Assembly: GCF_003634935.1 (NCBI RefSeq)
Contig: NZ_RBXO01000001.1
Span: forward strand, 3,745,501-3,809,500
Direction of reading: 5' to 3'
From: Saccharothrix australiensis
GTDB taxonomy: Bacteria; Actinomycetota; Actinomycetes; Mycobacteriales; Pseudonocardiaceae
Length of the DNA: 64,000 bases
This document shows, piece after piece, positions 1-64,000 of this stretch (positions are counted from its first letter, which is position 1; every line of letters begins with the position of its first letter). A model generated the notes under the pieces. The model had not been told where the DNA came from, did not search any database, and was given only the letters and a program-made list of their open reading frames with translations. Position numbers and translations under genes: made by a program.

Positions 1-659
1 CCCGCCTCATCGCCTCCGCGCCGGTCCGAGCAGGTCACCGCCGCCGCCCGGCACGGGTTCGCCGACGCGGGTGATGCCCCGCGGCTCCAGCCCCGGCCGC
101 GCCAGGAGGTCGCGGATCTCCCGCTGATCACGACGGTAGCGGCCACCGCGCTCGGGCCCGCTCCGGGGACCGCGCCGCGAGGTGGTCCGGCAGGCGGAAG
201 CAAGGCGGGTGGGCGCAGGACCGCCGACCGCAGGACCGCCGACCACGCACCGCGCCCGCCGCCCCGCTCACCGTGCCCGTCGACGCACCGCCGCAACCCC
301 GGACGGCGAACTGAGGCGATCGTCACAACCGGTGGACCTCGGGCGGGTGCGGTGGTGAGGTTCGCGATGAGGGCGCTGGAACCGGTACGCGCAGCACACG
401 ACCGGTGACGTGGGTGACAAGAGCGGCCGTCGGCCGGTTCCGGACCGTGTGCTCGCTCACCGCGTGTCGGCCGAAGTGCGGAATCACACACCCCGATCGA
501 AGGTCAAATCCGGGGTTAGTGTCATCCCCGGCGAACGGTCGTGCCAGCATTTCTGTTCATGGCCCCACATGTCCCTGATCATCCTGTCGCCGCCGTACCC
601 GGTCCGCACGGTCGGCGTGCGCGAGGACCGGTCACCGGATCGACGAGGTGGATCTGGTC
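1..659. other. Stretch with no convincing gene
   Basis: The short reading frames on both strands here are rich in Arg, Pro and Gly and match no family I know, so I call no gene. The right end must hold the promoter and leader of the mannosyltransferase operon. A GAGGTGG ribosome-binding site lies at 645-651. The far left could carry the end of a gene lying outside the window, but nothing supports a particular frame. Confidence 0.5.
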
Positions 660-2396
660 GTGACCGCCGGGGTGAACGCGGGTGGCGAACGGGCGGGCGT
701 CCTCGCGGAGCGTCCTGGCGCGTGGAAGGCGGTGGTCCGGCAGGTCCCGCTGCGCGTGATGAGACCGGGTGTGATCGGCGCGCTGCTGATCGCGATCGGT
801 GGCGTCGGCGCCGGGGCGGTCGTCCACCGCGACCCGTTCCTGAGCGGCACCTTCCTGAGCGTGGTGCGCTACGGCCACGGCCGTGACCTCGCGACCGCGG
901 TCCTGTTCGCCGGACTGGCGCTCATGGTGGTCTCGTGGGTCCGGCTCGGGCGGATGGTGCGCGCCGGCGAGATCGGCGGGCGCGGCGTGGCGCTGGCCGC
1001 CGCGGCCTGGACCGCGCCGCTGCTCATCGCGCCGCCGCTGTACAGCCGGGACGTCTACAGCTACCTGGCCCAGGGCGCGGTCGCGCTGCGCGGGTTCGAC
1101 CCGTACACGACCGGCGCGTCCGCGCTGACCCTCCCGCTCGGCGGGAACGTGGCGTCGCTGTGGCAGGACACGCCGTCGCCCTACGGGCCGCTGTTCCTCC
1201 TGCTGGCCAAGTCGGTGGTCGCCGTCATCGGCGACAACGTGATCATCGGCGTGGTGCTCATGCGGCTGGCCGTGCTCTGCGGGCTCGTGCTGCTCGTCCG
1301 GGCGCTGCCTGGCCTCACGCGGCACCTCGGCGGGCGCGCCTCGGTGGCGCTGTGGCTCACCGCGGCCAACCCGCTGGTGATCGCGGTGGGCATCGGCGGC
1401 GCGCACAACGACATCCTGATGGTCGGCCTGATGGCGGTCGGCCTGCTGATGGTGCTGGACGGCAAGCACGTCCGGGGTTTCGCGGTGATCGCCCTGGCGG
1501 CGGCCGTGAAGGCCACCGCGGTGCTGCTGATCCCGTTCCTGGTGTGGGTGTGGGTGGCGCGGCTGTCCGGTCCCGCCCGGCAGCGCTTCGTCAAGGCGTG
1601 CGCGGTGGGCGGCGCCACGTTCGTCGGCGTGTTCGGCCTGTCCACCCTGGCGGCCGGGGTCGACCTGGGTTGGATCGACGTGCTGCGGTCCCAGACACCG
1701 TTGCTGACCTGGATGTCGCTGCCGTGCGCGGTCGCCGAACTCGCGTACCACTCGATCGGGCGGCACTTCGGCGGCGCGGAATACGAGGGCTTCCTCGGGT
1801 TCTTCCGGTCGGCCGGGGTCTACGTCCTCGCGGTGGTGCTCGTCCGCCAGTGGTGGATGGCCAGGGCGGGTGGCGTGGAGGCGGTCCGCCGCGCCGCGAT
1901 CGCCCTGCTCGCCGCCACCGTGCTCGCCCCGTCGGTGCTGCCGTGGTACTTCACCTGGGCGCTGGCGGTCGCCGCCGCGTTCGCGTGGAAGGACCGGTGG
2001 CTCGCCGTCGTGGCCGGCGTCTCGGTGTGGATGGTGCTGGTGACCCTGCCCGACGGCACGATCGTCGCGCGCTGGCACTACGGGTCGATGAACCCGGTGC
2101 TGTGGTGGTCCTACCTGGCGGTCACCGTGCTGATCGGCGTGTGGGTGGGTATGTCCCTGCTCCAGCGCGTGCCCGGTCAGGCGGTGGCGCCGCCCGCGCC
2201 CGAGCCGTCCGTCGCGGCCAAGCCGTCCGTCGCGGACGCCGCCGAGGACGTCGTGGACACCGCGCTGGACCCGACGCTGGACCCCGCCCTGAACGCCGCG
2301 CTGGACGCCGTCGAGGAGTCCGAGGTGGCCGGGCGTCGCCAGGACAGGGCCGCCGCGCGCACCGAACCGGGGCCGAAGGGGGACGACGGTGCTTGA
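660..2396 (+). CDS. MptB-type polyprenol-phosphomannose-dependent alpha-1,6-mannosyltransferase
   Basis: Integral membrane GT-C glycosyltransferase expected to add alpha-1,6-mannose from polyprenol-phosphate-mannose to a lipoglycan acceptor outside the membrane. The 578-residue product has about a dozen hydrophobic helices and the family motifs RDVYSYLAQG (about residue 135), a DTPSPYGPLF loop and HNDILMVG. A cytoplasmic tail rich in Pro/Ala and acidic residues follows the last helix. The GTG at 660 is preferred because GAGGTGG lies 8 bases upstream; a GTG at 648 in the same frame has no site in front of it. The stop overlaps the next gene, so this is the first gene of a three-gene operon. 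The family call is firm; the exact linkage is inferred from the family. Confidence 0.85.
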   Translation: MTAGVNAGGERAGVLAERPGAWKAVVRQVPLRVMRPGVIGALLIAIGGVGAGAVVHRDPFLSGTFLSVVRYGHGRDLATAVLFAGLALMVVSWVRLGRMVRAGEIGGRGVALAAAAWTAPLLIAPPLYSRDVYSYLAQGAVALRGFDPYTTGASALTLPLGGNVASLWQDTPSPYGPLFLLLAKSVVAVIGDNVIIGVVLMRLAVLCGLVLLVRALPGLTRHLGGRASVALWLTAANPLVIAVGIGGAHNDILMVGLMAVGLLMVLDGKHVRGFAVIALAAAVKATAVLLIPFLVWVWVARLSGPARQRFVKACAVGGATFVGVFGLSTLAAGVDLGWIDVLRSQTPLLTWMSLPCAVAELAYHSIGRHFGGAEYEGFLGFFRSAGVYVLAVVLVRQWWMARAGGVEAVRRAAIALLAATVLAPSVLPWYFTWALAVAAAFAWKDRWLAVVAGVSVWMVLVTLPDGTIVARWHYGSMNPVLWWSYLAVTVLIGVWVGMSLLQRVPGQAVAPPAPEPSVAAKPSVADAAEDVVDTALDPTLDPALNAALDAVEESEVAGRRQDRAAARTEPGPKGDDGA

Positions 2397-3627
2397 GCGC
2401 AGGCTGCTCCCGTTCGCGCCGCTGGTCCTGCTGCTGTCGCTCGGCAGGCACTTCTGGCTGCTGGGCAGCCCGGAGGGCTGGGGCATGATCGACCTCAAGG
2501 TCTACTGGACCCTGGCGCCGAACCTGCTCACCGACCAGCTCTACTCGATCGACATGCCGTTCACGGCGGACTTCCCGCTGCCGTTCACCTACCCGCCGTT
2601 CGCGGCGCTGGTGTTCCTCCCGCTGACGTGGCTGCCGTGGCTGGCCGCCCGCGTCGTGTGGCAGCTGCTGTCCCTGGTGTGCCTGTGGTGGCTGGTCCGG
2701 ACGGCGTTGAGGCTGGTGGCGACCAGGTCCGGGCAGCCGTGGGACGCCACCTGGTCGCGCCGGGCGGTGCTGTGGACGGGGCTCGCCCTGTGGGCCGAGC
2801 CGGTCCGCAAGACCCTCGACTTCGGCCAGATCAACCTCGTCCTGATCGCCGGCGCGTTCGCCGCGATAGTCGCCTCCCGCCAACTGGTGGCCGGGCTCGG
2901 CGTCGGCGTCGCGGCCGGCCTGAAGCTGACGCCCGCGATCTCGTCGCTGTACTTCCTGGTCACCCGCAGGTTCGCGGCGGCGGCCTGGTCGGTGGCGGGT
3001 TTCGCGCTCACCGCGGCCCTGGGCTTCCTCGCCTCGGCCGCCGACTCGTGGCGCTACTGGTTCGACCTGCTCGGCGCGGCCGACCGGGTCGGCCCGGTGG
3101 GTTCCGCGATCAACCAGTCGCTGCGCGGCGCGCTGTCGCGCAGCTTCGGCTACGACGTGGGCACGTCCTGGCCGTGGCTGCTCGCGGTGGCGGTGTCCGC
3201 CGTGCTGACCGGGTTCGCGCTGCGCGCGGGGGTGCGGGCCGGTGACACGCTGGCCACGGTGGTGGCCGTGCAGGTGTTCGGCCTGCTGCTCTCGCCGATC
3301 TCCTGGAGCCACCACTGGGTGTGGGTGGTGCCCCTGGTGCTGTGGCTCTGGTACGGCGCGGCCCGTCGCGGAGCGCTCGCGCTGTCGCTCGCCGCGGCCT
3401 GGGTGCTCGTCACCGGCACGGACCTGATCACGTTCCTGATCGACCGGCAGCCGAGCATCTGGGAGATACCCCGGCCGTGGCCGCTGGCCGCGCTCGGGTG
3501 GTGCTACCCGCTGCTCGGGCTGATCACGCTCGCGGTGCTGCCGAGGCTGCTCCGCGCCGGGACGTCGCGGCCGGACGCCGGGCAGGCGTCCGGCGAGGCG
3601 TCGAAGGTGGGGCACGGTGCGGGCTGA
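2389..3627 (+). CDS. GT87 (DUF2029) membrane mannosyltransferase, first paralogue
   Basis: A 412-residue polytopic membrane protein of the GT87/DUF2029 family, which includes mycobacterial alpha-1,2-mannosyltransferases of lipomannan branching. An early acidic motif (DLKVYWTLAP, about residue 35) and the loop PLPFTYPPFAALVFLP are family hallmarks; SHHWVWVVP lies near the C-terminus. The GTG start lies inside the end of the MptB-type gene (8 bp overlap), implying translational coupling. The product is strikingly similar to the next gene along its whole length, so the two arose by tandem duplication. The likely donor is polyprenol-phosphate-mannose and the acceptor a membrane lipoglycan; the linkage cannot be read from sequence. 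Confidence 0.82.
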   Translation: MLERRLLPFAPLVLLLSLGRHFWLLGSPEGWGMIDLKVYWTLAPNLLTDQLYSIDMPFTADFPLPFTYPPFAALVFLPLTWLPWLAARVVWQLLSLVCLWWLVRTALRLVATRSGQPWDATWSRRAVLWTGLALWAEPVRKTLDFGQINLVLIAGAFAAIVASRQLVAGLGVGVAAGLKLTPAISSLYFLVTRRFAAAAWSVAGFALTAALGFLASAADSWRYWFDLLGAADRVGPVGSAINQSLRGALSRSFGYDVGTSWPWLLAVAVSAVLTGFALRAGVRAGDTLATVVAVQVFGLLLSPISWSHHWVWVVPLVLWLWYGAARRGALALSLAAAWVLVTGTDLITFLIDRQPSIWEIPRPWPLAALGWCYPLLGLITLAVLPRLLRAGTSRPDAGQASGEASKVGHGAG

Positions 3628-4903
3628 GCGGTTCTCGCCCCGGGCCTCGCTCGCGGCCTGGGAACGGCGGCTGGCGGCCCTCGCGCCGTGGCTGCTGGTG
3701 GTCTCCGCGCTGGTCCGCGCCTGGACCATCGTCACGGGCTTCGGCAACGAGACGATCGACCTGTACGTGTACTGGGCGCTGGCCCCGCACGTGCTGACCG
3801 ACGACCTGTACCAGGTCACCTCGCCGAACTCGCCGCCAGACTTCCCGCTGCCGTTCACCTACCCGCCGTTCGGCGCGCTGGTGTTCCTGCCGATGACCCT
3901 GCTGCCGTGGGTCGTGGCGCAGTGGACGTGGCGGCTGCTGTCCGCGTTGTGCCTGTACTGGATGGTGCGGGTCGCCCTGCGCCACGTGGCAGGCGAGGGC
4001 TGGACGGCGGACGCGGCGCTGTGGCGGCGTCGCGCGCTGCTGTGGACCGCGCTGCTGCTGTGGATGCAGCCCGTGTACCACACGTTCGAGTTCGGGCAGA
4101 TCAACCTGGTGCTCTCGGCCATCGTGCTCGCGGCCATGCTGGCGCGCAGCCCGCGGCTCGCGGGCGCGGGCGTCGGCTTCGCGGCGGGCGTGAAGCTCGT
4201 GCCGGCGATCTCCGGGCTGTTCTACCTCGCGACCGGCAGGTTCGCCGCGGCCGGGTGGTCGGTGGTGGCGTTCGCGCTCAGCGTCGGCCTCGGCTTCGCG
4301 GTGGACCCGGAGCAGGCCCGGCACTACTGGTTCGGCCTGCTGGGCGACGCGGACCGCGTGGGCCCGGTCGCCACGGCGCACAACCAGTCGCTGCGCGGCG
4401 CGTTGGCGCGCACCTTCGGCTACGACGTGGGCACGTCGTGGCCGTGGCTGCTCGCGGTCGCGGTGACCGCCGTGCTCGCCGGCTTCGCGCTGCGCCGGGC
4501 GGTCCGGTCGGGCGACGCGCTGCTCGGCGTGCTGGTCGTGCAGTTCCTCGGGCTGCTGGTGTCCCCGATCTCGTGGGACCACCACTGGGTGTGGGTGGCC
4601 CCGCTGCTGATCTGGCTGGCGCACACCCGCGGCACGCCGTGGGCGCGCCGCTGGCTGCTGGTGCTGTGGTGCCCGGTCGTGTTCCTGGACGTGATCGCGT
4701 TCCAGCTGGACCGGCAGCCGACGATCTGGACGATCAGCCGCCCCGGCTACCTGTCCGCCATCGGGTGGGCCTACCCGGCGCTCGCGCTGCTCACCCTGGC
4801 GGCGATCGCGTTCGTGTTCGGCGGGCGTGCGGTGGCGGCCCGCGGCGAGGAGCCCGCCCTGGCGCCGGGGCAGGGGGTCGGCTCCCGGAACGGCGAGGGG
4901 TGA
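3617..4903 (+). CDS. GT87 (DUF2029) membrane mannosyltransferase, second paralogue
   Basis: A 428-residue paralogue of the preceding gene, sharing the segments FPLPFTYPPF, FGQINLVL, NQSLRGAL, FGYDVGTSWPWLLAVAV and DHHWVWVAP. The GTG start overlaps the end of the upstream gene by 11 bp. A polytopic GT-C fold is expected, with catalysis on the outer face of the membrane. The near-identity of some blocks at DNA level (for example around 3121-3195 and 4387-4461) suggests recent duplication or gene conversion. It is the last gene of the operon; a LAL regulator converges from the right. Confidence 0.82.
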   Translation: MRAERFSPRASLAAWERRLAALAPWLLVVSALVRAWTIVTGFGNETIDLYVYWALAPHVLTDDLYQVTSPNSPPDFPLPFTYPPFGALVFLPMTLLPWVVAQWTWRLLSALCLYWMVRVALRHVAGEGWTADAALWRRRALLWTALLLWMQPVYHTFEFGQINLVLSAIVLAAMLARSPRLAGAGVGFAAGVKLVPAISGLFYLATGRFAAAGWSVVAFALSVGLGFAVDPEQARHYWFGLLGDADRVGPVATAHNQSLRGALARTFGYDVGTSWPWLLAVAVTAVLAGFALRRAVRSGDALLGVLVVQFLGLLVSPISWDHHWVWVAPLLIWLAHTRGTPWARRWLLVLWCPVVFLDVIAFQLDRQPTIWTISRPGYLSAIGWAYPALALLTLAAIAFVFGGRAVAARGEEPALAPGQGVGSRNGEG

Positions 4904-4976
4904 CGTCACGCCGCCCCGGGCACGCGGTGACGTCGTGCCCCGGCCGCTGAAGACGTGCCCGAGGTGCGGTGACGTC
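4899..4976. repeat. Three direct copies of GGTGACGTC between convergent genes
   Basis: GGTGACGTC occurs at 4899-4907, 4926-4934 and 4968-4976; the last two extend to GCGGTGACGTCGTGC. The first copy contains the palindrome TGACGTCA. They lie in the 165 bp between the convergent mannosyltransferase operon and the LAL regulator gene. Function unknown; they may be a low-complexity remnant or a transcription-end element. Confidence 0.5.
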
Positions 4977-5068
4977 GTGCTCGCGGCGCGGTGGCGGTGC
5001 GTCGGAGCCGGGTGGGACGCAGGGGGCGGCACCGCGCCGGACCCGGCGCGGTGCCCGCACCGGCCGGA

Positions 5069-7687
5069 TCAGCGGATGGCCGGGAGGTCCCGCAACCGGC
5101 GGCGCGACGTGATGCCGAGCTTGCGGAAGATGTTGCGCAGGTGGGCGTCGACGGTGCGCGGGCTGACGAACAGCTTGGCGGCGACCTCCTTGGACGTCGC
5201 GCCGTCGGCGACCAGCCGCGCGATGTGCACCTCCTGCACCGTGAGCGCGTCGGAGGCCGACGAGGAGCGGCTGCGCGCGCGTTCCCCGGTGGCCCGCAGC
5301 TCGTTCGCCGCGCGGGCCGCGAAGGCTTCCGCGCCGAGCCCCGACAGCAGCTCGTGGGCGTGCCGCAGCTCGGTCCGGGCGTCGCGTCGCCTGCCCCGCC
5401 GGCGCAGCCACTCACCGTAGACCAGGTGGGCCCGGCCCCGGTGGATCGCCATCGGGCCTGCGCCCAGCAGCTCGACGGCCTGCCGGTAGGCGTCCTCGTC
5501 GTCGTCCACCAGGGCCCGCGCGTAGGACTCGACGCCCAGCCCCCACGGTTGTCCGCCCGCGCTCGTGCGCTCGGCCAGCGTCGTGAACGCGGCGCGCGCC
5601 ACGTCCGGCCGGCCGCACCGCACGGCGGCCTCGACCAGTTCGGGCAGGGCCTGACCGGCCAGGCCGAGGTCGCCGGTGGCCACCGCCTGCTCGGCCGCCG
5701 CCAGGGCGGCGGGGTAGTCGGCGAGGCCGTTGCCGAGGACGGCCGTCGCGTACCGGACGCTGAGGCTCATGTGCGGGCCGACCCGCGAGAACAGCTCGTG
5801 CGCCGCCGCGCGCCGCCCCTGGAGCGCGGCCAGGTGGATGCGCGGGTAGACCAGCGGCGCGGCACCGGTGGCCTCCGCGATCGCCTCCTCCTCGGAGATC
5901 ATCTCCTTCGCCGCGCCGAAGTCGCCGGTGTGGGCGCTGACGGTGGCCAGCATCGCCAACCCGATCGGCAGGACGTGGAAGGAGCCGGACTCGCGGCCGG
6001 CCGCGGTGACCCGGACGGCGATGTCGCGCATGGCCTCGCGGTCCCAGAGTTCGAGCGCGAGCAGGTACCCGAGGGTGGGCCACCGGGTCCACACCGGGTC
6101 GTCGCGGTCGGCCACGACCGGGCGCAGCAGCTCGGCGGCGGCCCGGTGCCCGTGGTCGGCCAGGGCGACCATGCCGTCCAGGACGACGTCCGCGCTCCGC
6201 GGGCGGCCGGGCGCGGGCGGCGCGGTCCGGGCGGCGTCGACCACCGCGGCCAGACCGCCGGTGAGGACCGCCATCTCGATGGCGTCCACGTAGACCGTCC
6301 GCGCCGCCGCCGGCTCCTTGTCCGCCAGCGCGGCCGCGGCGCGGAGCAGGTGGCCGGTGGGCAGGTCCCCGCCTCGGAAGCGGGCGAAGGACAGCCGTCC
6401 GCGCAGCAGGTCGACGCGCGGGTCGTCGGGCTCGACGGTGGACAGCAGCCCGGCGGCCACGTCGAAGTCGCCCGCGGCCAGCTTCGCCTCGACCGCGGCC
6501 AGCACCCGGTCGACCCGCGGGCCGGGTTCGAGGGTGAGCGCGGCGGCGCGTTCCAGGAAGGCCGCCGCGGCGGCGACCCCGCCGCGCGACCGCGCGCGGG
6601 ACGCCGAGCCGACGAGCGCGGCGGCCACGTCCTCGTCGGGGCCGACACTCGCCTTGGCGCGGTGCCAGGCGACGCGGTCCGGGTCGGCCAGCGGGTCGCT
6701 GACCCGGGCGAGGGCGTCGTGCGCGCGGCGGCGCTGCTCGTCGGTCGCGGCCCGGTAGACCGCCGAGCGGGCCAGCGGGTGCGCGAAGCGGACCCGGGCG
6801 CCGAACTCGACCAGCGGCGGCACGTCCCGCGCGGCGCTCTCCCCGATGTCCAGCAGCGCCGCCGCCCGCCACAGCAGGCCGGGGTCGCCCACCGGCTCGG
6901 CGGCGGCCACCGCCAGCAGCAGCCGCACCTCGGGCGGCAGCCCCGCCAGCCGCGCGCGGAAGCTCCGCTCGGCGGCGGCGGGCGCGGGCAGGTCGAACCC
7001 GCCGGCCAGACCGGTCAGCCCGGCGGTCGCGGTCAGCTCCACCAGGGCGAGCGGGTTGCCGCGCGCCTCGGCCAGCACCCGGTCGCGGACCCGTTCGTCC
7101 AGGGGCGCGCGGTTCGCGCGGGCCAGCAACGCGCGCGCCGCCCGCTCGCCCAGCGGCTGGACGTCCAGTCCGGGCAGGTGGCCGAGGTCGGCCGGTTCGT
7201 CGCGCGCGGCGAACACCACGGCCACCCGCTCGGCGGCCACGCGGCGGGCCACGAACGCCATCGCCCGCGCCGAGGCGCGGTCGAGCCAGTGCGCGTCGTC
7301 GACGAGGCACAGCAGCGGCCGGTCGGCTTCCAGCAGCAGGCCCAGCGCGGCCGCGCCGGCCAGGAACGGGTCGGGCGTGCCGGTGTCCAGGCCGAACGCG
7401 ATCCGCAGCGCCTGCCGGTGCGGCGCGGGCAGGCGGTCGAGGTGCGCCAGGACCGGGACGCACAGCTGGTGCAGCGCCGAGTACGGCAGTTCGGTCTCGA
7501 ACTCGACGCCGGAGGCCCTGATCACCAGGAAGTCGGAGGTCGAGGCGGCCAGGTGGTCCAGGAGCGCGGTCTTGCCGATGCCGGGTTCGCCGCGCAGCAC
7601 GACGGCGCCGCCGCGGGATCGCCTCGCCTCGTCCACCAACGCCTGGAGCCGCGACGTCTCGTCCCGCCGCCCGAGCAAACCGTCCAT
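5069..7687 (-). CDS. LAL-family (LuxR) ATP-binding transcriptional regulator
   Basis: Large STAND-type regulator of 872 residues. The N-terminus has an AAA/NTPase domain with Walker A GEPGIGKT at residues 33-40 and a Walker B-like CLVDDAHWLD near residue 130. A long alpha-helical/TPR-like middle follows. The C-terminus is a LuxR-type helix-turn-helix (LTVQEVHIARLVADGATSKE, about residues 815-834, then FVSPRTVDAHLRNIFRKLG). I chose the ATG at 7687 because MDGLLGRRDE is the usual start of this family; the frame stays open upstream to 7993 but that part reads as non-coding. Such proteins activate nearby genes on sensing an inducer. The target is unknown; neighbours are convergent or divergent single genes. 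Confidence 0.85.
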   Translation of the reverse strand: MDGLLGRRDETSRLQALVDEARRSRGGAVVLRGEPGIGKTALLDHLAASTSDFLVIRASGVEFETELPYSALHQLCVPVLAHLDRLPAPHRQALRIAFGLDTGTPDPFLAGAAALGLLLEADRPLLCLVDDAHWLDRASARAMAFVARRVAAERVAVVFAARDEPADLGHLPGLDVQPLGERAARALLARANRAPLDERVRDRVLAEARGNPLALVELTATAGLTGLAGGFDLPAPAAAERSFRARLAGLPPEVRLLLAVAAAEPVGDPGLLWRAAALLDIGESAARDVPPLVEFGARVRFAHPLARSAVYRAATDEQRRRAHDALARVSDPLADPDRVAWHRAKASVGPDEDVAAALVGSASRARSRGGVAAAAAFLERAAALTLEPGPRVDRVLAAVEAKLAAGDFDVAAGLLSTVEPDDPRVDLLRGRLSFARFRGGDLPTGHLLRAAAALADKEPAAARTVYVDAIEMAVLTGGLAAVVDAARTAPPAPGRPRSADVVLDGMVALADHGHRAAAELLRPVVADRDDPVWTRWPTLGYLLALELWDREAMRDIAVRVTAAGRESGSFHVLPIGLAMLATVSAHTGDFGAAKEMISEEEAIAEATGAAPLVYPRIHLAALQGRRAAAHELFSRVGPHMSLSVRYATAVLGNGLADYPAALAAAEQAVATGDLGLAGQALPELVEAAVRCGRPDVARAAFTTLAERTSAGGQPWGLGVESYARALVDDDEDAYRQAVELLGAGPMAIHRGRAHLVYGEWLRRRGRRRDARTELRHAHELLSGLGAEAFAARAANELRATGERARSRSSSASDALTVQEVHIARLVADGATSKEVAAKLFVSPRTVDAHLRNIFRKLGITSRRRLRDLPAIR

Positions 7688-7979
7688 ATGCCCCGGATCA
7701 TGACGGACGGGCCGGGTGAAATCCAGGCGGCGGATGGCGAACACCGATGCGACCGGTGTGGTTCGCCCGGACGTCGACCGGTGTGGGCGACGCACCGGCC
7801 CCGGCTCGCCCGCCGTCACCTGCGGATCGGCCCGGCACCGGCGGATAGGTGATGTCCACCGACGCGAGCGGCACCGGCCGGACGACATCCTGGAGCACGC
7901 GAGGAGCACGGTCCGGTCCCGGCGCAGGGCCCCACCACCGCCGATCCGGCCGGACCAGTCGTCGACCGAGGAGCAGACC

Positions 7980-8570
7980 ATGCGCGACACCACCCCCCTC
8001 CACCCCGCCGGACTGCCGGGCCCGGCCCGCCGCGCGCACCCGCCACCCGACCGGTGCGCGTGCCGCCCTGCTCGCCATCCCGCTGGCCGCCGCCGGCCTC
8101 CTCGGCGTCACCGCGCCCGCCGAGTCAAGGCCCCGCTGAGCACCGTCTGGCAGCTCCAGGCCGACGTGGAGCGCCGGCCGTCCCGGCAGCCGCCCGTCAC
8201 CGGCAGCGAGCGCCTGGACCGGGGCCCGCTCCGGTCGGGTTCGCGGTTCCGGTGGACCACCCCGGTGCCGGCCACCCCCACGACACCCGCGACGACCCTG
8301 ACCATCACCTCCACCGTCCGGCAGTTGCAGCACCACCGGTGCATCCGCTGGACCGGAGCCGCGATCGGCGAGGGGCTGACCATCGACCGGGGTGTCCACG
8401 CGTGGACCTTCACCAGGGTCGAGGGCGGTGTCCTGGTGCGCACCGAGGAGACCTGGACCGGCGACCAGGTGGAGGCCGACGTGCCCACCTCCGTCCACTT
8501 CCTCGGTGAGGGCCTCAAGGCGTGGCCGGCGGACCTCAGGACCGCCGCCGAGGCCCGGCACCGGGGCTGA
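7980..8570 (+). pseudogene. Secreted SRPBCC/polyketide-cyclase-like gene, decayed by frameshifts
   Basis: The C-terminal half reads as an SRPBCC (START/Bet v1) domain: APLSTVWQLQADVE, FRWTTPVPATP, then EETWTGDQVEADVPTSV. A ribosome-binding site (GAGGAG) precedes the ATG at 7980. Between about 8035 and 8135 the hydrophobic signal segment (ALLAIPLAAAGLLGVTAPA) is found only in the next frame over, ending in a stop; the frame then returns to that of the ATG for the SRPBCC domain. The bases expected between signal peptide and domain are missing, and the usual WPSWQ reads RPSRQ. I infer one insertion plus a deletion. A sequencing error cannot be excluded. In frame it would give an odd Arg-rich 196-residue protein. 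Confidence 0.6.
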
Positions 8571-8640
8571 CCGGACGACGCCCCCGATCACGCCGGCCGA
8601 ACGACCCACCCCGCGATACCGCCACCTACGGAGGGAAACC

Positions 8641-9036
8641 GTGTCCACCACAGCACCGCACCGCGACCGCACCGACCACGCCGATCCGACCGGCCGCCGG
8701 TCCTCCCTGCCCGTGATCGTCTCGGCCTGGGCCGTGCCGGTCCTCGTCATCGCCCAGTTCGCGATGGTCTCCGTCGTGCCGGTCCTGGTCGTGCTGATCG
8801 GTGTCCTGCGCGATCCCCACCTCCGGACGCTCCGCTGGTGGGCGTCCGCCCTGACCGCGGCGTACGCCCTGCCCCTCGCGCTCTGGGCGATCGGGCCCGA
8901 GCGCGCGCCGAGCCTGTCCAAGGACATGCACCCCGCACTCGCGGCACTGGTCGTCGCGGCCGGCGTCGCGGTCGCGGTGGCCTACCACGTCCTGCGCCGG
9001 CAGTCCCGGCCGAGCGGCGACGACCGGACCGCCTGA
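8641..9036 (+). CDS. Small three-helix membrane protein of unknown function
   Basis: A 131-residue protein starting at GTG with a good ribosome-binding site (GGAGGG, 7 bases upstream). After a hydrophilic N-terminus of about 25 residues there are three hydrophobic segments: one from VIVSAWAVPVLVIAQFAMV through PVLVVLIGVL, one around ALTAAYALPLALWAIG and one around ALAALVVAAGVAVAVAYHVL. A basic C-terminal tail follows. It lies 70 bp behind the decayed SRPBCC gene and was probably cotranscribed with it. No enzymatic motif is visible; a partner role for the secreted SRPBCC protein is only a guess. Confidence 0.7.
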   Translation: MSTTAPHRDRTDHADPTGRRSSLPVIVSAWAVPVLVIAQFAMVSVVPVLVVLIGVLRDPHLRTLRWWASALTAAYALPLALWAIGPERAPSLSKDMHPALAALVVAAGVAVAVAYHVLRRQSRPSGDDRTA

Positions 9037-9221
9037 CCGCCGTCGCCCGGTGCCGCGCACGCCGCCGCTGCCCGGCCTCGCGCACCCGGCGAGGCCGGAC
9101 AGGCGTGTCGCACCGCCGCCGGCCACGTGCCGGCCGGTCACGCCTCACCCGGGCACGACCCACCGTCCCGGTCGGTGCGCCGGCCGTCGGTGCCGGACGC
9201 GCGGGACGACGCGGTGCTCGT

Positions 9222-9258
9222 CGCGGTGGTCGAGCGCGGTGGTCGAGCGCGGTCGGGG
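9222..9258. repeat. Short 13-bp tandem repeat
   Basis: CGCGGTGGTCGAG is repeated at 9222-9234 and 9235-9247, with a partial third copy. It lies in the 293 bp between the small membrane protein and the 3' end of the convergent tetR-type gene, a GTCGGG-rich stretch with no other feature that I can see. Confidence 0.45.
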
Positions 9259-9329
9259 TCGCCGAGCGGCGTGGACGGGGTCGGGCGGGGTCCGGTTCGG
9301 GTGCGGTCGGCGGCGGGTGCGACCGGGGA

Positions 9330-10019
9330 TCAGGGGTGATCGGAGTCGGCTGTGGGCGGCGGGGTCGGGGCCGGCGGGGTCGGGTCGGGGGTCGGGCCCG
9401 AGGTCGGCTCGGTGTCGGGCTCGGGCAGGCCGTGCAGGGCGATCCGCACGCCGCGGTCCATCGCCGCCCAGAGCTGCTGCTCGTCCTGTCCCAGCTCCAT
9501 GCTGCGCAGCGCCGCCGCCTGGGTCGCGCCGGCCAGCGCGCCGACGACCGCCGCGGCGGAGATGGGGTCGAGCCGGTCCGGGAAGGCGGCGAGCAGCGCC
9601 TGCGCCAGCTCCCGCTGGAACGCCAACGACCGTTGCAGCGCACGGGCCTGGAGCGACGGCACCGTGGTCAGCAGGCGGCCGTGCAGGGCGGTCGTCTCGG
9701 GGTCGCGACCGCCGATCGGGACGTAGTCGTGGCGCAGCGCCTCGTAAGTGCGCCGCAACACGTCCGCGACCGTGTCCTCCGGCCGGCGGGCGGCGATCAC
9801 CTCGGCCGCCAGCGCGTCGCTCGGCCCGGCGTCGGCGAAGAGCACGTCGTCCTTGGTCGGGAAGTGGTTGAAGAACGTCTTGGGCGCCACGTCGGCGGCT
9901 TCCGCGATCTGGGCGACGGTGGTCCGCTCGAAGCCCTGCTCGGCGAACAGCCTCATCGCCGTCTCCACCAGCAGCTTCCTCACCTGCTGCTTCTTGCGCT
10001 CTCTCCGCGACTCTTCCAC
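9330..10019 (-). CDS. TetR-family repressor divergent from the MGT glycosyltransferase
   Basis: A 229-residue TetR-family regulator. The N-terminal helix-turn-helix is clear (AMRLFAEQGFERTTVAQIAE, then ADVAPKTFFNHFPTKDDVLF, about residues 20-62). The ligand domain ends around residue 195 and is followed by an unusual Pro/Thr/Asp-rich tail. The start is GTG at 10019 with no ribosome-binding site. A TAAGGT -10 box sits six bases in front of it, so the mRNA is probably leaderless. It is transcribed divergently from the glycosyltransferase at 10086, and the 66-bp gap holds inverted repeats overlapping both promoters. It most likely represses itself and the glycosyltransferase until a ligand binds. 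Confidence 0.88.
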   Translation of the reverse strand: MEESRRERKKQQVRKLLVETAMRLFAEQGFERTTVAQIAEAADVAPKTFFNHFPTKDDVLFADAGPSDALAAEVIAARRPEDTVADVLRRTYEALRHDYVPIGGRDPETTALHGRLLTTVPSLQARALQRSLAFQRELAQALLAAFPDRLDPISAAAVVGALAGATQAAALRSMELGQDEQQLWAAMDRGVRIALHGLPEPDTEPTSGPTPDPTPPAPTPPPTADSDHP

Positions 10020-10085
10020 GGTGTGACCTTACACGCACAGCATGCTTTCACTGGCTATAACCTTACATCGAGTGTAAAATGCGGC
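10020..10085. promoter_or_regulatory. Divergent leaderless promoters with two TetR-type operators
   Basis: On the plus strand the -10 box TAAAAT (10075-10080) is six bases before the ATG at 10086. On the minus strand TAAGGT (complement of 10026-10031) is six bases before the GTG at 10019. The perfect inverted repeat TTACATCGAGTGTAA (10063-10077) overlaps the plus -10 box. GTGT-N6-ACAC (10021-10034) overlaps the minus -10 box. Each includes one copy of the direct repeat ACCTTACA or its tail. The arrangement fits repression of both genes by the TetR protein; this is inferred from position and symmetry. Confidence 0.65.
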
Positions 10086-11294
10086 ATGAGTCAGCTCGTC
10101 ATGGCGGGGATGCCCGCCCCTGGGCACGTCAACCCGAGCCTGCCGCTGGTGCGCGAACTCGTCGCGCGCGGCACGTCCGTCGCCTACTACGCGAGCGAGG
10201 AGTTCCGCACCGCGGTCGAGCGGGCGGGCGCCGAGTTCCGCGCCTACCCGGAGGGTGTGCTGTCCGCGCGGGACATCGCCGAGGCCACCCGGTCCGGGAG
10301 CCTCCTGCGGGTCGTCATCCGGGTGCTGCGCGCGACCGAGTCGCTGGTCCCGTTCCTCGTCGACGAACTGCGGCGCGACCGGCCCGACGCGGTCGCCTTC
10401 GACTCCAACGCCGTCTGGGGTTACGTCGCGGCGACGACCGCGGGGCTGCCGCGCGTGTCCCTGATGACGACGATGATGATCGGGTCGGCCGACATGAAGG
10501 TCCTCACCGCGCGCGAGTGGGCGCACCCGCTGCGCGCGATGCTGCCCGACCTGCCGGCCGCGCTGCGCGCGAAGAGCCGCGTCGTGCGGCTCTTCGGCAA
10601 GGAGGCGTACCCGCCGTCGCCCACCCTGCCCATGCGCGGTGACGTCACGATCTTCCCGATCCCGCGCGCCCTCCAGCCGCCGAACCCGGCGATCGACGAC
10701 CGGTGCCACTTCGTCGGCCCCACCCTCACCGGTCGGCACGAGGAGCTGGACCCCGAACTCGCCGCGCACTGCGCCGGGCCCGAGCCCGTCGTCCTGGTCT
10801 CCCTCGGCACCCTGCACCAGGGCACGGGCGAGTTCTTCCGCACGTGCTTCGAGGTGCTGTCCGACCTGCCGGTCCGCGCCGTCGTCGTGGTCGGTTCGCA
10901 CGCGGGCGACCTCGGCCCGGCGCCGGCGGGCGTCCTGGTGCGCAGGACCGTTCCCCAGGTCGAACTGCTGAAGCGGACGGCGGTGTTCGTGACCCACGGC
11001 GGGATGAACAGCGTCCTGGAGGGACTGGGCCTCGGCGTCCCGCTCGTCGTGGTGCCGCAGCAGGTGGAGCAGCTCATCATCGGCAACGCCGTGGCCGCGC
11101 GCGGCGCGGGCGTCGTGCTGCGGCACAACCTGTCCCGGCGTCCGGTCCCGGCCGGCGACCTCCGCGCGGCGGTGGACCGCGCGCTGCACGACACCGCCCT
11201 GCGCGAGTCGGCCCGGTCCCTCGCGGACGGCATCGCGGACGGCGGTGGCGCGGCGGCCGCGGCGGACGTGGTGGAGAGCGTGCTGCGCCGGTAG
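10086..11294 (+). CDS. MGT-type (GT1) glycosyltransferase
   Basis: A 402-residue GT-B fold glycosyltransferase of the macrolide-glycosyltransferase/UGT type. The N-terminal motif is GMPAPGHVNPSLPLVREL, where the His is the expected catalytic base (about residue 14). The C-terminal donor-binding signature is FVTHGGMNSVLEGLGLGVPLVVVPQ, shown here in part: THGGMNSVLEGLGLGVPLVV. The acceptor could be a hydrophobic antibiotic or polyketide, since family members glycosylate and inactivate macrolides. The gene is leaderless from TAAAAT and faces a TetR regulator, a layout typical of inducible detoxification. Donor and acceptor are not readable from sequence. Confidence 0.85.
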   Translation: MSQLVMAGMPAPGHVNPSLPLVRELVARGTSVAYYASEEFRTAVERAGAEFRAYPEGVLSARDIAEATRSGSLLRVVIRVLRATESLVPFLVDELRRDRPDAVAFDSNAVWGYVAATTAGLPRVSLMTTMMIGSADMKVLTAREWAHPLRAMLPDLPAALRAKSRVVRLFGKEAYPPSPTLPMRGDVTIFPIPRALQPPNPAIDDRCHFVGPTLTGRHEELDPELAAHCAGPEPVVLVSLGTLHQGTGEFFRTCFEVLSDLPVRAVVVVGSHAGDLGPAPAGVLVRRTVPQVELLKRTAVFVTHGGMNSVLEGLGLGVPLVVVPQQVEQLIIGNAVAARGAGVVLRHNLSRRPVPAGDLRAAVDRALHDTALRESARSLADGIADGGGAAAAADVVESVLRR

Positions 11295-11407
11295 GCCACC
11301 GGGGCCACCACCGAGTGCGCCGGCGCGCAGCGGTCGCGGTGCGCGGGCCGGTGCCGCAGGCTGGTGTCGACAGGCCCGCTCGGTCGCACCGGACTGGAGG
11401 CAGCACG

Positions 11408-13921
<2,514 letters not shown>

Positions 13922-14031
13922 GGCCGCGAATCCCTTGTCACGGCGGACATCCACGTCCGGAGTGGACTCGTCGGGGGCGCGCCGGGTGGTGCTCCCGCCG
14001 CCGGCAGCGGTCCGGAGGGGAGGAGCAGCGG

Positions 14032-14166
14032 GTGTCTTCGGTGGGTGTGCTGGTCGGCGGGCTGAAGCCGGTGCTCGTCGGCACGCTGCTGGTCACCGAT
14101 TTCGCCGTGGCCGTGCTGCTCGGGCCCGCCGGGGTGCGGGGCCATCGCGACCTGCCGACGGGCTGA
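14032..14166 (+). CDS. Possible small membrane peptide
   Basis: A 44-residue frame starting at GTG behind a GAGGGGAGGAG ribosome-binding site. One hydrophobic helix is seen (VLVGTLLVTDFAVAVLLG) followed by a short polar tail. It sits between the ClpC-like gene and a convergent secreted-protein gene. It is supported only by the strong ribosome-binding site and hydrophobic pattern; no family recognised. Confidence 0.4.
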   Translation: MSSVGVLVGGLKPVLVGTLLVTDFAVAVLLGPAGVRGHRDLPTG

Positions 14167-14211
14167 GCGCCCGCCGAGCCGCCGGTCGGGTCCGGTCGCC
14201 GGCGTGGCCCG

Positions 14212-14859
14212 TCAGCCGGCCGCCAGGCACGGCGGGCGGTAGCCGTCGACGCGCAGCCCCCGGAACTCCAGCTCGTTCGGCGTCTTGCCGACGAAGACCA
14301 GGCCGCGCGCCTCGCCCAGCGCCGACCCGAGGGAGTACGACGGCTTGCCCAGCTCGGGCAGCCACGTCCACCGGTCGGGGGAGAAGCCGAAGAACTTCCG
14401 GACGAGCTGCCCGCCCGTCGACGGCACCCGCGTGAGCCACTTGTCACCGCCGCTCCAGCGCGAGGCCGGGCGAAGCTGGACGTAGAGGTCGTCGGTCGCG
14501 CGGTAGGTCAGCCAGAAGCCGGTCGACCCCGAGAGGTCGACCTGCGCCTCGAACCGGTTGCCCAGCCACACCACGGCCACGTGCCAGTCGTCGCCGAGGA
14601 ACGCCACCTCGGCCGCGTACCCGTTGCCCCGGCGCACGAGCAGGCTGCCGGTCGGCGGCACGGTGGTCCCCTCGCCGGAGGCGAGCCACTGCTGGAACCG
14701 GTCGATCGACGGGGTCGCGCACTCGCAACCGCGCGGCGCCGCCAGGGGCGCTCCGCCCGCGTGGGCGACCGTCGCCGACCCCATGAGGGACACCACCACC
14801 GTGCAGACGAACGCCGCCAGTGCGACCGTCACCCGACCGAACGTCGAACTCCCGCGCAT
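14212..14859 (-). CDS. Secreted protein of unknown function
   Basis: A 215-residue protein with a typical Sec signal peptide (MRGSSTFGRVTVALAAFVCT, hydrophobic to about residue 25, cleavage near AHAGG). The mature part is rich in Trp, Tyr and Phe (FWLTYRATDDLYVQLRP, WSGGDKWLTRVPS, DRWTWLPELG). This recalls beta-sandwich carbohydrate-binding or lectin-like modules. Cys pairs near the mature N-terminus (GCECATP) and C-terminus (YRPPC) may form disulfides. No catalytic motif seen. Convergent with the small membrane peptide and divergent from the acetyltransferase gene. Confidence 0.7.
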   Translation of the reverse strand: MRGSSTFGRVTVALAAFVCTVVVSLMGSATVAHAGGAPLAAPRGCECATPSIDRFQQWLASGEGTTVPPTGSLLVRRGNGYAAEVAFLGDDWHVAVVWLGNRFEAQVDLSGSTGFWLTYRATDDLYVQLRPASRWSGGDKWLTRVPSTGGQLVRKFFGFSPDRWTWLPELGKPSYSLGSALGEARGLVFVGKTPNELEFRGLRVDGYRPPCLAAG

Positions 14860-14944
14860 TCCCCGGAAGCTAGCACATCGACGGGCACCGCGGTGATCTT
14901 GAAAATTTGCCGGGGAGAGGGGCGGCTCGTGATTGGGTGGTGGG

Positions 14945-15718
14945 GTGATCTCGAAGCAGCGATTGGTGGGGCAGTTGCGGGAACTCGGTGTCCGCGCCGG
15001 TGACGTGCTGGTCGTCCACACGTCCTTCCGCGCGGTCGGTCCGGTGTCCGGCGGGCCGATGGGGTTGATCGACGCGCTGCGCACCGCCGTGGGCGGTGAT
15101 GCGGGGACGCTCGTCATGCCGTCGATGACCGGCGGCGACAACCCGGAACCGTACGACCCGCGACGGACGCCGACCCGGGGGATGGGCGTCGTCGCGGAGC
15201 TGTTCCGGCGGCTGCCGGGCGTCGGTCGGGGCGACCACCCGACGTCGACCTTCGCGGCCGTGGGCCGGCACGCGTCCCGGATCATCGCGCCGCAACCGCT
15301 GTCGCCGCCGCACGGCCCCGACAGCCCGATCGGCAGGGTGCACGCGCTCGGCGGATCGGTGCTGCTGCTGGGCGTCGACCACGACGCGAACACCGCGCTC
15401 CACCTCGCCGAGGACCTGGCGGGCGTGCCCTACCGGTCGGAGGACCACGCCCTGGTGCGCGACGGCGACCGGGTGCGCGAGGTGACGATCAGCGAGCCCG
15501 ACCACTGCGGCCGGGGCTTCGCCGCCGCCGACGACTGGCTCCGGGAACGGGGCGCGCAGCGGGAAGGCCGGGTAGGCGACGCGACCGCCCGCCTGTTCTC
15601 CTGCCGGGACCTCGTGGACGCCGTCGTCCCCCGGCTGGTCGCCGATCCCACGGCGATGCTCTGCGCCGAGGGGTCCGGGTGCGAGGAGTGCGACGAGGCG
15701 CACCGCAGCATCGGCTGA
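14945..15718 (+). CDS. AAC(3)-family aminoglycoside N-acetyltransferase-like protein
   Basis: A 257-residue member of the antibiotic 3-N-acetyltransferase family, which moves acetyl from acetyl-CoA to the 3-amino group of aminoglycosides. Hallmarks are DVLVVHTSFRAVG near residue 20, GTLVMPSMT near 60 and DHPTSTFAAVG near 100. GSVLLLGVDHDANTALHLAE follows near 140, where the His-Glu pair is expected. The GTG at 14945 is preferred over a TTG four codons upstream; neither has a strong ribosome-binding site. It could be self-protection or act on another amine. It stands alone between unrelated genes. Confidence 0.8.
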   Translation: MISKQRLVGQLRELGVRAGDVLVVHTSFRAVGPVSGGPMGLIDALRTAVGGDAGTLVMPSMTGGDNPEPYDPRRTPTRGMGVVAELFRRLPGVGRGDHPTSTFAAVGRHASRIIAPQPLSPPHGPDSPIGRVHALGGSVLLLGVDHDANTALHLAEDLAGVPYRSEDHALVRDGDRVREVTISEPDHCGRGFAAADDWLRERGAQREGRVGDATARLFSCRDLVDAVVPRLVADPTAMLCAEGSGCEECDEAHRSIG

Positions 15719-15843
15719 GGCGCACGCCGCCGCACACCGCGCGCTGTCGCGTCGTAGGCTTGCGCACGTTGCGCGGAAGGCGGCCGGTCCACGGCGCGAC
15801 CCCGTCGTGGCCGGGCACGGACGTCACCCGCCGCGCGGCACGA

Positions 15844-15957
15844 GCAGCCCCGGTGGAACGCCTCGGTGACGAACAGCTCCGCCGGCGCCTCCCGGTTCGT
15901 CGCACCGCCCGCCACCAGTCGGAGCACGTCGAGCTTCCTGCCGGACGCACGCGGTAC
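15844..15957 (-). pseudogene. Relic of a LuxR/NarL-type DNA-binding domain
   Basis: The minus strand encodes GRKLDVLRLVAGGATNREAP followed by AELFVTEA, which matches the usual LuxR helix-turn-helix core (REVLRLVAGGATNREIAAELF). The recognition helix and dimerisation part are missing or unreadable afterwards, and no receiver or ATPase domain is found upstream. The surrounding 15719-16362 holds no other gene I can support. A truncated, drifting regulator relic. Confidence 0.5.
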
Positions 15958-15960
15958 TCC

Positions 15961-16362
15961 GTCCGCGACGGCACGTCCACGAAGCCACGCGGGGTGGCGT
16001 GCCGCCATCGCGGTCGGCCGTCGGCGCGACGCACGACCCGGCGAGTGCGACACCGAAGCCTTGCCGGGCAGCGCGGTGTCTTCGGTCCTTTGTGGACGGC
16101 TGATGGCGGCGCGCGGGTCGACGCGGTCGCGGTGAACGCCCGGACCGGGGACGTGGCGGGCTCGGCCGGTCGCGGGGTGGATTCGGGTACCCGGTCACGG
16201 GTTCGGCCACCCGGCACGTGAAGATCGGGTTCCGCGCGGGAGCGCTGCCGGAGAGCCCGCGCCCGACGTCCTTCCGCACCGGACCACGCCCACCGTCCAC
16301 GACGACGGATTCACCCGGACGTGGGAGGCGCGGGCCCTGGTGGCGCGCAGTACGTTCGGGGT
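15961..16362. other. Gene-free stretch before the prolyl aminopeptidase
   Basis: No frame in this 400-bp stretch resembles a protein family; those present are Arg/Pro-rich. It separates the LuxR relic from the GTG of the aminopeptidase gene and presumably carries that gene's promoter. No clear -10/-35 pair could be fixed. Confidence 0.4.
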
Positions 16363-17325
16363 GTGGCGGAGATCCTGTACCCACCGGTCGAGCCCTACGA
16401 GCACGGGATGCTGGACGTCGGCGGCGGCGACCTCGTCTACTGGGAGGCGTGCGGCAACCCCGACGGCAAGCCGGCGCTCGTCGTGCACGGCGGGCCGGGG
16501 TCGGGGTGCACGCCGGCCCACCGGCGGTTCTTCGACCCCGCGCGGTACCGGGTGGTCCTGTTCGACCAGCGCGGCTGCGGGCGCAGCATGCCGCGGGCCG
16601 GGCTGCCGGGGACGTCGTTGCGGCACAACACGACCGCGGCGCTGGTGGCCGACATGGAACTGCTCCGGGAGCACCTCGGCGTCGAGCGCTGGCTGCTCAC
16701 CGGTGCCTCGTGGGGTTCCACGCTGCTGCTGGCCTACGCCGAGGCGCACCCCGACCGCGTGTCGGAGGTGGTGATCACGGCGGTGACCACCACCCGGCGC
16801 GCGGAGATCGACTGGCTGTACCGGGGGCTGTCCCGCTTCTTCCCGGCCGAGTGGCGGCGCTTCCGGGACGTCGTGCCGCCCGCCGAGCGCGGCGGCGACC
16901 TGACCGCGGCGTACGGCAGGCTGCTGGCCGACCCTGACCCGGAGGTCCGCGCCCGCGCGGCCAAGGCGTGGCACGCGTGGGAGGACGCCACGATCTCGCT
17001 GGACTGGAACCCGACCGCGCCCGCGTTCAGCGACCGCCCGCTGCCGGCCATGCTGGACCGGGCCCGGATCTGCACGCACTACTTCGCCAACGACGTGTTC
17101 CTGGCCGACGGCGTCCTGCTGGCGGACGCGGCCAAGCTGACCGGCATCCCCGGCGTGCTGCTGCACGGCAGGCTCGACCTCGGTTCGCCCGTCGACACGG
17201 CGTGGGAGCTGGCCGAGGCGTGGCCGGACGCCCGGCTGGAGGTGTTCGGCGGCTGCGGGCACGCCGGCACGCCGGAGATGTCGGCCCGCAAGCGCCAGGT
17301 GCTGGACGAGTTCGCGCGGGCGTGA
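16363..17325 (+). CDS. pip: Prolyl aminopeptidase (proline iminopeptidase, family S33)
   Basis: A 320-residue alpha/beta hydrolase that removes N-terminal proline from peptides. It has the oxyanion HGGPGSG motif (about residue 45), DQRGCGRSMPRA (about 72) and the nucleophile elbow GASWGSTL (Ser about 122). The acid Asp lies in LHGRLDLGSPVDT (family GRYD) and the His in FGGCGHAG. All catalytic elements look intact and length is normal. The GTG at 16363 is chosen so the protein begins MAEILYPPVEPYEHGMLDVG; an upstream GTG at 16321 is possible. Cytoplasmic and probably monocistronic. Confidence 0.88.
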   Translation: MAEILYPPVEPYEHGMLDVGGGDLVYWEACGNPDGKPALVVHGGPGSGCTPAHRRFFDPARYRVVLFDQRGCGRSMPRAGLPGTSLRHNTTAALVADMELLREHLGVERWLLTGASWGSTLLLAYAEAHPDRVSEVVITAVTTTRRAEIDWLYRGLSRFFPAEWRRFRDVVPPAERGGDLTAAYGRLLADPDPEVRARAAKAWHAWEDATISLDWNPTAPAFSDRPLPAMLDRARICTHYFANDVFLADGVLLADAAKLTGIPGVLLHGRLDLGSPVDTAWELAEAWPDARLEVFGGCGHAGTPEMSARKRQVLDEFARA

Positions 17326-17329
17326 CCGG

Positions 17330-17530
17330 GGCCCGCCCGGCGGTCGCGCGCCGGCTCGGACGGCGACCGCGCGCCGGCCCACCCGCCGGCCATCGGTCCG
17401 CGCGGCGATCACGGACCGGCTCCACCCGCCGCCTGCGCATCCGTTCCGGCGGCGGTCGCGCACCGGCCCACTCCCGCCGGCGCACCGGTCCAGGCCGTGA
17501 TCGCCGATCGGCCCACCGCCGGCCGCGCAC
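17330..17530. repeat. Degenerate repeats behind the AfsR-type gene
   Basis: Several imperfect copies of a motif like GGCGATCGCGCACCGG (seen near 17355, 17402, 17450 and 17540, both spaced and mutated) fill the gap between the convergent aminopeptidase and regulator genes. Read on the minus strand they give a repeating RDRR-x-CAGG-like peptide beyond the regulator's stop. No clean terminator hairpin can be singled out. Confidence 0.4.
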
Positions 17531-17534
17531 CGGT

Positions 17535-20500
17535 TCACGCGGCGATCGCACACCGGAAGCACGTCGTCGCGCCGGACAGGTGGGCCCGCGCGAACCCCGC
17601 CTCCGCCATCCCCTCCGGGTAGGCCGCCACCGCGTCCTCCCACAGCCGCGTGGCCTCCGCGCCGGCTCCCCGCGCCGCCGCCACGTGGGCCAGCCCCTCC
17701 AGCACACGGGCCAGGTAGCGGCGCAGCGCGTAGCGGTCGGCCCGGTCGTACGCCTGCCCGAACACCTGCTCCGCCTGGTCCAGCTCGCCCCTGGACACCA
17801 TGACCTCGCCGATCACGATCAGCGTCTCGCACTCCAGCGCGTGCAGGCCCAGCTTCCGCGCCTGCTCCAGCGCCGACCGGCCGGTGTCCAGCGCCCGGTC
17901 CAGCTCGCCCACCGAGCGGTGGACGGACGCCAGCCCGAGCAGGGCCACGGCCCGGCCGTGGTCGAAGTTGCGCTGCTCGCTGACCCGCAGGATGTCGCCG
18001 AAGGTCCGCGCCGCCTCCGCGTGCCTGCCCTGGAAGTGCTGGATCGCGCCGATGCTCCACGCCGTCAGCTGCTGGGCGTGCGGCGAGCCCTCGTTCGCCG
18101 CCGACGCCAGCGCGCCGCGCAGGCGCTCCAGCGCCTCGGCGTAGCGGCCCAGGTCGCGCTCCACGGCGCCCAGGCTGTTCTCGATCGCGGCGCGCAGCGT
18201 GGTGTCGCGCTGGTCCCTGGTCAGCCGCTCGGCCGCCTGGAAGGCGTCGTGCGCCTCGGCGAGGCGGTCGTCGCTGAAGTGCACGATGCCCAGGTCGACG
18301 AGCTGGGCGGCCTCGCGGGTGCGGTCGCCCAGGGCGCGGCTGCGGTCGAGGGCCTGCCGCAGCAGCTCCTCGGCCGACGCGGTGTCCTCGCGTTCCCGGT
18401 GCGCCACCGCCAAGCCGTGCAGGCACGCCGACTCGGCACGCGGGTCGCCGTCCGCCCGCGCCGCGCGCAGGCCCTGCTCGAACAGCGCGAGCGCGTCCTC
18501 CCCGTAGTTGCGCAGCCGCAGCGCGGGCTGGAGCGCGCAGGCGAAGCCCCAGGTGTGGCGGTGCATCCCGTGCTCGGCCGCGCACCGGGCGGCGGCCACC
18601 AGGTTCTCGTGCTCCTCGGCCAGCAGCGCCAGCGCCCGGTCGTCGGACGCGGGCACCCGCACGTGCGCCGGCCGCCGCCCGACCGGCGGCGGCAGGTCGT
18701 AGACGCGGTTGTCCAGCCCCCTGCTCCACACGTGGCAGGAGTGCAGGTAGTAGTCGAGCAGCCGGGCCCGCGCCGCGTCCAGCTCCGCCTGGTCCTCGGT
18801 CTCCACCAGGATCTGCCGGGCGCAGTCGCGGATCAGGTCGTGGAAGTGGTAGCGGCCGGCGGCGTTCTGCTTGAGCAGGTTGTCGTCGAACAGCCCCTCC
18901 AGCAGCTCCTCGGCGTGCGCCGGGTCGAGGTCGGCGAGCGCGGCGGCGGCGTAGGCGTCGAAGTCCTTGCCCACGTGCAGGGCCAGCCGCCGGAACAGCC
19001 GCTGCGCGTCCGGCCGGAGGTACCGGTACGACACCCGCAGGACCCGCATCACGTTGCGGTCGTCGACGGTCAGGAACTGGCTGCGCGCCGCCTGGTCCCG
19101 CAGCCGCGCGAGCAGGTCCGACACCCGCCAGGTCGCGCGGTCGCGCAGGCGGGCGGCGGCGACGCGGATCGCCAGCGGCAGGTGCCCGCACAGCTCCACC
19201 GCCGCGGCCACCTCGGCGGGCTCGCCGGCGGTCCGCTGCTCGCCGGCGACCTTCCGGAACAGCGCGATGCCGTCGGCGGTGGTCATCACGTCCAGCGACA
19301 TCGGCGTCACGCCGTCCAGCGCGGCCATCTTGCGCCTGCTGGTGATGATGACCAGCACCTCGGGCCCGCCGGGCAGCAGCGGTCGGACGTGGCCGGCGTC
19401 GATCGCGTTGTCCAGCACCACCAGGGCCCGCTTGCCCGCCATGTGGGAGCGCCAGAGCGCGCTGCGCCCGTCGAGGTCGGACGGCACGAGCTCGGGCGGC
19501 ACGCCCGCGTCGCGCAGCAGCGCGTCCAGCGCCTGCTCCGCCGTCAGCGGCGCCAGGCCGGGGCTGAAGCCGTGCAGGTCGATGAAGTACCGGCCGTCCG
19601 GGAAGTCGTCGGCGACCTTGTGCGCGAGGTGCACGGCCAGCGTGGTCTTGCCGACCCCGCCCATGCCGTCGATCGCGGTGATCACCAGGGCGCTCGGCCG
19701 GTCCTGCCGCGTCTCGGCGAGCAGCCGCACCAGTTCCGGCGCCCGGCCGGAGAAGTCGCGGATGTCGTGCGGCAGGTACGACCTGCTCGCCCGCCCGGTG
19801 GTCGCCTCGGGCGCGGTGACCGGGCTCGGCGGCGGCACCTCGCCGGCGCCGTCCAGGATGGCCGCGTGCAGGCCGCGCAGCTCGGGGCCGGGGTCGAGGC
19901 CCAGCTCCTCGGCGAACACCCGCCGCCCCTCCTCGTACACGGCCAGCGCCTCGGCCTGCCGCCCGCCCCGGTGCAGCGCCCGCATCAGCGTCGCCCGCAG
20001 CCGGTCGCGCAACGGGTGGTCGGCCACCAGCCTGCGCAGCTCGCCGACCACCGCGCCTGCCTCGCCCGCGGCCAGGCGCAGTTCGAGCAGGTCCTCGGTC
20101 GCGACGAGCCGCTGCTCGGCCAACCCCGCCGCCGCGTTGAGCACCTCCGAGCCGTCCAAACCCTCGAACGCGTCGCCGCGCCACAGGTCCAGCGCGGACC
20201 GCAGCAGCCGGATCGCCGTCGCGGCGTCCCCGGCGGCCTGCGCCTCCTTGGCCTCCCGCACCAGCGAGGTGAAGCGGCGCGCGTCGATCGCGTCGTCGGC
20301 GACGTCGAGGCGGTAGCCGGTGTCGGTGCGCGTCACCCGCACGTCCTGGCGTCGCGCGCCGAGCGTGGTGCGGAGGGTGCGCACGGCGTTGTGCACCTGC
20401 TGCCGCACCGAGCGCGGCGGGTCGTCCCACAGCTCGTCGATCAGCCGCTCCACAGTGACCACCCGGCGTGCGTCGAGCAGCAGCAACGCCAACAGCTTCC

Positions 20501-20576
20501 GCTGCCGCGCGCCGGGGATGCGCACCACCTCTTCGGACTCCCGTACCTCCAGCGGTCCCAGGACATGGAACTCCAC
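17535..20576 (-). CDS. AfsR-like SARP regulator (BTAD - NB-ARC - TPR)
   Basis: A regulator of about 1013 residues. It has an N-terminal OmpR-like winged helix (HVLGPLEVRESEEVVRIPGA, residues 3-95), a bacterial transcriptional activation domain (to about 250) and an NB-ARC ATPase with Walker A GMGGVGKTTLAVHL near residue 305. A long TPR array follows to the C-terminus. This architecture matches AfsR, a global activator of secondary metabolism. The GTG at 20576 has AAGGGG 7 bases upstream; a TTG one codon earlier is the alternative. It may act on nearby genes, but no SARP heptameric repeats were found in front of them by eye. Confidence 0.88.
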   Translation of the reverse strand: MEFHVLGPLEVRESEEVVRIPGARQRKLLALLLLDARRVVTVERLIDELWDDPPRSVRQQVHNAVRTLRTTLGARRQDVRVTRTDTGYRLDVADDAIDARRFTSLVREAKEAQAAGDAATAIRLLRSALDLWRGDAFEGLDGSEVLNAAAGLAEQRLVATEDLLELRLAAGEAGAVVGELRRLVADHPLRDRLRATLMRALHRGGRQAEALAVYEEGRRVFAEELGLDPGPELRGLHAAILDGAGEVPPPSPVTAPEATTGRASRSYLPHDIRDFSGRAPELVRLLAETRQDRPSALVITAIDGMGGVGKTTLAVHLAHKVADDFPDGRYFIDLHGFSPGLAPLTAEQALDALLRDAGVPPELVPSDLDGRSALWRSHMAGKRALVVLDNAIDAGHVRPLLPGGPEVLVIITSRRKMAALDGVTPMSLDVMTTADGIALFRKVAGEQRTAGEPAEVAAAVELCGHLPLAIRVAAARLRDRATWRVSDLLARLRDQAARSQFLTVDDRNVMRVLRVSYRYLRPDAQRLFRRLALHVGKDFDAYAAAALADLDPAHAEELLEGLFDDNLLKQNAAGRYHFHDLIRDCARQILVETEDQAELDAARARLLDYYLHSCHVWSRGLDNRVYDLPPPVGRRPAHVRVPASDDRALALLAEEHENLVAAARCAAEHGMHRHTWGFACALQPALRLRNYGEDALALFEQGLRAARADGDPRAESACLHGLAVAHREREDTASAEELLRQALDRSRALGDRTREAAQLVDLGIVHFSDDRLAEAHDAFQAAERLTRDQRDTTLRAAIENSLGAVERDLGRYAEALERLRGALASAANEGSPHAQQLTAWSIGAIQHFQGRHAEAARTFGDILRVSEQRNFDHGRAVALLGLASVHRSVGELDRALDTGRSALEQARKLGLHALECETLIVIGEVMVSRGELDQAEQVFGQAYDRADRYALRRYLARVLEGLAHVAAARGAGAEATRLWEDAVAAYPEGMAEAGFARAHLSGATTCFRCAIAA

Positions 20577-20757
20577 CAACGCGCCCCTTCACCACCGCTT
20601 CGTGCCGCGCCGCCGGCACGACGTCCACCCGAAGGTTTACCACGAGTAGTAAGCCGGTAGCCGTGCAGTAGCGCACCCGGTTAGCCTGGTCGAAGGCACG
20701 GAGTGGGGACCTTGCCTGCTCCTCGCCGGTCGTGGGACCGAGGTCGCGGACCGATCG

Positions 20758-20940
20758 ATGACGAGTGCCGAGGGGGGCATCTTGCGTTCACTCCTGGTCG
20801 GACTCCTGCTGTCCGCCGCGCTGGTAGGCGCGGTGGCTGCGCTCGGAGGCGGGGAGGAGGCCGGACAGCACCCGCGGTGGTCGCCCTCGCAGAACTCCTA
20901 TGTCGACGACGACCTGCCCCACGGTCGAATTCCGTGGTGA
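20758..20940 (+). CDS. Short signal-peptide-like protein coupled to sdpA; candidate peptide toxin precursor
   Basis: A frame of 60 residues. A hydrophobic stretch (LRSLLVGLLLSAALVGAVAA) is followed by a hydrophilic segment of about 35 residues ending HGRIPW. The ATG at 20758 has no clear ribosome-binding site; a TTG at 20782 has AGGGGGG five bases upstream and gives 52 residues starting right at the signal segment, so it may be the true start. The stop overlaps the sdpA start (GTGA, 20937-20940), which argues it is really translated. Classical SdpC is about 200 residues, so this is not a recognisable SdpC. Its place in front of sdpA and sdpB makes it a candidate for the peptide they mature. 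Function inferred from context only. Confidence 0.5.
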   Translation: MTSAEGGILRSLLVGLLLSAALVGAVAALGGGEEAGQHPRWSPSQNSYVDDDLPHGRIPW

Positions 20941-21509
20941 GTGGCCCCTCGACGAGCGCGGAGGCGAAGGCGGTCGGTTCGTTCCTGGTGACCATCACCA
21001 TCCTGCTCACCAGCATGGGCGTGAGCGCCCTGGACCTGCTCGGTGACGGCGTCCTGCCCGGCGCGGTGTCCGCCCGGCTCGGGGCCTACCGGGCGATCTG
21101 GCCGCAGAAGTGGTCCTTCTTCACGAACCTCGACGGCGAGTCGCCCGTGCCCTACCGGGTCGGGCCCGACCTCGGGCTCACCCCGCTGTACGGGCACCGG
21201 GTGTGGGACGAGCGGCTCGCCGGCCTGCGGCGGCACGACGACGCGCGGGAGGTCGAGACCAGGCGGCTCGCCCTCGCGGTGCCCGAGCGGTACTGGCAGG
21301 AGTGCGGCCGGCTGCGGTCCGGCCGGTGCGAGCGCGACCTCGCGCCCGACCTCGTCCACGAAGTGGACAACCCGGTCGCCCGGCCCGGTCTGTGCGGCCG
21401 GGTCGCCGTGGCCCTCGAACGGGTCGCCCCGCCCGCCCCGCGCACGATCGCGGACGGACCGCGGCAGGTGTTCCGGCTGGCGTTGCTGGACGTCCGGTGC
21501 CCGTCGTGA
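20937..21509 (+). CDS. sdpA: SdpA-family peptide-maturation protein
   Basis: A 190-residue protein with one N-terminal membrane segment (SFLVTITILLTSMGVSALDL) and an outside domain. WPQKWSFFTN (about residue 60), a GLRRHDDAREVE segment, a spaced Cys pair (WQECGRLRSGRC) and NPVARPGLCGRVAVALE resemble the SdpA family. In Bacillus subtilis, SdpA and SdpB are needed to turn pro-SdpC into the cannibalism toxin SDP. The start is GTG at 20937, overlapping the stop of the short peptide gene by 4 bp; the end overlaps sdpB by 4 bp. The three genes are translationally coupled. The assignment rests on motif pattern plus the SdpB neighbour. Confidence 0.68.
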   Translation: MSGPSTSAEAKAVGSFLVTITILLTSMGVSALDLLGDGVLPGAVSARLGAYRAIWPQKWSFFTNLDGESPVPYRVGPDLGLTPLYGHRVWDERLAGLRRHDDAREVETRRLALAVPERYWQECGRLRSGRCERDLAPDLVHEVDNPVARPGLCGRVAVALERVAPPAPRTIADGPRQVFRLALLDVRCPS

Positions 21510-22396
21510 TCGGCGCCGCGGCGCTGACGCGCGCGGTGGCGCGGTTCGAGCCGCGCGGCGCGGGGCTGTCGGTGGGTCGCGCGCTGCTCGCCGCGGCCCA
21601 GCTCGCGGTGCTGGTGTTCAACCAGGACGCGGACCTGTTCGTGGCGACCCGCGAGCACCCGACGGGCGTCGACTGCGGCGGCGTGCGCGCGGCGGCGCTG
21701 CCGTGCGCCACCGCCGACGCGCCGCTGGTGGGGCGGATCGCCGCCGTCGCGGTGCTGCTGGTCGTCGCGTCCGGCTACCGGCCCCGGTGGACGTGCGTGC
21801 CGCACTGGTACGTCACGGCCGGGCTGGCGATGACCATGCCGATGGCCAACGGCGGTGACAAGATCGCGCAGATCGCGACCATGCTGCTGGTGCCGCTGTG
21901 CCTGGGTGACGACCGGGTGTGGCAGTGGGGCCCGGTGGTCCGGCCGCTGGCGGCGAACTGGCGGGGCGTCGCGTTCGCGGCGCTGGTCGTGCTGCGCGGG
22001 CAGCTGTGCCTGGTCTACGCGTACGCGGGCCTGTCGAAGCTCGGCGATCCGCTGTGGCGGCAGGGCAGCGCGATGTCCGTGGTGTTCGCCGACCCGTACT
22101 TCGGGTTGGCGCGGGAGGTCCACGACCTCGTGGCGCCTGCGCTGTCCTGGTACTGGCCGATGGCCCTGCTGGGGTGGTCGGTGATCGCGGCGCAGCTGGT
22201 GATCGCGGTCGCCGTGCTCGGCGGGCCGCGCGCCCGCGCCCTGGCGTTCGCGCTGGGGCTCTGCCTGCACCTGGGTATCGCGCTGCTGATGAACCTGCCG
22301 CTGTTCACCCTCGCGGTGCTCGGGATGCTGGTCGTCGGGTGCGCTCCCACGAGGCGCTGGGACGCGGGGTCGGGCGTCCTGGAGCGGGCGCGCTGA
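21506..22396 (+). CDS. sdpB: SdpB-family membrane protein (HTTM-type)
   Basis: A 296-residue polytopic membrane protein with about seven hydrophobic helices. It has the SdpB/HTTM pattern of GLSVGRALLAAAQLAVLVFN at the start, GGDKIAQIATMLLVPLCLGD (about residues 115-134) and RGQLCLVYAYAGLSKLGDPLW (about 172), with the family Lys in SKL. HTTM relatives include vitamin-K-dependent gamma-carboxylases. SdpB acts with SdpA in the membrane to mature the SDP toxin. The start is the GTG at 21506 in a GTGA overlap with sdpA; a GTG three codons earlier is also in frame. No SdpR/SdpI immunity homologue is seen nearby. Confidence 0.75.
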   Translation: MIGAAALTRAVARFEPRGAGLSVGRALLAAAQLAVLVFNQDADLFVATREHPTGVDCGGVRAAALPCATADAPLVGRIAAVAVLLVVASGYRPRWTCVPHWYVTAGLAMTMPMANGGDKIAQIATMLLVPLCLGDDRVWQWGPVVRPLAANWRGVAFAALVVLRGQLCLVYAYAGLSKLGDPLWRQGSAMSVVFADPYFGLAREVHDLVAPALSWYWPMALLGWSVIAAQLVIAVAVLGGPRARALAFALGLCLHLGIALLMNLPLFTLAVLGMLVVGCAPTRRWDAGSGVLERAR

Positions 22397-22578
22397 CCCG
22401 GCCGCCCCGCCTGTTTGTCCACAAAGGACTGTTCCGGCCGGTGGCGAGTGGTCGACGGCGAGTAGTCGTCAGGTACTCGACTGGTAGTGGTGGCCGGGAT
22501 GATCCAGGGTGCCCACTCCTGCGACTTCGGGGGTCGTGGTTCGGCGTTGTGCCGTGGGACGACGAGGAGTGCGACAAC
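22397..22578. promoter_or_regulatory. Leader and likely promoter of the StrR-type gene
   Basis: A 182-bp gap between sdpB and the StrR-family gene. It contains an inverted repeat CGAGTA-N9-TACTCG (22459-22464 and 22474-22479) flanked by GTCGA (22451) and TCGAC (22477), and a small TTTGT-CC-ACAAA hairpin near 22414. It does not contain the GTGCAAC-type box found elsewhere in the cluster. The inverted repeat may be a regulator site; unproven. Confidence 0.35.
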
Positions 22579-23565
22579 GTGATCGAACGCAATCGCAGTG
22601 GAGACAAGGAGAACGCGCTCGACGGCCTGTCCCCGGCCGTCGACGTGCCCGTGGAGGTGCTGCTGCCCGCCGACTCACCCCGGCTCGACGGTGAGAGCGA
22701 CGAGCACGTCCGGATGCTCGCGGCGATCGAGGGGCCGCTGCCGCCGATCATCGTGCACCGGCCGACGATGCGCGTCATCGACGGCATGCACCGCGTGCGG
22801 GCGGCGTTGCTGCGCGGTGACGGCGAGGTGGCCGCGCGGTTCTACGACGGTGACGAGGAGTCCGCCTTCGTCCGGGCGGTCAAGGCGAACGTCACGCACG
22901 GCCTGCCGCTCAGCCAGGCGGACCGGGAGGCCGCCGCGCGGCGGATCATCGGCTCGCACCCGGAGTGGTCCGACCGCTCGATCGCCGCGGCCACCGGGAT
23001 GGCGGCGGAGACCGTCGCCGCGCTGCGCCGCCGGTCGGGTGACCGCGCGGCCCAGCCGATCGCGCGCATCGGCCGTGACGGCCGGGTGCGGCCCCTGAGC
23101 AGCGCCGAGGGCCGTCGCAAGGCGGGCGAGCTGTTCGCCGACCGGCCCGGCGCGACGCTGCGCGAGGTCGCCAGGGCCGCCGGCATCTCGGTCGGCACGG
23201 CGCGGGACGTCCGGGACCGCGTGCGCCGGGGCGAGGACCCGCTGCCGGACCGGGTGCGGGAGCGGGAGGCGGGCGCGCCGACCCCGCCGACCGCGCTGTG
23301 CGCCGCGCCCGCGCTGCCCGACGGCGACTTCGCGCGGCTGCTCGACAACCTGCGGCGCGACCCGACGCTGCGCCTGACCGAGTCGGGGCGCGCCCTGCTC
23401 CGGCTGCTGACCGTGCAGGCGATGCGCCCGGAGGACTGGGGCCTGCTCGTCCGCGCCACGCCCGCCCACTGCCTGCCGGCGCTGTCGAAGCTGGCCAGGG
23501 GCTGCGCCGACAAGTGGGCCCAGCTGGCGGAGGAGTTCGACGAGCGCGCCCGCGCCACGGCGTGA
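22579..23565 (+). CDS. StrR-family ParB/Srx-type pathway activator
   Basis: A 328-residue regulator starting MIERNRSGDKENALDGLSPA. This is close to the start of StrR-type activators of streptomycin- and glycopeptide-class clusters (StrR, Bbr, Tei15 as recalled). It has a ParB/sulfiredoxin-like N-terminal domain (PPIIVHRPTMRVIDGMHRVR, about residues 55-75) and a central helix-turn-helix (SDRSIAAATGMAAETVAALRRR). A second HTH-like stretch (LREVARAAGISVGTARDVRD) and a helical C-terminus (KLARGCADKWAQLAEEFDER) follow. The GTG at 22579 has GAGGAG about 9 bases upstream. StrR proteins bind 9 bp - N11 - 9 bp inverted repeats; two such sites occur in this window (34759 and 50433), so it probably activates the adjacent NRPS cluster. 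Confidence 0.88.
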   Translation: MIERNRSGDKENALDGLSPAVDVPVEVLLPADSPRLDGESDEHVRMLAAIEGPLPPIIVHRPTMRVIDGMHRVRAALLRGDGEVAARFYDGDEESAFVRAVKANVTHGLPLSQADREAAARRIIGSHPEWSDRSIAAATGMAAETVAALRRRSGDRAAQPIARIGRDGRVRPLSSAEGRRKAGELFADRPGATLREVARAAGISVGTARDVRDRVRRGEDPLPDRVREREAGAPTPPTALCAAPALPDGDFARLLDNLRRDPTLRLTESGRALLRLLTVQAMRPEDWGLLVRATPAHCLPALSKLARGCADKWAQLAEEFDERARATA

Positions 23566-23745
23566 CCCGCGTGCCGTGCGGACGGGCCGCGACTCGTCCG
23601 CACGGCACGCTGGCGCGGGGTCCCGACGCGCCGGGGCTCGCGGCGCGGCGACGCCGAGGCGCGCGTCGGGTCGCTCGGGTCACAGCGGTGTGACGCCGGT
23701 GTCGGGTCCCGCACCGGCCTGGTGCCGAGGTGCGCGTCAGGTCGG

Positions 23746-23836
23746 TGCCGGACCCTCTGTGCCGGACCCTTCGCGTCGGACCCTCTGTGCCGGACCCTTC
23801 GCGTCGGACCCTCTGTGCCGGACCCTCTGTGCCGGA
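23746..23836. repeat. CGGACCCT tandem repeat array between convergent genes
   Basis: Six copies of CGGACCCT with alternating tails (CTGTGC, TCGCGT) run from 23749 to about 23826, giving a 28-bp higher-order unit present twice; a seventh copy is mutated (CGGATCTC). The array lies in the 278-bp gap between the StrR-type gene and the convergent ferredoxin reductase gene. No spacer diversity, so not CRISPR. Confidence 0.75.
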
Positions 23837-23843
23837 TCTCGGG

Positions 23844-25046
23844 TCAGGCCGACAACGGCGCCTTCAGCGGTGACTCCGGGCTGAACGGCACCGCGTGGTC
23901 GGCGGCGGACCCGAGCAGGCGACGAGCCGCGACGTGGTCGGCGGTGTGGCCGACCGTCTCCACCGCCACCAGCCGCGACCCCGCGACCCGGAACACCGTC
24001 AACCCCTTCTCCGTCGGCCGCGCGACAGCGTCGTCGGCGGGCCGCGCGAGACCCACGACCTGCACCCGCGCGCCGTGCTGCGTGGTCCAGAACCGGGGCA
24101 GCGCCCGGTACGGGTCGGTCTCCCCGGTCAGGTGGCCGGCCACGAACCGGGCCTGGTCCACGGCGTTCTGCACCGACTCCAGCCGCACCCGCCCGCGCGG
24201 GGTCGGGTGGCTCGCGCAGTCCCCGATCGCGTACACGGCCGGGTTCGCCGTCCGCAGCCACGCGTCGACCAGCACCCCGTCGGCGGTGGGCAGGCCGCAC
24301 GCCGCCGCGAGGTCCGTCGCCGGCCGGACGCCCGCGCCCACCACCACGAGGTCCGCGGGCAGCCGCGCGCCGGACGCCGTCACCACGGACCGCACCCGGT
24401 GGTCGCCGTCCAGCCGCACGGCCGTGTCGCCGAGCAGCACGCGGACGCCCCGGTCGCGGTGCCGGGCCAGCAGGTCCGCCGCGACCTCGGCGGACAGCGC
24501 GCGCCCCAGCAGCCGGGGACCCACCTCCAGCACCGTCACGTGCGCGCCCGCCGACGCCGCCGACGCCACCTCCAGGCCGGTGAACCCGCCGCCCAGCACG
24601 ACGACGTGCTCGGCGGTCCGCAACCGCTCCCGCACCTCCACCGCGTCGGCCAGGGTGCGCAGCGGGCACACGCCCGCGAGCACCGCGCCGGGCACCGGCA
24701 GCGTCCGGGCGACCGAGCCGGTGGCCAGCACGAGGTGGTCCCAGCCCAGGACGACGCCCGCGCGGGTGCGGACGGTGCGGGCCGCCTGGTCGACCGACTC
24801 CACCGGGTCGCCGGTGCGCAGCCGGACGTCCAGCCGCTCGTAGGCGTGCGCCGGGCGCAGCGGCAGCGCGTCCTCGTCGGCGGAACCGGCGAGGTAGTCC
24901 TTCGACAGGGGCGGTCGCTGGTAGGGCAGGTCCGGCTCCGCGCCGACGACCGTGATCGCGCCCGCGTGCCCGCGCTCCCGCAGGGACACCGCGACCTGCG
25001 CGCCCGCCTGGCCCGCGCCGACCACGACGACCCGCCCGTCGCTCAC
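23844..25046 (-). CDS. FAD-dependent NAD(P)H-ferredoxin reductase
   Basis: A 400-residue two-dinucleotide-binding flavoprotein of the putidaredoxin-reductase type. The N-terminal FAD motif is VVVVGAGQAGAQVAVSLRERG, given in part as VVGAGQAGAQVAVSLRE. DLPYQRPPLSKDYL is the family loop, the NAD(P)H motif is VVLGGGFTGLEVASAA (about residue 150), and YAIGDCA near 275 closes the second FAD contact. It passes electrons from NAD(P)H to the adjacent ferredoxin for the P450. The start GTG at 25046 overlaps the ferredoxin stop (GTGA), so the two are translationally coupled. Last gene of the minus-strand P450/amidinotransferase operon. Confidence 0.9.
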   Translation of the reverse strand: MSDGRVVVVGAGQAGAQVAVSLRERGHAGAITVVGAEPDLPYQRPPLSKDYLAGSADEDALPLRPAHAYERLDVRLRTGDPVESVDQAARTVRTRAGVVLGWDHLVLATGSVARTLPVPGAVLAGVCPLRTLADAVEVRERLRTAEHVVVLGGGFTGLEVASAASAGAHVTVLEVGPRLLGRALSAEVAADLLARHRDRGVRVLLGDTAVRLDGDHRVRSVVTASGARLPADLVVVGAGVRPATDLAAACGLPTADGVLVDAWLRTANPAVYAIGDCASHPTPRGRVRLESVQNAVDQARFVAGHLTGETDPYRALPRFWTTQHGARVQVVGLARPADDAVARPTEKGLTVFRVAGSRLVAVETVGHTADHVAARRLLGSAADHAVPFSPESPLKAPLSA

Positions 25047-25366
25047 AGCTGCTCCTCGGGCAGGTGGACGGTCAACCCGTCGAGGTCGTCGTCCACCACG
25101 ACGCAGCACGACAGCCTGCTCGCGGCGGTGCGCGGCGACGCGGTGGCCTCCAGCATCTCGTCCTCGTCCGGCGAGACCGGGCCGAGCCGGTCGGCGTCGG
25201 CCTCGTCGACGTAGACGTGGCAGGTGGCGCACATGGTGTTGCCACCGCACTCGGCGACGATGCCCGCCACGTCGTGGCGGATCGCGCCCTGCATCACGCT
25301 CGTGCCCGCGGCGACGTCCACGGTGTGGCGCGTGCCGTCCGGCCGCACGTAAACGATCTTCGGCAT
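25043..25366 (-). CDS. [2Fe-2S] adrenodoxin-type ferredoxin
   Basis: A 107-residue ferredoxin with cluster ligands Cys40, Cys46, Cys49 (AECGGNTMCATCHVYVDE) and Cys87 (SRLSC), the Cx5Cx2C...C pattern of putidaredoxin/adrenodoxin-type proteins. It accepts electrons from the overlapping reductase and should feed the P450 upstream in the operon. Together the three make a complete class I P450 electron chain, unusual in actinomycete clusters, where ferredoxins are more often 3Fe-4S types and reductases are encoded elsewhere. ATG start at 25366. Confidence 0.92.
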   Translation of the reverse strand: MPKIVYVRPDGTRHTVDVAAGTSVMQGAIRHDVAGIVAECGGNTMCATCHVYVDEADADRLGPVSPDEDEMLEATASPRTAASRLSCCVVVDDDLDGLTVHLPEEQL

Positions 25367-25400
25367 CCGCCGCTCCCTCGAAACCCGGTGTCGGACCTTC

Positions 25401-25501
25401 GCCGCCCTCGGCCGCCGTCCTCAGCCGCCGCCCTCGGCCGCCGTCCTCAGCCGCCGCCCTCGGCCGCCGTCCTCAGCCGCCGCCCTCGGCCGCCGCCCTC
25501 A
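25401..25501. repeat. 26-bp tandem repeat ending at the P450 stop codon
   Basis: A 26-bp unit (GCCGCCGCCCTCGGCCGCCG followed by TCCTCA) occurs 3.9 times at 25401-25423 (short by 3 bp), 25424-25449, 25450-25475 and 25476-25501. Only one or two bases differ between copies. Each copy ends in TCA, which is TGA on the minus strand; the last TCA is the stop codon of the P450 gene. The array fills most of the 132-bp gap between the P450 and ferredoxin genes, which are otherwise tightly packed. Confidence 0.85.
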
Positions 25502-26674
25502 GCGCACCGTCACGTGCAGCCGCTCGATCTTGCGCAGCATGTTGTTGGTGAGCCGGCGCACCTCGCCGATCTCGAACCGCTCCACGCGCCGCGCCAGCGC
25601 GGCGAGCACCGCCTTGATCTCCAGCCGGGCCAGCCGCTGGCCGAGGCACGCGTGTTCGCCGTGGCCGAAGCCGACGTGGTCCACGGGCGCGCGCCGGACG
25701 TCCATGCGCTCCGGGTCGGGCCACTTGCGCTCGTCGCGGTTGGCCGACCCGTACATGACCAGCACCCGCGCGCCGGCGGGTACCACCGTGCCGCCCAGCT
25801 CCACGTCGCGGGTGGCCACGCGGCTGAAGTACGGCGTCGGCGTCTCCAGCCGCACCACCTCGTTCACCGCGTGCGGCAGCAGCGCGGGGTCCTCCCGCAC
25901 CAGCCGCCACTGGTCGGGGTTGCGGCCGAACAGCCAGATGGCGCTGGTCATGGCCGCGATCGTGGTGTCCAGCGCCGGGCCCCAGTAGTCGATCAGCAGG
26001 GCCGGGCACTTCTCGACCGGCACCTCGCCCGCCGCCGCGGCGCGGTACACGCCCTCGGCCCACCCGCCGGGCAGCAGCCGGCCAGGCAGCCCCGGGTCGT
26101 AGGAGTAGGCCACGGCCTCCTCCAGCACCGGCAGCGCGGCACGCGCCCGCGCGTTCATCGGGCCGGCCGAGTCGAAGGCCGCCGCCGCCCACGCGAGCAT
26201 CCGCTCGCGGCCCTCCTCGGGCAGCCCCACCTGGTGGGACACGATCGACAGCGGCAGGTGCGGCGCGAGTTCGGCGGCGGCGTCGAACGAGCCGCGCGCC
26301 ACGAGCCGCTCCACCACCTCCTCCGCCGCCACGCGGAACGGCTCCTCCAACCGCTTCAGCGCCCGCGGCGTGAGCGGGCGGCCGACCACGGTCCGCTGCG
26401 CGACGTGCTCGGGCGGGTCCGTGTGCAGCGTCGCGCCGGCCTGGGCCCGGTTCAGGGTGTCGTTGAGCATGACGCCCCGCGCCGAGGAGAACGTCCGCCA
26501 GTCGGCCAGCGCCGCCCGCGTCTCCGCGTAACGCGGCAGGGCGTAGAAGTCCGGCTCGCGCAGCCGCACGACCGGTCCGGTCTCCCGCATCCGCGCCCAC
26601 AGCGGGTACGGGTCGTGCAGCGCCTCGTCGGACCACAGGTCGAGGTCCAGCACCGGTGCGTCGCGGTGGGACAT
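25499..26674 (-). CDS. Cytochrome P450
   Basis: A 391-residue soluble bacterial P450. The heme-ligand loop FGHGEHACLGQRLARLE has the Cys near residue 343, and the ExxR motif is EVVRLETP. The oxygen-binding I-helix reads YWGPALDTTIAAMT, an atypical version of the usual AGxDT motif with LDTT in place. The N-terminal pattern (DLWSDEALHDPYPLWARMRE) resembles P450s that take small aromatic acids with a [2Fe-2S] ferredoxin, such as the CYP199 type. With its own ferredoxin and reductase behind it, it likely hydroxylates a precursor amino acid or the assembled peptide; the substrate is unknown. ATG start; lies 49 bp behind the aminotransferase. Confidence 0.9.
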   Translation of the reverse strand: MSHRDAPVLDLDLWSDEALHDPYPLWARMRETGPVVRLREPDFYALPRYAETRAALADWRTFSSARGVMLNDTLNRAQAGATLHTDPPEHVAQRTVVGRPLTPRALKRLEEPFRVAAEEVVERLVARGSFDAAAELAPHLPLSIVSHQVGLPEEGRERMLAWAAAAFDSAGPMNARARAALPVLEEAVAYSYDPGLPGRLLPGGWAEGVYRAAAAGEVPVEKCPALLIDYWGPALDTTIAAMTSAIWLFGRNPDQWRLVREDPALLPHAVNEVVRLETPTPYFSRVATRDVELGGTVVPAGARVLVMYGSANRDERKWPDPERMDVRRAPVDHVGFGHGEHACLGQRLARLEIKAVLAALARRVERFEIGEVRRLTNNMLRKIERLHVTVR

Positions 26675-26723
26675 GGGGTGTGCTCCCGTCTCCGTGTCGT
26701 CGTCAGCCGCCCTGGCCGTGTCG

Positions 26724-28016
26724 TCAGCCGCCCAGGCCGCGCAGGAAGTCGGCGAGTCGCCGCACGCCCTCCTCGATCTCCTCGGGGGTGAGGAAGCTGC
26801 ACGACAGGCGGATCTCGTCGGTGCCCGCGCCGGCGAGGTGGAACTGCGACATCGGCGTCCACAGCACGCCGTACTTCGACGCGGAGGTCTCCATCAGGCG
26901 CGCGTCCGCCTTGACCGGCAGGCGCATCCGCACGAAGAACCCGCCGGTGGGGCGGTTCCACGTCACGGCGGGCAGGCCGTCGCCGGGCACGATCTCGCGC
27001 TCCAGCGCCGCCAGCAGCAGCCGCAGGTTTCGCCGGTACAGCTCGGCCTTCGGGCGGCCCAGCTCGACCAGGGAACCGCCGTGCGCCAGCAGCATCCCGC
27101 CGACCACGGCCTGGCCGACCGCGGGCGTGTGCAGGCTGATCATGCCCTTGAGGGCGGCCAGGTCGTCGGCCAGCAGCCCGGTCGCGCCGTCGCGGCGCAC
27201 CGGCTGGTCGGCCACCACGTACCCGACGCGCGCGCCGGGCAGCGCGATCTTGGAGAACGTGCCGAGCAGCACCACGCGACCGGTGGTGTCGAGCTGCTTG
27301 AGCATCGGCAGCGCCGCGCCCGGCTCGGCGGTGAACGCGTAGGTGGTGTCCTCGACCAGCAGGAAGTCCTCGGCCTCGGCCAGGTCCAGCAGGCGTCGCC
27401 GCGTCGCGAGGTCGAGCACCGTGCCCGACGGGTTCGCGTGGTCCGGCGCGACGTACAGGGCGCGGACGCGCTTGCCGCGCGACCGGGCGTCGGCGCACGC
27501 GCGGGCCAGGCCGTCGAGGTCGAGGCCGCCGTCGACCTCGGCCACCGGCACCAACTCCGCGTCCACCAGCCGCGCCGCGCCGCTGAAGCCGATGAAGCAC
27601 GGGTCCACGGCCGCGAACAGGTCGTCGGCGTCCCGGCGCAACGCGCGCAGCAGCAACAGCATGGCCTCCTGCGCGCCGACCGTGACGACGACCCCGCCGC
27701 GCGGCGTCGCCAGCCCGAAGTCCCGGCGCAGCGCCTCCGCGATCAGGCCGGTGACCAGGCCCTTGCCCGGACCGTACTCGTAGAGCGCGGTGCGGGCCGC
27801 CGCGTCGGACAGGCCCTCGTCGGCCCTCAGGTGCTCCAGGAAGCGCTCGACGTGGGCCGTGGCGTCGAAGTGCTCGGCGAACGCCGGGTTGGGCGCGCCC
27901 GGCGCGAAGGAGATCGCGTCGGGGTAGCGGCTCATGACGGAGGTGTGGAACACCGGGACGCTGAGCACGGGGTCGCGCAGGGAGGCGTGCAGCAGGTGGT
28001 GGTCGACCGTGGTCAC
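26724..28016 (-). CDS. PLP-dependent aminotransferase of the HpgT/DpgT type
   Basis: A 430-residue fold-type I aminotransferase. YPDAISFAPGAPNP, TVGAQEAMLLLLRALRRDAD, VAPDHANPSGTVLDLATRRR, GTFSKIALPGARVGYVVADQ (PLP Lys near residue 258) and VLWTPMSQF closely follow (S)-3,5-dihydroxyphenylglycine/hydroxyphenylglycine transaminases of glycopeptide clusters. The genes that make the keto-acid partners (DpgA-D, HmaS, Hmo) are absent, so the substrate is probably a different 2-oxo acid. It is 16 bp behind the amidinotransferase, which suggests joint work on a guanidino or related non-standard amino acid. GTG start. Confidence 0.85.
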   Translation of the reverse strand: MTTVDHHLLHASLRDPVLSVPVFHTSVMSRYPDAISFAPGAPNPAFAEHFDATAHVERFLEHLRADEGLSDAAARTALYEYGPGKGLVTGLIAEALRRDFGLATPRGGVVVTVGAQEAMLLLLRALRRDADDLFAAVDPCFIGFSGAARLVDAELVPVAEVDGGLDLDGLARACADARSRGKRVRALYVAPDHANPSGTVLDLATRRRLLDLAEAEDFLLVEDTTYAFTAEPGAALPMLKQLDTTGRVVLLGTFSKIALPGARVGYVVADQPVRRDGATGLLADDLAALKGMISLHTPAVGQAVVGGMLLAHGGSLVELGRPKAELYRRNLRLLLAALEREIVPGDGLPAVTWNRPTGGFFVRMRLPVKADARLMETSASKYGVLWTPMSQFHLAGAGTDEIRLSCSFLTPEEIEEGVRRLADFLRGLGG

Positions 28017-28032
28017 AGTGGTTCCTCCTGGT

Positions 28033-29172
28033 TCAGGACAGGTAGTCCTCGGGGCCGCCGTCGCGCACCGTGTCGAGGGTGAAGCAGTGGAAGCCGCCGC
28101 CGAAGATGCGCCGGTGGCGGTGCCGCACCGGCACCACGGTGAAGCCGTGGCGCTCCAAAGTGGACATCAGCTCGGGGCACGCGTCGTTGACCATCACCGT
28201 GTCCGGGCCGACCGACAGGACGTTGAGGTCGATGAACGGGCTGGTGAGCACCAGGTCGTCGTCGTCGTAGACCGGGAAGTTGTTCGACGTCGGCCGCGGC
28301 GGGACGATCATGTCCCACTTGCGGAGCGCCTCCGGGAGGAACGCGGCCACGGCGGGGGAGCGCACCAGCAGCGTGCCCGGCCGCAGGGCGAGGACCATGC
28401 TGTCGATGTGGCTGTCGCTGAGCTTGTGCACCCGGTGCACGCGGAACCGGCCGCGCAGGTGCCGCTCCAGCCAGTCCGCGCCCATCGCGTGGTTCTCGGT
28501 GGAGATGTTCACCACCAGGTCCTTGCCGAGGCGCAGGCACTGCGCGCCGTCGATCATCATCTCGAACCCGACGTCGTACGGCGACGGCTCCGGGTCCTTC
28601 ACCGGCTCGGTCGGGCCGCCCTGCGAGGTGTTGGCGTAGGACGGGTCGAACGACGAGTCGGTCATCAGCGGTCGCGGCATCACCGTCCACCGCGCGCCTG
28701 CCCGGAAGTACTCCGCGAACACCGGCTTGAGCAGCTGCGTCTCGAAGTAGCGCGAGCGGATCATGGGCGAGGTCTCGATGATCTCGTCGCCCAGCACGAG
28801 GGTGTTGTCGCGCAGGTTCAGCGGCGGGATCACCGCCGCCGACCACGCGGGCGTGGTCACCTCGGCGGTGGCCGCGTCGAGGTCCAGCGGGCGGTGCACC
28901 GTGACGCCGAGGGACTCGAACGCCTTGGCCATGCCGTCGAGGTCCTCGATCAGCTCCTCGACGTAGCGCTGCTTGATCGGGGCGCGCTCGGCGTCGCGCT
29001 CGGACACCGGGTTCCCGCTCCGCGCCGTCACCCGCGGGTAGTAGTAGCGGGTGATGTTGTCGTGGAAGAACAGGTCCCACGACAGGTCGCGCTCGTGGGA
29101 GATGTAGTTCGCCGCCGACCCGAGGACGACCTCGCGCAGCGGGGACCACTCGTCGTAGCTGTTCAGCTTCAT
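28033..29172 (-). CDS. Arginine:X amidinotransferase (glycine amidinotransferase family)
   Basis: A 379-residue enzyme of the amidinotransferase/StrB1 family, which transfers the amidino group from arginine to an acceptor amine through a covalent Cys intermediate. The protein begins MKLNSYDEWSPLREVVLGSA as the family does. SDSHIDSMVLALRPG (about residue 255) holds the catalytic His, and the active-site Cys is in GGGFHCFTLD near residue 362; acidic residues EMMIDGAQCLR lie between. It should make a guanidino acid for the cluster product. First gene of a five-gene minus-strand operon; the 220-bp gap upstream is a shared divergent promoter region with the tryptophan dioxygenase. Confidence 0.9.
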   Translation of the reverse strand: MKLNSYDEWSPLREVVLGSAANYISHERDLSWDLFFHDNITRYYYPRVTARSGNPVSERDAERAPIKQRYVEELIEDLDGMAKAFESLGVTVHRPLDLDAATAEVTTPAWSAAVIPPLNLRDNTLVLGDEIIETSPMIRSRYFETQLLKPVFAEYFRAGARWTVMPRPLMTDSSFDPSYANTSQGGPTEPVKDPEPSPYDVGFEMMIDGAQCLRLGKDLVVNISTENHAMGADWLERHLRGRFRVHRVHKLSDSHIDSMVLALRPGTLLVRSPAVAAFLPEALRKWDMIVPPRPTSNNFPVYDDDDLVLTSPFIDLNVLSVGPDTVMVNDACPELMSTLERHGFTVVPVRHRHRRIFGGGFHCFTLDTVRDGGPEDYLS

Positions 29173-29392
29173 GGGTTCGAGGACTTTCTCGTCGCTGGTG
29201 CGGGCAGGCACGCCACCGGTCGGCCGGGTATTCCTCCGGGACCCGTATTGGGGATCGCGCCGACGGGTCGCCCGGAAGCACTCCGGCGATTTTTCTACCA
29301 CCGCGCCGCGGTGCGGTCCACTGTGCATCGGGCGCACCGCGCGGGGTGTACTCGCGCGCCCTCCGGAAATACGATCCGGGCGAGGTGATCCC
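29173..29392. promoter_or_regulatory. Divergent promoter region, amidinotransferase / tryptophan dioxygenase
   Basis: A 220-bp gap with lower GC than its surroundings (GATTTTTCTACC near 29289). On the plus strand TACGAT at 29370-29375 is a plausible -10 box, followed by the GAGGTG ribosome-binding site and the ATG at 29393. No StrR-type 9-11-9 repeat is visible here. Confidence 0.4.
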
Positions 29393-30187
29393 ATGACGCA
29401 GCAAGTCAACGCGGCCTTGACATATGCCCACTACCTGCGCCTGGACCAGGTGTTGACGGCGCAGCGGCCGCGGTCCGACCGACATGACGAAATGCTCTTC
29501 ATCGTCATGCACCAGGTCTACGAGTTGTGGTTCAAGCAAATCCTGCACGAACTCGACCGGCTCCAGCGGCTGCTGGCCTCGGGTGACACCGCGCGGTCCG
29601 GTCGGGCGCTGCGCCGGATCCTGGCGCTGTGGCGGACGTCGGTCGCGCAGTTCGCCGTGCTGGAAACGATGACGCCGCCCGAGTTCGTCGGCTTCCGCGA
29701 TTGGCTGGAGGCGTCCAGCGGATTCGAGTCGGCGCAATTCCGGGAGATCGAGGCGGTGCTCGGCAGGCGGGACCGGCGGGTGGTCGAGCGGTACCTGCCC
29801 GGCACGCCCGAGCGGGAGCGGATCGCGGCGGCGATGAGCCGGCCCGCGCTCGGCGACTCGTTCGCGCGCTACCTGGTCCACCAGGGCTACGCGGTGCCCG
29901 CCGAGGTGGTCGGGCGGGACGTGCGCGAGCCCGCCGAGCCGTCGCCCGCGATGCAGGATTTGCTGGCGCGCGTGTACTCGGACGACGGTCCGGCGGTGGG
30001 CGTCTGCGAGCACCTGGTCGACCTCGACGCCGTCGTGCAGGAGTGGCGGCACCGGCACGTGAAGATGGTGGAGCGCGTGATCGGGGGCAAGCGGGGCACG
30101 GCCGGATCGGCGGGCAGCGCCTACCTGCGGACCACGGTGGGCAAGCCGGTGTTCCCCGACCTGTGGGCCGCCCGCGACCGGCTGTGA
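29393..30187 (+). CDS. kynA: Tryptophan 2,3-dioxygenase
   Basis: A 264-residue heme dioxygenase that opens the indole ring of tryptophan to N-formylkynurenine. Family motifs are intact: LTYAHYLRLDQVL at the N-terminus, HDEMLFIVMHQVYELWFKQI (about residues 30-49, with the substrate-side His and Phe) and WRHRHVKMVERVIGGKRGT (about 214-232, with the proximal heme His). GSAYLRTTVGKPVFPDLW closes the protein. Length is normal. No formamidase or kynureninase lies nearby, so kynurenine may be a building block or be passed to the adjacent dioxygenase-like protein. It converges on that gene, ending 4 bp from its stop. Confidence 0.92.
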   Translation: MTQQVNAALTYAHYLRLDQVLTAQRPRSDRHDEMLFIVMHQVYELWFKQILHELDRLQRLLASGDTARSGRALRRILALWRTSVAQFAVLETMTPPEFVGFRDWLEASSGFESAQFREIEAVLGRRDRRVVERYLPGTPERERIAAAMSRPALGDSFARYLVHQGYAVPAEVVGRDVREPAEPSPAMQDLLARVYSDDGPAVGVCEHLVDLDAVVQEWRHRHVKMVERVIGGKRGTAGSAGSAYLRTTVGKPVFPDLWAARDRL

Positions 30188-30191
30188 CGCG

Positions 30192-31445
30192 TCACCGCTC
30201 GGAGAACAGGGCCGGGAACAGGGGCTGCCTCGACGCCTTGTCGAGGTAGCCCGCGCCGGTCGTGCCGCCGGTGCCCGGCACGTGGCCGATGGTCTTGATG
30301 GTGATGCCCCAGTGGCTGCGCTTCAGCACGCACCACGCCTCGTCGGCGCGCCGCATCGCCTCGCGCACCGCGTCGGCGTCGGCCTCGGGCAGCCACCGCA
30401 GGGCGGCCCGGAACACGTCCTGGAGCGGCTCGGCCGACGTGCCCGACCGGTCGTCGTGCGCCGCGGCGGCGGCCAGCTCGACCCGCCGGTACGCCGAGGA
30501 CTGGATGGCGCTGCGCCCGGCGGTGTGGCCCCGGATGATGGCGAACGCCTCCTTGGGCATCGTCGTCAGCACGCGGTAGAGCGCCGAGGCGGCCGTCAGC
30601 CGGTCCGCGGTCGCGTCCAGCAGGGTCACCGCCTCCGCCGCGCGCCGCTCCCGCAGCGCCTCCGCCGCGTCCTCCAGGCCCCACGCGGTCCGGAGGTACA
30701 GGCACTCGAACATCTGGATGCTGCGCAGGAACATCTGCTCGTCGTGCAGCGGCGTCGCGGGCAGCAGCACCAGTTCCGCCAGCTCGCCCGCCTCGGCGTA
30801 GCGCCGCGCGCGGGCCACCGCCGCCAGCGCGTGCCCGACGAGTTCGGCGTCGTCCGCGTCGCGGGTCGGCTTCGCCACCTCGGGCCGGGCGTCCGCCGCG
30901 CCGGGTGCCAGCCGGTCCGCGTGGCGCAGGGCGTGCAGCACGGCCCTGGTGCGCCGGTGCTGCTCGCGCGACGGCGCGACGGCCAGCGCCTCGGTCTCCG
31001 TGCGCAGCAGGTCGACCAGGTGCGTGACGAGCACGACGTCGGCCGTGCGCTCCCGGCTGCCGTACCGGGCGGTCTCGAGGAAGCGCTCCTGGAGGCCGAC
31101 GCCGGAGTAGGTGGCGTAGTCGCCGTCGGCGTGGTCGGTCGTGTTGCGCAGCCAGGGCTTGAGCGCCACCGGCGCGCCCGCGCGGTCGTCGGACGGGTCG
31201 GCGTCCCGCAGCCGGGCCAGCTCCGCGACCAGCGAGGCGGACGCGGCGACCCGGCCGACGGCCCGGTAGTGGTCCACCACCTCGCGGTAGGGGAAACCGG
31301 CGCCGCCTCCCGCCCGCCACGCCGCGACGGCCTCGCGCGCCGCGCTGCCGAGCCGCCGGTCCGGCGACGCCGACGTCGAGTGCACGCTCAACCCGCCGGT
31401 CGCGATGTGCTCCGGCCACACCGTGCCGCCCTCGTGGCTGGTCAT
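30192..31445 (-). CDS. Tryptophan-dioxygenase-like heme protein
   Basis: A 417-residue protein whose C-terminal half follows the TDO/IDO heme-dioxygenase pattern: LHDEQMFLRSIQMFECLYLR (about residues 233-252), MPKEAFAIIRGHTAGRSAIQ and WGITIKTIGHVPGTGGTTGA (about 386). The His in HDEQ and that in TIGH are candidate functional residues. It is far longer and more divergent than the true TDO next door, so it probably uses a different indole or aromatic substrate, as MarE/SfmD/PrnB-type relatives do. The ATG at 31445 has GGAG 7 bases upstream. It is the last gene of the flavin monooxygenase - KtzI - KtzT operon, 35 bp behind ktzT. Confidence 0.65.
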   Translation of the reverse strand: MTSHEGGTVWPEHIATGGLSVHSTSASPDRRLGSAAREAVAAWRAGGGAGFPYREVVDHYRAVGRVAASASLVAELARLRDADPSDDRAGAPVALKPWLRNTTDHADGDYATYSGVGLQERFLETARYGSRERTADVVLVTHLVDLLRTETEALAVAPSREQHRRTRAVLHALRHADRLAPGAADARPEVAKPTRDADDAELVGHALAAVARARRYAEAGELAELVLLPATPLHDEQMFLRSIQMFECLYLRTAWGLEDAAEALRERRAAEAVTLLDATADRLTAASALYRVLTTMPKEAFAIIRGHTAGRSAIQSSAYRRVELAAAAAHDDRSGTSAEPLQDVFRAALRWLPEADADAVREAMRRADEAWCVLKRSHWGITIKTIGHVPGTGGTTGAGYLDKASRQPLFPALFSER

Positions 31446-31480
31446 GGCAGTCTCCGTCCAGTTCCGGTCGTTCGGTCGGG

Positions 31481-32125
31481 TCACGGCGGCGTCGCGCCGC
31501 CGCCGAAGGACCACCGCATCAACTCGGCGAGGTCCCGCGCCGTGCCCGACGTCCCCGCGTCGAGCCGGTGCGCGACGCGCGCGCGTTCGGCGGGCGTCTT
31601 CTCCTGGCTGAGCTTGGCCATCACGTCCACCTCGGCCACCTCGAAGCGGAACGCGCCGACGCCGGGCAGGATGCGGCGGAAGTGGGCCAGCGAGCCGGCG
31701 GAGTCCCAACCGTCGCCGAAGGACTCCTCGAACAGCCGGGCCGTGCGCGCCACCACGGCCAGCGCCTCCTCCGGGTCGCCGATCGGGAACACCGTGCCCG
31801 TCACGTGCGCGGAGACGAAGTTCCAGGTCGGCGCGGCGGGTCCGGGGTCGTAGCCGGCGGGTGAGACGTAGCCGTGGGGGCCGCTGAACAGCAGCCGGCC
31901 GGCGGTGCCCGGCGCGAGGTCGCGCCAGTGGGGGTTCGCCCGGTTCATGTGTCCGAACAGGACTGTCCCGGAACCTGGCTCGTCCACATCGGACTCGGGC
32001 ACGATCGGGAGGTGCGTCGCGTGCGGCACGTCGGCCCCGTTGGTCGTCAGCACGGCCAGCGGGTAGCGCCGCACCACCAGCCGCGACCAGCCCTCGTCGG
32101 CCCGGTAGATGGATGGCACGTGCAC
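31481..32125 (-). CDS. ktzT: Piperazate synthase, KtzT-like (PaiB/FMN-binding fold)
   Basis: A 214-residue member of the family annotated as FMN-binding negative transcriptional regulator (PaiB). MHVPSIYRADEGW at the start, PHATHLPIV, FGHMNRANPHW (about residues 58-68), GPHGYVSPAGY (about 82) and TWNFVSAHVTG (about 99) are the family signature. KtzT, a heme protein of this fold, closes N5-hydroxy-ornithine into piperazic acid by forming the N-N bond. The gene sits 7 bp behind an ornithine N-hydroxylase, exactly the ktzI-ktzT pairing, so piperazate synthase is far more likely than a regulator. GTG start at 32125. It should supply the first NRPS module. Confidence 0.82.
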   Translation of the reverse strand: MHVPSIYRADEGWSRLVVRRYPLAVLTTNGADVPHATHLPIVPESDVDEPGSGTVLFGHMNRANPHWRDLAPGTAGRLLFSGPHGYVSPAGYDPGPAAPTWNFVSAHVTGTVFPIGDPEEALAVVARTARLFEESFGDGWDSAGSLAHFRRILPGVGAFRFEVAEVDVMAKLSQEKTPAERARVAHRLDAGTSGTARDLAELMRWSFGGGATPP

Positions 32126-32132
32126 GGCGCGC

Positions 32133-33416
32133 CTACCGCGTGCGGCCGAGGATCGAGCGGGCGATCTCGCCCGCGCGGACCGCGGTGGTGGACAGCAGCC
32201 CGGACGCCAGGCCGTGCGAGGGTTCGGCCGCCGCGCCGTGCACGTAGATCCCGGCGGTCACCGCCGCCGAGGTGACCACGCGGTGGTCGCGGTCGAGCAC
32301 CAGCCGGTCGGCCGCGTCCCGCTTGCACTCCGCGGCGATGCCGGCCAGCAGCGGCGACGGGTCGGCGGGCCGGTACCCGGTGGCGAACACCACCGCGTCG
32401 GCCGCCAGCGCCCGCACCTCGCCGGTCGGCAGGAACTCCACCTCCAGGCGCACCCCGTCGTCGTCCTCGACGAGCGAGCGCACCCGCGACGCGTTGAGCA
32501 GCCGCAGCCGGTTCGCGCCGGTGACCAGCTCGTCGTAGTGCCTGCGGTGCAGCAGCTCCACCAGGTCGGCGTCCACCACGGAGTAGTTGGTGTTGGCGTG
32601 GTAGCCCAGGATCAGCTGCTTGACCTCTTCGTTCGCCCCGTGGAACAGGTCGACCGCCGACGGGTCGAACACGGCGTTGGCGAACGGGTTGTCGTCGGCG
32701 GCGCTGTAGCCGAACCGCGAGTGCACGGCGTACACGTCGGCGCGCGGGAAGCTGCGGTGCAGGTGCTCCACGGCCTCCGCCGCGCTCTGCCCCGCGCCGA
32801 CGACCACGATGCGCCGCGCGCCCGACCGGGCGAGGTCCGCGGTGTGGTCGAGCAGCCCGGCCGAGTGCCGGACCCGCCGCGAGGCGACGATCCCCGGCGG
32901 CAGCACCGGCACCAGGCCCGTGGCGATGACGACGTTGCGCGCGCGGCGCACGGCGGTCGTGCCGTCCGCCACCGAGCGCCCGACCACGTCCAGGTGCGTC
33001 ACGACGCCGTTGTCGACCACCGGCCGCGCCGCGACCACCTCGGTGCCGTAGTCGACCGAGGTTTCGAAGTCGCGGGCCACCCAGGTCAGGTAGTCGTGGA
33101 ACTCCACGCGGCCGGGGTAGAGCGTCTTGCCGTTGATGAACTGCGGCAGCCTGCCGTGCGCGTGCAGGTAGGACACGAAGCTGTAGGTGCTCGCCGGGTT
33201 CCGCATGGTCACGAGGTCCTTGAGGAACGAGACCTGCATGGTCGCGCCCTCGATCAGCATCCCGACGTGCCAGCCGAACCGGGGTTTGCGCTCGGTGAAC
33301 GCCCAGGCGAGGTCGTCGCCCGCGGTTTCCCGCAGCGCCACCGCGAGCGCCAGGTTCGACGGGCCGAACCCGATGCCGGCCACGTCGACCGCGGCCCGGC
33401 CAGGTCGTCGCGTCAT
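32133..33416 (-). CDS. ktzI: L-ornithine N5-monooxygenase, KtzI-like
   Basis: A 427-residue FAD/NADPH-dependent N-hydroxylating monooxygenase of the SidA/PvdA/IucD family. It has the FAD motif GIGFGPSNLALAVALRE (about residue 14), MQVSFLKDLVTMRNPASTYS (substrate loop, about 62-81), NADPH motif VVVGAGQSAAEAVEHL (about 195), DDNPFANAVFDP and the C-terminal ATGYRP. It hydroxylates the side-chain nitrogen of ornithine (or lysine). Hydroxy-ornithine is the substrate of the KtzT-like enzyme encoded 7 bp downstream. A siderophore role is unlikely because no siderophore synthetase or iron transporter is present. ATG start. Confidence 0.9.
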   Translation of the reverse strand: MTRRPGRAAVDVAGIGFGPSNLALAVALRETAGDDLAWAFTERKPRFGWHVGMLIEGATMQVSFLKDLVTMRNPASTYSFVSYLHAHGRLPQFINGKTLYPGRVEFHDYLTWVARDFETSVDYGTEVVAARPVVDNGVVTHLDVVGRSVADGTTAVRRARNVVIATGLVPVLPPGIVASRRVRHSAGLLDHTADLARSGARRIVVVGAGQSAAEAVEHLHRSFPRADVYAVHSRFGYSAADDNPFANAVFDPSAVDLFHGANEEVKQLILGYHANTNYSVVDADLVELLHRRHYDELVTGANRLRLLNASRVRSLVEDDDGVRLEVEFLPTGEVRALAADAVVFATGYRPADPSPLLAGIAAECKRDAADRLVLDRDHRVVTSAAVTAGIYVHGAAAEPSHGLASGLLSTTAVRAGEIARSILGRTR

Positions 33417-33473
33417 CGTGGACTCGCCTCCCGGTGCTCGTTGGTGCGGGGTGTGCGGTGGTCGACGCGCCGG

Positions 33474-34655
33474 TCACAGCAGCGCGACGACCTCCGGCGT
33501 GAGGAACTCCTCGCTGTCGAGGAGCCCGGCGGTCAGCGCGAAGTAGCGCTCGACCAACGCGGGCGTCCCGCTGATCGCCCGCAGGAACTCCAGCCGCTCG
33601 GGCGGCACCCGCAGGCGCGCCAGTTCCAGCGTGGAGCGGTAGCCGTCGGCCAGCGCGTCGTCCCGCGCCCGGCCGAACGCGCGCAGCGCCGCGTCCAGCC
33701 GGCCGGGGTCGCCGACCTCGTCGCCGATCGCGTCGGCGAGCAGCTCGGCCTGGGCGAGGGCGTTGGTGATGCCCTGCGCGGTGATGGTGTCGCGGTGGTG
33801 CCCGGCGTCGCCGACCAGCGCCCACCCCGGCCCGGCGGCGGCGCGGAAGAAGTTGCGCTGGTCGCCGGTGCCGCGCAGGCGGTCCACCCGCTCGGCGTAG
33901 GCGAGCTGGTCGCGCAGCTCCGGCGCGGTCGCGGCGACGGCCGCGAGGTGCGCGTCGAGCGCGTTCGCCCGCACCTCGTCGAACCGGTCCTGGGGGAAGT
34001 ACGTGGCGACCAGGGTGACCCCGTCGTGCGTGGGTATCCTCGCCACCCAGTTGCCGGTGCGCTCGTGGAAGCCGAACCCGCCAGTCACGCCGGTCCAGGC
34101 GCTGTAGTAGACGCACGACAGCTTCGGGTGCTCGGCGACGACCGCCGCGCCCGCCAGCCCGGCGACCGCGGAGTTCATCCCGTCCGCGCCCACCACGAGC
34201 CGGGCATCGGCGACGGCGTGCCCCCCGCCCGGTGTGCCGTACCCGACGCCGGTCACCCGGCCGCCGCGTTCCCGCAGCTCCCGGACGCGGCACCCGTCGG
34301 CGAACTCGGCGCCCGCGGCCACCGCCGCGTCCACCAGGATCGCGTCGAGCACGCGCCGGCGCGGCGCGTACCCGCAGGAGGCGCCGTCGGCGGCGGGCGC
34401 GGGCGAGGACAGGCGCACGTCCGCCACGTGGTGGTGGACGGTGTCCAGCGGCGGGCAGCCGGACGCGACGACCGCGTCCAGCACGCCCCAGCGCGCCAGC
34501 CGCGCCACGCCCGGCTGGTGGATGTACAGAGTGGACATCGTGTCGGCCGGGAACCGCGCCCGGTCCAGCAGCAGCACCCGATGGCCGCGCCGCGCCAGCA
34601 GCAGCGCGGTGGCGGCGCCCGCGCAGCGGGCGCCGACGACGATCACGTCGTACAT
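33474..34655 (-). CDS. FAD-dependent monooxygenase/oxidoreductase (group A flavoprotein)
   Basis: A 393-residue single-domain flavoprotein related to geranylgeranyl reductase/PHBH-like enzymes. The N-terminal GxGxxG variant is VVGARCAGAATALLLARRGH, LVVGADGMNSAVAGLAG is the DG motif (about residue 160), and GWALVGDAGHHRDTITAQGI the GD motif (about 278). The TxGxGxN-like segment and lack of a halogenase WxWxIP motif argue against a flavin halogenase. First gene of the operon with ktzI and ktzT; a GAGAGG ribosome-binding site precedes its ATG. A StrR-type operator lies 104 bp upstream. It may oxidise an amino acid or the peptide product; the substrate is unknown. Confidence 0.82.
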   Translation of the reverse strand: MYDVIVVGARCAGAATALLLARRGHRVLLLDRARFPADTMSTLYIHQPGVARLARWGVLDAVVASGCPPLDTVHHHVADVRLSSPAPAADGASCGYAPRRRVLDAILVDAAVAAGAEFADGCRVRELRERGGRVTGVGYGTPGGGHAVADARLVVGADGMNSAVAGLAGAAVVAEHPKLSCVYYSAWTGVTGGFGFHERTGNWVARIPTHDGVTLVATYFPQDRFDEVRANALDAHLAAVAATAPELRDQLAYAERVDRLRGTGDQRNFFRAAAGPGWALVGDAGHHRDTITAQGITNALAQAELLADAIGDEVGDPGRLDAALRAFGRARDDALADGYRSTLELARLRVPPERLEFLRAISGTPALVERYFALTAGLLDSEEFLTPEVVALL

Positions 34656-34758
34656 CGGGGAAACCTCTCCGGGAAAGGGCGATGGGCTCGGTCGGAGGGT
34701 GCTCCGGCAAGGTAGCCACGCCGAATCGGCGGGCGCAACCTCGGCCGGCGCGGGCCGC

Positions 34759-34787
34759 GTGCAACCGCCTTTCCCTGGCAGTTGAAC
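34759..34787. promoter_or_regulatory. StrR-type operator between the divergent oxidative and NRPS operons
   Basis: GTGCAACCG - N11 - CAGTTGAAC, a 9-11-9 inverted repeat (seven of nine arm positions complementary). This spacing is the known layout of StrR binding sites (recalled consensus GTTCGActG-N11-CagTcGAAc). It lies 104 bp from the flavin monooxygenase ATG and 83 bp from the MbtH ATG, so it could control both directions. A near copy occurs at 50433. Confidence 0.75.
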
Positions 34788-34792
34788 GAAAG

Positions 34793-34812
34793 CCGCGCCG
34801 TTCGCGGCGCGG
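34793..34812 (+). promoter_or_regulatory. TTCG-loop hairpin in the mbtH leader
   Basis: CCGCGCCG-TTCG-CGGCGCGG, a perfect 8-bp stem closed by the very stable TTCG tetraloop, five bases behind the StrR-type operator and 58 bp before the MbtH ATG. No T-run follows, so it may stabilise the 5' end of the mRNA or mark the start of transcription. Confidence 0.45.
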
Positions 34813-34870
34813 ACCGCGTCCTGGCTAGGGTGTCGGGCCGACGGCGTGTCCCACCCGGAGGTGGCCGCGG

Positions 34871-35092
34871 ATGGACGTGAATCCCTTTGACGACAACGAT
34901 CTGGACCAGCTGGTACTGGTGAACGACGAGGGGCTGCACTCGCTGTGGCCCGCCGTGCTCGACGTGCCCGCCGGGTGGGCGGTGGTGTTCGGCCCCGCCG
35001 CGCGGTCGGCCTGCGTCGCCGTGGTGAACGAGCGCTGGACGGACCAGCGCCCGCGCCGCCGGACCGCGCGGAGCGCCGAACCGGGCGCGTGA
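34871..35092 (+). CDS. mbtH: MbtH-like NRPS accessory protein
   Basis: A 73-residue MbtH-family protein. It starts MDVNPFDDNDLDQLVLVNDE and has the hallmark NDEGLHSLWPA, VPAGWAVVFG and ERWTDQRP (two of the conserved Trp, the Ser-Leu-Trp-Pro block and the Arg-Pro end). Such proteins bind adenylation domains and are needed for their folding or activity; here the partner is the NRPS of the same block. It is the first gene of the plus-strand operon and follows a StrR-type operator. In kutzneride synthesis, as recalled, the MbtH protein KtzJ is needed for serine activation by KtzH. Confidence 0.93.
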   Translation: MDVNPFDDNDLDQLVLVNDEGLHSLWPAVLDVPAGWAVVFGPAARSACVAVVNERWTDQRPRRRTARSAEPGA

Positions 35093-35126
35093 CCGCCTTC
35101 CCGAACCGACCCGACGAGGTGGAGCA

Positions 35127-36911
35127 TTGTTCACGACGAGGCCCGAACTGGTTGGCACGCACGGCATGGTGGCCACGACGCACTGGCTCGGCTCGGCCAC
35201 CGCGATGGCCGTGCTGGAGAGCGGCGGCAACGCGTTCGACGCGGCGGTGGCCGCCGGGTTCGTGCTCCAGGTGGCCGAGCCCCACCTCAACGGCCCGGCC
35301 GGGCAGGTGCCGGTGCTGTTCGCGACGGCGGCCGACCGCGTGCCGAGGGTGCTCGACGGGCAGGGCGTCACGCCGGCCGCCGCGACCGCCGAGCGCTTCG
35401 CCGCGCTGGGGCTGCGCATCGTGCCCGGCACCGGCCTCCTGCCCGCGACCGTGCCCGGCGCGTGGGACGCGTGGCTGCTGCTCCTGCGCGACCACGGCAC
35501 GAAGACCCTGCGCGAGGTGCTGCACTTCGCCATCTCCTACGCCGAACGGGGCGTGCCGGTGACGCCGCGCCTGGCGAAGGTCGTCGACACGGTGGCCGAC
35601 ACCTTCCGCAGGCACTGGCCCACCTCGGCGGAGCAGTGGCTGTCCGGTGGTCGCGCGCCCGCCGTCGGCGCGCTGCTGCGGAACCCGGTGCTGGCAGGCA
35701 CGTGGCGGCAGCTGCTGGTGGTCGCCGAGGCCGTGCCCGGCCGCGAGGCGCAGATCGACGCGGCCAGGCGGGCCTGGTCGCAGGGGTTCGTGGCGGAGGA
35801 GATCGCGGCGTTCGCGCGGCAGCCCAGGCACGACGACACCGGCCGCGCGAACGCGGGCCTGCTCACCGCCGACGACATCGCCTCCTGGCAGGCGCGCTAC
35901 GAGGAGCCGCTGGTCACCGAATTCGGCGACGTCGGGCTGGTCAAGTGCGGCGGCTGGACCCAGGGGCCGGTGCTGGCGCAGCAGCTGCGGCTGCTGGAGG
36001 GCCTGCTGGACGACGAGTCCTATGTGGACGGCAAGCCGTCGGCGCGCCTGGTGCACCTGGTCGTCGAGTCGGCCAAGCTCGCGTTCGCCGACCGCGAGGC
36101 GTGGTACGGCGACTCCGGCGACGTGCCGCTGGACGACCTGCTGTCCCGCGAGTACGCGCGGTCCCGCCGCGCGCTGATCACCGACGAGGCCAACGGCGAG
36201 CTGCGGCCCGGCGCGCCCGGCGGGCGCACGCCCCGGCTGCCCCGGCTGGTCACCGACCACCCCGACGGCATACCGCGCGGCGCGGCGACGGGGGAGCCGA
36301 TCGTGCTGCCCAGCGGCGCGACGCGCGGCGACACCGTGCACATCAGCGTGGTCGACGCGGCCGGGAACATGGTCGCGGCCACCCCGTCGGGCGGCTGGCT
36401 CCAGTCCAGCCCGCTGATCCCGTCGCTGGGCTTCAGCCTCGACTCGCGGGCGCAGATGTGCTGGCTGGAGCAGGGCCTGCCGAACTCGCTGCGCCCCGGC
36501 GTGCGCCCGCGCACCACCCTGTCGCCCACGATGGTGCTGCGCGACGGCGAGCCGTCCCTGGCGTTCGGCACGCCCGGCGGCGACCAGCAGGACCAGTGGC
36601 AGCTGTGCTTCTGGCTGGCGCACACGGTCGGCGGGCTGAACCTCCAGGAGGCGGTCGACTCGCCGACGTGGCACTCGGCGTCGTTCCCCAGCTCCTTCGC
36701 GCCGCGGGCGTGGTCGCCCAACGAGCTGGTGGCCGAGTCCCGGCTCGGCGCGGACGTGCTGGGCGAGCTGCGCGAGCGCGGGCACCGGGTGGTGGACGCC
36801 GGGCCCTGGTCGCTCGGCGGGCTCAGCGCCGTGGCGAGGGACCGCGCGACGGGCGTCCTGCGGGCCGCGGCCAGCCCGCGCGCCATGCACGCCTACGCGG
36901 CCGGGCGCTGA
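35127..36911 (+). CDS. ggt: Gamma-glutamyltransferase, cytoplasmic type
   Basis: A 594-residue Ntn-hydrolase of the gamma-glutamyltranspeptidase family. It has GTHGMVATTHWLGSATAMAV and GGNAFDAAVAAGFVLQVAEP near the start. RGDTVHISVVDAAGNMVAAT (about residues 394-413) holds the Thr that becomes the new N-terminus after self-cleavage, and LGGLSAVARD closes the protein. The second Thr of the usual TTHxSVVD is Val. No signal peptide is seen, so it should act inside the cell. The TTG at 35127 has GTGGAG upstream. Inside this operon it may attach or remove a gamma-glutamyl group on the product or a precursor, a possible self-protection step; not proven. Confidence 0.85.
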   Translation: MFTTRPELVGTHGMVATTHWLGSATAMAVLESGGNAFDAAVAAGFVLQVAEPHLNGPAGQVPVLFATAADRVPRVLDGQGVTPAAATAERFAALGLRIVPGTGLLPATVPGAWDAWLLLLRDHGTKTLREVLHFAISYAERGVPVTPRLAKVVDTVADTFRRHWPTSAEQWLSGGRAPAVGALLRNPVLAGTWRQLLVVAEAVPGREAQIDAARRAWSQGFVAEEIAAFARQPRHDDTGRANAGLLTADDIASWQARYEEPLVTEFGDVGLVKCGGWTQGPVLAQQLRLLEGLLDDESYVDGKPSARLVHLVVESAKLAFADREAWYGDSGDVPLDDLLSREYARSRRALITDEANGELRPGAPGGRTPRLPRLVTDHPDGIPRGAATGEPIVLPSGATRGDTVHISVVDAAGNMVAATPSGGWLQSSPLIPSLGFSLDSRAQMCWLEQGLPNSLRPGVRPRTTLSPTMVLRDGEPSLAFGTPGGDQQDQWQLCFWLAHTVGGLNLQEAVDSPTWHSASFPSSFAPRAWSPNELVAESRLGADVLGELRERGHRVVDAGPWSLGGLSAVARDRATGVLRAAASPRAMHAYAAGR

Positions 36912-37267
36912 CCGCGGTCGCCACCCGGCGGTCGCCCGCGCGGCGACGCGGTCGGAGCCGGTCGCGGTCGGCGCGGTCGCACCGGGACGGTCGCCGGCGG
37001 CGCGGTCGGCACCGTCGTGGTCCGCACCGGCGTGGGGCAGCGGTTCGGGCAGCGGTGGACGCGGGGTCGCCGAGCGGCGGGGTGGCGAGACCGTACCGGG
37101 GCCGCCGGGAGGTGACCGCCGAGCGGGCCTCGGCCGGCGGTCGCGGAGCGGACAGGCTACCGGTCCGGCGCCCGCGCGGGAAGGCCGTGCACGGCGCGGC
37201 GGTGTGCAACCACGCCGCCGCGCCGGCTGTGGGCGCCGCCGCGCGCGCCGCTAAGGTTGGCCGCGCC
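36912..37267. other. 356-bp gap with stem-loop and half StrR box
   Basis: No gene seen. The left part is low-complexity CGGTCG-rich sequence. At 37193-37224 a stem-loop pairs GGCGCGGCG with CGCCGCGCC around a loop containing TGCAAC. GTGCAACCA (37204-37212) is one half of the cluster's StrR box, but the other half at the expected spacing is badly mutated. A separate promoter for the transporter-NRPS genes is likely here. Confidence 0.45.
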
Positions 37268-38965
37268 ATGAGAAGATTTCCCGGTGCAGAACCAGAATTA
37301 CGCACATTCCGATCTCCCGGCGCATACCTGTGGTGGTTAGCCCGCCACCTGCGCGTTCCCCTGCTCCTGTGCGTGGTCTACGGAGCCCTGTGCATGGTGG
37401 CGCAGGCCCTCGTGCCCGCCGCCGTCGGCCGCGCCGTGGACGAGGGCCTGCTCGGGCGGGACGCGGGCGCGCTGGTGGCGTGGGGCGCGATCCTGTTCGG
37501 CCTCGGCGTCGTGCAGGCGGTCACCAGCATCCTGCGCGACCGCTGCACCGTCACCAACCGGCTGGGCTCCTCCTTCCGCACCATGCAGGTGGTGACCGCC
37601 CAGGCGGCGCGCCTCGGGTCGAGCCTGGCGCGCCGGACCTCGACCGGCGAGGTCGTCAACGTCGGCGTCTCGGACGTCACCCACATCGGCGGCGCGTTCT
37701 CCACGGCGGGCCGCGGCGCGGGCGCGATCGCGTCGCTGTTCGTGGTCGCCACCGTGATGCTCGTGTCGTCGTGGCGGCTCGGCCTGGTGGTGCTCGTCGG
37801 CACGCCGGTGATGGTGTGGGCGGTCACCCGGCTGGTCCGCGCCCTGCACCGCCGCCAGCAGCACCAGCGCGACCTCCAGGGCGCGCTCACCGCCGAGTCC
37901 GTGGACATCGTCGGCGGCCTGCGCGTGCTGCGCGGCATCGGCGGCGAGGCGATGTTCTCCCGCCGCTACCGGGAAAGCTCGCAGCGGGTGCGCGCGGCCC
38001 GCGTCGAGGTGGCGAAGGTCGAGGCCGTGTTCGGCGCGGCCAAGGTGCTGCTGCCGGGCCTGCTCACCGTGGTGATCGTGTGGCTCGGCGCTCGGCTGGT
38101 GCTGGCCGGCGACCTGACGCCCGGCGACCTCGTCACCTTCTACGGCTACGCCGTGTTCCTGGTGTCGCCGCTGCGGTGGCTCACCACGACCGCCGAGTTC
38201 GCCACGCGCGGCCACGTCGCCGCGCGCCGCGTGACCGACTTCCTCGCCCTGGAACCGGACCGGGCGGCGGACCTGCCCGCGCCTCCCGAGCCCCTGGGCG
38301 GGCCGCTGGTCGACCCGGAGTCGGGGCTCACCGCCCGGCCCGGCGCGTTCACGGCCGTGGCCTGCGCCGCGACCGCCGAGGCCACCGCGCTCGCCGACCG
38401 CCTCGGCGGCTACGCCGGTTCGACGGCCACCTTCGGCGGCGTGCCGCTCGACCTGGTGCCCACGGCGCTGGCGCGGCGGCACATCCTCGTCGAGGGCCAC
38501 GACAGCAGGCTGTTCTCCGGCCCGCTCGGCGAGGGGCTGGACCCCGCCGACCGGGGGCGCGACGTGGTCGAGCGGGCCGTGGACACCGCGGGCGCGCGGG
38601 ACGTCGTGGAGGCGCTGCCGGACGGCCTGGACACCGTCGTCGCCGTCGCCGGCCGCGACTTCTCCGGCGGCCAGCGGCAGCGGCTCCGGCTGGCCCGCGC
38701 GCTGGCGTACGACCCGGACGTGCTGGTCCTGGTCGAGCCCACCAGCGCGGTGGACGCGCACACCGAGGCCCGCATCGCCCGGCGCCTGCGGGAACGGCGT
38801 GCCGGCCGCACCACCGTCGTCTTCACCACCAGCCCGGTCGTGCTCGCCCAGGCGGAGCACGTCGTGCACGTCGAGGACGGCCGGGTGTCCGCCGAGGGCG
38901 AGCACGCCCGGCTGCTGGCCAACCCCCGGTACCGCGGCCTCGTGGAAAGGGAGACCGCCGAATGA
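37268..38965 (+). CDS. ABC exporter half with degenerate Walker motifs
   Basis: A 565-residue type IV ABC half-transporter with six N-terminal membrane helices (about 25-310) and a C-terminal ATPase domain. The ATPase has an intact signature (RDFSGGQRQRLRLARALAYD, about residue 470) and D-loop, but no Walker A at all (the site reads FTAVACAATAEATALADR). Walker B has Val in place of the Mg-binding Asp (DVLVLVEPTSAVD). Alone it cannot bind ATP normally. Its partner, overlapping by 4 bp (ATGA), has the opposite set of defects, so the two form one heterodimeric exporter. It probably exports the peptide. Confidence 0.88.
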   Translation: MRRFPGAEPELRTFRSPGAYLWWLARHLRVPLLLCVVYGALCMVAQALVPAAVGRAVDEGLLGRDAGALVAWGAILFGLGVVQAVTSILRDRCTVTNRLGSSFRTMQVVTAQAARLGSSLARRTSTGEVVNVGVSDVTHIGGAFSTAGRGAGAIASLFVVATVMLVSSWRLGLVVLVGTPVMVWAVTRLVRALHRRQQHQRDLQGALTAESVDIVGGLRVLRGIGGEAMFSRRYRESSQRVRAARVEVAKVEAVFGAAKVLLPGLLTVVIVWLGARLVLAGDLTPGDLVTFYGYAVFLVSPLRWLTTTAEFATRGHVAARRVTDFLALEPDRAADLPAPPEPLGGPLVDPESGLTARPGAFTAVACAATAEATALADRLGGYAGSTATFGGVPLDLVPTALARRHILVEGHDSRLFSGPLGEGLDPADRGRDVVERAVDTAGARDVVEALPDGLDTVVAVAGRDFSGGQRQRLRLARALAYDPDVLVLVEPTSAVDAHTEARIARRLRERRAGRTTVVFTTSPVVLAQAEHVVHVEDGRVSAEGEHARLLANPRYRGLVERETAE

Positions 38966-40701
38966 CCACCCTGCCCGTCGCCTCCGCCCGTGCCGTGCGC
39001 GCCCACGCCCGGCGGCTGGTCCTGCGCCACCCCGGCGCGCTCGCGGGCGCGGTGGGGCTGCACGCCCTCGCCGCGCTGTCCGGGCTGGTCTCGCCGTGGC
39101 TGCTCGGCAACCTCGTCGAGGACGTCGGCCGCGGCCTGGACAACGTCGAGCGCACCATCCTGTTCATCCTGCTGTTCGTCGTGCTCCAGGCGGTGCTGCT
39201 GCAACTGGCCACCTACCGGTCCGCGACGCTGGGCGAGCGGGTCCTGGCCGACCTGCGCGAGGACTTCGTCGACCGCGTCCTCGCGCTGCCGCCCACCACC
39301 GTGGAACGGGCGGGCACCGGCGACCTGGTCACCCGGATGACGCGGGACGTCGACGCGCTGTCGGTCGCGGCGCGTTCCGCCGTGCCGGACATGCTGATCG
39401 GCGCGACCACCGTCGTCATCGCGCTGGGCGCGCTGGTGCTGGTGGACCCGCTGGTGGCGTTCCCGTGCCTGGTGGCCGTGCCGTCGCTGTGGCTGGCCGC
39501 CCGCTGGTACTACCGCCGCGCCCGCGCCGGCTACCTGCGGCAGAACGCCACCTACGCCGACCTCACCGAGGGGCTGGCGGAGACCGTGGAGGGCGCGCGC
39601 ACGGTCGAGGCGCTGCGCCTGGGCCCGCGGCGCGTGGCGCGCGTGCGGCACGACATCGAGGTGGCGTACGCCGCCGAGCGCCACACGCTGTGGCTGCGCA
39701 CCGTCTACCTGCCCATCGCGGACGTCTCGTTCGTGCTGCCCGTCGTGGCGACCCTCGTGGTCGGCGGCCTGTTCTACCTCAACGGGTGGACGACGCTGGC
39801 CGCCGTCACCGCGGCGACGCTGTACGTCCAGCAGATCATCCCGCCGCTGGACACGCTCCTGGCGCGGCTGGAGGACCTCCAGGTCGGCGGCGCGGCGCTG
39901 GCCAGGGTGCTCGGCGTGGCCGACGCGGCCGAACCGGGCCCGCGCGGCGAGCCGGCGCGGCCCGCCGGGGCCGACCTCGCGGTCCGCGGCGTCTCCTTCG
40001 CCTACCGGCCGGGGCACGACGTGCTGCACGACGTGCACCTGGAGGTGGCGCGCGGCGAGCGGCTGGCGATCGTCGGCGCGTCCGGCGCGGGCAAGACCAC
40101 GCTGGGCAGGCTGATGGCCGGCCTGGAACGGCCCCGCACCGGGACGGTCGTCCTGGGCGGCGTGGACATCGCCGAGGTGCCCCGCGCCGAGCTGCGCCGC
40201 CACGTCGCGCTGGTGACCCAGGAGCACCACGTGTTCCGGGGGACGCTGGCCGACAACCTCCGCATCGCGGACCCGGACGCCTCCGACGAGGCGCTGGTGG
40301 CCGCGCTGCGCGCCGTGGACGCCTGGGAGTGGGCCGAACCGCTCGGCCTGGGCGCGGAACTCGGCGGCACGGCCGTCGCGCTGTCGCCCGCGCAGGCCCA
40401 GCAGCTCTCGCTGGCCCGGCTGGTCGTCGCCGACCCGCACACGCTCATCCTCGACGAGGCCACGTCGCTGTTGGACCCGAAGGCCGCCCGGCATCTTGAA
40501 CGGTCGTTGGCTGCCGTCCTGGAAGGCCGTACGGTGATCGCCATCGCCCACAGGCTCCTGACGGCGCACGACGCGGACCGCGTCGTCGTCATGGACGGAG
40601 GGCGGATCACCGAGATCGGCCCGCACGACGAGCTGGTGGCGGGCGGTGGGGCCTACGCCGCCCTGTGGGAGTCCTGGCACGGTCGCTCCGCCCCGGTCTG
40701 A
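38962..40701 (+). CDS. ABC exporter half with intact Walker motifs and degenerate signature
   Basis: A 579-residue partner of the preceding half-transporter. It has six membrane helices followed by an ATPase with normal Walker A ([11 protein letters not shown], about residue 373), Q-loop (TQEHHV), Walker B ([12 protein letters not shown]) and His switch (IAHRLL). The signature is [13 protein letters not shown] instead of LSGGQ. With the partner's FSGGQ this leaves exactly one complete ATP site per heterodimer. The ATG overlaps the upstream stop. The NRPS starts 89 bp downstream in the same direction, so transport and synthesis are co-expressed. Confidence 0.9.
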
Positions 40702-40790
40702 CCCCCGGTTCCGCTCGTGCGGGCCGCGTGCCCGGCGGACGACCGGGCCCCGCCGGCCGCGTGTCCGCCAGAACACGGGAGGAACCAGTC

Positions 40791-43700
40791 GTGCACGAGA
40801 ACGGACCGACCCCTCCGGTCGGCGCGCCGCGGACCCAGGCACCCGACGACGTGGCGACCCGGTTCGCCGCGCGTGCCGGGTCCGCGCCGTCGGCGGTCGC
40901 GCTGCGCTTCGGCGAGCACGTGATGACCTACGGCGAGCTGGACGCCGCGGCGAACCGGCTCGCCCACCGGCTGCGCGCCCTCGGCGTGGCGGCGGAGGTC
41001 GTGGTGGGCGTGTCGATGGCACGGGGTTTCGGCACGCCGGTCGCGCTGCTGGCGGTGGCCAAGGCGGGCGGCGTCTACCTGCCGGTGGACGCCCGCCTGC
41101 CCGCGATCCGGCTCAAGCAGCTGGTGGCCACCGCGGAGCCGCTGCTGCTGCTCACCGAGTCCGCGGTGGCCGACGACCTGCCCGACCTCGGCGTGCCGCT
41201 GGTGCACGTCGACCGGGAGGACCTCGCCGCGCTGCCCGGCACGCCGCCGGAGCGCCGCGCGACACCGGAGAACCTCGCCTACATCGTCTTCACGTCCGGT
41301 TCCACCGGTGTGCCCAAGGGCATCGAGCTGGCCGGTCGCACGCTCACCCACCTCGCCGACTGGAGCCTCGCGGCGAACCCCGACACCGCGCGGTGCGCGC
41401 AGCTCGCGCCGCTCGGGTTCGACGTGTCGGTGCAGGAGATGGTGGTGACGCTGCTCGCCGGGCGCACCCTGGTCCTGCTCGACGACGAGCTGCGGCGCGA
41501 CCCGGCCGCGCTGCTGCGCGAGCTGGCCCGCCACGAGGTGGACACCGTGCACCTGCCGCCCGCGGTGCTGGTGGGTCTCGCGCAGGCGTGGGAGCGCGAC
41601 CCCGTGCGGCTGTCGCTGCGCGCCGTCTACACGGCGGGCGAGGCGCTGCACGTGACGCCGGAGGTGCGCCGGTTCCTGGCCGCGCACCCCGGCGTGCTGT
41701 TGCAGAACGAGTGGGGCATGTCGGAGGCGCAGGTCGTCACGACGTGGCCGCTGACCGGTCGGCCCGACGACTGGCCCGCGCACCCGCCGATCGGCCGGAC
41801 CGTCGCGGGCGCGGGCCTGTACCTGCTCGACCACCGGCTCGCGCCGGTGCCGCCGGGTGGGCTGGGGGAGCTGTACGTCGCCGGGCCGGGCGTGGCGCGC
41901 GGCTACCGGGCCCGGCCGGACCTGACGGCGGCGCGGTTCGTCGCCGACCCGTTCGCGGCCGAGCCCGGCGCGCGGATGTTCCGCACCGGCGACCTCGGGC
42001 GGGTCCGCCCGGACGGCGTGTTCGAGTTCGCCGGCCGGGCGGACCGGCAGCTGAACGTGCGCGGGCACCGCGTGGAGCCGGGCGAGGTGGAGGCCGTCCT
42101 GGCCGAGCACCCGGAGGTGCGCGGCGCGGTGGTGGTGGCCGACGGGTCGACCGGGCAGCCGCGCCTGGTGGCCTACGTGGTGACCGACGGCGGCGTCGCG
42201 CCGCGCGGCCTGCGGGAGCACGTGGCCGCCCGGCTGCCCGCCCACATGGCGCCGGCGGCGTTCGTGGCGCTGGAGTCGTTCCCGCTCAACGGCAACGGCA
42301 AGGTCGACCAGGCCGCGCTGCCCGCACCGCCCGCGCAGGCGCCGCGCCGCGCGCCGGCGACGCGGCGGGAGGAGGTGCTGTGCGCGTTGTTCGCCGAGGT
42401 GCTCGGCACGCCGGAGATCGGCCCGGACGACGACTTCCTGCTGCTGGGCGGCCACTCGCTGCTCGCGGCGAAGCTGCTGTCGCGGGTGCGGACCGAGTTG
42501 GGCGTGGCGCTGCCGGTGCGCGCGCTGTTCGACGCGCCCACCCCGGCCCGGCTCGCGACGCTGCTGGCCGACGGCGACCGGACCACGCCGGCGCTGCGCG
42601 CGGGCGCGCGGCCCGAGGTGCTGCCGGTGTCGTTCGCGCAGCGGCGCTTCCTGTACGTCCACGAGCTGGACGGGCCCAGCCCCACTTACAACGTCCGGGT
42701 GTCGCTGGACCTGACCGGCATCCCCGACGAGCCCGCGCTGCGGCGGGCGCTGCACGACGTGGTGGCGCGCCACGAGCCGCTGCGGACGGTGTTCCCGCGC
42801 ACGTCCTGGGAACCGCACCAGGAGATCCTCGACCCGCCCGACCCGGCGGAGCTGCTGACCACCGCGGACACCGACGCGGACGGCCTGGCGGGCCACGTGG
42901 CCGCCGCGTCCGGGCACTGCTTCGACCTGCGCGCCGAACGGCCGCTGCGCGCCTGGCTGTTCCGGCTCGCGCCCACGCGCCACGTGCTGCTGCTCGTGGT
43001 GCACCACATCGCGATGGACGGCTGGTCGGTGCCCGCGCTGGTCGGCGACCTGTCCCGCGCCTACGCGGCGCGGCGCGCGGGCCGCGCGCCGGACTGGTCG
43101 CCGCCCGCCGTGCAGTACGCGGACTTCGCCGTGTGGCAGCGCGGGCTGCCCGACGAGGAGCGCGACCCCGACGGGCTGTTCGGCAGGCAGGCCGCGCACT
43201 GGCGCGCGGCGCTGGCCGGGCTGCCCGAGGCGGTGCCGCTGCCGCTGGACCGCCCGCGCCCGCGCGTGCGCGCCGGCACGGCCGAGGCCACCCCGGTGGA
43301 GGTCGACGCGGACACGCACCGCCTGGTGGTCGAGCTGGCGCGGCGGACCGACACCACGGTGTTCATGGTGCTGCACGCCGCCCTGGCGGCGCTGCTGTCC
43401 CGGTTGGGCGCGGGCGCGGACGTCCCGATCGGCGTGCCGGTCGCGGGTCGGCACGACGACGCGCTCACCGACGTGGTCGGCTGCTTCGTCAACACGCTGG
43501 TGCTGCGGACCGACCTGTCCGGCGACCCGACGACGCGCGAGCTGGTGCGGCGGGTCCGCGAGGTCGACCTCGCCGCCTACGCCAACCAGGACCTGCCGTT
43601 CGAACGGGTGGTGGACCTGGTGAACCCGACCCGCACGGTGGCGCACCACCCGCTGTACCAGGTGATGCTGGCCTTCAACAACAACGTCGAGGTGCGCCCG

Positions 43701-46700
43701 GAACTGCCCTGCCTCGACGCGGTCACCGAGGTGCGCATCGGCAGCGCCCAAGCCGACCTGGTGTTCGACCTGCGTGAGCGCCGCGGGCCCGACGGCGCGC
43801 CCGCGGGCGTGCACGGGGTGGTCGAGTTCGCCACCGACGTGCTCGACCGCGCCACGGCCGAGACCCTCGCGCGGCGCTTCGCCCACCTGCTGCGCGCGCT
43901 CGTCACCGCGCCCGACGAGCCCGTCGGCCGTGCCGAGCTGCTGCTGCCCGGCGAGCGGGAGGCGATCGCCGCCCTCGGCGAGGGCGAGCCGGTACCGGTG
44001 GCCGACCCGCCGCTGCCGGTGCTGCTGCGGCGGCAGGCGGCCCGCACCCCGGACCGGACGGCGCTGGTGCACCGGGACGGGACGCTCACCTACGCCGAGC
44101 TGGACGCCCTGGTCGAGCGGGTCGCCCGCGCGCTGCGCGACCGGGGCGTCGGACCCGAATCGGTGGTGGCGGTGCGGCTGCCCAGGTCGGCGGAGCTGGT
44201 GGTGGTGCTGCACGCCGTGCAGCGGGCCGGCGCGGCGTACCTGCCGGTGGAGCCGGACCTGCCGCCGCGGCGTGCGGCGCACGTGCTCGACACCGCGCGG
44301 CCGGCCGCGGTCGTCACCGAGGACGACCTGCCCGCCCTGCTGGCGGAGCGCCCGCCCGGCGACCCGCTGCCCGACCCGGACCCCGACTCCGCCGCGTACG
44401 TGATCCACACCTCCGGCTCGACCGGGCGGCCCAAGGGCGTCGTCGTCACGCACCGGGCGCTGACCAACCGGATCGCGTGGATGGCGCACGCCTACCCGCT
44501 CGCCGACGACGACCGGGTGCTGCAGAAGACGCCCGCCGGGTTCGACGTGTCGGTGTGGGAGTTCTGCTGGCCGCTCAGCCGGGGCGCGACGCTGGTCGTG
44601 GCGCCGCCGGAGGCGCACCGCGACCCGCGCCGGCTGGCGGAGCTGATCCGCGCCGAGCGGGTGACGACCGCGCACTTCGTGCCGTCGATGCTGCGGGTGT
44701 TCCTGGCCGAGCCCGCGGCGGCCGGCTGCGCCTCGCTGCGCCGGGTGATCAGCAGCGGCGAGGAGCTGACGGCCGAGGACCGCGACGCGTTCCACCGGGT
44801 GCTGCGCGCGGAGCTGCACAACCTCTACGGGCCGACGGAGGCCACGGTGGACGTCACGGCCGCGCCGGTGCCGCCGGGCGCGCCCGTCACGATCGGCCGT
44901 CCCGTGTGGAACACGCGGGTGCGCGTCCTGGACGACCGGCTCGCGCCCGTGCCGCCCGGCGTGGTGGGCGAGCTGTACCTCGGCGGCGTGCAGCTGGCGC
45001 GCGGCTACGCGGGCCAGTCGGCGCTGACCGCCGAGCGGTTCGTCGCCGACCCGCACGGCCCGGCGGGCGCACGCCTGTACCGCACCGGCGACCTCGCGCG
45101 GTGGCGGCCCGACGGCGCGCTGGACTACCTCGGCCGGCGCGACGACCAGGTGAAGGTCCGCGGCGTGCGGATCGAGCCGGGCGAGGTGGCGGCGGCGCTC
45201 GCCGAGCACCCGGCGGTCGCGCGGGCCGTCGTGGTCCTGCGGACCGACCTGCCCGGCGGCGCGGGCCTGGTGGGCTACCTGGTGCCCGACCGGCGCGCGG
45301 CGGGCCCGGTGGCCGAGCTGCGGGCGATGGAGCGCGAGGGCGTGCTCGCGCCCGACGCGTGGCACGCCCTGCCCGGCGGCGGCGCGGTGGTCGCGCCCAG
45401 CCGGGGCGAGGCGCTGTTCCTGCACCGGGAGATCACCGAGGGCGACTACGCGGGCCCGGAGGTGGTGCTGCCCGACGGCGCGGTGGTGTTCGACGTCGGC
45501 GCGCACGTCGGCACGTTCACGCTGGCCGTGGCGCGGCGGTGCGCGGGCGCGCGGGTCTTCGCGTTCGAGCCGATCCCCGAGCTGGCCGCGATGGCGCGGC
45601 TGAACTTCCGGCTGCACGGCGTCGACGCCACGCTGGTCGAGTGCGGCCTCGCCGACCGCGCGGGCACCGCGTCGTTCACGCACTACCCGGACCTGTCGAT
45701 CATGTCCGGCCGGTACGCCGACCCCGACGAGGACCGCGCGGTGGTCGAGGCGTACGTGCGGGCGGAGGCGGCGGACGAGCCGGACGCCGACCGGCTCGTG
45801 GCGGCGGTGCTGGCCGACCGGCTGCGCGCGCGGGTCGTGGAACGGCCGCTGCGCACCGTCTCCGACGTGGTGCGCGAGCACGGCGTCACCCGGATCGACC
45901 TGCTCAAGGTCGACGTGGAGAAGAGCGAGGCGGAGGTCCTGGCGGGCGTCGAGGACGAGCACTGGCCGCTGATCGGGCAGGTCGTCGTGGAGGTGCACGA
46001 CCGCGACGGCCGGCTGGAGCGGATCACGGCCGACCTGGCGGCGCGGGGCTTCGCGGTGCGCGCGGCCGTGCAGCCGATGCTGGCGGGCACCGACCTGGTG
46101 CAGGTGACGGCCGTGCGGCCGGACCTGGGCCTGCGGCCGGGCACGGCCGCGCCGCACCGCTACGCCGACCCCGGCGCGCTGGCCGCCGACGTCCGGGCGC
46201 ACGCCGCGGACGTGCTGCCCGAGCACCTGGTGCCCGCCGCGCTGGTCGTGCTGGACGAGGTGCCGCACACGCCGAGCGGCAAGCTCGACCGGGCGGCGCT
46301 GCCGCGACCGGTGTTCACCGCGTCGACCGGGCGCGCGCCGACCGCCGCCGAGGAGGTGGTGTGCGCGGTGTACGCCGAGGTGCTGGGGCTGCCCGCGGTC
46401 GGGGTGGACGACAACTTCTTCGCCCTCGGCGGGCACTCGCTGCTCGGCGTGCGGCTGGTGTGGCGGCTCCAGGAGGAACTGGGCTGCCGGCTGTCCCCGC
46501 GCGACCTGATCGAGGCGCCGACGCCCGCCCTGCTCCGGGCCCGCGTGGACGCCGGCCGCTCGTCGGGCGCGCTGGGCACGGTGCTGCCGCTGCGCGCGGA
46601 GGGCGCGAAGCCGCCGCTGTTCTGCGTGCACCCGGTCACCGGCGCGGGCTGGTGCTACGCCGGGCTGGTCCGCCACGTGGCGAGCGGCGTGCCGATCTAC

Positions 46701-47282
46701 GCCCTCCAGTCGCCGCTGCTGGCGCGGCCCGGCGACCACGTGGCCGACGTCGCCGAGCTGGCCGCGCGGTACGTGGCGGCCGTCCGCTCGGTGCGGCCCA
46801 CCGGGCCGTACCACCTGCTGGGCTGGTCGTTCGGCGGTCTCGTGGCCTACGAGATGGCGGTCCAGCTGCGGGCCGCGGGCGCGGAGGTCGGCCTGCTGGC
46901 GCTGCTCGACGGGCACCTGCCCGCGCCGGGCGGCGACCCGGTGCCCGACGCCGGGCTGTCCCCGGCGGACAAGCGGGCGGTGCTGCGCGCGCACGGCGTC
47001 GCGTCGGTGGAGCTGGAGGACGAGGTGGTGGACGCGGTGTTCGCCGCCACCCGCGAGAACCTGCGGTTGGAGCAGGGCTACCGGCCCGAGCCGTACCCCG
47101 GCGACCTGACGTTCTTCACCGCCACCCGCGGCCGGCGGGCGCACTGGCGGGGCGCCGAGCAGTGGGCGCCCCACGTGCGCGGCGCGCTGACCGACCACCC
47201 GCTGCGCTGCGGCCACCTGGAGATGACCGACCCGCCCGCGCTCGCCGCCGTGTCCAGGGTGATCAACCGCGTGCTGAGGTGA
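40791..47282 (+). CDS. Two-module NRPS: A - T - C - A(FkbM methyltransferase) - T - TE
   Basis: A 2163-residue peptide synthetase. A1 spans about 20-510 ([14 protein letters not shown]), T1 has its Ser near 555 (LLLGGHSLL), and C about 610-1040 has an intact HHIAMDGWS near 737. A2 starts at about 1065 ([14 protein letters not shown] near 1203). A methyltransferase of FkbM type ([15 protein letters not shown] near 1565, [19 protein letters not shown] near 1703) is embedded between motifs A8 and A10; then T2 (Ser near 1882) and TE (GWSFGG near 2010). By-eye specificity codes: A1 DVQHYAEVVK, proline-like and compatible with piperazate; A2 DVWHISLVDK, serine. An FkbM-type O-methyltransferase in a serine A domain recalls KtzH of kutznerides, which makes O-methylserine. 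GTG start with GGGAGG 8-9 bases upstream. There is no starter C domain, so the first residue keeps a free amine. Confidence 0.92.
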
Positions 47283-47308
47283 GCGGGCGGCACCCGCGCC
47301 GGTGCACG

Positions 47309-47349
47309 CGAAGGCCCCGCCGGTCCACAGTGGACCGGCGGGGCCTTCG
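47309..47349. terminator. 41-bp perfect palindrome, bidirectional terminator
   Basis: CGAAGGCCCCGCCGGTCCAC - A - then its exact reverse complement: 20-bp arms round one central base. It lies between the convergent NRPS (stop 47282) and radical SAM gene (stop 47368). Such long perfect hairpins without T-runs are common factor-independent terminators in actinomycetes. Confidence 0.85.
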
Positions 47350-47367
47350 CCGACGGACCGGGGCCGG

Positions 47368-48879
47368 TCAGCCCGCGTTGAGCACGGCCTCCGAGATGCG
47401 GGACGAACCCGACGTCGCGCCGTGCGCGTCGGCGTAGGACCGCACGACGCGGGTGGCGTCCAGCAGTTCGGACCAGCCGACCCGGCTGAAGATCCGGCAC
47501 CAGTCCATCGAGATCTCGTCGAAGTCGACCACGTCGGTGTGCCCGTACTTGTCCGGCATCGACTCCAGCAGCGCCTCGTCCAGGATCTCGAAACCCTTCT
47601 CCTTCGCCGCCGCCCGCGCCAGGTCCGGGTTCATCAGCCACCGGCCGGTCAGCGCGCCGAAGTCGGGGTACAGCGGCTGCGCCTGGATCGACGCCATCAT
47701 CCCGTTGTCCACCAGCCACTCCGCGAACGCCACCGTGTTCGCCAGGCTCTCCTGCGTCTCTCCGGGCCCGCCCAGCACCAGCGAGCCGTAGATCAGGATG
47801 TCGGCCTCCTTGAGCAGGGTCGCCGCGCGGCGGTTGTTCTCCAGGCTGTCGCGGGGCCCCTTGAGCAGCTTGAGCATCCGGGTGTCGCCCGACTCCAGGC
47901 CCATGTTCACCCGGTACACGCCCAGCCCCCGGTACAGCTCCACCAGCCGGGGCGTGGTCTCGGCGGCCTGCGTGTAGACGAAGAACTTCGGGTCGCCGAT
48001 GTCGTCCGGCTTGGCCCGCACGAGCTGCTCCACCCAGCGCGGCGAGCTGCTCATGCTGTCGAACGCCTCGTAGAAGATCGACGCCGCCACCTGCTCCCGG
48101 CCCGCGCGCACGTCGGCCCAGAACACCTCGGGGGAGGAGAACCGCAGGGTCAGGTCGGCGATGCCGCAGAAGTGGCACGGCGACTTCACGCGCGCGCAGC
48201 CCCGCGCCCGGTTCATCGTCGTCACGCCGGTGATCTCGCCGTCGTGCAGGGAACCGTAGCGCTCCACGTAGTTGCGCAGGTACTGGTCCCAGTTCGAGGC
48301 GGGCATGAGCGAGCGGTCGGGCACCGGCACCGCGTCCAGCACCCGCGTGGTCAGCGCGCCGCCGCCGAGCAGGGACGGCAGCTCCGGCAGCGCGTTGTGC
48401 GCGATGCCGTCCCGCGTCCGGTACAGCAGCTGCGGCACCGACTCGACGGGCCGGTCGCCGTTGAGGGCCGAGATGAAGGCGGAGAACGCGAACTCGCCGA
48501 CGTCCGCCGCGCACACGTAGTCCACCGCCTCCCGGTGCCGGAGGATCTGCCGGGCCATCGCGGCCGCCTGGTCGTTGCCCAGGATGGTGACGGCGCCGAC
48601 GTCCTTGCCCAGGGCCGCGAGCCGCAGGGTGTTCCGGTACGAGGTGCCCAACACGCTGATGCCCAGGACGTCGGGCTCGAAGTCCCGGACGAGCCGTTCG
48701 ACCACCGGCATGGGCGTGATCTGCCCGTCGACGGCGATCACCTCCAGGTGGGGGTGGTCGTGCATCAGCACGGTGGCGAGCGACACCACGCCGAGCGCCG
48801 GGAATGTGCCGTCGTTGGCTATGGAGGACACGTGGTCGTCCGTGCCCGCGTTGACGAGGAGGACCTTGTTCACGCGCAT
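47368..48879 (-). CDS. Cobalamin-dependent radical SAM enzyme
   Basis: A 503-residue protein with an N-terminal B12-binding Rossmann domain (about 1-150, FPALGVVSLATVLMHDHPHL, VLGISVLGTSYRNTL) and a radical SAM barrel (about 220-440). The cluster motif reads GCARVKSPCHFCGI: Cys spacing x6-x2 instead of the usual x3-x2. YRVNMGLESGDTRMLKLLKG and YGSLVLGGPGETQESLAN are typical radical SAM barrel strands. Members methylate unactivated carbons or phosphorus, or rearrange rings. It would act on a precursor amino acid or the peptide. ATG start; it follows the PGM1-like ligase gene after an 85-bp gap containing a hairpin. Confidence 0.85.
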   Translation of the reverse strand: MRVNKVLLVNAGTDDHVSSIANDGTFPALGVVSLATVLMHDHPHLEVIAVDGQITPMPVVERLVRDFEPDVLGISVLGTSYRNTLRLAALGKDVGAVTILGNDQAAAMARQILRHREAVDYVCAADVGEFAFSAFISALNGDRPVESVPQLLYRTRDGIAHNALPELPSLLGGGALTTRVLDAVPVPDRSLMPASNWDQYLRNYVERYGSLHDGEITGVTTMNRARGCARVKSPCHFCGIADLTLRFSSPEVFWADVRAGREQVAASIFYEAFDSMSSSPRWVEQLVRAKPDDIGDPKFFVYTQAAETTPRLVELYRGLGVYRVNMGLESGDTRMLKLLKGPRDSLENNRRAATLLKEADILIYGSLVLGGPGETQESLANTVAFAEWLVDNGMMASIQAQPLYPDFGALTGRWLMNPDLARAAAKEKGFEILDEALLESMPDKYGHTDVVDFDEISMDWCRIFSRVGWSELLDATRVVRSYADAHGATSGSSRISEAVLNAG

Positions 48880-48902
48880 GGTGGCTGACTCCAGGACGTG
48901 GG

Positions 48903-48935
48903 GCGGCGGGCGCCGACCGGGCCGGCGCCCGCCGC
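48903..48935 (-). promoter_or_regulatory. Strong hairpin between ligase and radical SAM genes
   Basis: GCGGCGGGCGCCG (48903-48915) and its exact complement (48923-48935) form a 13-bp stem with a 7-base loop in the 85-bp gap between two minus-strand genes. It may be a partial terminator lowering radical SAM expression or an mRNA processing barrier. Confidence 0.5.
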
Positions 48936-48964
48936 GTGGTCTCGGGATGCGGCCGTCGCACCGG

Positions 48965-50284
48965 TCAGGCGATCGGGGGCGCGAAGTCGAACAGCTCGCC
49001 CAGCCGCTGCTCGACCTCGGTCGCGGCGTCCATCGACTCGGCCACGACGCAGTACGGTACGCAGTTCGCGGCGGGGTTGAAGGCGTGCACGAACAGGACG
49101 CCGCGCCGGCTCGCCCGGTCGTAGCCGAGGTCCGTGCCGGCCAGCCGGTCCACGGCCTCCGCGAACGTCGTGACCGACCACGGCGGCGTGCCGATGCGCT
49201 CGACGATGAACCGGTCCTCCGCGTAACCGGGCCCGATGACCTGCTCGCCGACCACCCCGTACAGGTGGGTCGACCCGGTGGAGCGGCCGTTGTACTCGGT
49301 GAACAGCACCTCGCCCGCGGGCGTCACGATGGCGTCCGCGCTGAGCACGCCCCGGTAGCCGATCGCGCGCATCGCCTCGCCGAGCCGCCGCCCGCCGTCG
49401 ATGATCTCGGCCATCCGCCCGGCGTCGACGTTCGGCGCGGGGATCACCGAAGCGGCCTGCGGCAGCGACAGCAGCTGGCCCTGCCCGCCGAACCGGACGC
49501 CGTCGTCGCCGACGTGGAACTCGGCGAACGCGGCGCTGCTGTCGGGGTGGTAGCGCTCCACGACCAGCGAGTGCCGCCCGTCACCGGTCAGCTTGTCCCA
49601 GTGCTCCTCCAGGTAGTCGCGCAGCGTGATCGCGTCCGCGACGACGACCAGGCGGCGTGCGCCGATCGGGTCGATGTGCGGTGTGCGGCTGATGATCTCA
49701 TTGCCCCAGCCGCCGGACATGAACTCGTTCTTCAGCATCGCGGGGTGCCCGGCGTCGAGCAGGGCCGTCACGGCCTGCTCCGCCGCGCGCGGGTGCAGGC
49801 ACACCGCGCCCTCGGCCACCGGCACGCCGACGCCCCGCGCGATGACGCGGAACAGCGCCTTGCTGTTGGCGACCGCGTCACCGCCCTGGCTGAGGAAGCC
49901 GCGGCCGGGCACCGCGTGCCCGACGCCCAGCGCGTCGGCCAGCTCCACCACCCGCGCGTCCGGCCACAGCGCGTAGACGTGGTCGATCACGCGGTCCTCC
50001 GCGGCGGCGCGCAGCCGGTCCAGGAACTCCGGGTCCCGCAACCGTTCCCGCGTCAGCCGGCCGATCGCGCCCTCGCCCGGCGGCGGCACCACGAACCGCA
50101 GCGACTCCGCCGACGTGCCCGTCCAGCCGGTCACGTACTCGACGTACGCCTTGTCCGGCTCGGTCGGCAGCACCAGCACGTCGCCGTCGCGCGCGAACCA
50201 GGTGAGGCGTTGGCTGTACCACGCCGCCGCATTCCTGTTCCGCAGGTCCTCGTTGAAGTCATGGCCAACCAACAACTGCACCAT
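48965..50284 (-). CDS. PGM1-like ATP-grasp peptide ligase
   Basis: A 439-residue protein with a pre-ATP-grasp domain (VQLLVGHDFNEDLRNRNAAA, then ARDGDVLVLPTEPDKAYVEY) and an ATP-grasp core. The core is seen in NSKALFRVIARGVGVPVAEG, HPAMLKNEFMSGGWGNEI (about 214-231) and VLFTEYNGRSTGSTHLYGVV (about 333-352, Mg-binding Glu/Asn). The pattern fits the PGM1 family, peptide ligases first seen in pheganomycin synthesis that join a non-standard amino acid to a peptide. Here it may couple a guanidino or piperazate-containing unit. ATG at 50284; a StrR-type operator lies about 150 bp upstream. It heads a minus-strand pair with the radical SAM gene. Confidence 0.75.
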   Translation of the reverse strand: MVQLLVGHDFNEDLRNRNAAAWYSQRLTWFARDGDVLVLPTEPDKAYVEYVTGWTGTSAESLRFVVPPPGEGAIGRLTRERLRDPEFLDRLRAAAEDRVIDHVYALWPDARVVELADALGVGHAVPGRGFLSQGGDAVANSKALFRVIARGVGVPVAEGAVCLHPRAAEQAVTALLDAGHPAMLKNEFMSGGWGNEIISRTPHIDPIGARRLVVVADAITLRDYLEEHWDKLTGDGRHSLVVERYHPDSSAAFAEFHVGDDGVRFGGQGQLLSLPQAASVIPAPNVDAGRMAEIIDGGRRLGEAMRAIGYRGVLSADAIVTPAGEVLFTEYNGRSTGSTHLYGVVGEQVIGPGYAEDRFIVERIGTPPWSVTTFAEAVDRLAGTDLGYDRASRRGVLFVHAFNPAANCVPYCVVAESMDAATEVEQRLGELFDFAPPIA

Positions 50285-50432
50285 ATCGGTTTCGTCCGAT
50301 CGTCGAATGCGAATTCCCGAGGCCGGGTACGGTGTTCGGATTGATTCGTCGGAGCATACGAACGCGCGGTCCGCCGGTCGACGGCGCGCGGCGGACGGCG
50401 TGCACACCGCCGGAAAGCGTCGCGGAAAACGC

Positions 50433-50461
50433 GTGCAACCGCGAGGGGCGGTCAGTTGCAC
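50433..50461. promoter_or_regulatory. StrR-type operator in front of the PGM1-like ligase gene
   Basis: GTGCAACCG - N11 - CAGTTGCAC, a 9-11-9 inverted repeat with eight of nine arm positions complementary. It matches the site at 34759 in 17 of 18 arm bases. It overlaps the last codons of the luciferase-like monooxygenase gene (stop 50452) and lies about 150 bp upstream of the ATP-grasp gene, which is transcribed away from it. Confidence 0.78.
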
Positions 50462-51786
50462 GCGAGGCCCAGGTGCTCGCGCAGCGTGCGCCCCTCGTAC
50501 TCGGCGCGCACCACGCCGCGCTCCTGGAGCAGCGGCACGACGGTCCGCGCGAACTCGTCGAACGCGCCCGGCACCGTGTGCGGCACCACGATGAAGCCGT
50601 CGCACGCGCCCCCGTCCACCCACGCGCACATGGCGTCGGCGACCGTCGAGGGCGCGCCGATGAACGTCTGCCGCCCCGTCACCTCGATCACCAGCTCGCG
50701 GATCGACAGGCCCTTGGCCTCGGCCAGCTCCCGCCACCGGCGCGCCGTGGCGGGCGGGTCCGGGTACTTGCGCACCCCCGCCATCGCCTTGGCCACCGCA
50801 CCGCCGCCGACCACCGGCTCGACGTCGGGCAGCGGGCCGTCCGGGTCGTACGCGCCCAGGTCGCGGTTCCACACCTCCTCCAGGAACGCGATCGCGGTCC
50901 GCCCGTCGACCTGCGCCAGCCGGACGCGGGCGGCCCGCTCGCGCGCCTCGGCGTCGGTGTCGCCGAGGCAGAACGTGGCCGCGGGCAGCACCAGCGGCGT
51001 GCCCGGCGCGCGGCCGTGCGCGGCGGCCCGGCGCCGCACGTCCGCGTAGAACTCCCGCTTCTCCGCCAGGTCGCCGTACATGCCGAAGATCGCGTCCGCC
51101 GCCGCGGCGGCGAACTCGCGGCCCTCCGGCGACGAGCCGGCCTGGAACACGACCGGCCGGCCCTGCGGGCCGGGCGGCGTGGTGAACCGGCCGGCGATGT
51201 CGAACTGCGCGTCGCGGTGCGCGAACGCGCCCGCGTCGGCGCGGCGCAGGAAGCGGCCGGTGGCCTTGTCGGCGAGCACGTCGTCGGCGCGCCAGGAACC
51301 CAGCAGCCGGCACACCGCGTCCAGGAACGCGGCGGCCCGCTCGTAGCGCTGCTCCCGCGGCAGGTAGGACCCGCGCCGGAAGTTCTCCCCGACGTACTCC
51401 TCCCAGGTGGTGACGACGTTCCACCCGGCGCGCCCGCCGGACAGGTGGTCCAGCGTCGCGAACTGCCTGGCCACCTCGAACGGCTCGTTGAACGTCGAGT
51501 TGACCGTGCCCGCCAGGCCGATCCGGTCGGTGACGGCGGCGAGCGCGGCCAGCACGGCGAAGTTGTCCGGCCGGCCCGCCATGTCGCGGTCGTAGACCTT
51601 GCCCTGCTGCTCGCGCAGGCGCAGGCCCTCGGCCAGGAACACGAAGTCGAACCGGGCGCGCTCGGCGGTGCGGGCGAAGTCCGCGAACGCGGCGAAGTCG
51701 ATGTGGCTGCCGGTCGCCGGGTCGCTCCACACCAGCGTGCTGTTGGTGCCGGGGAACATCGCGCCCAGGTGCAGTCGGCGGGTCAC
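50452..51786 (-). CDS. Luciferase-like FMN monooxygenase, NtaA/DszA type
   Basis: A 444-residue two-component flavin monooxygenase that uses FMNH2 from a separate reductase. LHLGAMFPGTNSTLVWSDP at the start, FAVLAALAAVTDRIGLAGTV, DHLSGGRAGWNVVTTWEEYV (about 110-129) and RPVVFQAGSSPEGREFAAA are the signature of the NtaA/SnaA/DszA branch, which hydroxylates or oxidises N-, S- or ring positions. The GTG start overlaps the stop of the second luciferase-like gene by 4 bp (GTGA). The paired enzymes may act in sequence on one substrate. No flavin reductase gene is in the window. Confidence 0.88.
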   Translation of the reverse strand: MTRRLHLGAMFPGTNSTLVWSDPATGSHIDFAAFADFARTAERARFDFVFLAEGLRLREQQGKVYDRDMAGRPDNFAVLAALAAVTDRIGLAGTVNSTFNEPFEVARQFATLDHLSGGRAGWNVVTTWEEYVGENFRRGSYLPREQRYERAAAFLDAVCRLLGSWRADDVLADKATGRFLRRADAGAFAHRDAQFDIAGRFTTPPGPQGRPVVFQAGSSPEGREFAAAAADAIFGMYGDLAEKREFYADVRRRAAAHGRAPGTPLVLPAATFCLGDTDAEARERAARVRLAQVDGRTAIAFLEEVWNRDLGAYDPDGPLPDVEPVVGGGAVAKAMAGVRKYPDPPATARRWRELAEAKGLSIRELVIEVTGRQTFIGAPSTVADAMCAWVDGGACDGFIVVPHTVPGAFDEFARTVVPLLQERGVVRAEYEGRTLREHLGLACN

Positions 51787-52952
51787 GACGACCTCACCGC
51801 CGCGGCGGCGTACCGGCCGGCCGGGCGGGCCAGCCCCAGCAGGCCGCGCAGCGTGCCCGCCTCGTACCGGGTGCGGAACACCCCGCGCCTGCCCAGCTCG
51901 GGCGCCACGGCGCGGGTGACGGCCCGCAGGTCGTGCGGCAGCGCGGCGGGCCGCAGCCGGAACCCGGTGATCCCGACCGCCCACCACGACTCCAGCAGGT
52001 CGGCCAGCGCGGCGGGCGTCCCGGTGAACACCGGCGCCCCGGGGTCGCAGCCGCCGTGGCCCAGGGCGTCCAACCGCGCCGCGCGCTCGGCCGCCGCGCC
52101 TTCCTCCTCGTCCACGAAGACGGTCAGCTCGGCGAACACGTGCACGGGCCCGTCCCGGCCCGCAGCCTCGCACGCGGCCCGGACCCGCGCGGCGGCGCGG
52201 CGCGCGTCCTCGGCGTCGCGCGGCGCGACCAGCACGACGTCGGCCGCGCCCGCCGCGAAGGCCAGCGCGTCGTCGTCGTGGGCGGCGGCGCACACCACCG
52301 GCTGCCCCTGCGGCGGGCGCGGCGTCGTGGACGGGCCCGCGACCGAGAACCACCGGCCGCGGAAGTCGACGTGGTGCAGCTTGTCGCGGTCCAGGAACCG
52401 GCCCGTCGCCCGGTCGCGGATCACCGCGTCGTCGTCCCAGCTGTCCCACAGCCTGCGCACCACCTCGACGTAGTCGGCGGCCTCGGCGTGCAGGTCCGCG
52501 CGCGGCACCGGGAAGCGGCGGCGGCCGAAGTGCGCGGCCTCGTCCACCCGGTCGGTCACCCGCGCGCACCAGCCGGCCCGCCCGGTGCTCGCGTAGTCGA
52601 GCGTCGCGACCGCCCTGGACGTGTGGAACGGCTCGGTGTGCGTCACCGTCACCACCGGCACCAGGCCGACGTGCGCGGTGACCGGGGCCGCCCGCGCGGC
52701 CACCTGCACCGCGTCGAGCCGGCCGCGCACCCGGTCCAGCCGGTCGTCCGGCCCGTGCGGCGCGGACGACTGGAGCACCAGCGCGTCCTCGACGGTGACC
52801 AGGTCGAGCAGGCCGCGCTCGGCCTCGGCCACCAGGCCCGTCCAGTAGCCGGGCGTGCACAGCAGGTCCGGACGGGCGTCCGGCTCGCGCCACGCGGCCG
52901 GGTGCCACCCCGTGCCGTCCAGCGCGACGGAAAGGTGCAGCGGGAACACCAC
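51783..52952 (-). CDS. Luciferase-like FMN monooxygenase, second copy
   Basis: A 389-residue member of the same superfamily but divergent from its neighbour: FPLHLSVALDGTGWHPAAWR, LLDLVTVEDALVLQ, TVTHTEPFHTSRAVATLDYA, STGRAGWCARVT and GQPVVCAAAHDDDALAFAAG mark the TIM-barrel strands. The conserved Gly-Arg-Ala/Gly-Trp block (GRAGW) is kept. First gene of the minus-strand block with the NtaA-type enzyme. It could perform an N-oxidation or Baeyer-Villiger-like step; the substrate is unknown. Start GTG at 52952. Confidence 0.82.
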   Translation of the reverse strand: MVFPLHLSVALDGTGWHPAAWREPDARPDLLCTPGYWTGLVAEAERGLLDLVTVEDALVLQSSAPHGPDDRLDRVRGRLDAVQVAARAAPVTAHVGLVPVVTVTHTEPFHTSRAVATLDYASTGRAGWCARVTDRVDEAAHFGRRRFPVPRADLHAEAADYVEVVRRLWDSWDDDAVIRDRATGRFLDRDKLHHVDFRGRWFSVAGPSTTPRPPQGQPVVCAAAHDDDALAFAAGAADVVLVAPRDAEDARRAAARVRAACEAAGRDGPVHVFAELTVFVDEEEGAAAERAARLDALGHGGCDPGAPVFTGTPAALADLLESWWAVGITGFRLRPAALPHDLRAVTRAVAPELGRRGVFRTRYEAGTLRGLLGLARPAGRYAAAAVRSS

Positions 52953-53165
52953 GGATAACGCCTCCTCGGGTGGTCGACAGGGACCGCCCTGGTTTCTCGC
53001 GGCTGCCCCCGCGTGTTGTCAAACGTTTGTCACCGGCCCTTGTAAACATTCCGCGCGCCCTGCCACACTTGCCGCCCCGCAAGCGGTCGCTATTCGCGGC
53101 GGGCGTTCCGCGGCACGGCGGAAATCGGGCCCGCAGGCGCCACCCCGCAATTCGGAGGAGAACAC
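52953..53165. promoter_or_regulatory. Divergent promoter region, monooxygenases / Ddl-like ligase
   Basis: A 213-bp gap with an AT-richer centre. CAAACGTTTG at 53020-53029 is a perfect 10-bp palindrome, and TTGTAAACATT (53040-53050) offers a TAAACA-like -10 box. A strong ribosome-binding site (CGGAGGAG) precedes the GTG at 53166. No StrR-type box is seen here. Confidence 0.5.
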
Positions 53166-54215
53166 GTGCGCGTCGCCATCGCCCACAACCTGCGCACCAC
53201 CGACGACGTGTCGGAGGTGGTCTTCACCTCCCGCGAGACGGTCGACTCCGTCGCCGAGGCGATCGCCGGGCTCGGGCACGAGCCGGTGCCGGTCGAGGTG
53301 TCCGGACCCGTCGCCGACACCGTGGAGCGGCTGGAGGACTGCGCGCCCGACCTCGTCTACAACCTCGCCGAGGGGTGGACCGACGGCGCGCGCCAACCGT
53401 TCTACACCGGCCTGTACGCCGCGCTCGGGCTGCCGTTCACCGGGTCGCCCGCCCACGTGCAGGCCCTCGCGATGGACAAGTACGCCACCAAGCTCGTGGT
53501 GGCCGGGCACGGCGTCCGCACGCCCCGGTCGCAGTTCCTGCGCGACGCCCGCGACCTCGACCCCGCCCGGTTCGAGCCGCCCGTGATCGTGAAGCCGAAC
53601 CACGAGGGCACCTCGCGCGGCATCACCCAGGAGTCCGTCGTGGACAGCGCGGCCGAAGCCGCCGCCCTCGCCGCGGACCTGCTGCGCGAGTACGGGGCGG
53701 GCGTGCTCGTGGAGGAGTACGTGCCCGGTGTCGACGTGACCGTGCCGTGGCTGGAGATCGCGGGCGATGACGGCGGGGGAGCGCTCGACGCCACCGAGGT
53801 GCTGATCCACGACCTCGCCGCGTCCGGTCGCCGGCACGGCATCATGGACTACGGCTTCAAGAACTACTCGAACCGGCCGCTGACCGGTGTCGCGCCGAGC
53901 GCGTCGTTCCGCACGCCCGCGCGGCTGCCGTCCGCCGTGCTCGCCGAGCTCGCGGCGAGCACCGCGACCACGGCGCGCGCGCTGGGCTGCCGCGACCTCG
54001 CGCGGGTGGACTTCCGGGTCGGCGACGACGGCGTGCCGCACCTGCTGGAGGTCAACGTGCTGCCGGGCCTGGACCCGACGCAGAGCATCCACCACGCGGG
54101 CCGCCTCGCCGGCCTGCACCCCACGCAGGGCGTGGTGCGGGCCGTCGTCGCCTCGGCGGCGCGGCGCTGGGGCCTGGCGGCCGAGCCCGTCCAGCCGACC
54201 GCCGTGGGGGTGTGA
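53166..54215 (+). CDS. D-Ala-D-Ala ligase-like ATP-grasp enzyme
   Basis: A 349-residue ATP-grasp ligase. It has ALAMDKYATKLVVAGHGVRT (about 100-119), PVIVKPNHEGTSRGITQESV (about 140, the P-loop equivalent), VLVEEYVPGVDVTV (ATP clamp, about 181) and LARVDFRVGDDGVPHLLEVN (about 279-298, Mg-binding Asp, Glu and Asn). The end of the core, LEVNVLPGLDPTQS, is typical of Ddl-like proteins. As a stand-alone ligase in an NRPS cluster it probably forms a dipeptide or amide bond between non-standard amino acids. The stop is one base from the next gene's GTG, so the pair is coupled. GTG start with GGAGGAG 6 bases upstream. Confidence 0.85.
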   Translation: MRVAIAHNLRTTDDVSEVVFTSRETVDSVAEAIAGLGHEPVPVEVSGPVADTVERLEDCAPDLVYNLAEGWTDGARQPFYTGLYAALGLPFTGSPAHVQALAMDKYATKLVVAGHGVRTPRSQFLRDARDLDPARFEPPVIVKPNHEGTSRGITQESVVDSAAEAAALAADLLREYGAGVLVEEYVPGVDVTVPWLEIAGDDGGGALDATEVLIHDLAASGRRHGIMDYGFKNYSNRPLTGVAPSASFRTPARLPSAVLAELAASTATTARALGCRDLARVDFRVGDDGVPHLLEVNVLPGLDPTQSIHHAGRLAGLHPTQGVVRAVVASAARRWGLAAEPVQPTAVGV

Positions 54216-54216
54216 C

Positions 54217-56220
54217 GTGGAGGACGGCTGGTACCTCGCCACCTACCTCAACCCGGCCGGCGTGCACCGGCCGCTCGACGTGTACTTCCGCCACGACAAC
54301 AACATCTCGCTGTGGGAGAAGCGCGGCCGGTACGTGACCCTCCTGCGGCACTGGGAGTACGAGCGGACGACGGGGCAGAAGATGCACCGCACGCCGTTCG
54401 TCGCGCACCGGGACCAGGTGGCGTTCATCGACCGCCTGCTCGCGCCGACCGGGCTGCGGCTCGCCGACATGACGGCGGTGTGGGGCACGCCGGACCTCGC
54501 GGCGGGCGCGCACCCGTGGGTGGAGCCGGACACCGACCTGGCGTTCCACAGCATCGCCCACCTCTACAGCGCGATCCTGCTCGACAGCGACGTCTTCTTC
54601 GACGGCACGGTCGTCGGCATGGCCGTCGACGCCGGCCCGGACCGCCTGCTGGACCGCCGCTTCAAGCCCCACTGGTACGCCGGGTGCGTGGTGCGCCGCG
54701 GACGCGTCGAGCTGCACCCCGTCGAGTCGCCCGGCCCGCTGTACTGCGAGGCGCGGGACCACTTCGGGCTCCGCGAGGGCACGCTGATGGCGCTCGCCAC
54801 CGCGACCGGGGCCACCGGCCGGTGCGACCGCGAGGCGGTGCTGGAGAAGTGCCGGTTCGACGGCTTCGACGGCATGGCGCAGGCCGCGCTCGCGTTCCGG
54901 GAAATCCTGGCCCAGGTCACCGGAACCGCCGACGCGGACCCGCGGTTCACCGAGCGGGAGAACCTGATCAGCGCGGTGATGAAGGAGGTGCAGGCGATCT
55001 CGGTGGCGATCATGGAGCGCAACACCGAGCGCCTGCTCGACGTCGGCGGCGTCGACCCGGCGGCGGCGCACCTGGCGCTCGCCGGCGGTTACGCGCTGAA
55101 CTGCCCGACCAACAGCCACCTGATGGACCGGTACGGCTTCCGCGGCCTGCTCGCGCCGCCGTGCGTGGGCGACAGCGGCCAGTCGATCGGCATCGCGCTG
55201 GAGGCGTTCCACCGCGGTTCGGGCGGCGAGCGGTTCCACTTCCGCTTCCCCGGTCCGTACCTCGGGTCCGAGGACGGCGACCTGGCCGGCGCGCTCGCCC
55301 GCCACGCCCGGTTCGTCGAGTCCGTCACCGACGACTTCGACCCGGCGGCGGCCGTGGCCGACCTGCGCGAGGGGCCGGTGGCGTGGTTCGCGGGCCGGGC
55401 GGAGAGCGGGCCGCGGGCGCTGGGCAACCGCAGCATCCTCGCGGACCCCACGTCGAGCGTGGCCAAGGACGTGCTGAACCAGGTGAAGCGCCGCGAGTGG
55501 TGGCGGCCGGTCGCGCCGGTCGTGCTGGCCGAGCACGCCGACGCGTGGTTCGAGGGCGTCCGGCCGTCGCCGCACATGCTGGAGACCTTCGCCGTGCGGG
55601 CCGACCGCCGCGCCCGCGTGCCCGCCGTGGCGCACCTGGACGGGACCGCGCGGGTGCAGACCCTGACGCGCGCGCAGAACCCGTTGCTGCACCGGCTGAT
55701 CACGGCGTTCCACGCGGCGACCGGCGTGCCGATGCTGTGCAACACGTCGTTGAACGACAAGGGGGAGCCGATCGTCGACACGATCGAGCAGGCGATGAAC
55801 TTCTGCCTGCGCCGAGGCGTGCGCGTGGCGTACTTCGACGGGCGGCGCGTGGCGTTCCGCGACTTCGCGGACTACCCGGAGCGGAACCCGGCCGAGCGGG
55901 TGCGCGCGCCGTTCACCGACGTGGACCCGTGGGAGGCGCTGCGGGTGCGGGCCGAGGCTAACCCGCACGGCCTGCCCGGCACGCACCTGTACCTCTACCT
56001 GCGCGACCTGGAACTGCACGACCGGCACGACATCCGCACGGCCGAGGGCGCCGCCGCCGTGCGCGCCGCGATCGACCGCCGCCTGCGCGCGGACCCGGAC
56101 CTGTGGGTCGAGGTGGAGCGCGACCGCGAGGAAACCGCGCGCCAGTTCGAGAACTTCGGCGGGGCGGAGGTCGTCAACGGGCGCGTGCCCGTCTACCGGG
56201 TGTCCGAGTCGTCGCGCTGA
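54217..56220 (+). CDS. O-carbamoyltransferase (NodU/CmcH/TobZ type)
   Basis: A 667-residue enzyme with a Kae1-like N-terminal domain and the carbamoyltransferase C-terminal domain. FHSIAHLYSAILLDSD (about residues 109-124) carries the metal-binding His pair HxxxH. LALAGGYALNCPTNSHLM (about 287) and GRAESGPRALGNRSILADP (about 392-410) are family signatures, with NTSLNDKGEPIVDT near 510. It transfers carbamoyl from carbamoyl phosphate, via carbamoyl-AMP, to a hydroxyl group. The acceptor could be a hydroxyl made by the P450 or other oxygenases. GTG start one base behind the ligase gene. Last gene of the cluster on this side. Confidence 0.88.
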   Translation: MEDGWYLATYLNPAGVHRPLDVYFRHDNNISLWEKRGRYVTLLRHWEYERTTGQKMHRTPFVAHRDQVAFIDRLLAPTGLRLADMTAVWGTPDLAAGAHPWVEPDTDLAFHSIAHLYSAILLDSDVFFDGTVVGMAVDAGPDRLLDRRFKPHWYAGCVVRRGRVELHPVESPGPLYCEARDHFGLREGTLMALATATGATGRCDREAVLEKCRFDGFDGMAQAALAFREILAQVTGTADADPRFTERENLISAVMKEVQAISVAIMERNTERLLDVGGVDPAAAHLALAGGYALNCPTNSHLMDRYGFRGLLAPPCVGDSGQSIGIALEAFHRGSGGERFHFRFPGPYLGSEDGDLAGALARHARFVESVTDDFDPAAAVADLREGPVAWFAGRAESGPRALGNRSILADPTSSVAKDVLNQVKRREWWRPVAPVVLAEHADAWFEGVRPSPHMLETFAVRADRRARVPAVAHLDGTARVQTLTRAQNPLLHRLITAFHAATGVPMLCNTSLNDKGEPIVDTIEQAMNFCLRRGVRVAYFDGRRVAFRDFADYPERNPAERVRAPFTDVDPWEALRVRAEANPHGLPGTHLYLYLRDLELHDRHDIRTAEGAAAVRAAIDRRLRADPDLWVEVERDREETARQFENFGGAEVVNGRVPVYRVSESSR

Positions 56221-56443
56221 GCGGGCGGGTCGCCGGGATGCTCGACGCTCCGGCGAACACCGCCCCGGAGCCCACGCCGGGGACGGGGCGCGGCCGATCG
56301 GCCGCGCCCTGCCCGGATCGGCCGCGCCCTGCCCGCCCGGTGCCGCAGCCGGCCGGTGCCCGGCCCGACCGGTGCCCCGGTCCACCGGAGCCGAGCGCGA
56401 CCAGGGCCGACCGCGACCGGGGCCGACCGGGACCTGCCGCCGG

Positions 56444-57367
56444 TCAGGCCGCGGCCCGCAGGTGCTCCCACGCCCACTCCTCGAACCCGGTCAGGGGCAG
56501 CCCGAGGTCCCTGGCGTGCTCCGGGCGGGCGGGCTGGCCGGCCGCGTCGAGCCACTCGTGCGAGGAACCCATCGCCGGCATCCCGGCGGCGACGGCCTGC
56601 TCCGCGGTCATGTCGGGTGCGGCCAGCGGCGTGCCCAGCACGCGGGAGAGGACGTCGGCGATCGCGGTCATCGACAGGTAGTCGCCCGCCAGTTCCAGCT
56701 CGACCCCGGTGAACCGCTCCGGGTCGAGCACGGCCGCCGCCGCGGCCCGGCCGATGTCCTGCACCGCGACCAGGGACAGCCGGGTCGCGGGGCGCAGGAG
56801 GGTCACCAGGCCGCCCTCGACGCCGCGCGGGAACAGGTACGCCATGGACGGCAGGAAGTTCTCCATGAAGAAGCCCGGCCGGAGCAGCGTCCAGTGCCGG
56901 AAGCCCGCCGCGCGGACCCGCTCCTCGACCGCGGCCTTGGCGTCCATGGTGGGCGCCAGCGACGCCCAGCGACCCTCGGCCCAGCCGGGGGTCTCGGTGT
57001 ACCGCCCGACGCCCGAGACCGACGTGTGCACGAACTGCGGCACCCCGGCCGCCCGCGCGGCGTCGACGAGGTTGCCGCCCTGCGCCACCTCACCGGCGAA
57101 GTCGAAGCCCGCCGGGGTGCCGGCCGGCATCTGCACCGAGAAGACGGCGCGGACGCCCTCGGCGGCCCTGCGCAGGGAGTCGCGGTCGTGCAGGTCGCCG
57201 GTGACCAGTGCGGCGCCGAGCGCCTGGACCGCCCTGGCCCGGTCGGTGGCCGGGTCGCGCACCAGGGCGCGGACGGGGACGCCGGCCGCGAGCAGGGCGC
57301 GCGCGGTGGCCCCACCCTGCCTGCCGGTCGCGCCGGTGACCAGGACGGGGGCGGAAGTGGTCGACAT
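56444..57367 (-). CDS. NmrA-family NAD(P)-binding reductase
   Basis: A 307-residue atypical short-chain dehydrogenase. The NAD(P) motif is VLVTGATGRQGGATARALLA (residues 8-27). VRALVRDPATDRARAVQALG follows, and SVSGVGRYTETPGW replaces the usual Tyr-Lys catalytic pair, as in NmrA/HSCARG-type redox sensors and quinone-reductase-like proteins. FTGVELELAGDYLSMTAIAD near 215 is typical of the family. GAGGAG lies 5 bases before the ATG. Divergent from a TetR regulator with palindromic operators in between, so probably inducible. Confidence 0.85.
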   Translation of the reverse strand: MSTTSAPVLVTGATGRQGGATARALLAAGVPVRALVRDPATDRARAVQALGAALVTGDLHDRDSLRRAAEGVRAVFSVQMPAGTPAGFDFAGEVAQGGNLVDAARAAGVPQFVHTSVSGVGRYTETPGWAEGRWASLAPTMDAKAAVEERVRAAGFRHWTLLRPGFFMENFLPSMAYLFPRGVEGGLVTLLRPATRLSLVAVQDIGRAAAAAVLDPERFTGVELELAGDYLSMTAIADVLSRVLGTPLAAPDMTAEQAVAAGMPAMGSSHEWLDAAGQPARPEHARDLGLPLTGFEEWAWEHLRAAA

Positions 57368-57392
57368 GGTGCTCCTCGGGGTGCTCGGAGTG

Positions 57393-57413
57393 AAACGGCG
57401 GGGCCCGCCGTTT
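57393..57413. promoter_or_regulatory. TetR operator 1 (perfect 21-bp palindrome)
   Basis: AAACGGCGGG-G-CCCGCCGTTT, a perfect palindrome in the 101-bp gap between the divergent NmrA and TetR genes. Its core is repeated at 57431. It probably binds the TetR protein encoded at 57469. Confidence 0.7.
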
Positions 57414-57430
57414 CTGCTCCGCTACGATAC

Positions 57431-57443
57431 GGCGGGGCCCGCC
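57431..57443. promoter_or_regulatory. TetR operator 2 (core palindrome)
   Basis: GGCGGGGCCCGCC, the 13-bp core of operator 1 with a near-matching left arm (TACGGC...). It lies 26 bp upstream of the tetR-type ATG, next to the GGAGG ribosome-binding site, which suits autorepression. Confidence 0.65.
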
Positions 57444-57468
57444 ACTTAGCCAGCACGGAGGTCGTGCC

Positions 57469-58023
57469 ATGCCCGAACACCGCCGTGCGGACGCCCGGCG
57501 CAACTACGCGCGGGTGCTGGCGGCGGCCGACGCCGAGGTCGCCGCTCACGGCGCGGGCGCCTCCCTGGAACAGATCGCCCGCGTCGCTGGTGTCGGCTCG
57601 GCGACCGTGCGCAGGCACTTCCCCACCCGCCGCGCGCTGCTGGAGGCGGTCTCCCGGACGCGGGTCGAGGCCCTGTGCGCCCGTGCCCGCGAGCTGACCG
57701 GCGAGGACGACAGCCGCGGCGCGCTCCTGGGCTGGCTGGGCGAGGTCCTCGCCTACTGCGTCACCGCGCGGGGCCTCGCGGTCGCACTGGCCTACGACCA
57801 CGAGGCCGCGCACGAGAACAGCTGCTCGGCGGCGCTGGAAGAGGCGGGGGAACCGCTGCTGCGCCGCGCCGCGCACGACGGCGCGGTGGCGGCCGGCGTC
57901 ACGGTCGCGGACCTCATAACCCTGGCCGTCGGCATAGTCCTGGCCACCGAGCACACCCCCGACCCGGCCGCCCACGCGCAACGCCTGTTCCACCTGGCCG
58001 TAGCAGGCATGAGCCCGCCCTGA
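57469..58023 (+). CDS. TetR-family repressor
   Basis: A 184-residue TetR-family regulator with an N-terminal helix-turn-helix (NYARVLAAADAEVAAHGAGA, then SLEQIARVAGVGSATVRRHF, about residues 12-51) and a helical ligand domain. GGAGG precedes the ATG by 7 bases. It is divergent from the NmrA-family reductase and the two GGCGGGGCCCGCC palindromes lie between, so it likely represses both until an electrophile or substrate-like ligand appears. Not obviously tied to the NRPS cluster. Confidence 0.88.
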   Translation: MPEHRRADARRNYARVLAAADAEVAAHGAGASLEQIARVAGVGSATVRRHFPTRRALLEAVSRTRVEALCARARELTGEDDSRGALLGWLGEVLAYCVTARGLAVALAYDHEAAHENSCSAALEEAGEPLLRRAAHDGAVAAGVTVADLITLAVGIVLATEHTPDPAAHAQRLFHLAVAGMSPP

Positions 58024-58090
58024 CCCGCCCCGGCCCCAACCGGCCCGAGGGCGTGCCCGGCCTGGTCGCCGGACGCCCCGGACCGGGCCG

Positions 58091-58972
58091 CTAGGCCCGG
58101 CCTCGGAAGACCTCGACGAGACTGGCGTAGCTCGCACCGGCGTGGCCGGCGTCGATGGCGCGCTCGGTCAGGGCCTGGAGGCGGGCGGGCCAGTCGGTGT
58201 CGACGCCGGCGGCGGCGCTCTCCCGCACCAGGTACTTCATGGTGGCCAGGTGGGTCTCCAGGGCGGCGTCCTCGGCCTGGTAGTCGCCGCGGTCGATCTG
58301 GGCGGCGTAGGCGTCGACGAAACCGGTCACACTGCCGATCCACTGGTTGGCGAACGGCGCGAAGGCGGTCGCGTCGACCTTGGCCGCGCCCAGCAGCGCC
58401 GCGCCGTGCAGGAACGCGTTCAGCGTGCCCCACATGACGCCGAGGAGGGCCACGTCGTACAGGGACGCGAGGCCGGGGTCCTCGCCGAAGAACGTGGCGT
58501 TGCCGAGTCGGCCGAGGCTGTCGCGGTGCCGGTCGAACGCCGCCCGCGATCCGCTGAACAGCAGGAACGCCTCCGGCCGGCCGATCGACTCGGGGATCGC
58601 CATGATCGCGCCGTCCAGGTGGTCGTCGCTCCACGTGGCCAACTCCCGAGCCTCGTCGGAGGTGCCGGAGGTCAGGTTGACCAGGGTCCGGCCGGCGAGA
58701 TCGGCCCGGTGCGGGGCGAGCGCGTCGCGCACCGCGGCCGTGTCGCTGAGGCAGACGACGACCAGGGAGGCGGCTCGGATGGCGTCGGCCGCGGACGGCG
58801 CGAGCACCGCGCCGCCGGCGACCAGGTCGGTCGCCTTGTCGGGGGTGCGGTTCCACACCGTGGTCGGGTGGCCCGCTTCGAGGAAGGCGGCGGCGAGCGC
58901 TCGGCCCATCAGGCCGAGGCCGAGGACGGTGACGGGTTCGCGGTGGGAGGTGGTGTTCGTCGTGTCGGTCAT
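58091..58972 (-). CDS. NAD(P)-dependent oxidoreductase, imine reductase / 6PGDH-like
   Basis: A 293-residue beta-hydroxyacid-dehydrogenase-fold enzyme. The Rossmann motif VTVLGLGLMGRALAAAFLEA opens the protein, followed by HPTTVWNRTPDKATDLVAGG. VNLTSGTSDEARELATWSDD stands where dehydrogenases have the GxSGG loop. The missing catalytic Lys of true hydroxyacid dehydrogenases and the all-helical C-terminus with LYDVALLGVMWGTLNAFLHG point to the imine-reductase group. It reduces an imine or carbonyl with NADPH. It is divergent from the AfsR-type regulator at 59048 (75-bp gap), which may control it. Confidence 0.82.
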   Translation of the reverse strand: MTDTTNTTSHREPVTVLGLGLMGRALAAAFLEAGHPTTVWNRTPDKATDLVAGGAVLAPSAADAIRAASLVVVCLSDTAAVRDALAPHRADLAGRTLVNLTSGTSDEARELATWSDDHLDGAIMAIPESIGRPEAFLLFSGSRAAFDRHRDSLGRLGNATFFGEDPGLASLYDVALLGVMWGTLNAFLHGAALLGAAKVDATAFAPFANQWIGSVTGFVDAYAAQIDRGDYQAEDAALETHLATMKYLVRESAAAGVDTDWPARLQALTERAIDAGHAGASYASLVEVFRGRA

Positions 58973-59047
58973 GGCACGACTGTGCGCGAGTGGTGTTCCG
59001 ATCCGTCTCCGGAAAGGTCGCGACGCCGTTGTGGGTACTGTCTCGAC

Positions 59048-62000
59048 GTGCGTTTCGGGGTGCTGGGTCCGTTGGAGGTGTGGACGTCGGACGGTCGGCC
59101 CGTCCGGGTGCGCGAGACCAGGGTCCGCACGCTGCTGACGGCGCTGCTGGTGCACCGGGGCCGGGCCGTCGCGGTGGACCGGCTCGTCGACGCGCTGTGG
59201 GGCGACGCGCCGCCGGCGAACGACGTCCGCACGCTCCGGTCCAAGGTTTCGCTGCTGCGGCGCACCCTGGAGGACGCCGAGCCGGGCGGCCGGGACCTGA
59301 TCGAGTCCCGGCCGGCGGGGTACCTGCTGCGGGTGGCCGACGACGCGGTCGACGCCGGGCGCTTCGAAGCGCTGCTGCGCCGGGTGCGGACGGTCGGCGG
59401 CGACCCGCGCGCCAAGGCCCGCCTGCTCGGCGAGGCCGCGGCGCTGTGGCGGGGCACGAAGGCGTTCGCCGACCACGCCGACGAGGAGTTCGTGCGCGCC
59501 GAGGCCCGCCGGTTCGAGGAGCAGCGGCTGGCCGCGCTCGAAGAACTCGCCGAGGCGCGACTCGCGCTCGGCGAGCACGCCCTGCTGGCGGGCGAGCTCG
59601 GCGAGCTCGTCGCCGCCAACCCGCTGCGCGAGCGGCTGCGGTCCGCGCACGTCCGCGCCCTGTACCTGGCGGGCCGCCAGGACGAGGCGCTGGCGAGCCT
59701 GGGCGAGTTGCGCGACCGGCTCCGCGACGACCTCGGCCTCGATCCCGGCCACGAGTTGGCCGCGCTGCACGAGGCGATCCTGCGGCAGGACGCCGCGCTC
59801 GCGCCCGCCGCCGCGCCCGAGGCCCGGCCGCGCCACACCCTGCCCGTGCCGCTGACCGACCTGATCGGCCGAATCGAGGAGGTGCGGCGGATCGACGCGC
59901 TGCTGTCGGCGGAGCGGCTGGTGACGCTGACCGGCCCCGGTGGGGTCGGCAAGACGCGGCTCGCGCTGGCCGTCGCCGCGCGTCGCGCCGGGGAACTGCC
60001 GGACGGCGTCCTGCTGGTGGAGCTGGCCACCGCCCGGACCGCCGCCGAGGCGCACGAGGCCGTCGCGGCGGTGCTCGGCCTGCGCGACGACCTGCGGGCG
60101 CCCGTGCGGCACCTGTCCGACCAGCTCGCCGACGCCCTGGCGGGCCGTGCCACGCTGCTCGTGCTGGACAACTGCGAGCACGTGGTCGAGCCGGTCGCCG
60201 AGCTGACCGCGCGGCTGCTGAGCGCCGCGCCCGCGCTGCGGGTCCTGGCCACCAGCCGGGAGCCGCTGGCGGTCGTCGGTGAACTCCGGTGGCCCGTCGA
60301 GCCCTTGGGCCTGCCCGAACCGAGCGGACCGAGCGGGACGGCGGGGACGGGCGGAACGGACCTGGACCGACTGGAGCGGTCCGACGCGGTGCGGCTCTTC
60401 GTCGCCCGCGCCACCGCCGCCGCACCGGACTTCCGCGTCGAACCGGGTAGCGCGGCGGCCGTCGCCACGATCTGCCGTCGCCTGGACGGCATCCCGCTCG
60501 CGCTGGAGATGGCCGCCGCCCGGCTGCGCGTCATGTCCGTGGCCGATCTCGCCGCCCGGCTCGACGACCGGTTCCGGCTGCTGACCGCGACCCTGCGCGC
60601 CGTCCCGACCCGTCAGCGCACCCTGCGCGCGACCATCGACTGGAGCTGGGACCTGCTCGGCGAGCCGGAGCGGATCGCGCTGCGGCGGTTGGCCGCGTGC
60701 GCCGACGGGTGCGGGTTGGCGGCGGCCGAGGCGGTGCTCGCCGACGGGCCGGTGCGCCGAGAAGACGTCCTCGACCTGCTCGGACGGCTGGTCGACCGGT
60801 CCCTGGTCGTCCAGCGCGACGGCCGGTACCGGCTGCTGGAGTCGGTCGCGGCCTATGGCGCGGAGCGGCTCGCCGAAGCCGACGGGGAGGACGAGCGGCG
60901 CACGCGCGACCGCCACGTCGCCTACTACGTCGACTTCGCCGAGCACGCCGACGCCCGACTCCGCGGCCGGGAGCAGCGGCACTGGCTGGCCCGGTTCAAG
61001 GCCGAGGCCGCCAACGTCCGCGCCGCCCTCGCGCACGCCGTGCGCCACGGCCTCGCCGAAGAGGCGCTGCGCCTGGTCAACGCCCTGGCGTGGTCCTGGT
61101 TCCTGCGCGGGCGGTTCGCCGAGGCGCGGCGCTCGTTCGACCTCGCGCTGACCGGCGGCGGCACCCCGGAGCGGAAGGCGGTCGCCCGTGCCTGGCGGGC
61201 GGGCATGTCGCAGCTCCTGCTCGACGCGCGCGACAGCGACGGCCAGGCCGCGGTGAAGCTGTGCGACGCCATCGAGGACCCGGCCGGGCGGGCTCGCGCC
61301 CGGTGGTTCACCGCGCTGGGCAGGGCGGGGTTCGGCGATCCCGCGGTGACGCTCGACCTCGCCGACCGGGCGCATGCCGGCTTCGTCGAACTCGGGGACG
61401 AGTGGGGCGAAGCCGCCGCGCTGTCGGTCCGTGCCGAAGCCCTGCTCTACCGGGCGAAGCACGACCAGGCACGTGCGGACGCCCTGCGGGCGCGCGCCCG
61501 CTTCCGGGAACTCGGCGACGGGTGGGGCCGACTCCAGACCACCTACGTCCTCGGCGACCTGGCCGAGACGACCGGTGACTACCGCGCCGCCGAACGCCTG
61601 CGCGAGGAAGGCCATCGGCTCGCCGACGACCTCGAACTGTGGCACGACGCGTCCAAGATGCTGTCCCGGCTCGGCCGCACCGCCGTGCTCACCGGCGACC
61701 TCGACCGCGCGCGCGAACTCCACGAACGCGCCAGGCGGCTGGCCGTGGCGCACGGCTACCAGCGCGGCGAGGAGTTCGCCGAGGTCGGCCTGGGGCTCGT
61801 GGCGCGGCGCCAGGGCAGGCCGGACGACGCCGAGGCGCACCTGCGCGCCTGGCTCGACTGGTGCCACCGCTGGGAAGGCGACCACGGAGTGGCGTTCATC
61901 CTGGCCGAACTCGGCTTCATCGCCGAGCAGCGCGGAGACGCCGACACCGCCCGGAAGCTCCACCGGGAAGGGCTCGACCACGCGGGGCGCACCGGCGACC

Positions 62001-62299
62001 CGCGTGCGGTGGCGCTCGCCTGCGAGGGCCTGGCCGGCGCCGAAGCGCTCGCGGGGGAGCACGTGCGCGCCGCTCGGCTGCTCGGCGTGGCCGCCGCGGC
62101 GCGGGACGCGGTGGGCGCGCCGCTGCCCGAGGCCGAACGTGGCGATGTCGACCGCATCACCGAGGTCGTCCGGGCCGGCCTGGCACCGCAGGCGTACGAC
62201 GACGCCTTCGGGCAAGGAGCGGCCATCATCACGCCTGCCGACCACCAGGGCGCCGACGAGCCGTGGCCCGCGCTGATCGCCCACGTATCGTCACTGTGA
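59048..62299 (+). CDS. AfsR/SARP-type ATPase regulator, second copy
   Basis: A 1083-residue regulator with an N-terminal winged helix (RFGVLGPLEVWTSDGRPVRV), a BTAD domain to about residue 245 and an NTPase with Walker A GPGGVGKTRLALAVA near residue 297. DLIGRIEEVRRID just before the Walker motif and VLDNCEHVVEPVAELTARLL (Walker B) are typical of the large LuxR/SARP ATPases. A helical TPR-like tail completes it. The GTG at 59048 starts the protein at MRFGVLGPLEV as the family does. Unrelated in detail to the regulator at 17535 (no NB-ARC MGGVGKTT). Likely an activator; target unknown, possibly the adjacent reductase. Confidence 0.88.
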   Translation: MRFGVLGPLEVWTSDGRPVRVRETRVRTLLTALLVHRGRAVAVDRLVDALWGDAPPANDVRTLRSKVSLLRRTLEDAEPGGRDLIESRPAGYLLRVADDAVDAGRFEALLRRVRTVGGDPRAKARLLGEAAALWRGTKAFADHADEEFVRAEARRFEEQRLAALEELAEARLALGEHALLAGELGELVAANPLRERLRSAHVRALYLAGRQDEALASLGELRDRLRDDLGLDPGHELAALHEAILRQDAALAPAAAPEARPRHTLPVPLTDLIGRIEEVRRIDALLSAERLVTLTGPGGVGKTRLALAVAARRAGELPDGVLLVELATARTAAEAHEAVAAVLGLRDDLRAPVRHLSDQLADALAGRATLLVLDNCEHVVEPVAELTARLLSAAPALRVLATSREPLAVVGELRWPVEPLGLPEPSGPSGTAGTGGTDLDRLERSDAVRLFVARATAAAPDFRVEPGSAAAVATICRRLDGIPLALEMAAARLRVMSVADLAARLDDRFRLLTATLRAVPTRQRTLRATIDWSWDLLGEPERIALRRLAACADGCGLAAAEAVLADGPVRREDVLDLLGRLVDRSLVVQRDGRYRLLESVAAYGAERLAEADGEDERRTRDRHVAYYVDFAEHADARLRGREQRHWLARFKAEAANVRAALAHAVRHGLAEEALRLVNALAWSWFLRGRFAEARRSFDLALTGGGTPERKAVARAWRAGMSQLLLDARDSDGQAAVKLCDAIEDPAGRARARWFTALGRAGFGDPAVTLDLADRAHAGFVELGDEWGEAAALSVRAEALLYRAKHDQARADALRARARFRELGDGWGRLQTTYVLGDLAETTGDYRAAERLREEGHRLADDLELWHDASKMLSRLGRTAVLTGDLDRARELHERARRLAVAHGYQRGEEFAEVGLGLVARRQGRPDDAEAHLRAWLDWCHRWEGDHGVAFILAELGFIAEQRGDADTARKLHREGLDHAGRTGDPRAVALACEGLAGAEALAGEHVRAARLLGVAAAARDAVGAPLPEAERGDVDRITEVVRAGLAPQAYDDAFGQGAAIITPADHQGADEPWPALIAHVSSL

Positions 62300-62336
62300 T
62301 CAGGAGCCCTGCGCTCGACCCCCGCGAGGCCGACCA

Positions 62337-62617
62337 TCAGGCGGCCGAGCCCGCCTCGGCGGAGCCGAGGCCATCCAACACGATGGTGAGTGGTTCGGCG
62401 GGGTGACGGGCCAGAACGCGCAGGGTGAGATGTCGCGGGTCAGCGGGCCGAACAGCGGTTCGGTGGCGCGGTGCGCCTCGATGTCGCGGTAGTGGTCCTC
62501 CGGGTCGTGCGACGCCGCGCGGTCGGCGCAGACGACGACCGCGCTTGCCCGGTCGGTGGGCCCGCTGCGCAGCGCTGCCCTCGAAGACACTGCGGAACAA
62601 CAGGTACGGAACCACAC
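62337..62617 (-). pseudogene. Relic of a TAP-like alpha/beta hydrolase (tripeptidyl aminopeptidase type)
   Basis: The minus strand encodes ASAVVVCADRAASHDPEDHY then RDIEAHRATEPLFGPLTRDI and SPCAFWPVTP, matching the C-terminal TAP-like region of secreted S33 peptidases. After CAFWP the expected continuation (AEPLTIVLDG) is found in another frame and soon ends. Catalytic Ser, signal peptide and the final His region are absent. A truncated and frameshifted remnant of about 90 codons. Confidence 0.6.
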
Positions 62618-62638
62618 ATCTGTCTTCTTTGGACTATC

Positions 62639-62850
62639 CTATGTGGAGTTTTGGTGGGCCGTGTCCTCCGCCGGATGCACCGTGGCCATCACCTCCTCCA
62701 CCGTGTCACCCAGGCCCTGACCGGTGGCGGTGCGGGCCCAGTCGCGCAGGGCCGTGGCCGACGCCGTACCGGCATCCCGCAACAGGCGTGGGCCGTACCG
62801 GTCCGGGTCCACCGCCGAGTCCGACGCGAACCGGTCCGCCCCACCCCGGC
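62639..62850 (-). pseudogene. Coding-like fragment of unknown family
   Basis: The minus strand reads ADRFASDSAVDPDRYGPRLL, RDAGTASATALRDWARTATG, QGLGDTVEEVMATVHPAEDT, AHQNST and then a TAG stop at 62639-62641. Third codon positions are strongly G/C as in real genes here. No normal start is found upstream, where the frame becomes Arg/Gly-rich (an in-frame GTG could give about 53 residues). Either a small gene or the C-terminal relic of a larger one; family not recognised. Confidence 0.4.
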
Positions 62851-62917
62851 GGAGCCCCCGGGTGTGGCCTCGCCCGCACCCGCGCCCAAATCGGATGACT
62901 CGGGGCCGCCGCCGGCC

Positions 62918-62923
62918 TACGGT
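62918..62923 (+). promoter_or_regulatory. Putative -10 box of the ABC-F leader
   Basis: TACGGT ends ten bases before the ATG of the leader peptide at 62934, a spacing that would give a leaderless or nearly leaderless leader-peptide mRNA. Confidence 0.35.
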
Positions 62924-62933
62924 GGTCGACGTG

Positions 62934-62957
62934 ATGCCGCACCTGTTCTTCCTCTGA
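62934..62957 (+). CDS. Seven-codon leader peptide MPHLFFL for an ABC-F gene
   Basis: ATG CCG CAC CTG TTC TTC CTC TGA encodes MPHLFFL, 85 bp before the ABC-F gene and immediately followed by a long hairpin. Short hydrophobic leader peptides before ABC-F resistance genes sense ribosome stalling by antibiotics. Position and hairpin support this reading; translation is not shown. Confidence 0.55.
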
Positions 62958-63008
62958 GGGACGACGCCTCCACCGGTACCGCCGAGCGCGGCACCGGCCC
63001 TCGTCCTC
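62956..63008 (+). terminator. Attenuator hairpin before the ABC-F gene
   Basis: Inner stem CCGGTACCGC (62973-62982) pairs with GCGGCACCGG (62988-62997) with one G-T wobble position. An outer stem GAGGGACGA (62956-62964) pairs with TCGTCCTC (63001-63008) around one bulged G. The outer left arm starts at the stop codon of the leader peptide, so a stalled ribosome there would block the outer stem. This is the expected geometry of ribosome-mediated attenuation. Confidence 0.5.
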
Positions 63009-63042
63009 TTCGCGCATCACCTCTCGTTGGAGGCAGTTCCCC

Positions 63043-64000
63043 ATGTCGTCCCACCTCTCGCCCGCTGTCGCGCGCGCGGCGCACGTCCGCCTGTCCGGCG
63101 TCCACCTCTCCTTCGGCGGGCGGCCCGTGCTCACGGGGGTCGACCTCGTCGCCGCCGCCGGTGACCGGGTCGCCGTCGTCGGCGAGAACGGCCGCGGCAA
63201 GACCACCCTGCTCCGGGTCCTCGCCGGCGACCTGCCCGCCGACCGCGGCGACGTGCACCGCGCGGGCTCGGTCGGCGTCGCCGACCAGCAGATCCCGCTC
63301 GGCGCGACGGACACCGTCGGCGCCCTGATCGACCTCGAACTGGCCGCCGTGCGCGACGCGCTGGCCCGCCTGGCGGACGCCGCCGACGCGCTCGCCGCCG
63401 GACGCCCCGGCGCGGACGACGCCTACGCCGCCGCGCTCGCGGACGCCGAGGCGCTGGACGCGTGGGACGCCGACCGGCGCGTGGAGGTCTCGCTGGCCGC
63501 GCTGAACGCCGTGGCCGACCGCACCCGCCCGCTCGGCACGCTCTCGGTCGGGCAGCGGCACCGGGTGCGGCTGGCCTGCCTGCTCGGGGCCGGGCACCCC
63601 GTGCTGCTGCTGGACGAGCCGACCAACCACCTCGACGCGACCGGCCTCGACCACCTCACCGAGCGGCTGCGCGCCCACCCCGGCGTGGTCGTGCTGGTCA
63701 GCCACGACCGGGCGCTGCTCGCCGACGTGGCCACCTCGGTGCTCGACCTCGACCCGTCCAGCGACGGCAGGCCGCGGGTGTACGGCGGCGGCTACGCCGG
63801 CTACGTCGAGGGCCGCCGGGCCGAGCGCGCGCGGTGGGAGGCGCTGCACGCCGACCAGGTCGCCGAGCGGCAGCGGCTCGCCGACGACCTGTCGGCGGCG
63901 CGGAACCGGCTGCGGGACAACTGGCGGCCCGACAAGGGCCACGGCAAGCACACCCGCGCGACCCGCGCGCCCGCCCTGGTCCGGGCCGTGCACCGGCGGC
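63043..64000 (+). CDS. ABC-F ATPase, antibiotic ribosome-protection type (3' end outside window)
   Basis: The first 319 codons of a cytoplasmic ABC-F protein, cut off by the window end. Walker A is [16 protein letters not shown] (about residue 46), the signature is [16 protein letters not shown] (about 168-183; LSVGQ in place of LSGGQ) and Walker B is [12 protein letters not shown] (about 188). [20 protein letters not shown] and the following basic helices begin the interdomain linker that reaches the peptidyl-transferase centre. ABC-F proteins of this type free ribosomes from macrolides, lincosamides or streptogramins. GGAGG lies 9 bases before the ATG. The leader peptide and hairpin upstream suggest drug-inducible expression. 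Confidence 0.85.

Follow-up and report, generated by a model that had tools for sequence, protein, structure and literature searches.

Pathways of the resorcinomycin/pheganomycin type have as their defining feature a phenylglycine made through a type III polyketide synthase (DpgA) route, and their acceptor is either a ribosomal peptide or an amino acid. The window considered here, a stretch of 64,000 nucleotides of Saccharothrix australiensis (contig NZ_RBXO01000001.1, positions 3,745,501 to 3,809,500), carries at about 22.5–56.2 kb a cluster of 22 genes within a genome of 7.86 Mb and 99.3% completeness, and families were assigned to the cluster proteins through comparison with Pfam, NCBIfam, and PDB sequences. 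We see about an even chance that this cluster specifies a guanidino-capped short-peptide pathway that would be a DPG-less variant of that type. Each of the enzyme types named in an earlier, sequence-only reading was recovered by the gene call and by these comparisons, and the coordinates given there for the cluster fit. The gamma-glutamyltranspeptidase (GGT), the FAD enzyme, the class I/II aminotransferase, the MbtH-like protein, and the two-gene ABC exporter had been absent from that reading. It further stated that it knew of no described pathway with this set; the literature searches we made listed none either, but the core of the set is common to a known kind of pathway.

The PGM1-type ATP-grasp peptide ligase (48965..50284, minus strand) matched 3wvq, which structure is named PGM1 in the PDB, with 449 bits over residues 3–433. 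A genome scan with this PGM1-like protein, which scan may leave out the own genome or very near genomes, led to seven Streptomyces loci (L001–L007) at 47–52% identity, all of which we take to be of the resorcinomycin/pheganomycin kind. Within those seven, a 72–76% identical amidinotransferase was present in four, a 45–58% identical aminotransferase in five, at least part of an ABC exporter in all (the stretch of L005 has just the end of it, right at the border), and a DpgA-like type III polyketide synthase in six, within the 19–21 kb compared. NCBIfam identified DpgA above the cut-off in all three clusters scanned (L005, L004, and L092), together with DpgB and DpgC in L005, and in G375 the genes follow one another as DpgA, DpgB, DpgC, aminotransferase, amidinotransferase, and NRPS. 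The counterparts in the window are a PLP aminotransferase of class I/II (26724..28016, minus), whose relatives at 45–58% lie in DpgA-bearing clusters; the amidinotransferase (28033..29172, minus), with 71–76% identity to the proteins of L001, L005–L007, G375, and G016; and the two ABC exporter halves (37373..38965, plus, with a start that may be at 37268; and 38962..40701, plus, assigned by family match). The amidinotransferase had neither a Pfam nor an NCBIfam match, and in the PDB its matches were the inosamine-phosphate amidinotransferase 1bwd (165 bits), SxtG (151), and arginine:glycine amidinotransferase chains (140–147). The PGM1 and amidinotransferase homologies support, and make specific, the earlier proposal that ligases other than the NRPS extend the product and that it has a guanidino group. 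The co-occurrence of the aminotransferase, the amidinotransferase, the PGM1-type ligase, and the ABC pair with DpgA-type genes had been missed there.

A DpgA query returned no match in the own genome at E 1e-5; when rerun with controls, it gave one match there of 27% identity at 5e-5, the controls G375 and G414 giving 4e-169 and 3e-242, respectively, and a DpgC query gave four partial matches of 32–35%. In the amidinotransferase tree, the window protein is nearest by path to those of L001, L006, L007, and L005, and no starred clade includes it; the branch that leads to the window aminotransferase is long (0.65), so that the substrate of this enzyme may have changed. The genome G016, moreover, has a 72% identical amidinotransferase with no homologue of DpgA or PGM1 in the 60 kb read, and amidinotransferases of 57–66% identity occur in further loci without DpgA; the amidinotransferase alone is therefore no proof of an arylglycine. 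Such absences from neighbourhoods refer to tblastn at E 1e-10 and 35% coverage within the 6–80 kb read per genome, the surroundings having been read in 8 of the 14 genomes of one scan (own, G375, G016, G213, G080, G133, G045, and G019) and in 10 of the 25 of another (own, G021, G144, G163, G196, G169, G137, G104, G409, and G276), plus G037. One way of accounting for a cap in a genome of this sort would be 4-hydroxyphenylglycine of the usual kind, supplied through the HmaS/Hmo route by genes elsewhere in the genome, in which circumstance nothing new would be needed for the cap. The aminotransferase, by relationship of the arylglycine-forming kind, speaks in favour of this alternative, but no HmaS- or Hmo-type family occurs among the matches of the cluster proteins, and we regard it as unlikely.

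What the cap would be joined to depends on the NRPS (40791..47282, plus, by domain matches), whose more likely start at 40791 is preceded by GGAGG and whose architecture is A-PCP-C-A-PCP-TE, with an FkbM methyltransferase inserted in the second A domain before motif A10. The substrate codes were read by motif anchoring rather than by alignment to GrsA. That of the second A domain, DVWHISLVDK, agrees at seven of eight positions with the serine code DVWHFSLV given in passages of PMC10888640, and the code and the inserted methyltransferase together make O-methylserine a well-supported prediction for the residue of module 2, as the sequence-only reading had maintained. An MbtH-like protein (34871..35092, plus; PF03621) is also encoded.

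The same reading had module 1 load piperazate, so that the NRPS itself would join piperazate to O-methylserine and the ligases, the guanidine, and the carbamate would decorate that core. The adjoining KtzI/KtzT-like pair on which this rested was borne out: the KtzI-like ornithine N-hydroxylase (32133..33416, minus, with its ATG at 33416) matched Lys_Orn_oxgnase with 334 bits, and the KtzT-like homologue of piperazate synthases (31481..32125, minus) matched 9qlk with 226 bits (111 of 200 aligned residues identical), 9jn4 with 181, and 9ebk with 176. The KtzT homologue retains Tyr7, His61, Asn66, Thr102, Ile154, Lys173, and Lys178 of a characterised synthase as well as an M.KLSQE motif; His61, Thr102, Lys173, Lys178, and the KLSQ motif are named in passages of PMC13274692 and PMC10888640. 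At the position of Tyr150, however, which is Tyr in both aligned synthases (9qlk and 9jn4), it has His, and at that of Asp177 it has Glu, as 9jn4 also does; furthermore, the PDB search returned N-hydroxylamine dehydratases (NohD, 117–134 bits), so that it may catalyse a reaction other than piperazate synthesis. The A1 code, DVQHYAEVVK, resembles the proline-type or imino-acid codes, which likeness would favour a piperazate-loading module, but its first eight positions, DVQHYAEV, agree at only three with either of the published piperazate codes DVFSVASY and DVFTVAAY, as quoted in PMC10888640. The claim of a piperazyl-serine core from the NRPS is accordingly not upheld by the code or by the His at Tyr150, and we consider that version doubtful.

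Next to the amidinotransferase gene lies that of TDO1 (29393..30187, plus), a tryptophan 2,3-dioxygenase-like protein that retains H55, R117, H240, and T254 (numbering counted from the alignment), the haem, substrate-carboxylate, and base residues. Its longer partner, TDO2 (30192..31514, minus), retains the haem His and has Ile at the position of the base His55, where all 10 TDO2-like rows carry I, L, or V; the two genes recur side by side, and the longer protein is devoid of the catalytic histidine. A conversion of kynurenine to 3-hydroxyanthranilate was dropped from consideration since no class V PLP enzyme is among the cluster matches; elsewhere in the genome a kynureninase-like query found seven matches, the best two of 36–37%. 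The B12-binding radical SAM enzyme (47368..48879, minus) has the spacing C-X6-C-X2-C, as do four of four homologues compared, the canonical radical SAM motif being CX3CX2C, and in four of four loci elsewhere the homologue adjoins a LysE exporter. The homologue of G580 is 76% identical to it. AlphaFold single-sequence models were uninformative for this enzyme and for TDO2 (mean pLDDT 37.7 and 36.4, respectively).

The remaining oxidative enzymes comprise a ferredoxin reductase (23844..25046, minus; Pyr_redox_2 and Reductase_C), a 2Fe-2S ferredoxin (25043..25366, minus; Fer2), a cytochrome P450 (25499..26653, minus; PF00067, with the haem motif FGHGEHAC), two luciferase-like FMN monooxygenases of the NtaA/DmoA type (50452..51786 and 51783..52952, both minus; TIGR03860 with 397 and 284 bits, respectively), and an FAD enzyme (33474..34655, minus), whose family and PDB matches, the best of the latter with 75 bits, make it weakly halogenase/hydroxylase-like; the halogenase motif WxWxIP was not seen in it by eye.

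The GGT homologue (35166..36911, plus, with a start that may be at 35127) adds a further copy to a gene that is widespread: at 1e-60, a homologue is present in 360 of the 390 genomes of the family (counting the own one), a second copy of 65% identity lies at C1:391760-393511, and both copies are long-branched in a tree of 31 rows (0.60 and 0.53). Those observations favour a role in self-resistance or in maturation over that of an LmbA-like C–C hydrolase of the pathway, but the cluster copy retains the Asp-Thr cleavage site (GDT), and LmbA-like homologues cleave C–C bonds in pathways, of which even the non-specific relative LmbA2991 is capable according to passages of PMC5519988; we rate resistance or maturation a little below an even chance. 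An LmbA-type 4-alkylproline pathway, whose gene set includes LmbB1, LmbB2, and LmbY according to PMC4780272 and PMC5519988, was set aside because the GGT family is widespread and, as judged by family names, the other Lmb genes are not among the family matches of the cluster.

From these genes one could construe a cap consisting of an N-amidino arylglycine, or another guanidino acid, derived from tryptophan: TDO1 and TDO2 would open the indole, and further oxidation or oxalyl removal by the GGT homologue and the P450, FAD, and luciferase-like enzymes would lead to an aryl keto acid, upon which the aminotransferase and the amidinotransferase would act. Such a route would replace the type III polyketide one, and with the PGM1-type ligase capping the NRPS dipeptide would yield a class of hydrazine- and guanidine-bearing peptides not described so far; we consider this full scheme decidedly improbable.

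At the ends of the cluster lie a StrR/ParB-like regulator (22549..23565, plus, start uncertain) and, on the other side, a D-Ala-D-Ala-ligase-type ATP-grasp ligase (53166..54215, plus; PF07478) and a carbamoyltransferase of the NodU/CmcH type (54217..56220, plus; PF16861 and PF02543, with NF041651 below the cut-off); a carbamate on the product is a plausible prediction. The naming of the regulator as a StrR activator is favoured by a gene of 47–48% identity near the PGM1 and amidinotransferase genes of G045, about 7 kb from the PGM1-like one, but its family support is weak, HTH_23 of Pfam scoring 24.2 bits, below the threshold (cut-off 24.6), with no NCBIfam match. A StrR regulon was discarded as a candidate, there being no site with three or fewer mismatches in the window to the StrR consensus palindrome, and a search for a shared upstream motif gave only GC-rich, chance-like matches.

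Whether so many functions belong together is a question of its own, since two or more adjacent clusters (for example an amidinotransferase/PGM1/NRPS part and a piperazate/TDO or carbamoyl part) would yield no product with all the groups. Consistent with that alternative, the amidinotransferase/PGM1 core, the TDO pair, the B12 radical SAM enzyme, and KtzT/KtzI were never met two together in any of 26 groups of related loci (L131–L133 and L145–L147 stand outside that table, those six having been compared separately). Against it, the genes are interleaved on both strands within 34 kb, those of the amidinotransferase and TDO1 are divergent and 220 bases apart, that of TDO2 overlaps KtzT as called, and the PGM1-like gene is flanked by that of the B12 radical SAM enzyme and those of the luciferase-like enzymes; a division into separate clusters accordingly seems to us improbable. 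The genome scans made did not find a second locus with the same gene set by which the boundaries of the cluster could be confirmed, and a single product of all 22 genes is a supposition.

For the guanidino-capped short peptide, the gene families, the core common to DpgA-bearing clusters, and the lack of a DpgA match in the genome are observed, whereas every substrate, the order of the steps, and the product are inferred. The aminotransferase would convert a keto acid to an alpha-amino acid, in all likelihood of the arylglycine kind or similar, to whose amine the amidinotransferase would transfer the amidino group of arginine, whereupon the PGM1-type ligase would activate the resulting guanidino acid with ATP and attach it at the N-terminal end of a dipeptide. 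The NRPS would build that dipeptide by linking a cyclic imino acid (from A1) to O-methylserine in second place (from A2, through the built-in methyltransferase), and the TE would release it. KtzI and KtzT would turn ornithine into piperazate or a close relative, for which the user would be either A1 or the second ATP-grasp ligase; the TDO pair would supply a tryptophan-derived unit of the kynurenine type, which may even be the cap; the B12 radical SAM enzyme would modify a free amino acid; the P450, luciferase-like, and FAD enzymes would carry out oxidations; the carbamoyltransferase would add a carbamoyl group; and the ABC pair would export the product. If this proposal is true, capping by guanidino acids and PGM1 would be bound neither to dihydroxyphenylglycine nor to ribosomal acceptors, and NRPS products could be capped. 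It would also raise the questions of what role a TDO paralogue without the catalytic base plays beside a normal TDO, of how a CX6CX2C B12 radical SAM enzyme, with its LysE neighbour elsewhere, acts on a free amino acid, and of why the cluster has an extra gamma-glutamyltranspeptidase.

Among known systems, the ketomemicin pathway (ktmA-F) likewise combines an ATP-grasp peptide ligase with an amidinotransferase, according to passages of PMC11943689; the window, in contrast, has an NRPS and has neither the ktmA aldolase nor the ktmC dehydratase among its cluster Pfam and NCBIfam matches. With tryptophan 2,3-dioxygenase, TDO1 has in common the haem, substrate-carboxylate, and base residues, but it is paired with a longer TDO2 that has no base His, and no kynureninase-type (class V PLP) enzyme is among the cluster matches. 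The kutznerides and other piperazate peptides resemble the present case in the KtzI/KtzT pair and in the insertion of an O-methyltransferase into a serine module, which is like KtzH. For diperamycin, too, PMC10888640 describes a module that has an MT domain and whose serine is O-methylated. The window differs from those peptides in an A1 without a known piperazate code, in having two modules only, and in adding the PGM1-type ligase and the TDO pair. The cluster also resembles the resorcinomycin/pheganomycin type, with which it shares, as in Streptomyces L001–L007, the PGM1-type ligase, the amidinotransferase, the aminotransferase, and the two-gene ABC exporter, and from which it departs both in belonging to a genome without a DpgA match at 1e-5 and in adding the O-methylserine NRPS, KtzI/KtzT, the TDO pair, the second ATP-grasp ligase, and the carbamoyltransferase.

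The cluster spans approximately 22.5–56.2 kb and comprises 22 genes, within a window of 73–77% GC belonging to a genome of 7.86 Mb in 3 contigs. The gene list of the sequence-only reading was borne out by the codon-usage gene call along with Pfam, NCBIfam, and PDB sequence comparisons, an inventory that added a class I/II aminotransferase, an FAD enzyme, an MbtH protein, a gamma-glutamyltranspeptidase (GGT), and two ABC exporter halves. We regard as external to the cluster the SdpA/HTTM pair of the left flank—an SdpA-like and a sub-threshold SdpB-like HTTM protein, at 20934–22396, immediately adjoining it—and the NmrA, TetR, and reductase genes of the right flank. Short direct repeats (GTGCCGGACCCTCT-like) were spotted by eye between the regulator and the ferredoxin reductase genes (~23760–23840).

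The ATP-grasp protein encoded at 48965–50284 (−) matched the peptide ligase PGM1 over almost its full length, and a search with this PGM1-like query in the genome_contigs collection (84,980 species) returned 7 loci, all in Streptomyces, at 47–52% identity. The amidinotransferase was present in 4 of these 7 loci (72–76% identity), the aminotransferase in 5 (45–58%), and the ABC exporter, at least in part, in all 7, with L005 containing its end alone at the edge of the stretch. A DpgA-like type III PKS occurred in 6 of the 7, within the 19–21 kb per locus, while the seventh, L006, opens on a truncated DpgD-like gene that scored 365 bits against a cut-off of 400. NCBIfam assigned DpgA in all three proteins scanned (from L005, L004, and the related locus L092; 619–653 bits versus a cut-off of 425), and DpgB and DpgC as well in L005; and in G375, a genome from the family to which the Saccharothrix genome belongs, consecutive genes encode DpgA, DpgB, DpgC, an aminotransferase, an amidinotransferase, and an NRPS. 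That genome carries two different amidinotransferases some 43 kb apart (L090 and L092), one adjoining DpgABC and the NRPS, the other an O-methyltransferase. In the trees, L001, L006, L007, and L005 were nearest by path to the window amidinotransferase, with no starred clade, and the window aminotransferase stood on a long branch. Against a strict link with DpgA and PGM1 count an amidinotransferase of 72% in the genome G016, where the 60 kb read held no DpgA or PGM1 homologue, and others of 57–66% in loci without DpgA. Of the biochemical inferences drawn here, that of a guanidinoacyl cap is the firmest, the guanidine and the non-NRPS ligation being, by the homology to PGM1 and to the amidinotransferase, among the strongest parts of the original claim; that this cap is an arylglycine is a weaker proposition.

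In the Saccharothrix genome itself the DpgA query gave 0 matches at 1e-5 and, when run with controls, a single one of 27% identity at 5e-5, which is probably a KAS III; the controls reached 4e-169 in G375 and 3e-242 in the genome G414. The DpgC query produced only four partial matches (32–35%). Therefore, the cap would be other than the usual dihydroxyphenylglycine, unless that residue is made by other means.

The NRPS has the domain order A1-PCP-C-A2-PCP-TE, an FkbM methyltransferase being inserted in A2 ahead of the last core motif. Motif anchoring gave the code DVQHYAEVVK for A1, which we take to be nearer to proline codes, and DVWHISLVDK for A2, which shares 7 of 8 positions with a published serine code (PMC10888640), a fit that also checks the anchored reading. 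A1 agrees at 3 of 8 positions with each of two piperazate codes published in PMC10888640. Because of these codes and the FkbM insert, an O-methylserine predicted from module 2 is well supported, whereas a piperazate predicted at module 1 is not; the former is among the strongest parts of the sequence-only reading, and its piperazyl core the weakest. In the PDB comparison, the KtzT-like protein matched the characterised synthase structures 9qlk (226 bits; 111 of 200 aligned residues identical), 9jn4 (181), and 9ebk (176), and also N-hydroxylamine dehydratases (NohD; 117–134 bits). Relative to the piperazate-synthase residues named in PMC13274692, it keeps Tyr7, His61, Asn66, Thr102, Ile154, Lys173, and Lys178, with Asp177 replaced by Glu and Tyr150 by His; the KLSQ motif, which according to PMC10888640 tells synthases from PaiB, is found as M.KLSQE. 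From its sequence, this protein is likely a true or slightly altered piperazate synthase.

A search for relatives of TDO2 (30192–31514, −), the long partner of the short tryptophan 2,3-dioxygenase-like TDO1 (29393–30187, +), gave matches in 5 of 40 genomes with a threshold of 1e-3, and a stricter one (1e-15) across the family gave them in 25 of 386 genomes; both counts include the own genome. Among the 11 loci whose surroundings were read (the window, L035, L036, L124, L126, and L128–L133), a short TDO1-like gene lay ≤2 kb from TDO2 in 10 (in the window, 29393–31514), L131 having a TDO2-like piece only. The catalytic base His was absent in all 10 aligned TDO2-like rows, replaced by I, L, or V, with the haem-ligand His kept throughout; of the 12 short rows, 11 kept this base residue, the exception being the L131 piece. 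Against a uniform picture, the G-T-G-G motif was changed in four short rows (L035, L036, L132, and L133), and the short row of L036 lacked the arginine. Among the neighbouring genes, L035 has those for a class V PLP enzyme, an FAD hydroxylase, and a cyclase; L036 has one for a class V PLP enzyme that bears a kynureninase C-terminal domain; L124 has one for an O-methyltransferase, and L128 one for an alpha/beta-hydrolase. Thus, the two TDO-fold proteins are a recurring pair, partly beside tryptophan-breakdown-type genes, rather than a chance feature of this one cluster.

The B12 radical SAM enzyme (47368–48879) had no relative at 1e-40 among the 389 other family genomes; in the Streptomyces genus group, 4 of the 323 genomes held a relative at 1e-30, with identities of 76% in G580 and 32–34% in G595, G664, and G478. 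All five proteins have C-X6-C-X2-C in common, and in all four loci outside the cluster (L143:246-1859, L145, L146, and L147) the next gene downstream, in the same orientation, encodes a LysE-type exporter, these stretches having no match to the window amidinotransferase, PGM1, TDO, or KtzT/KtzI genes. We infer that the enzyme acts on a free amino acid. In L147 (G478), a P450, ferredoxin, and reductase cassette lies ~4 kb away, its P450 and reductase being 31–43% identical to those of the window; around the G580 copy the GC content is 60–62%, with a Tn3 transposase ~3 kb and a phage-type integrase ~23 kb away.

GGT homologues were present in 360 of 390 family genomes at 1e-60, the own genome included, which holds a second copy of 65% identity (G000:C1:391760-393511), the cluster copy (35166–36911) being extra; in a 31-row tree both had long branches (cluster copy 0.60, second copy 0.53). 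The cluster copy may be for self-resistance or may be a recruited C–C hydrolase; LmbA-like GGT homologues, according to PMC5519988, cut a C–C bond with loss of oxalate.

We tabulated 19 window genes, DpgA, and DpgC against 26 groups of related loci. None of these groups combined two or more of the modules (amidinotransferase/PGM1, TDO pair, B12 enzyme, KtzT/KtzI); the stretches were of 6–80 kb each, and these absences therefore apply to close neighbours alone. The KtzT, KtzI, FAD, GGT, luciferase-like, D-Ala-type ligase, and carbamoyltransferase proteins had no match in the 26 groups at the table threshold, the luciferase-like protein of L004 being of a different subfamily (alkanesulfonate monooxygenase type). 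Searches of the open-access literature brought up no pathway with this gene set. The cluster is a genuine orphan. Taking the chemistry of resorcinomycin and pheganomycin as background, the core is like that of their kind, but the DpgA feature is missing here; we therefore class the cluster as a variant working like the resorcinomycin/pheganomycin kind.
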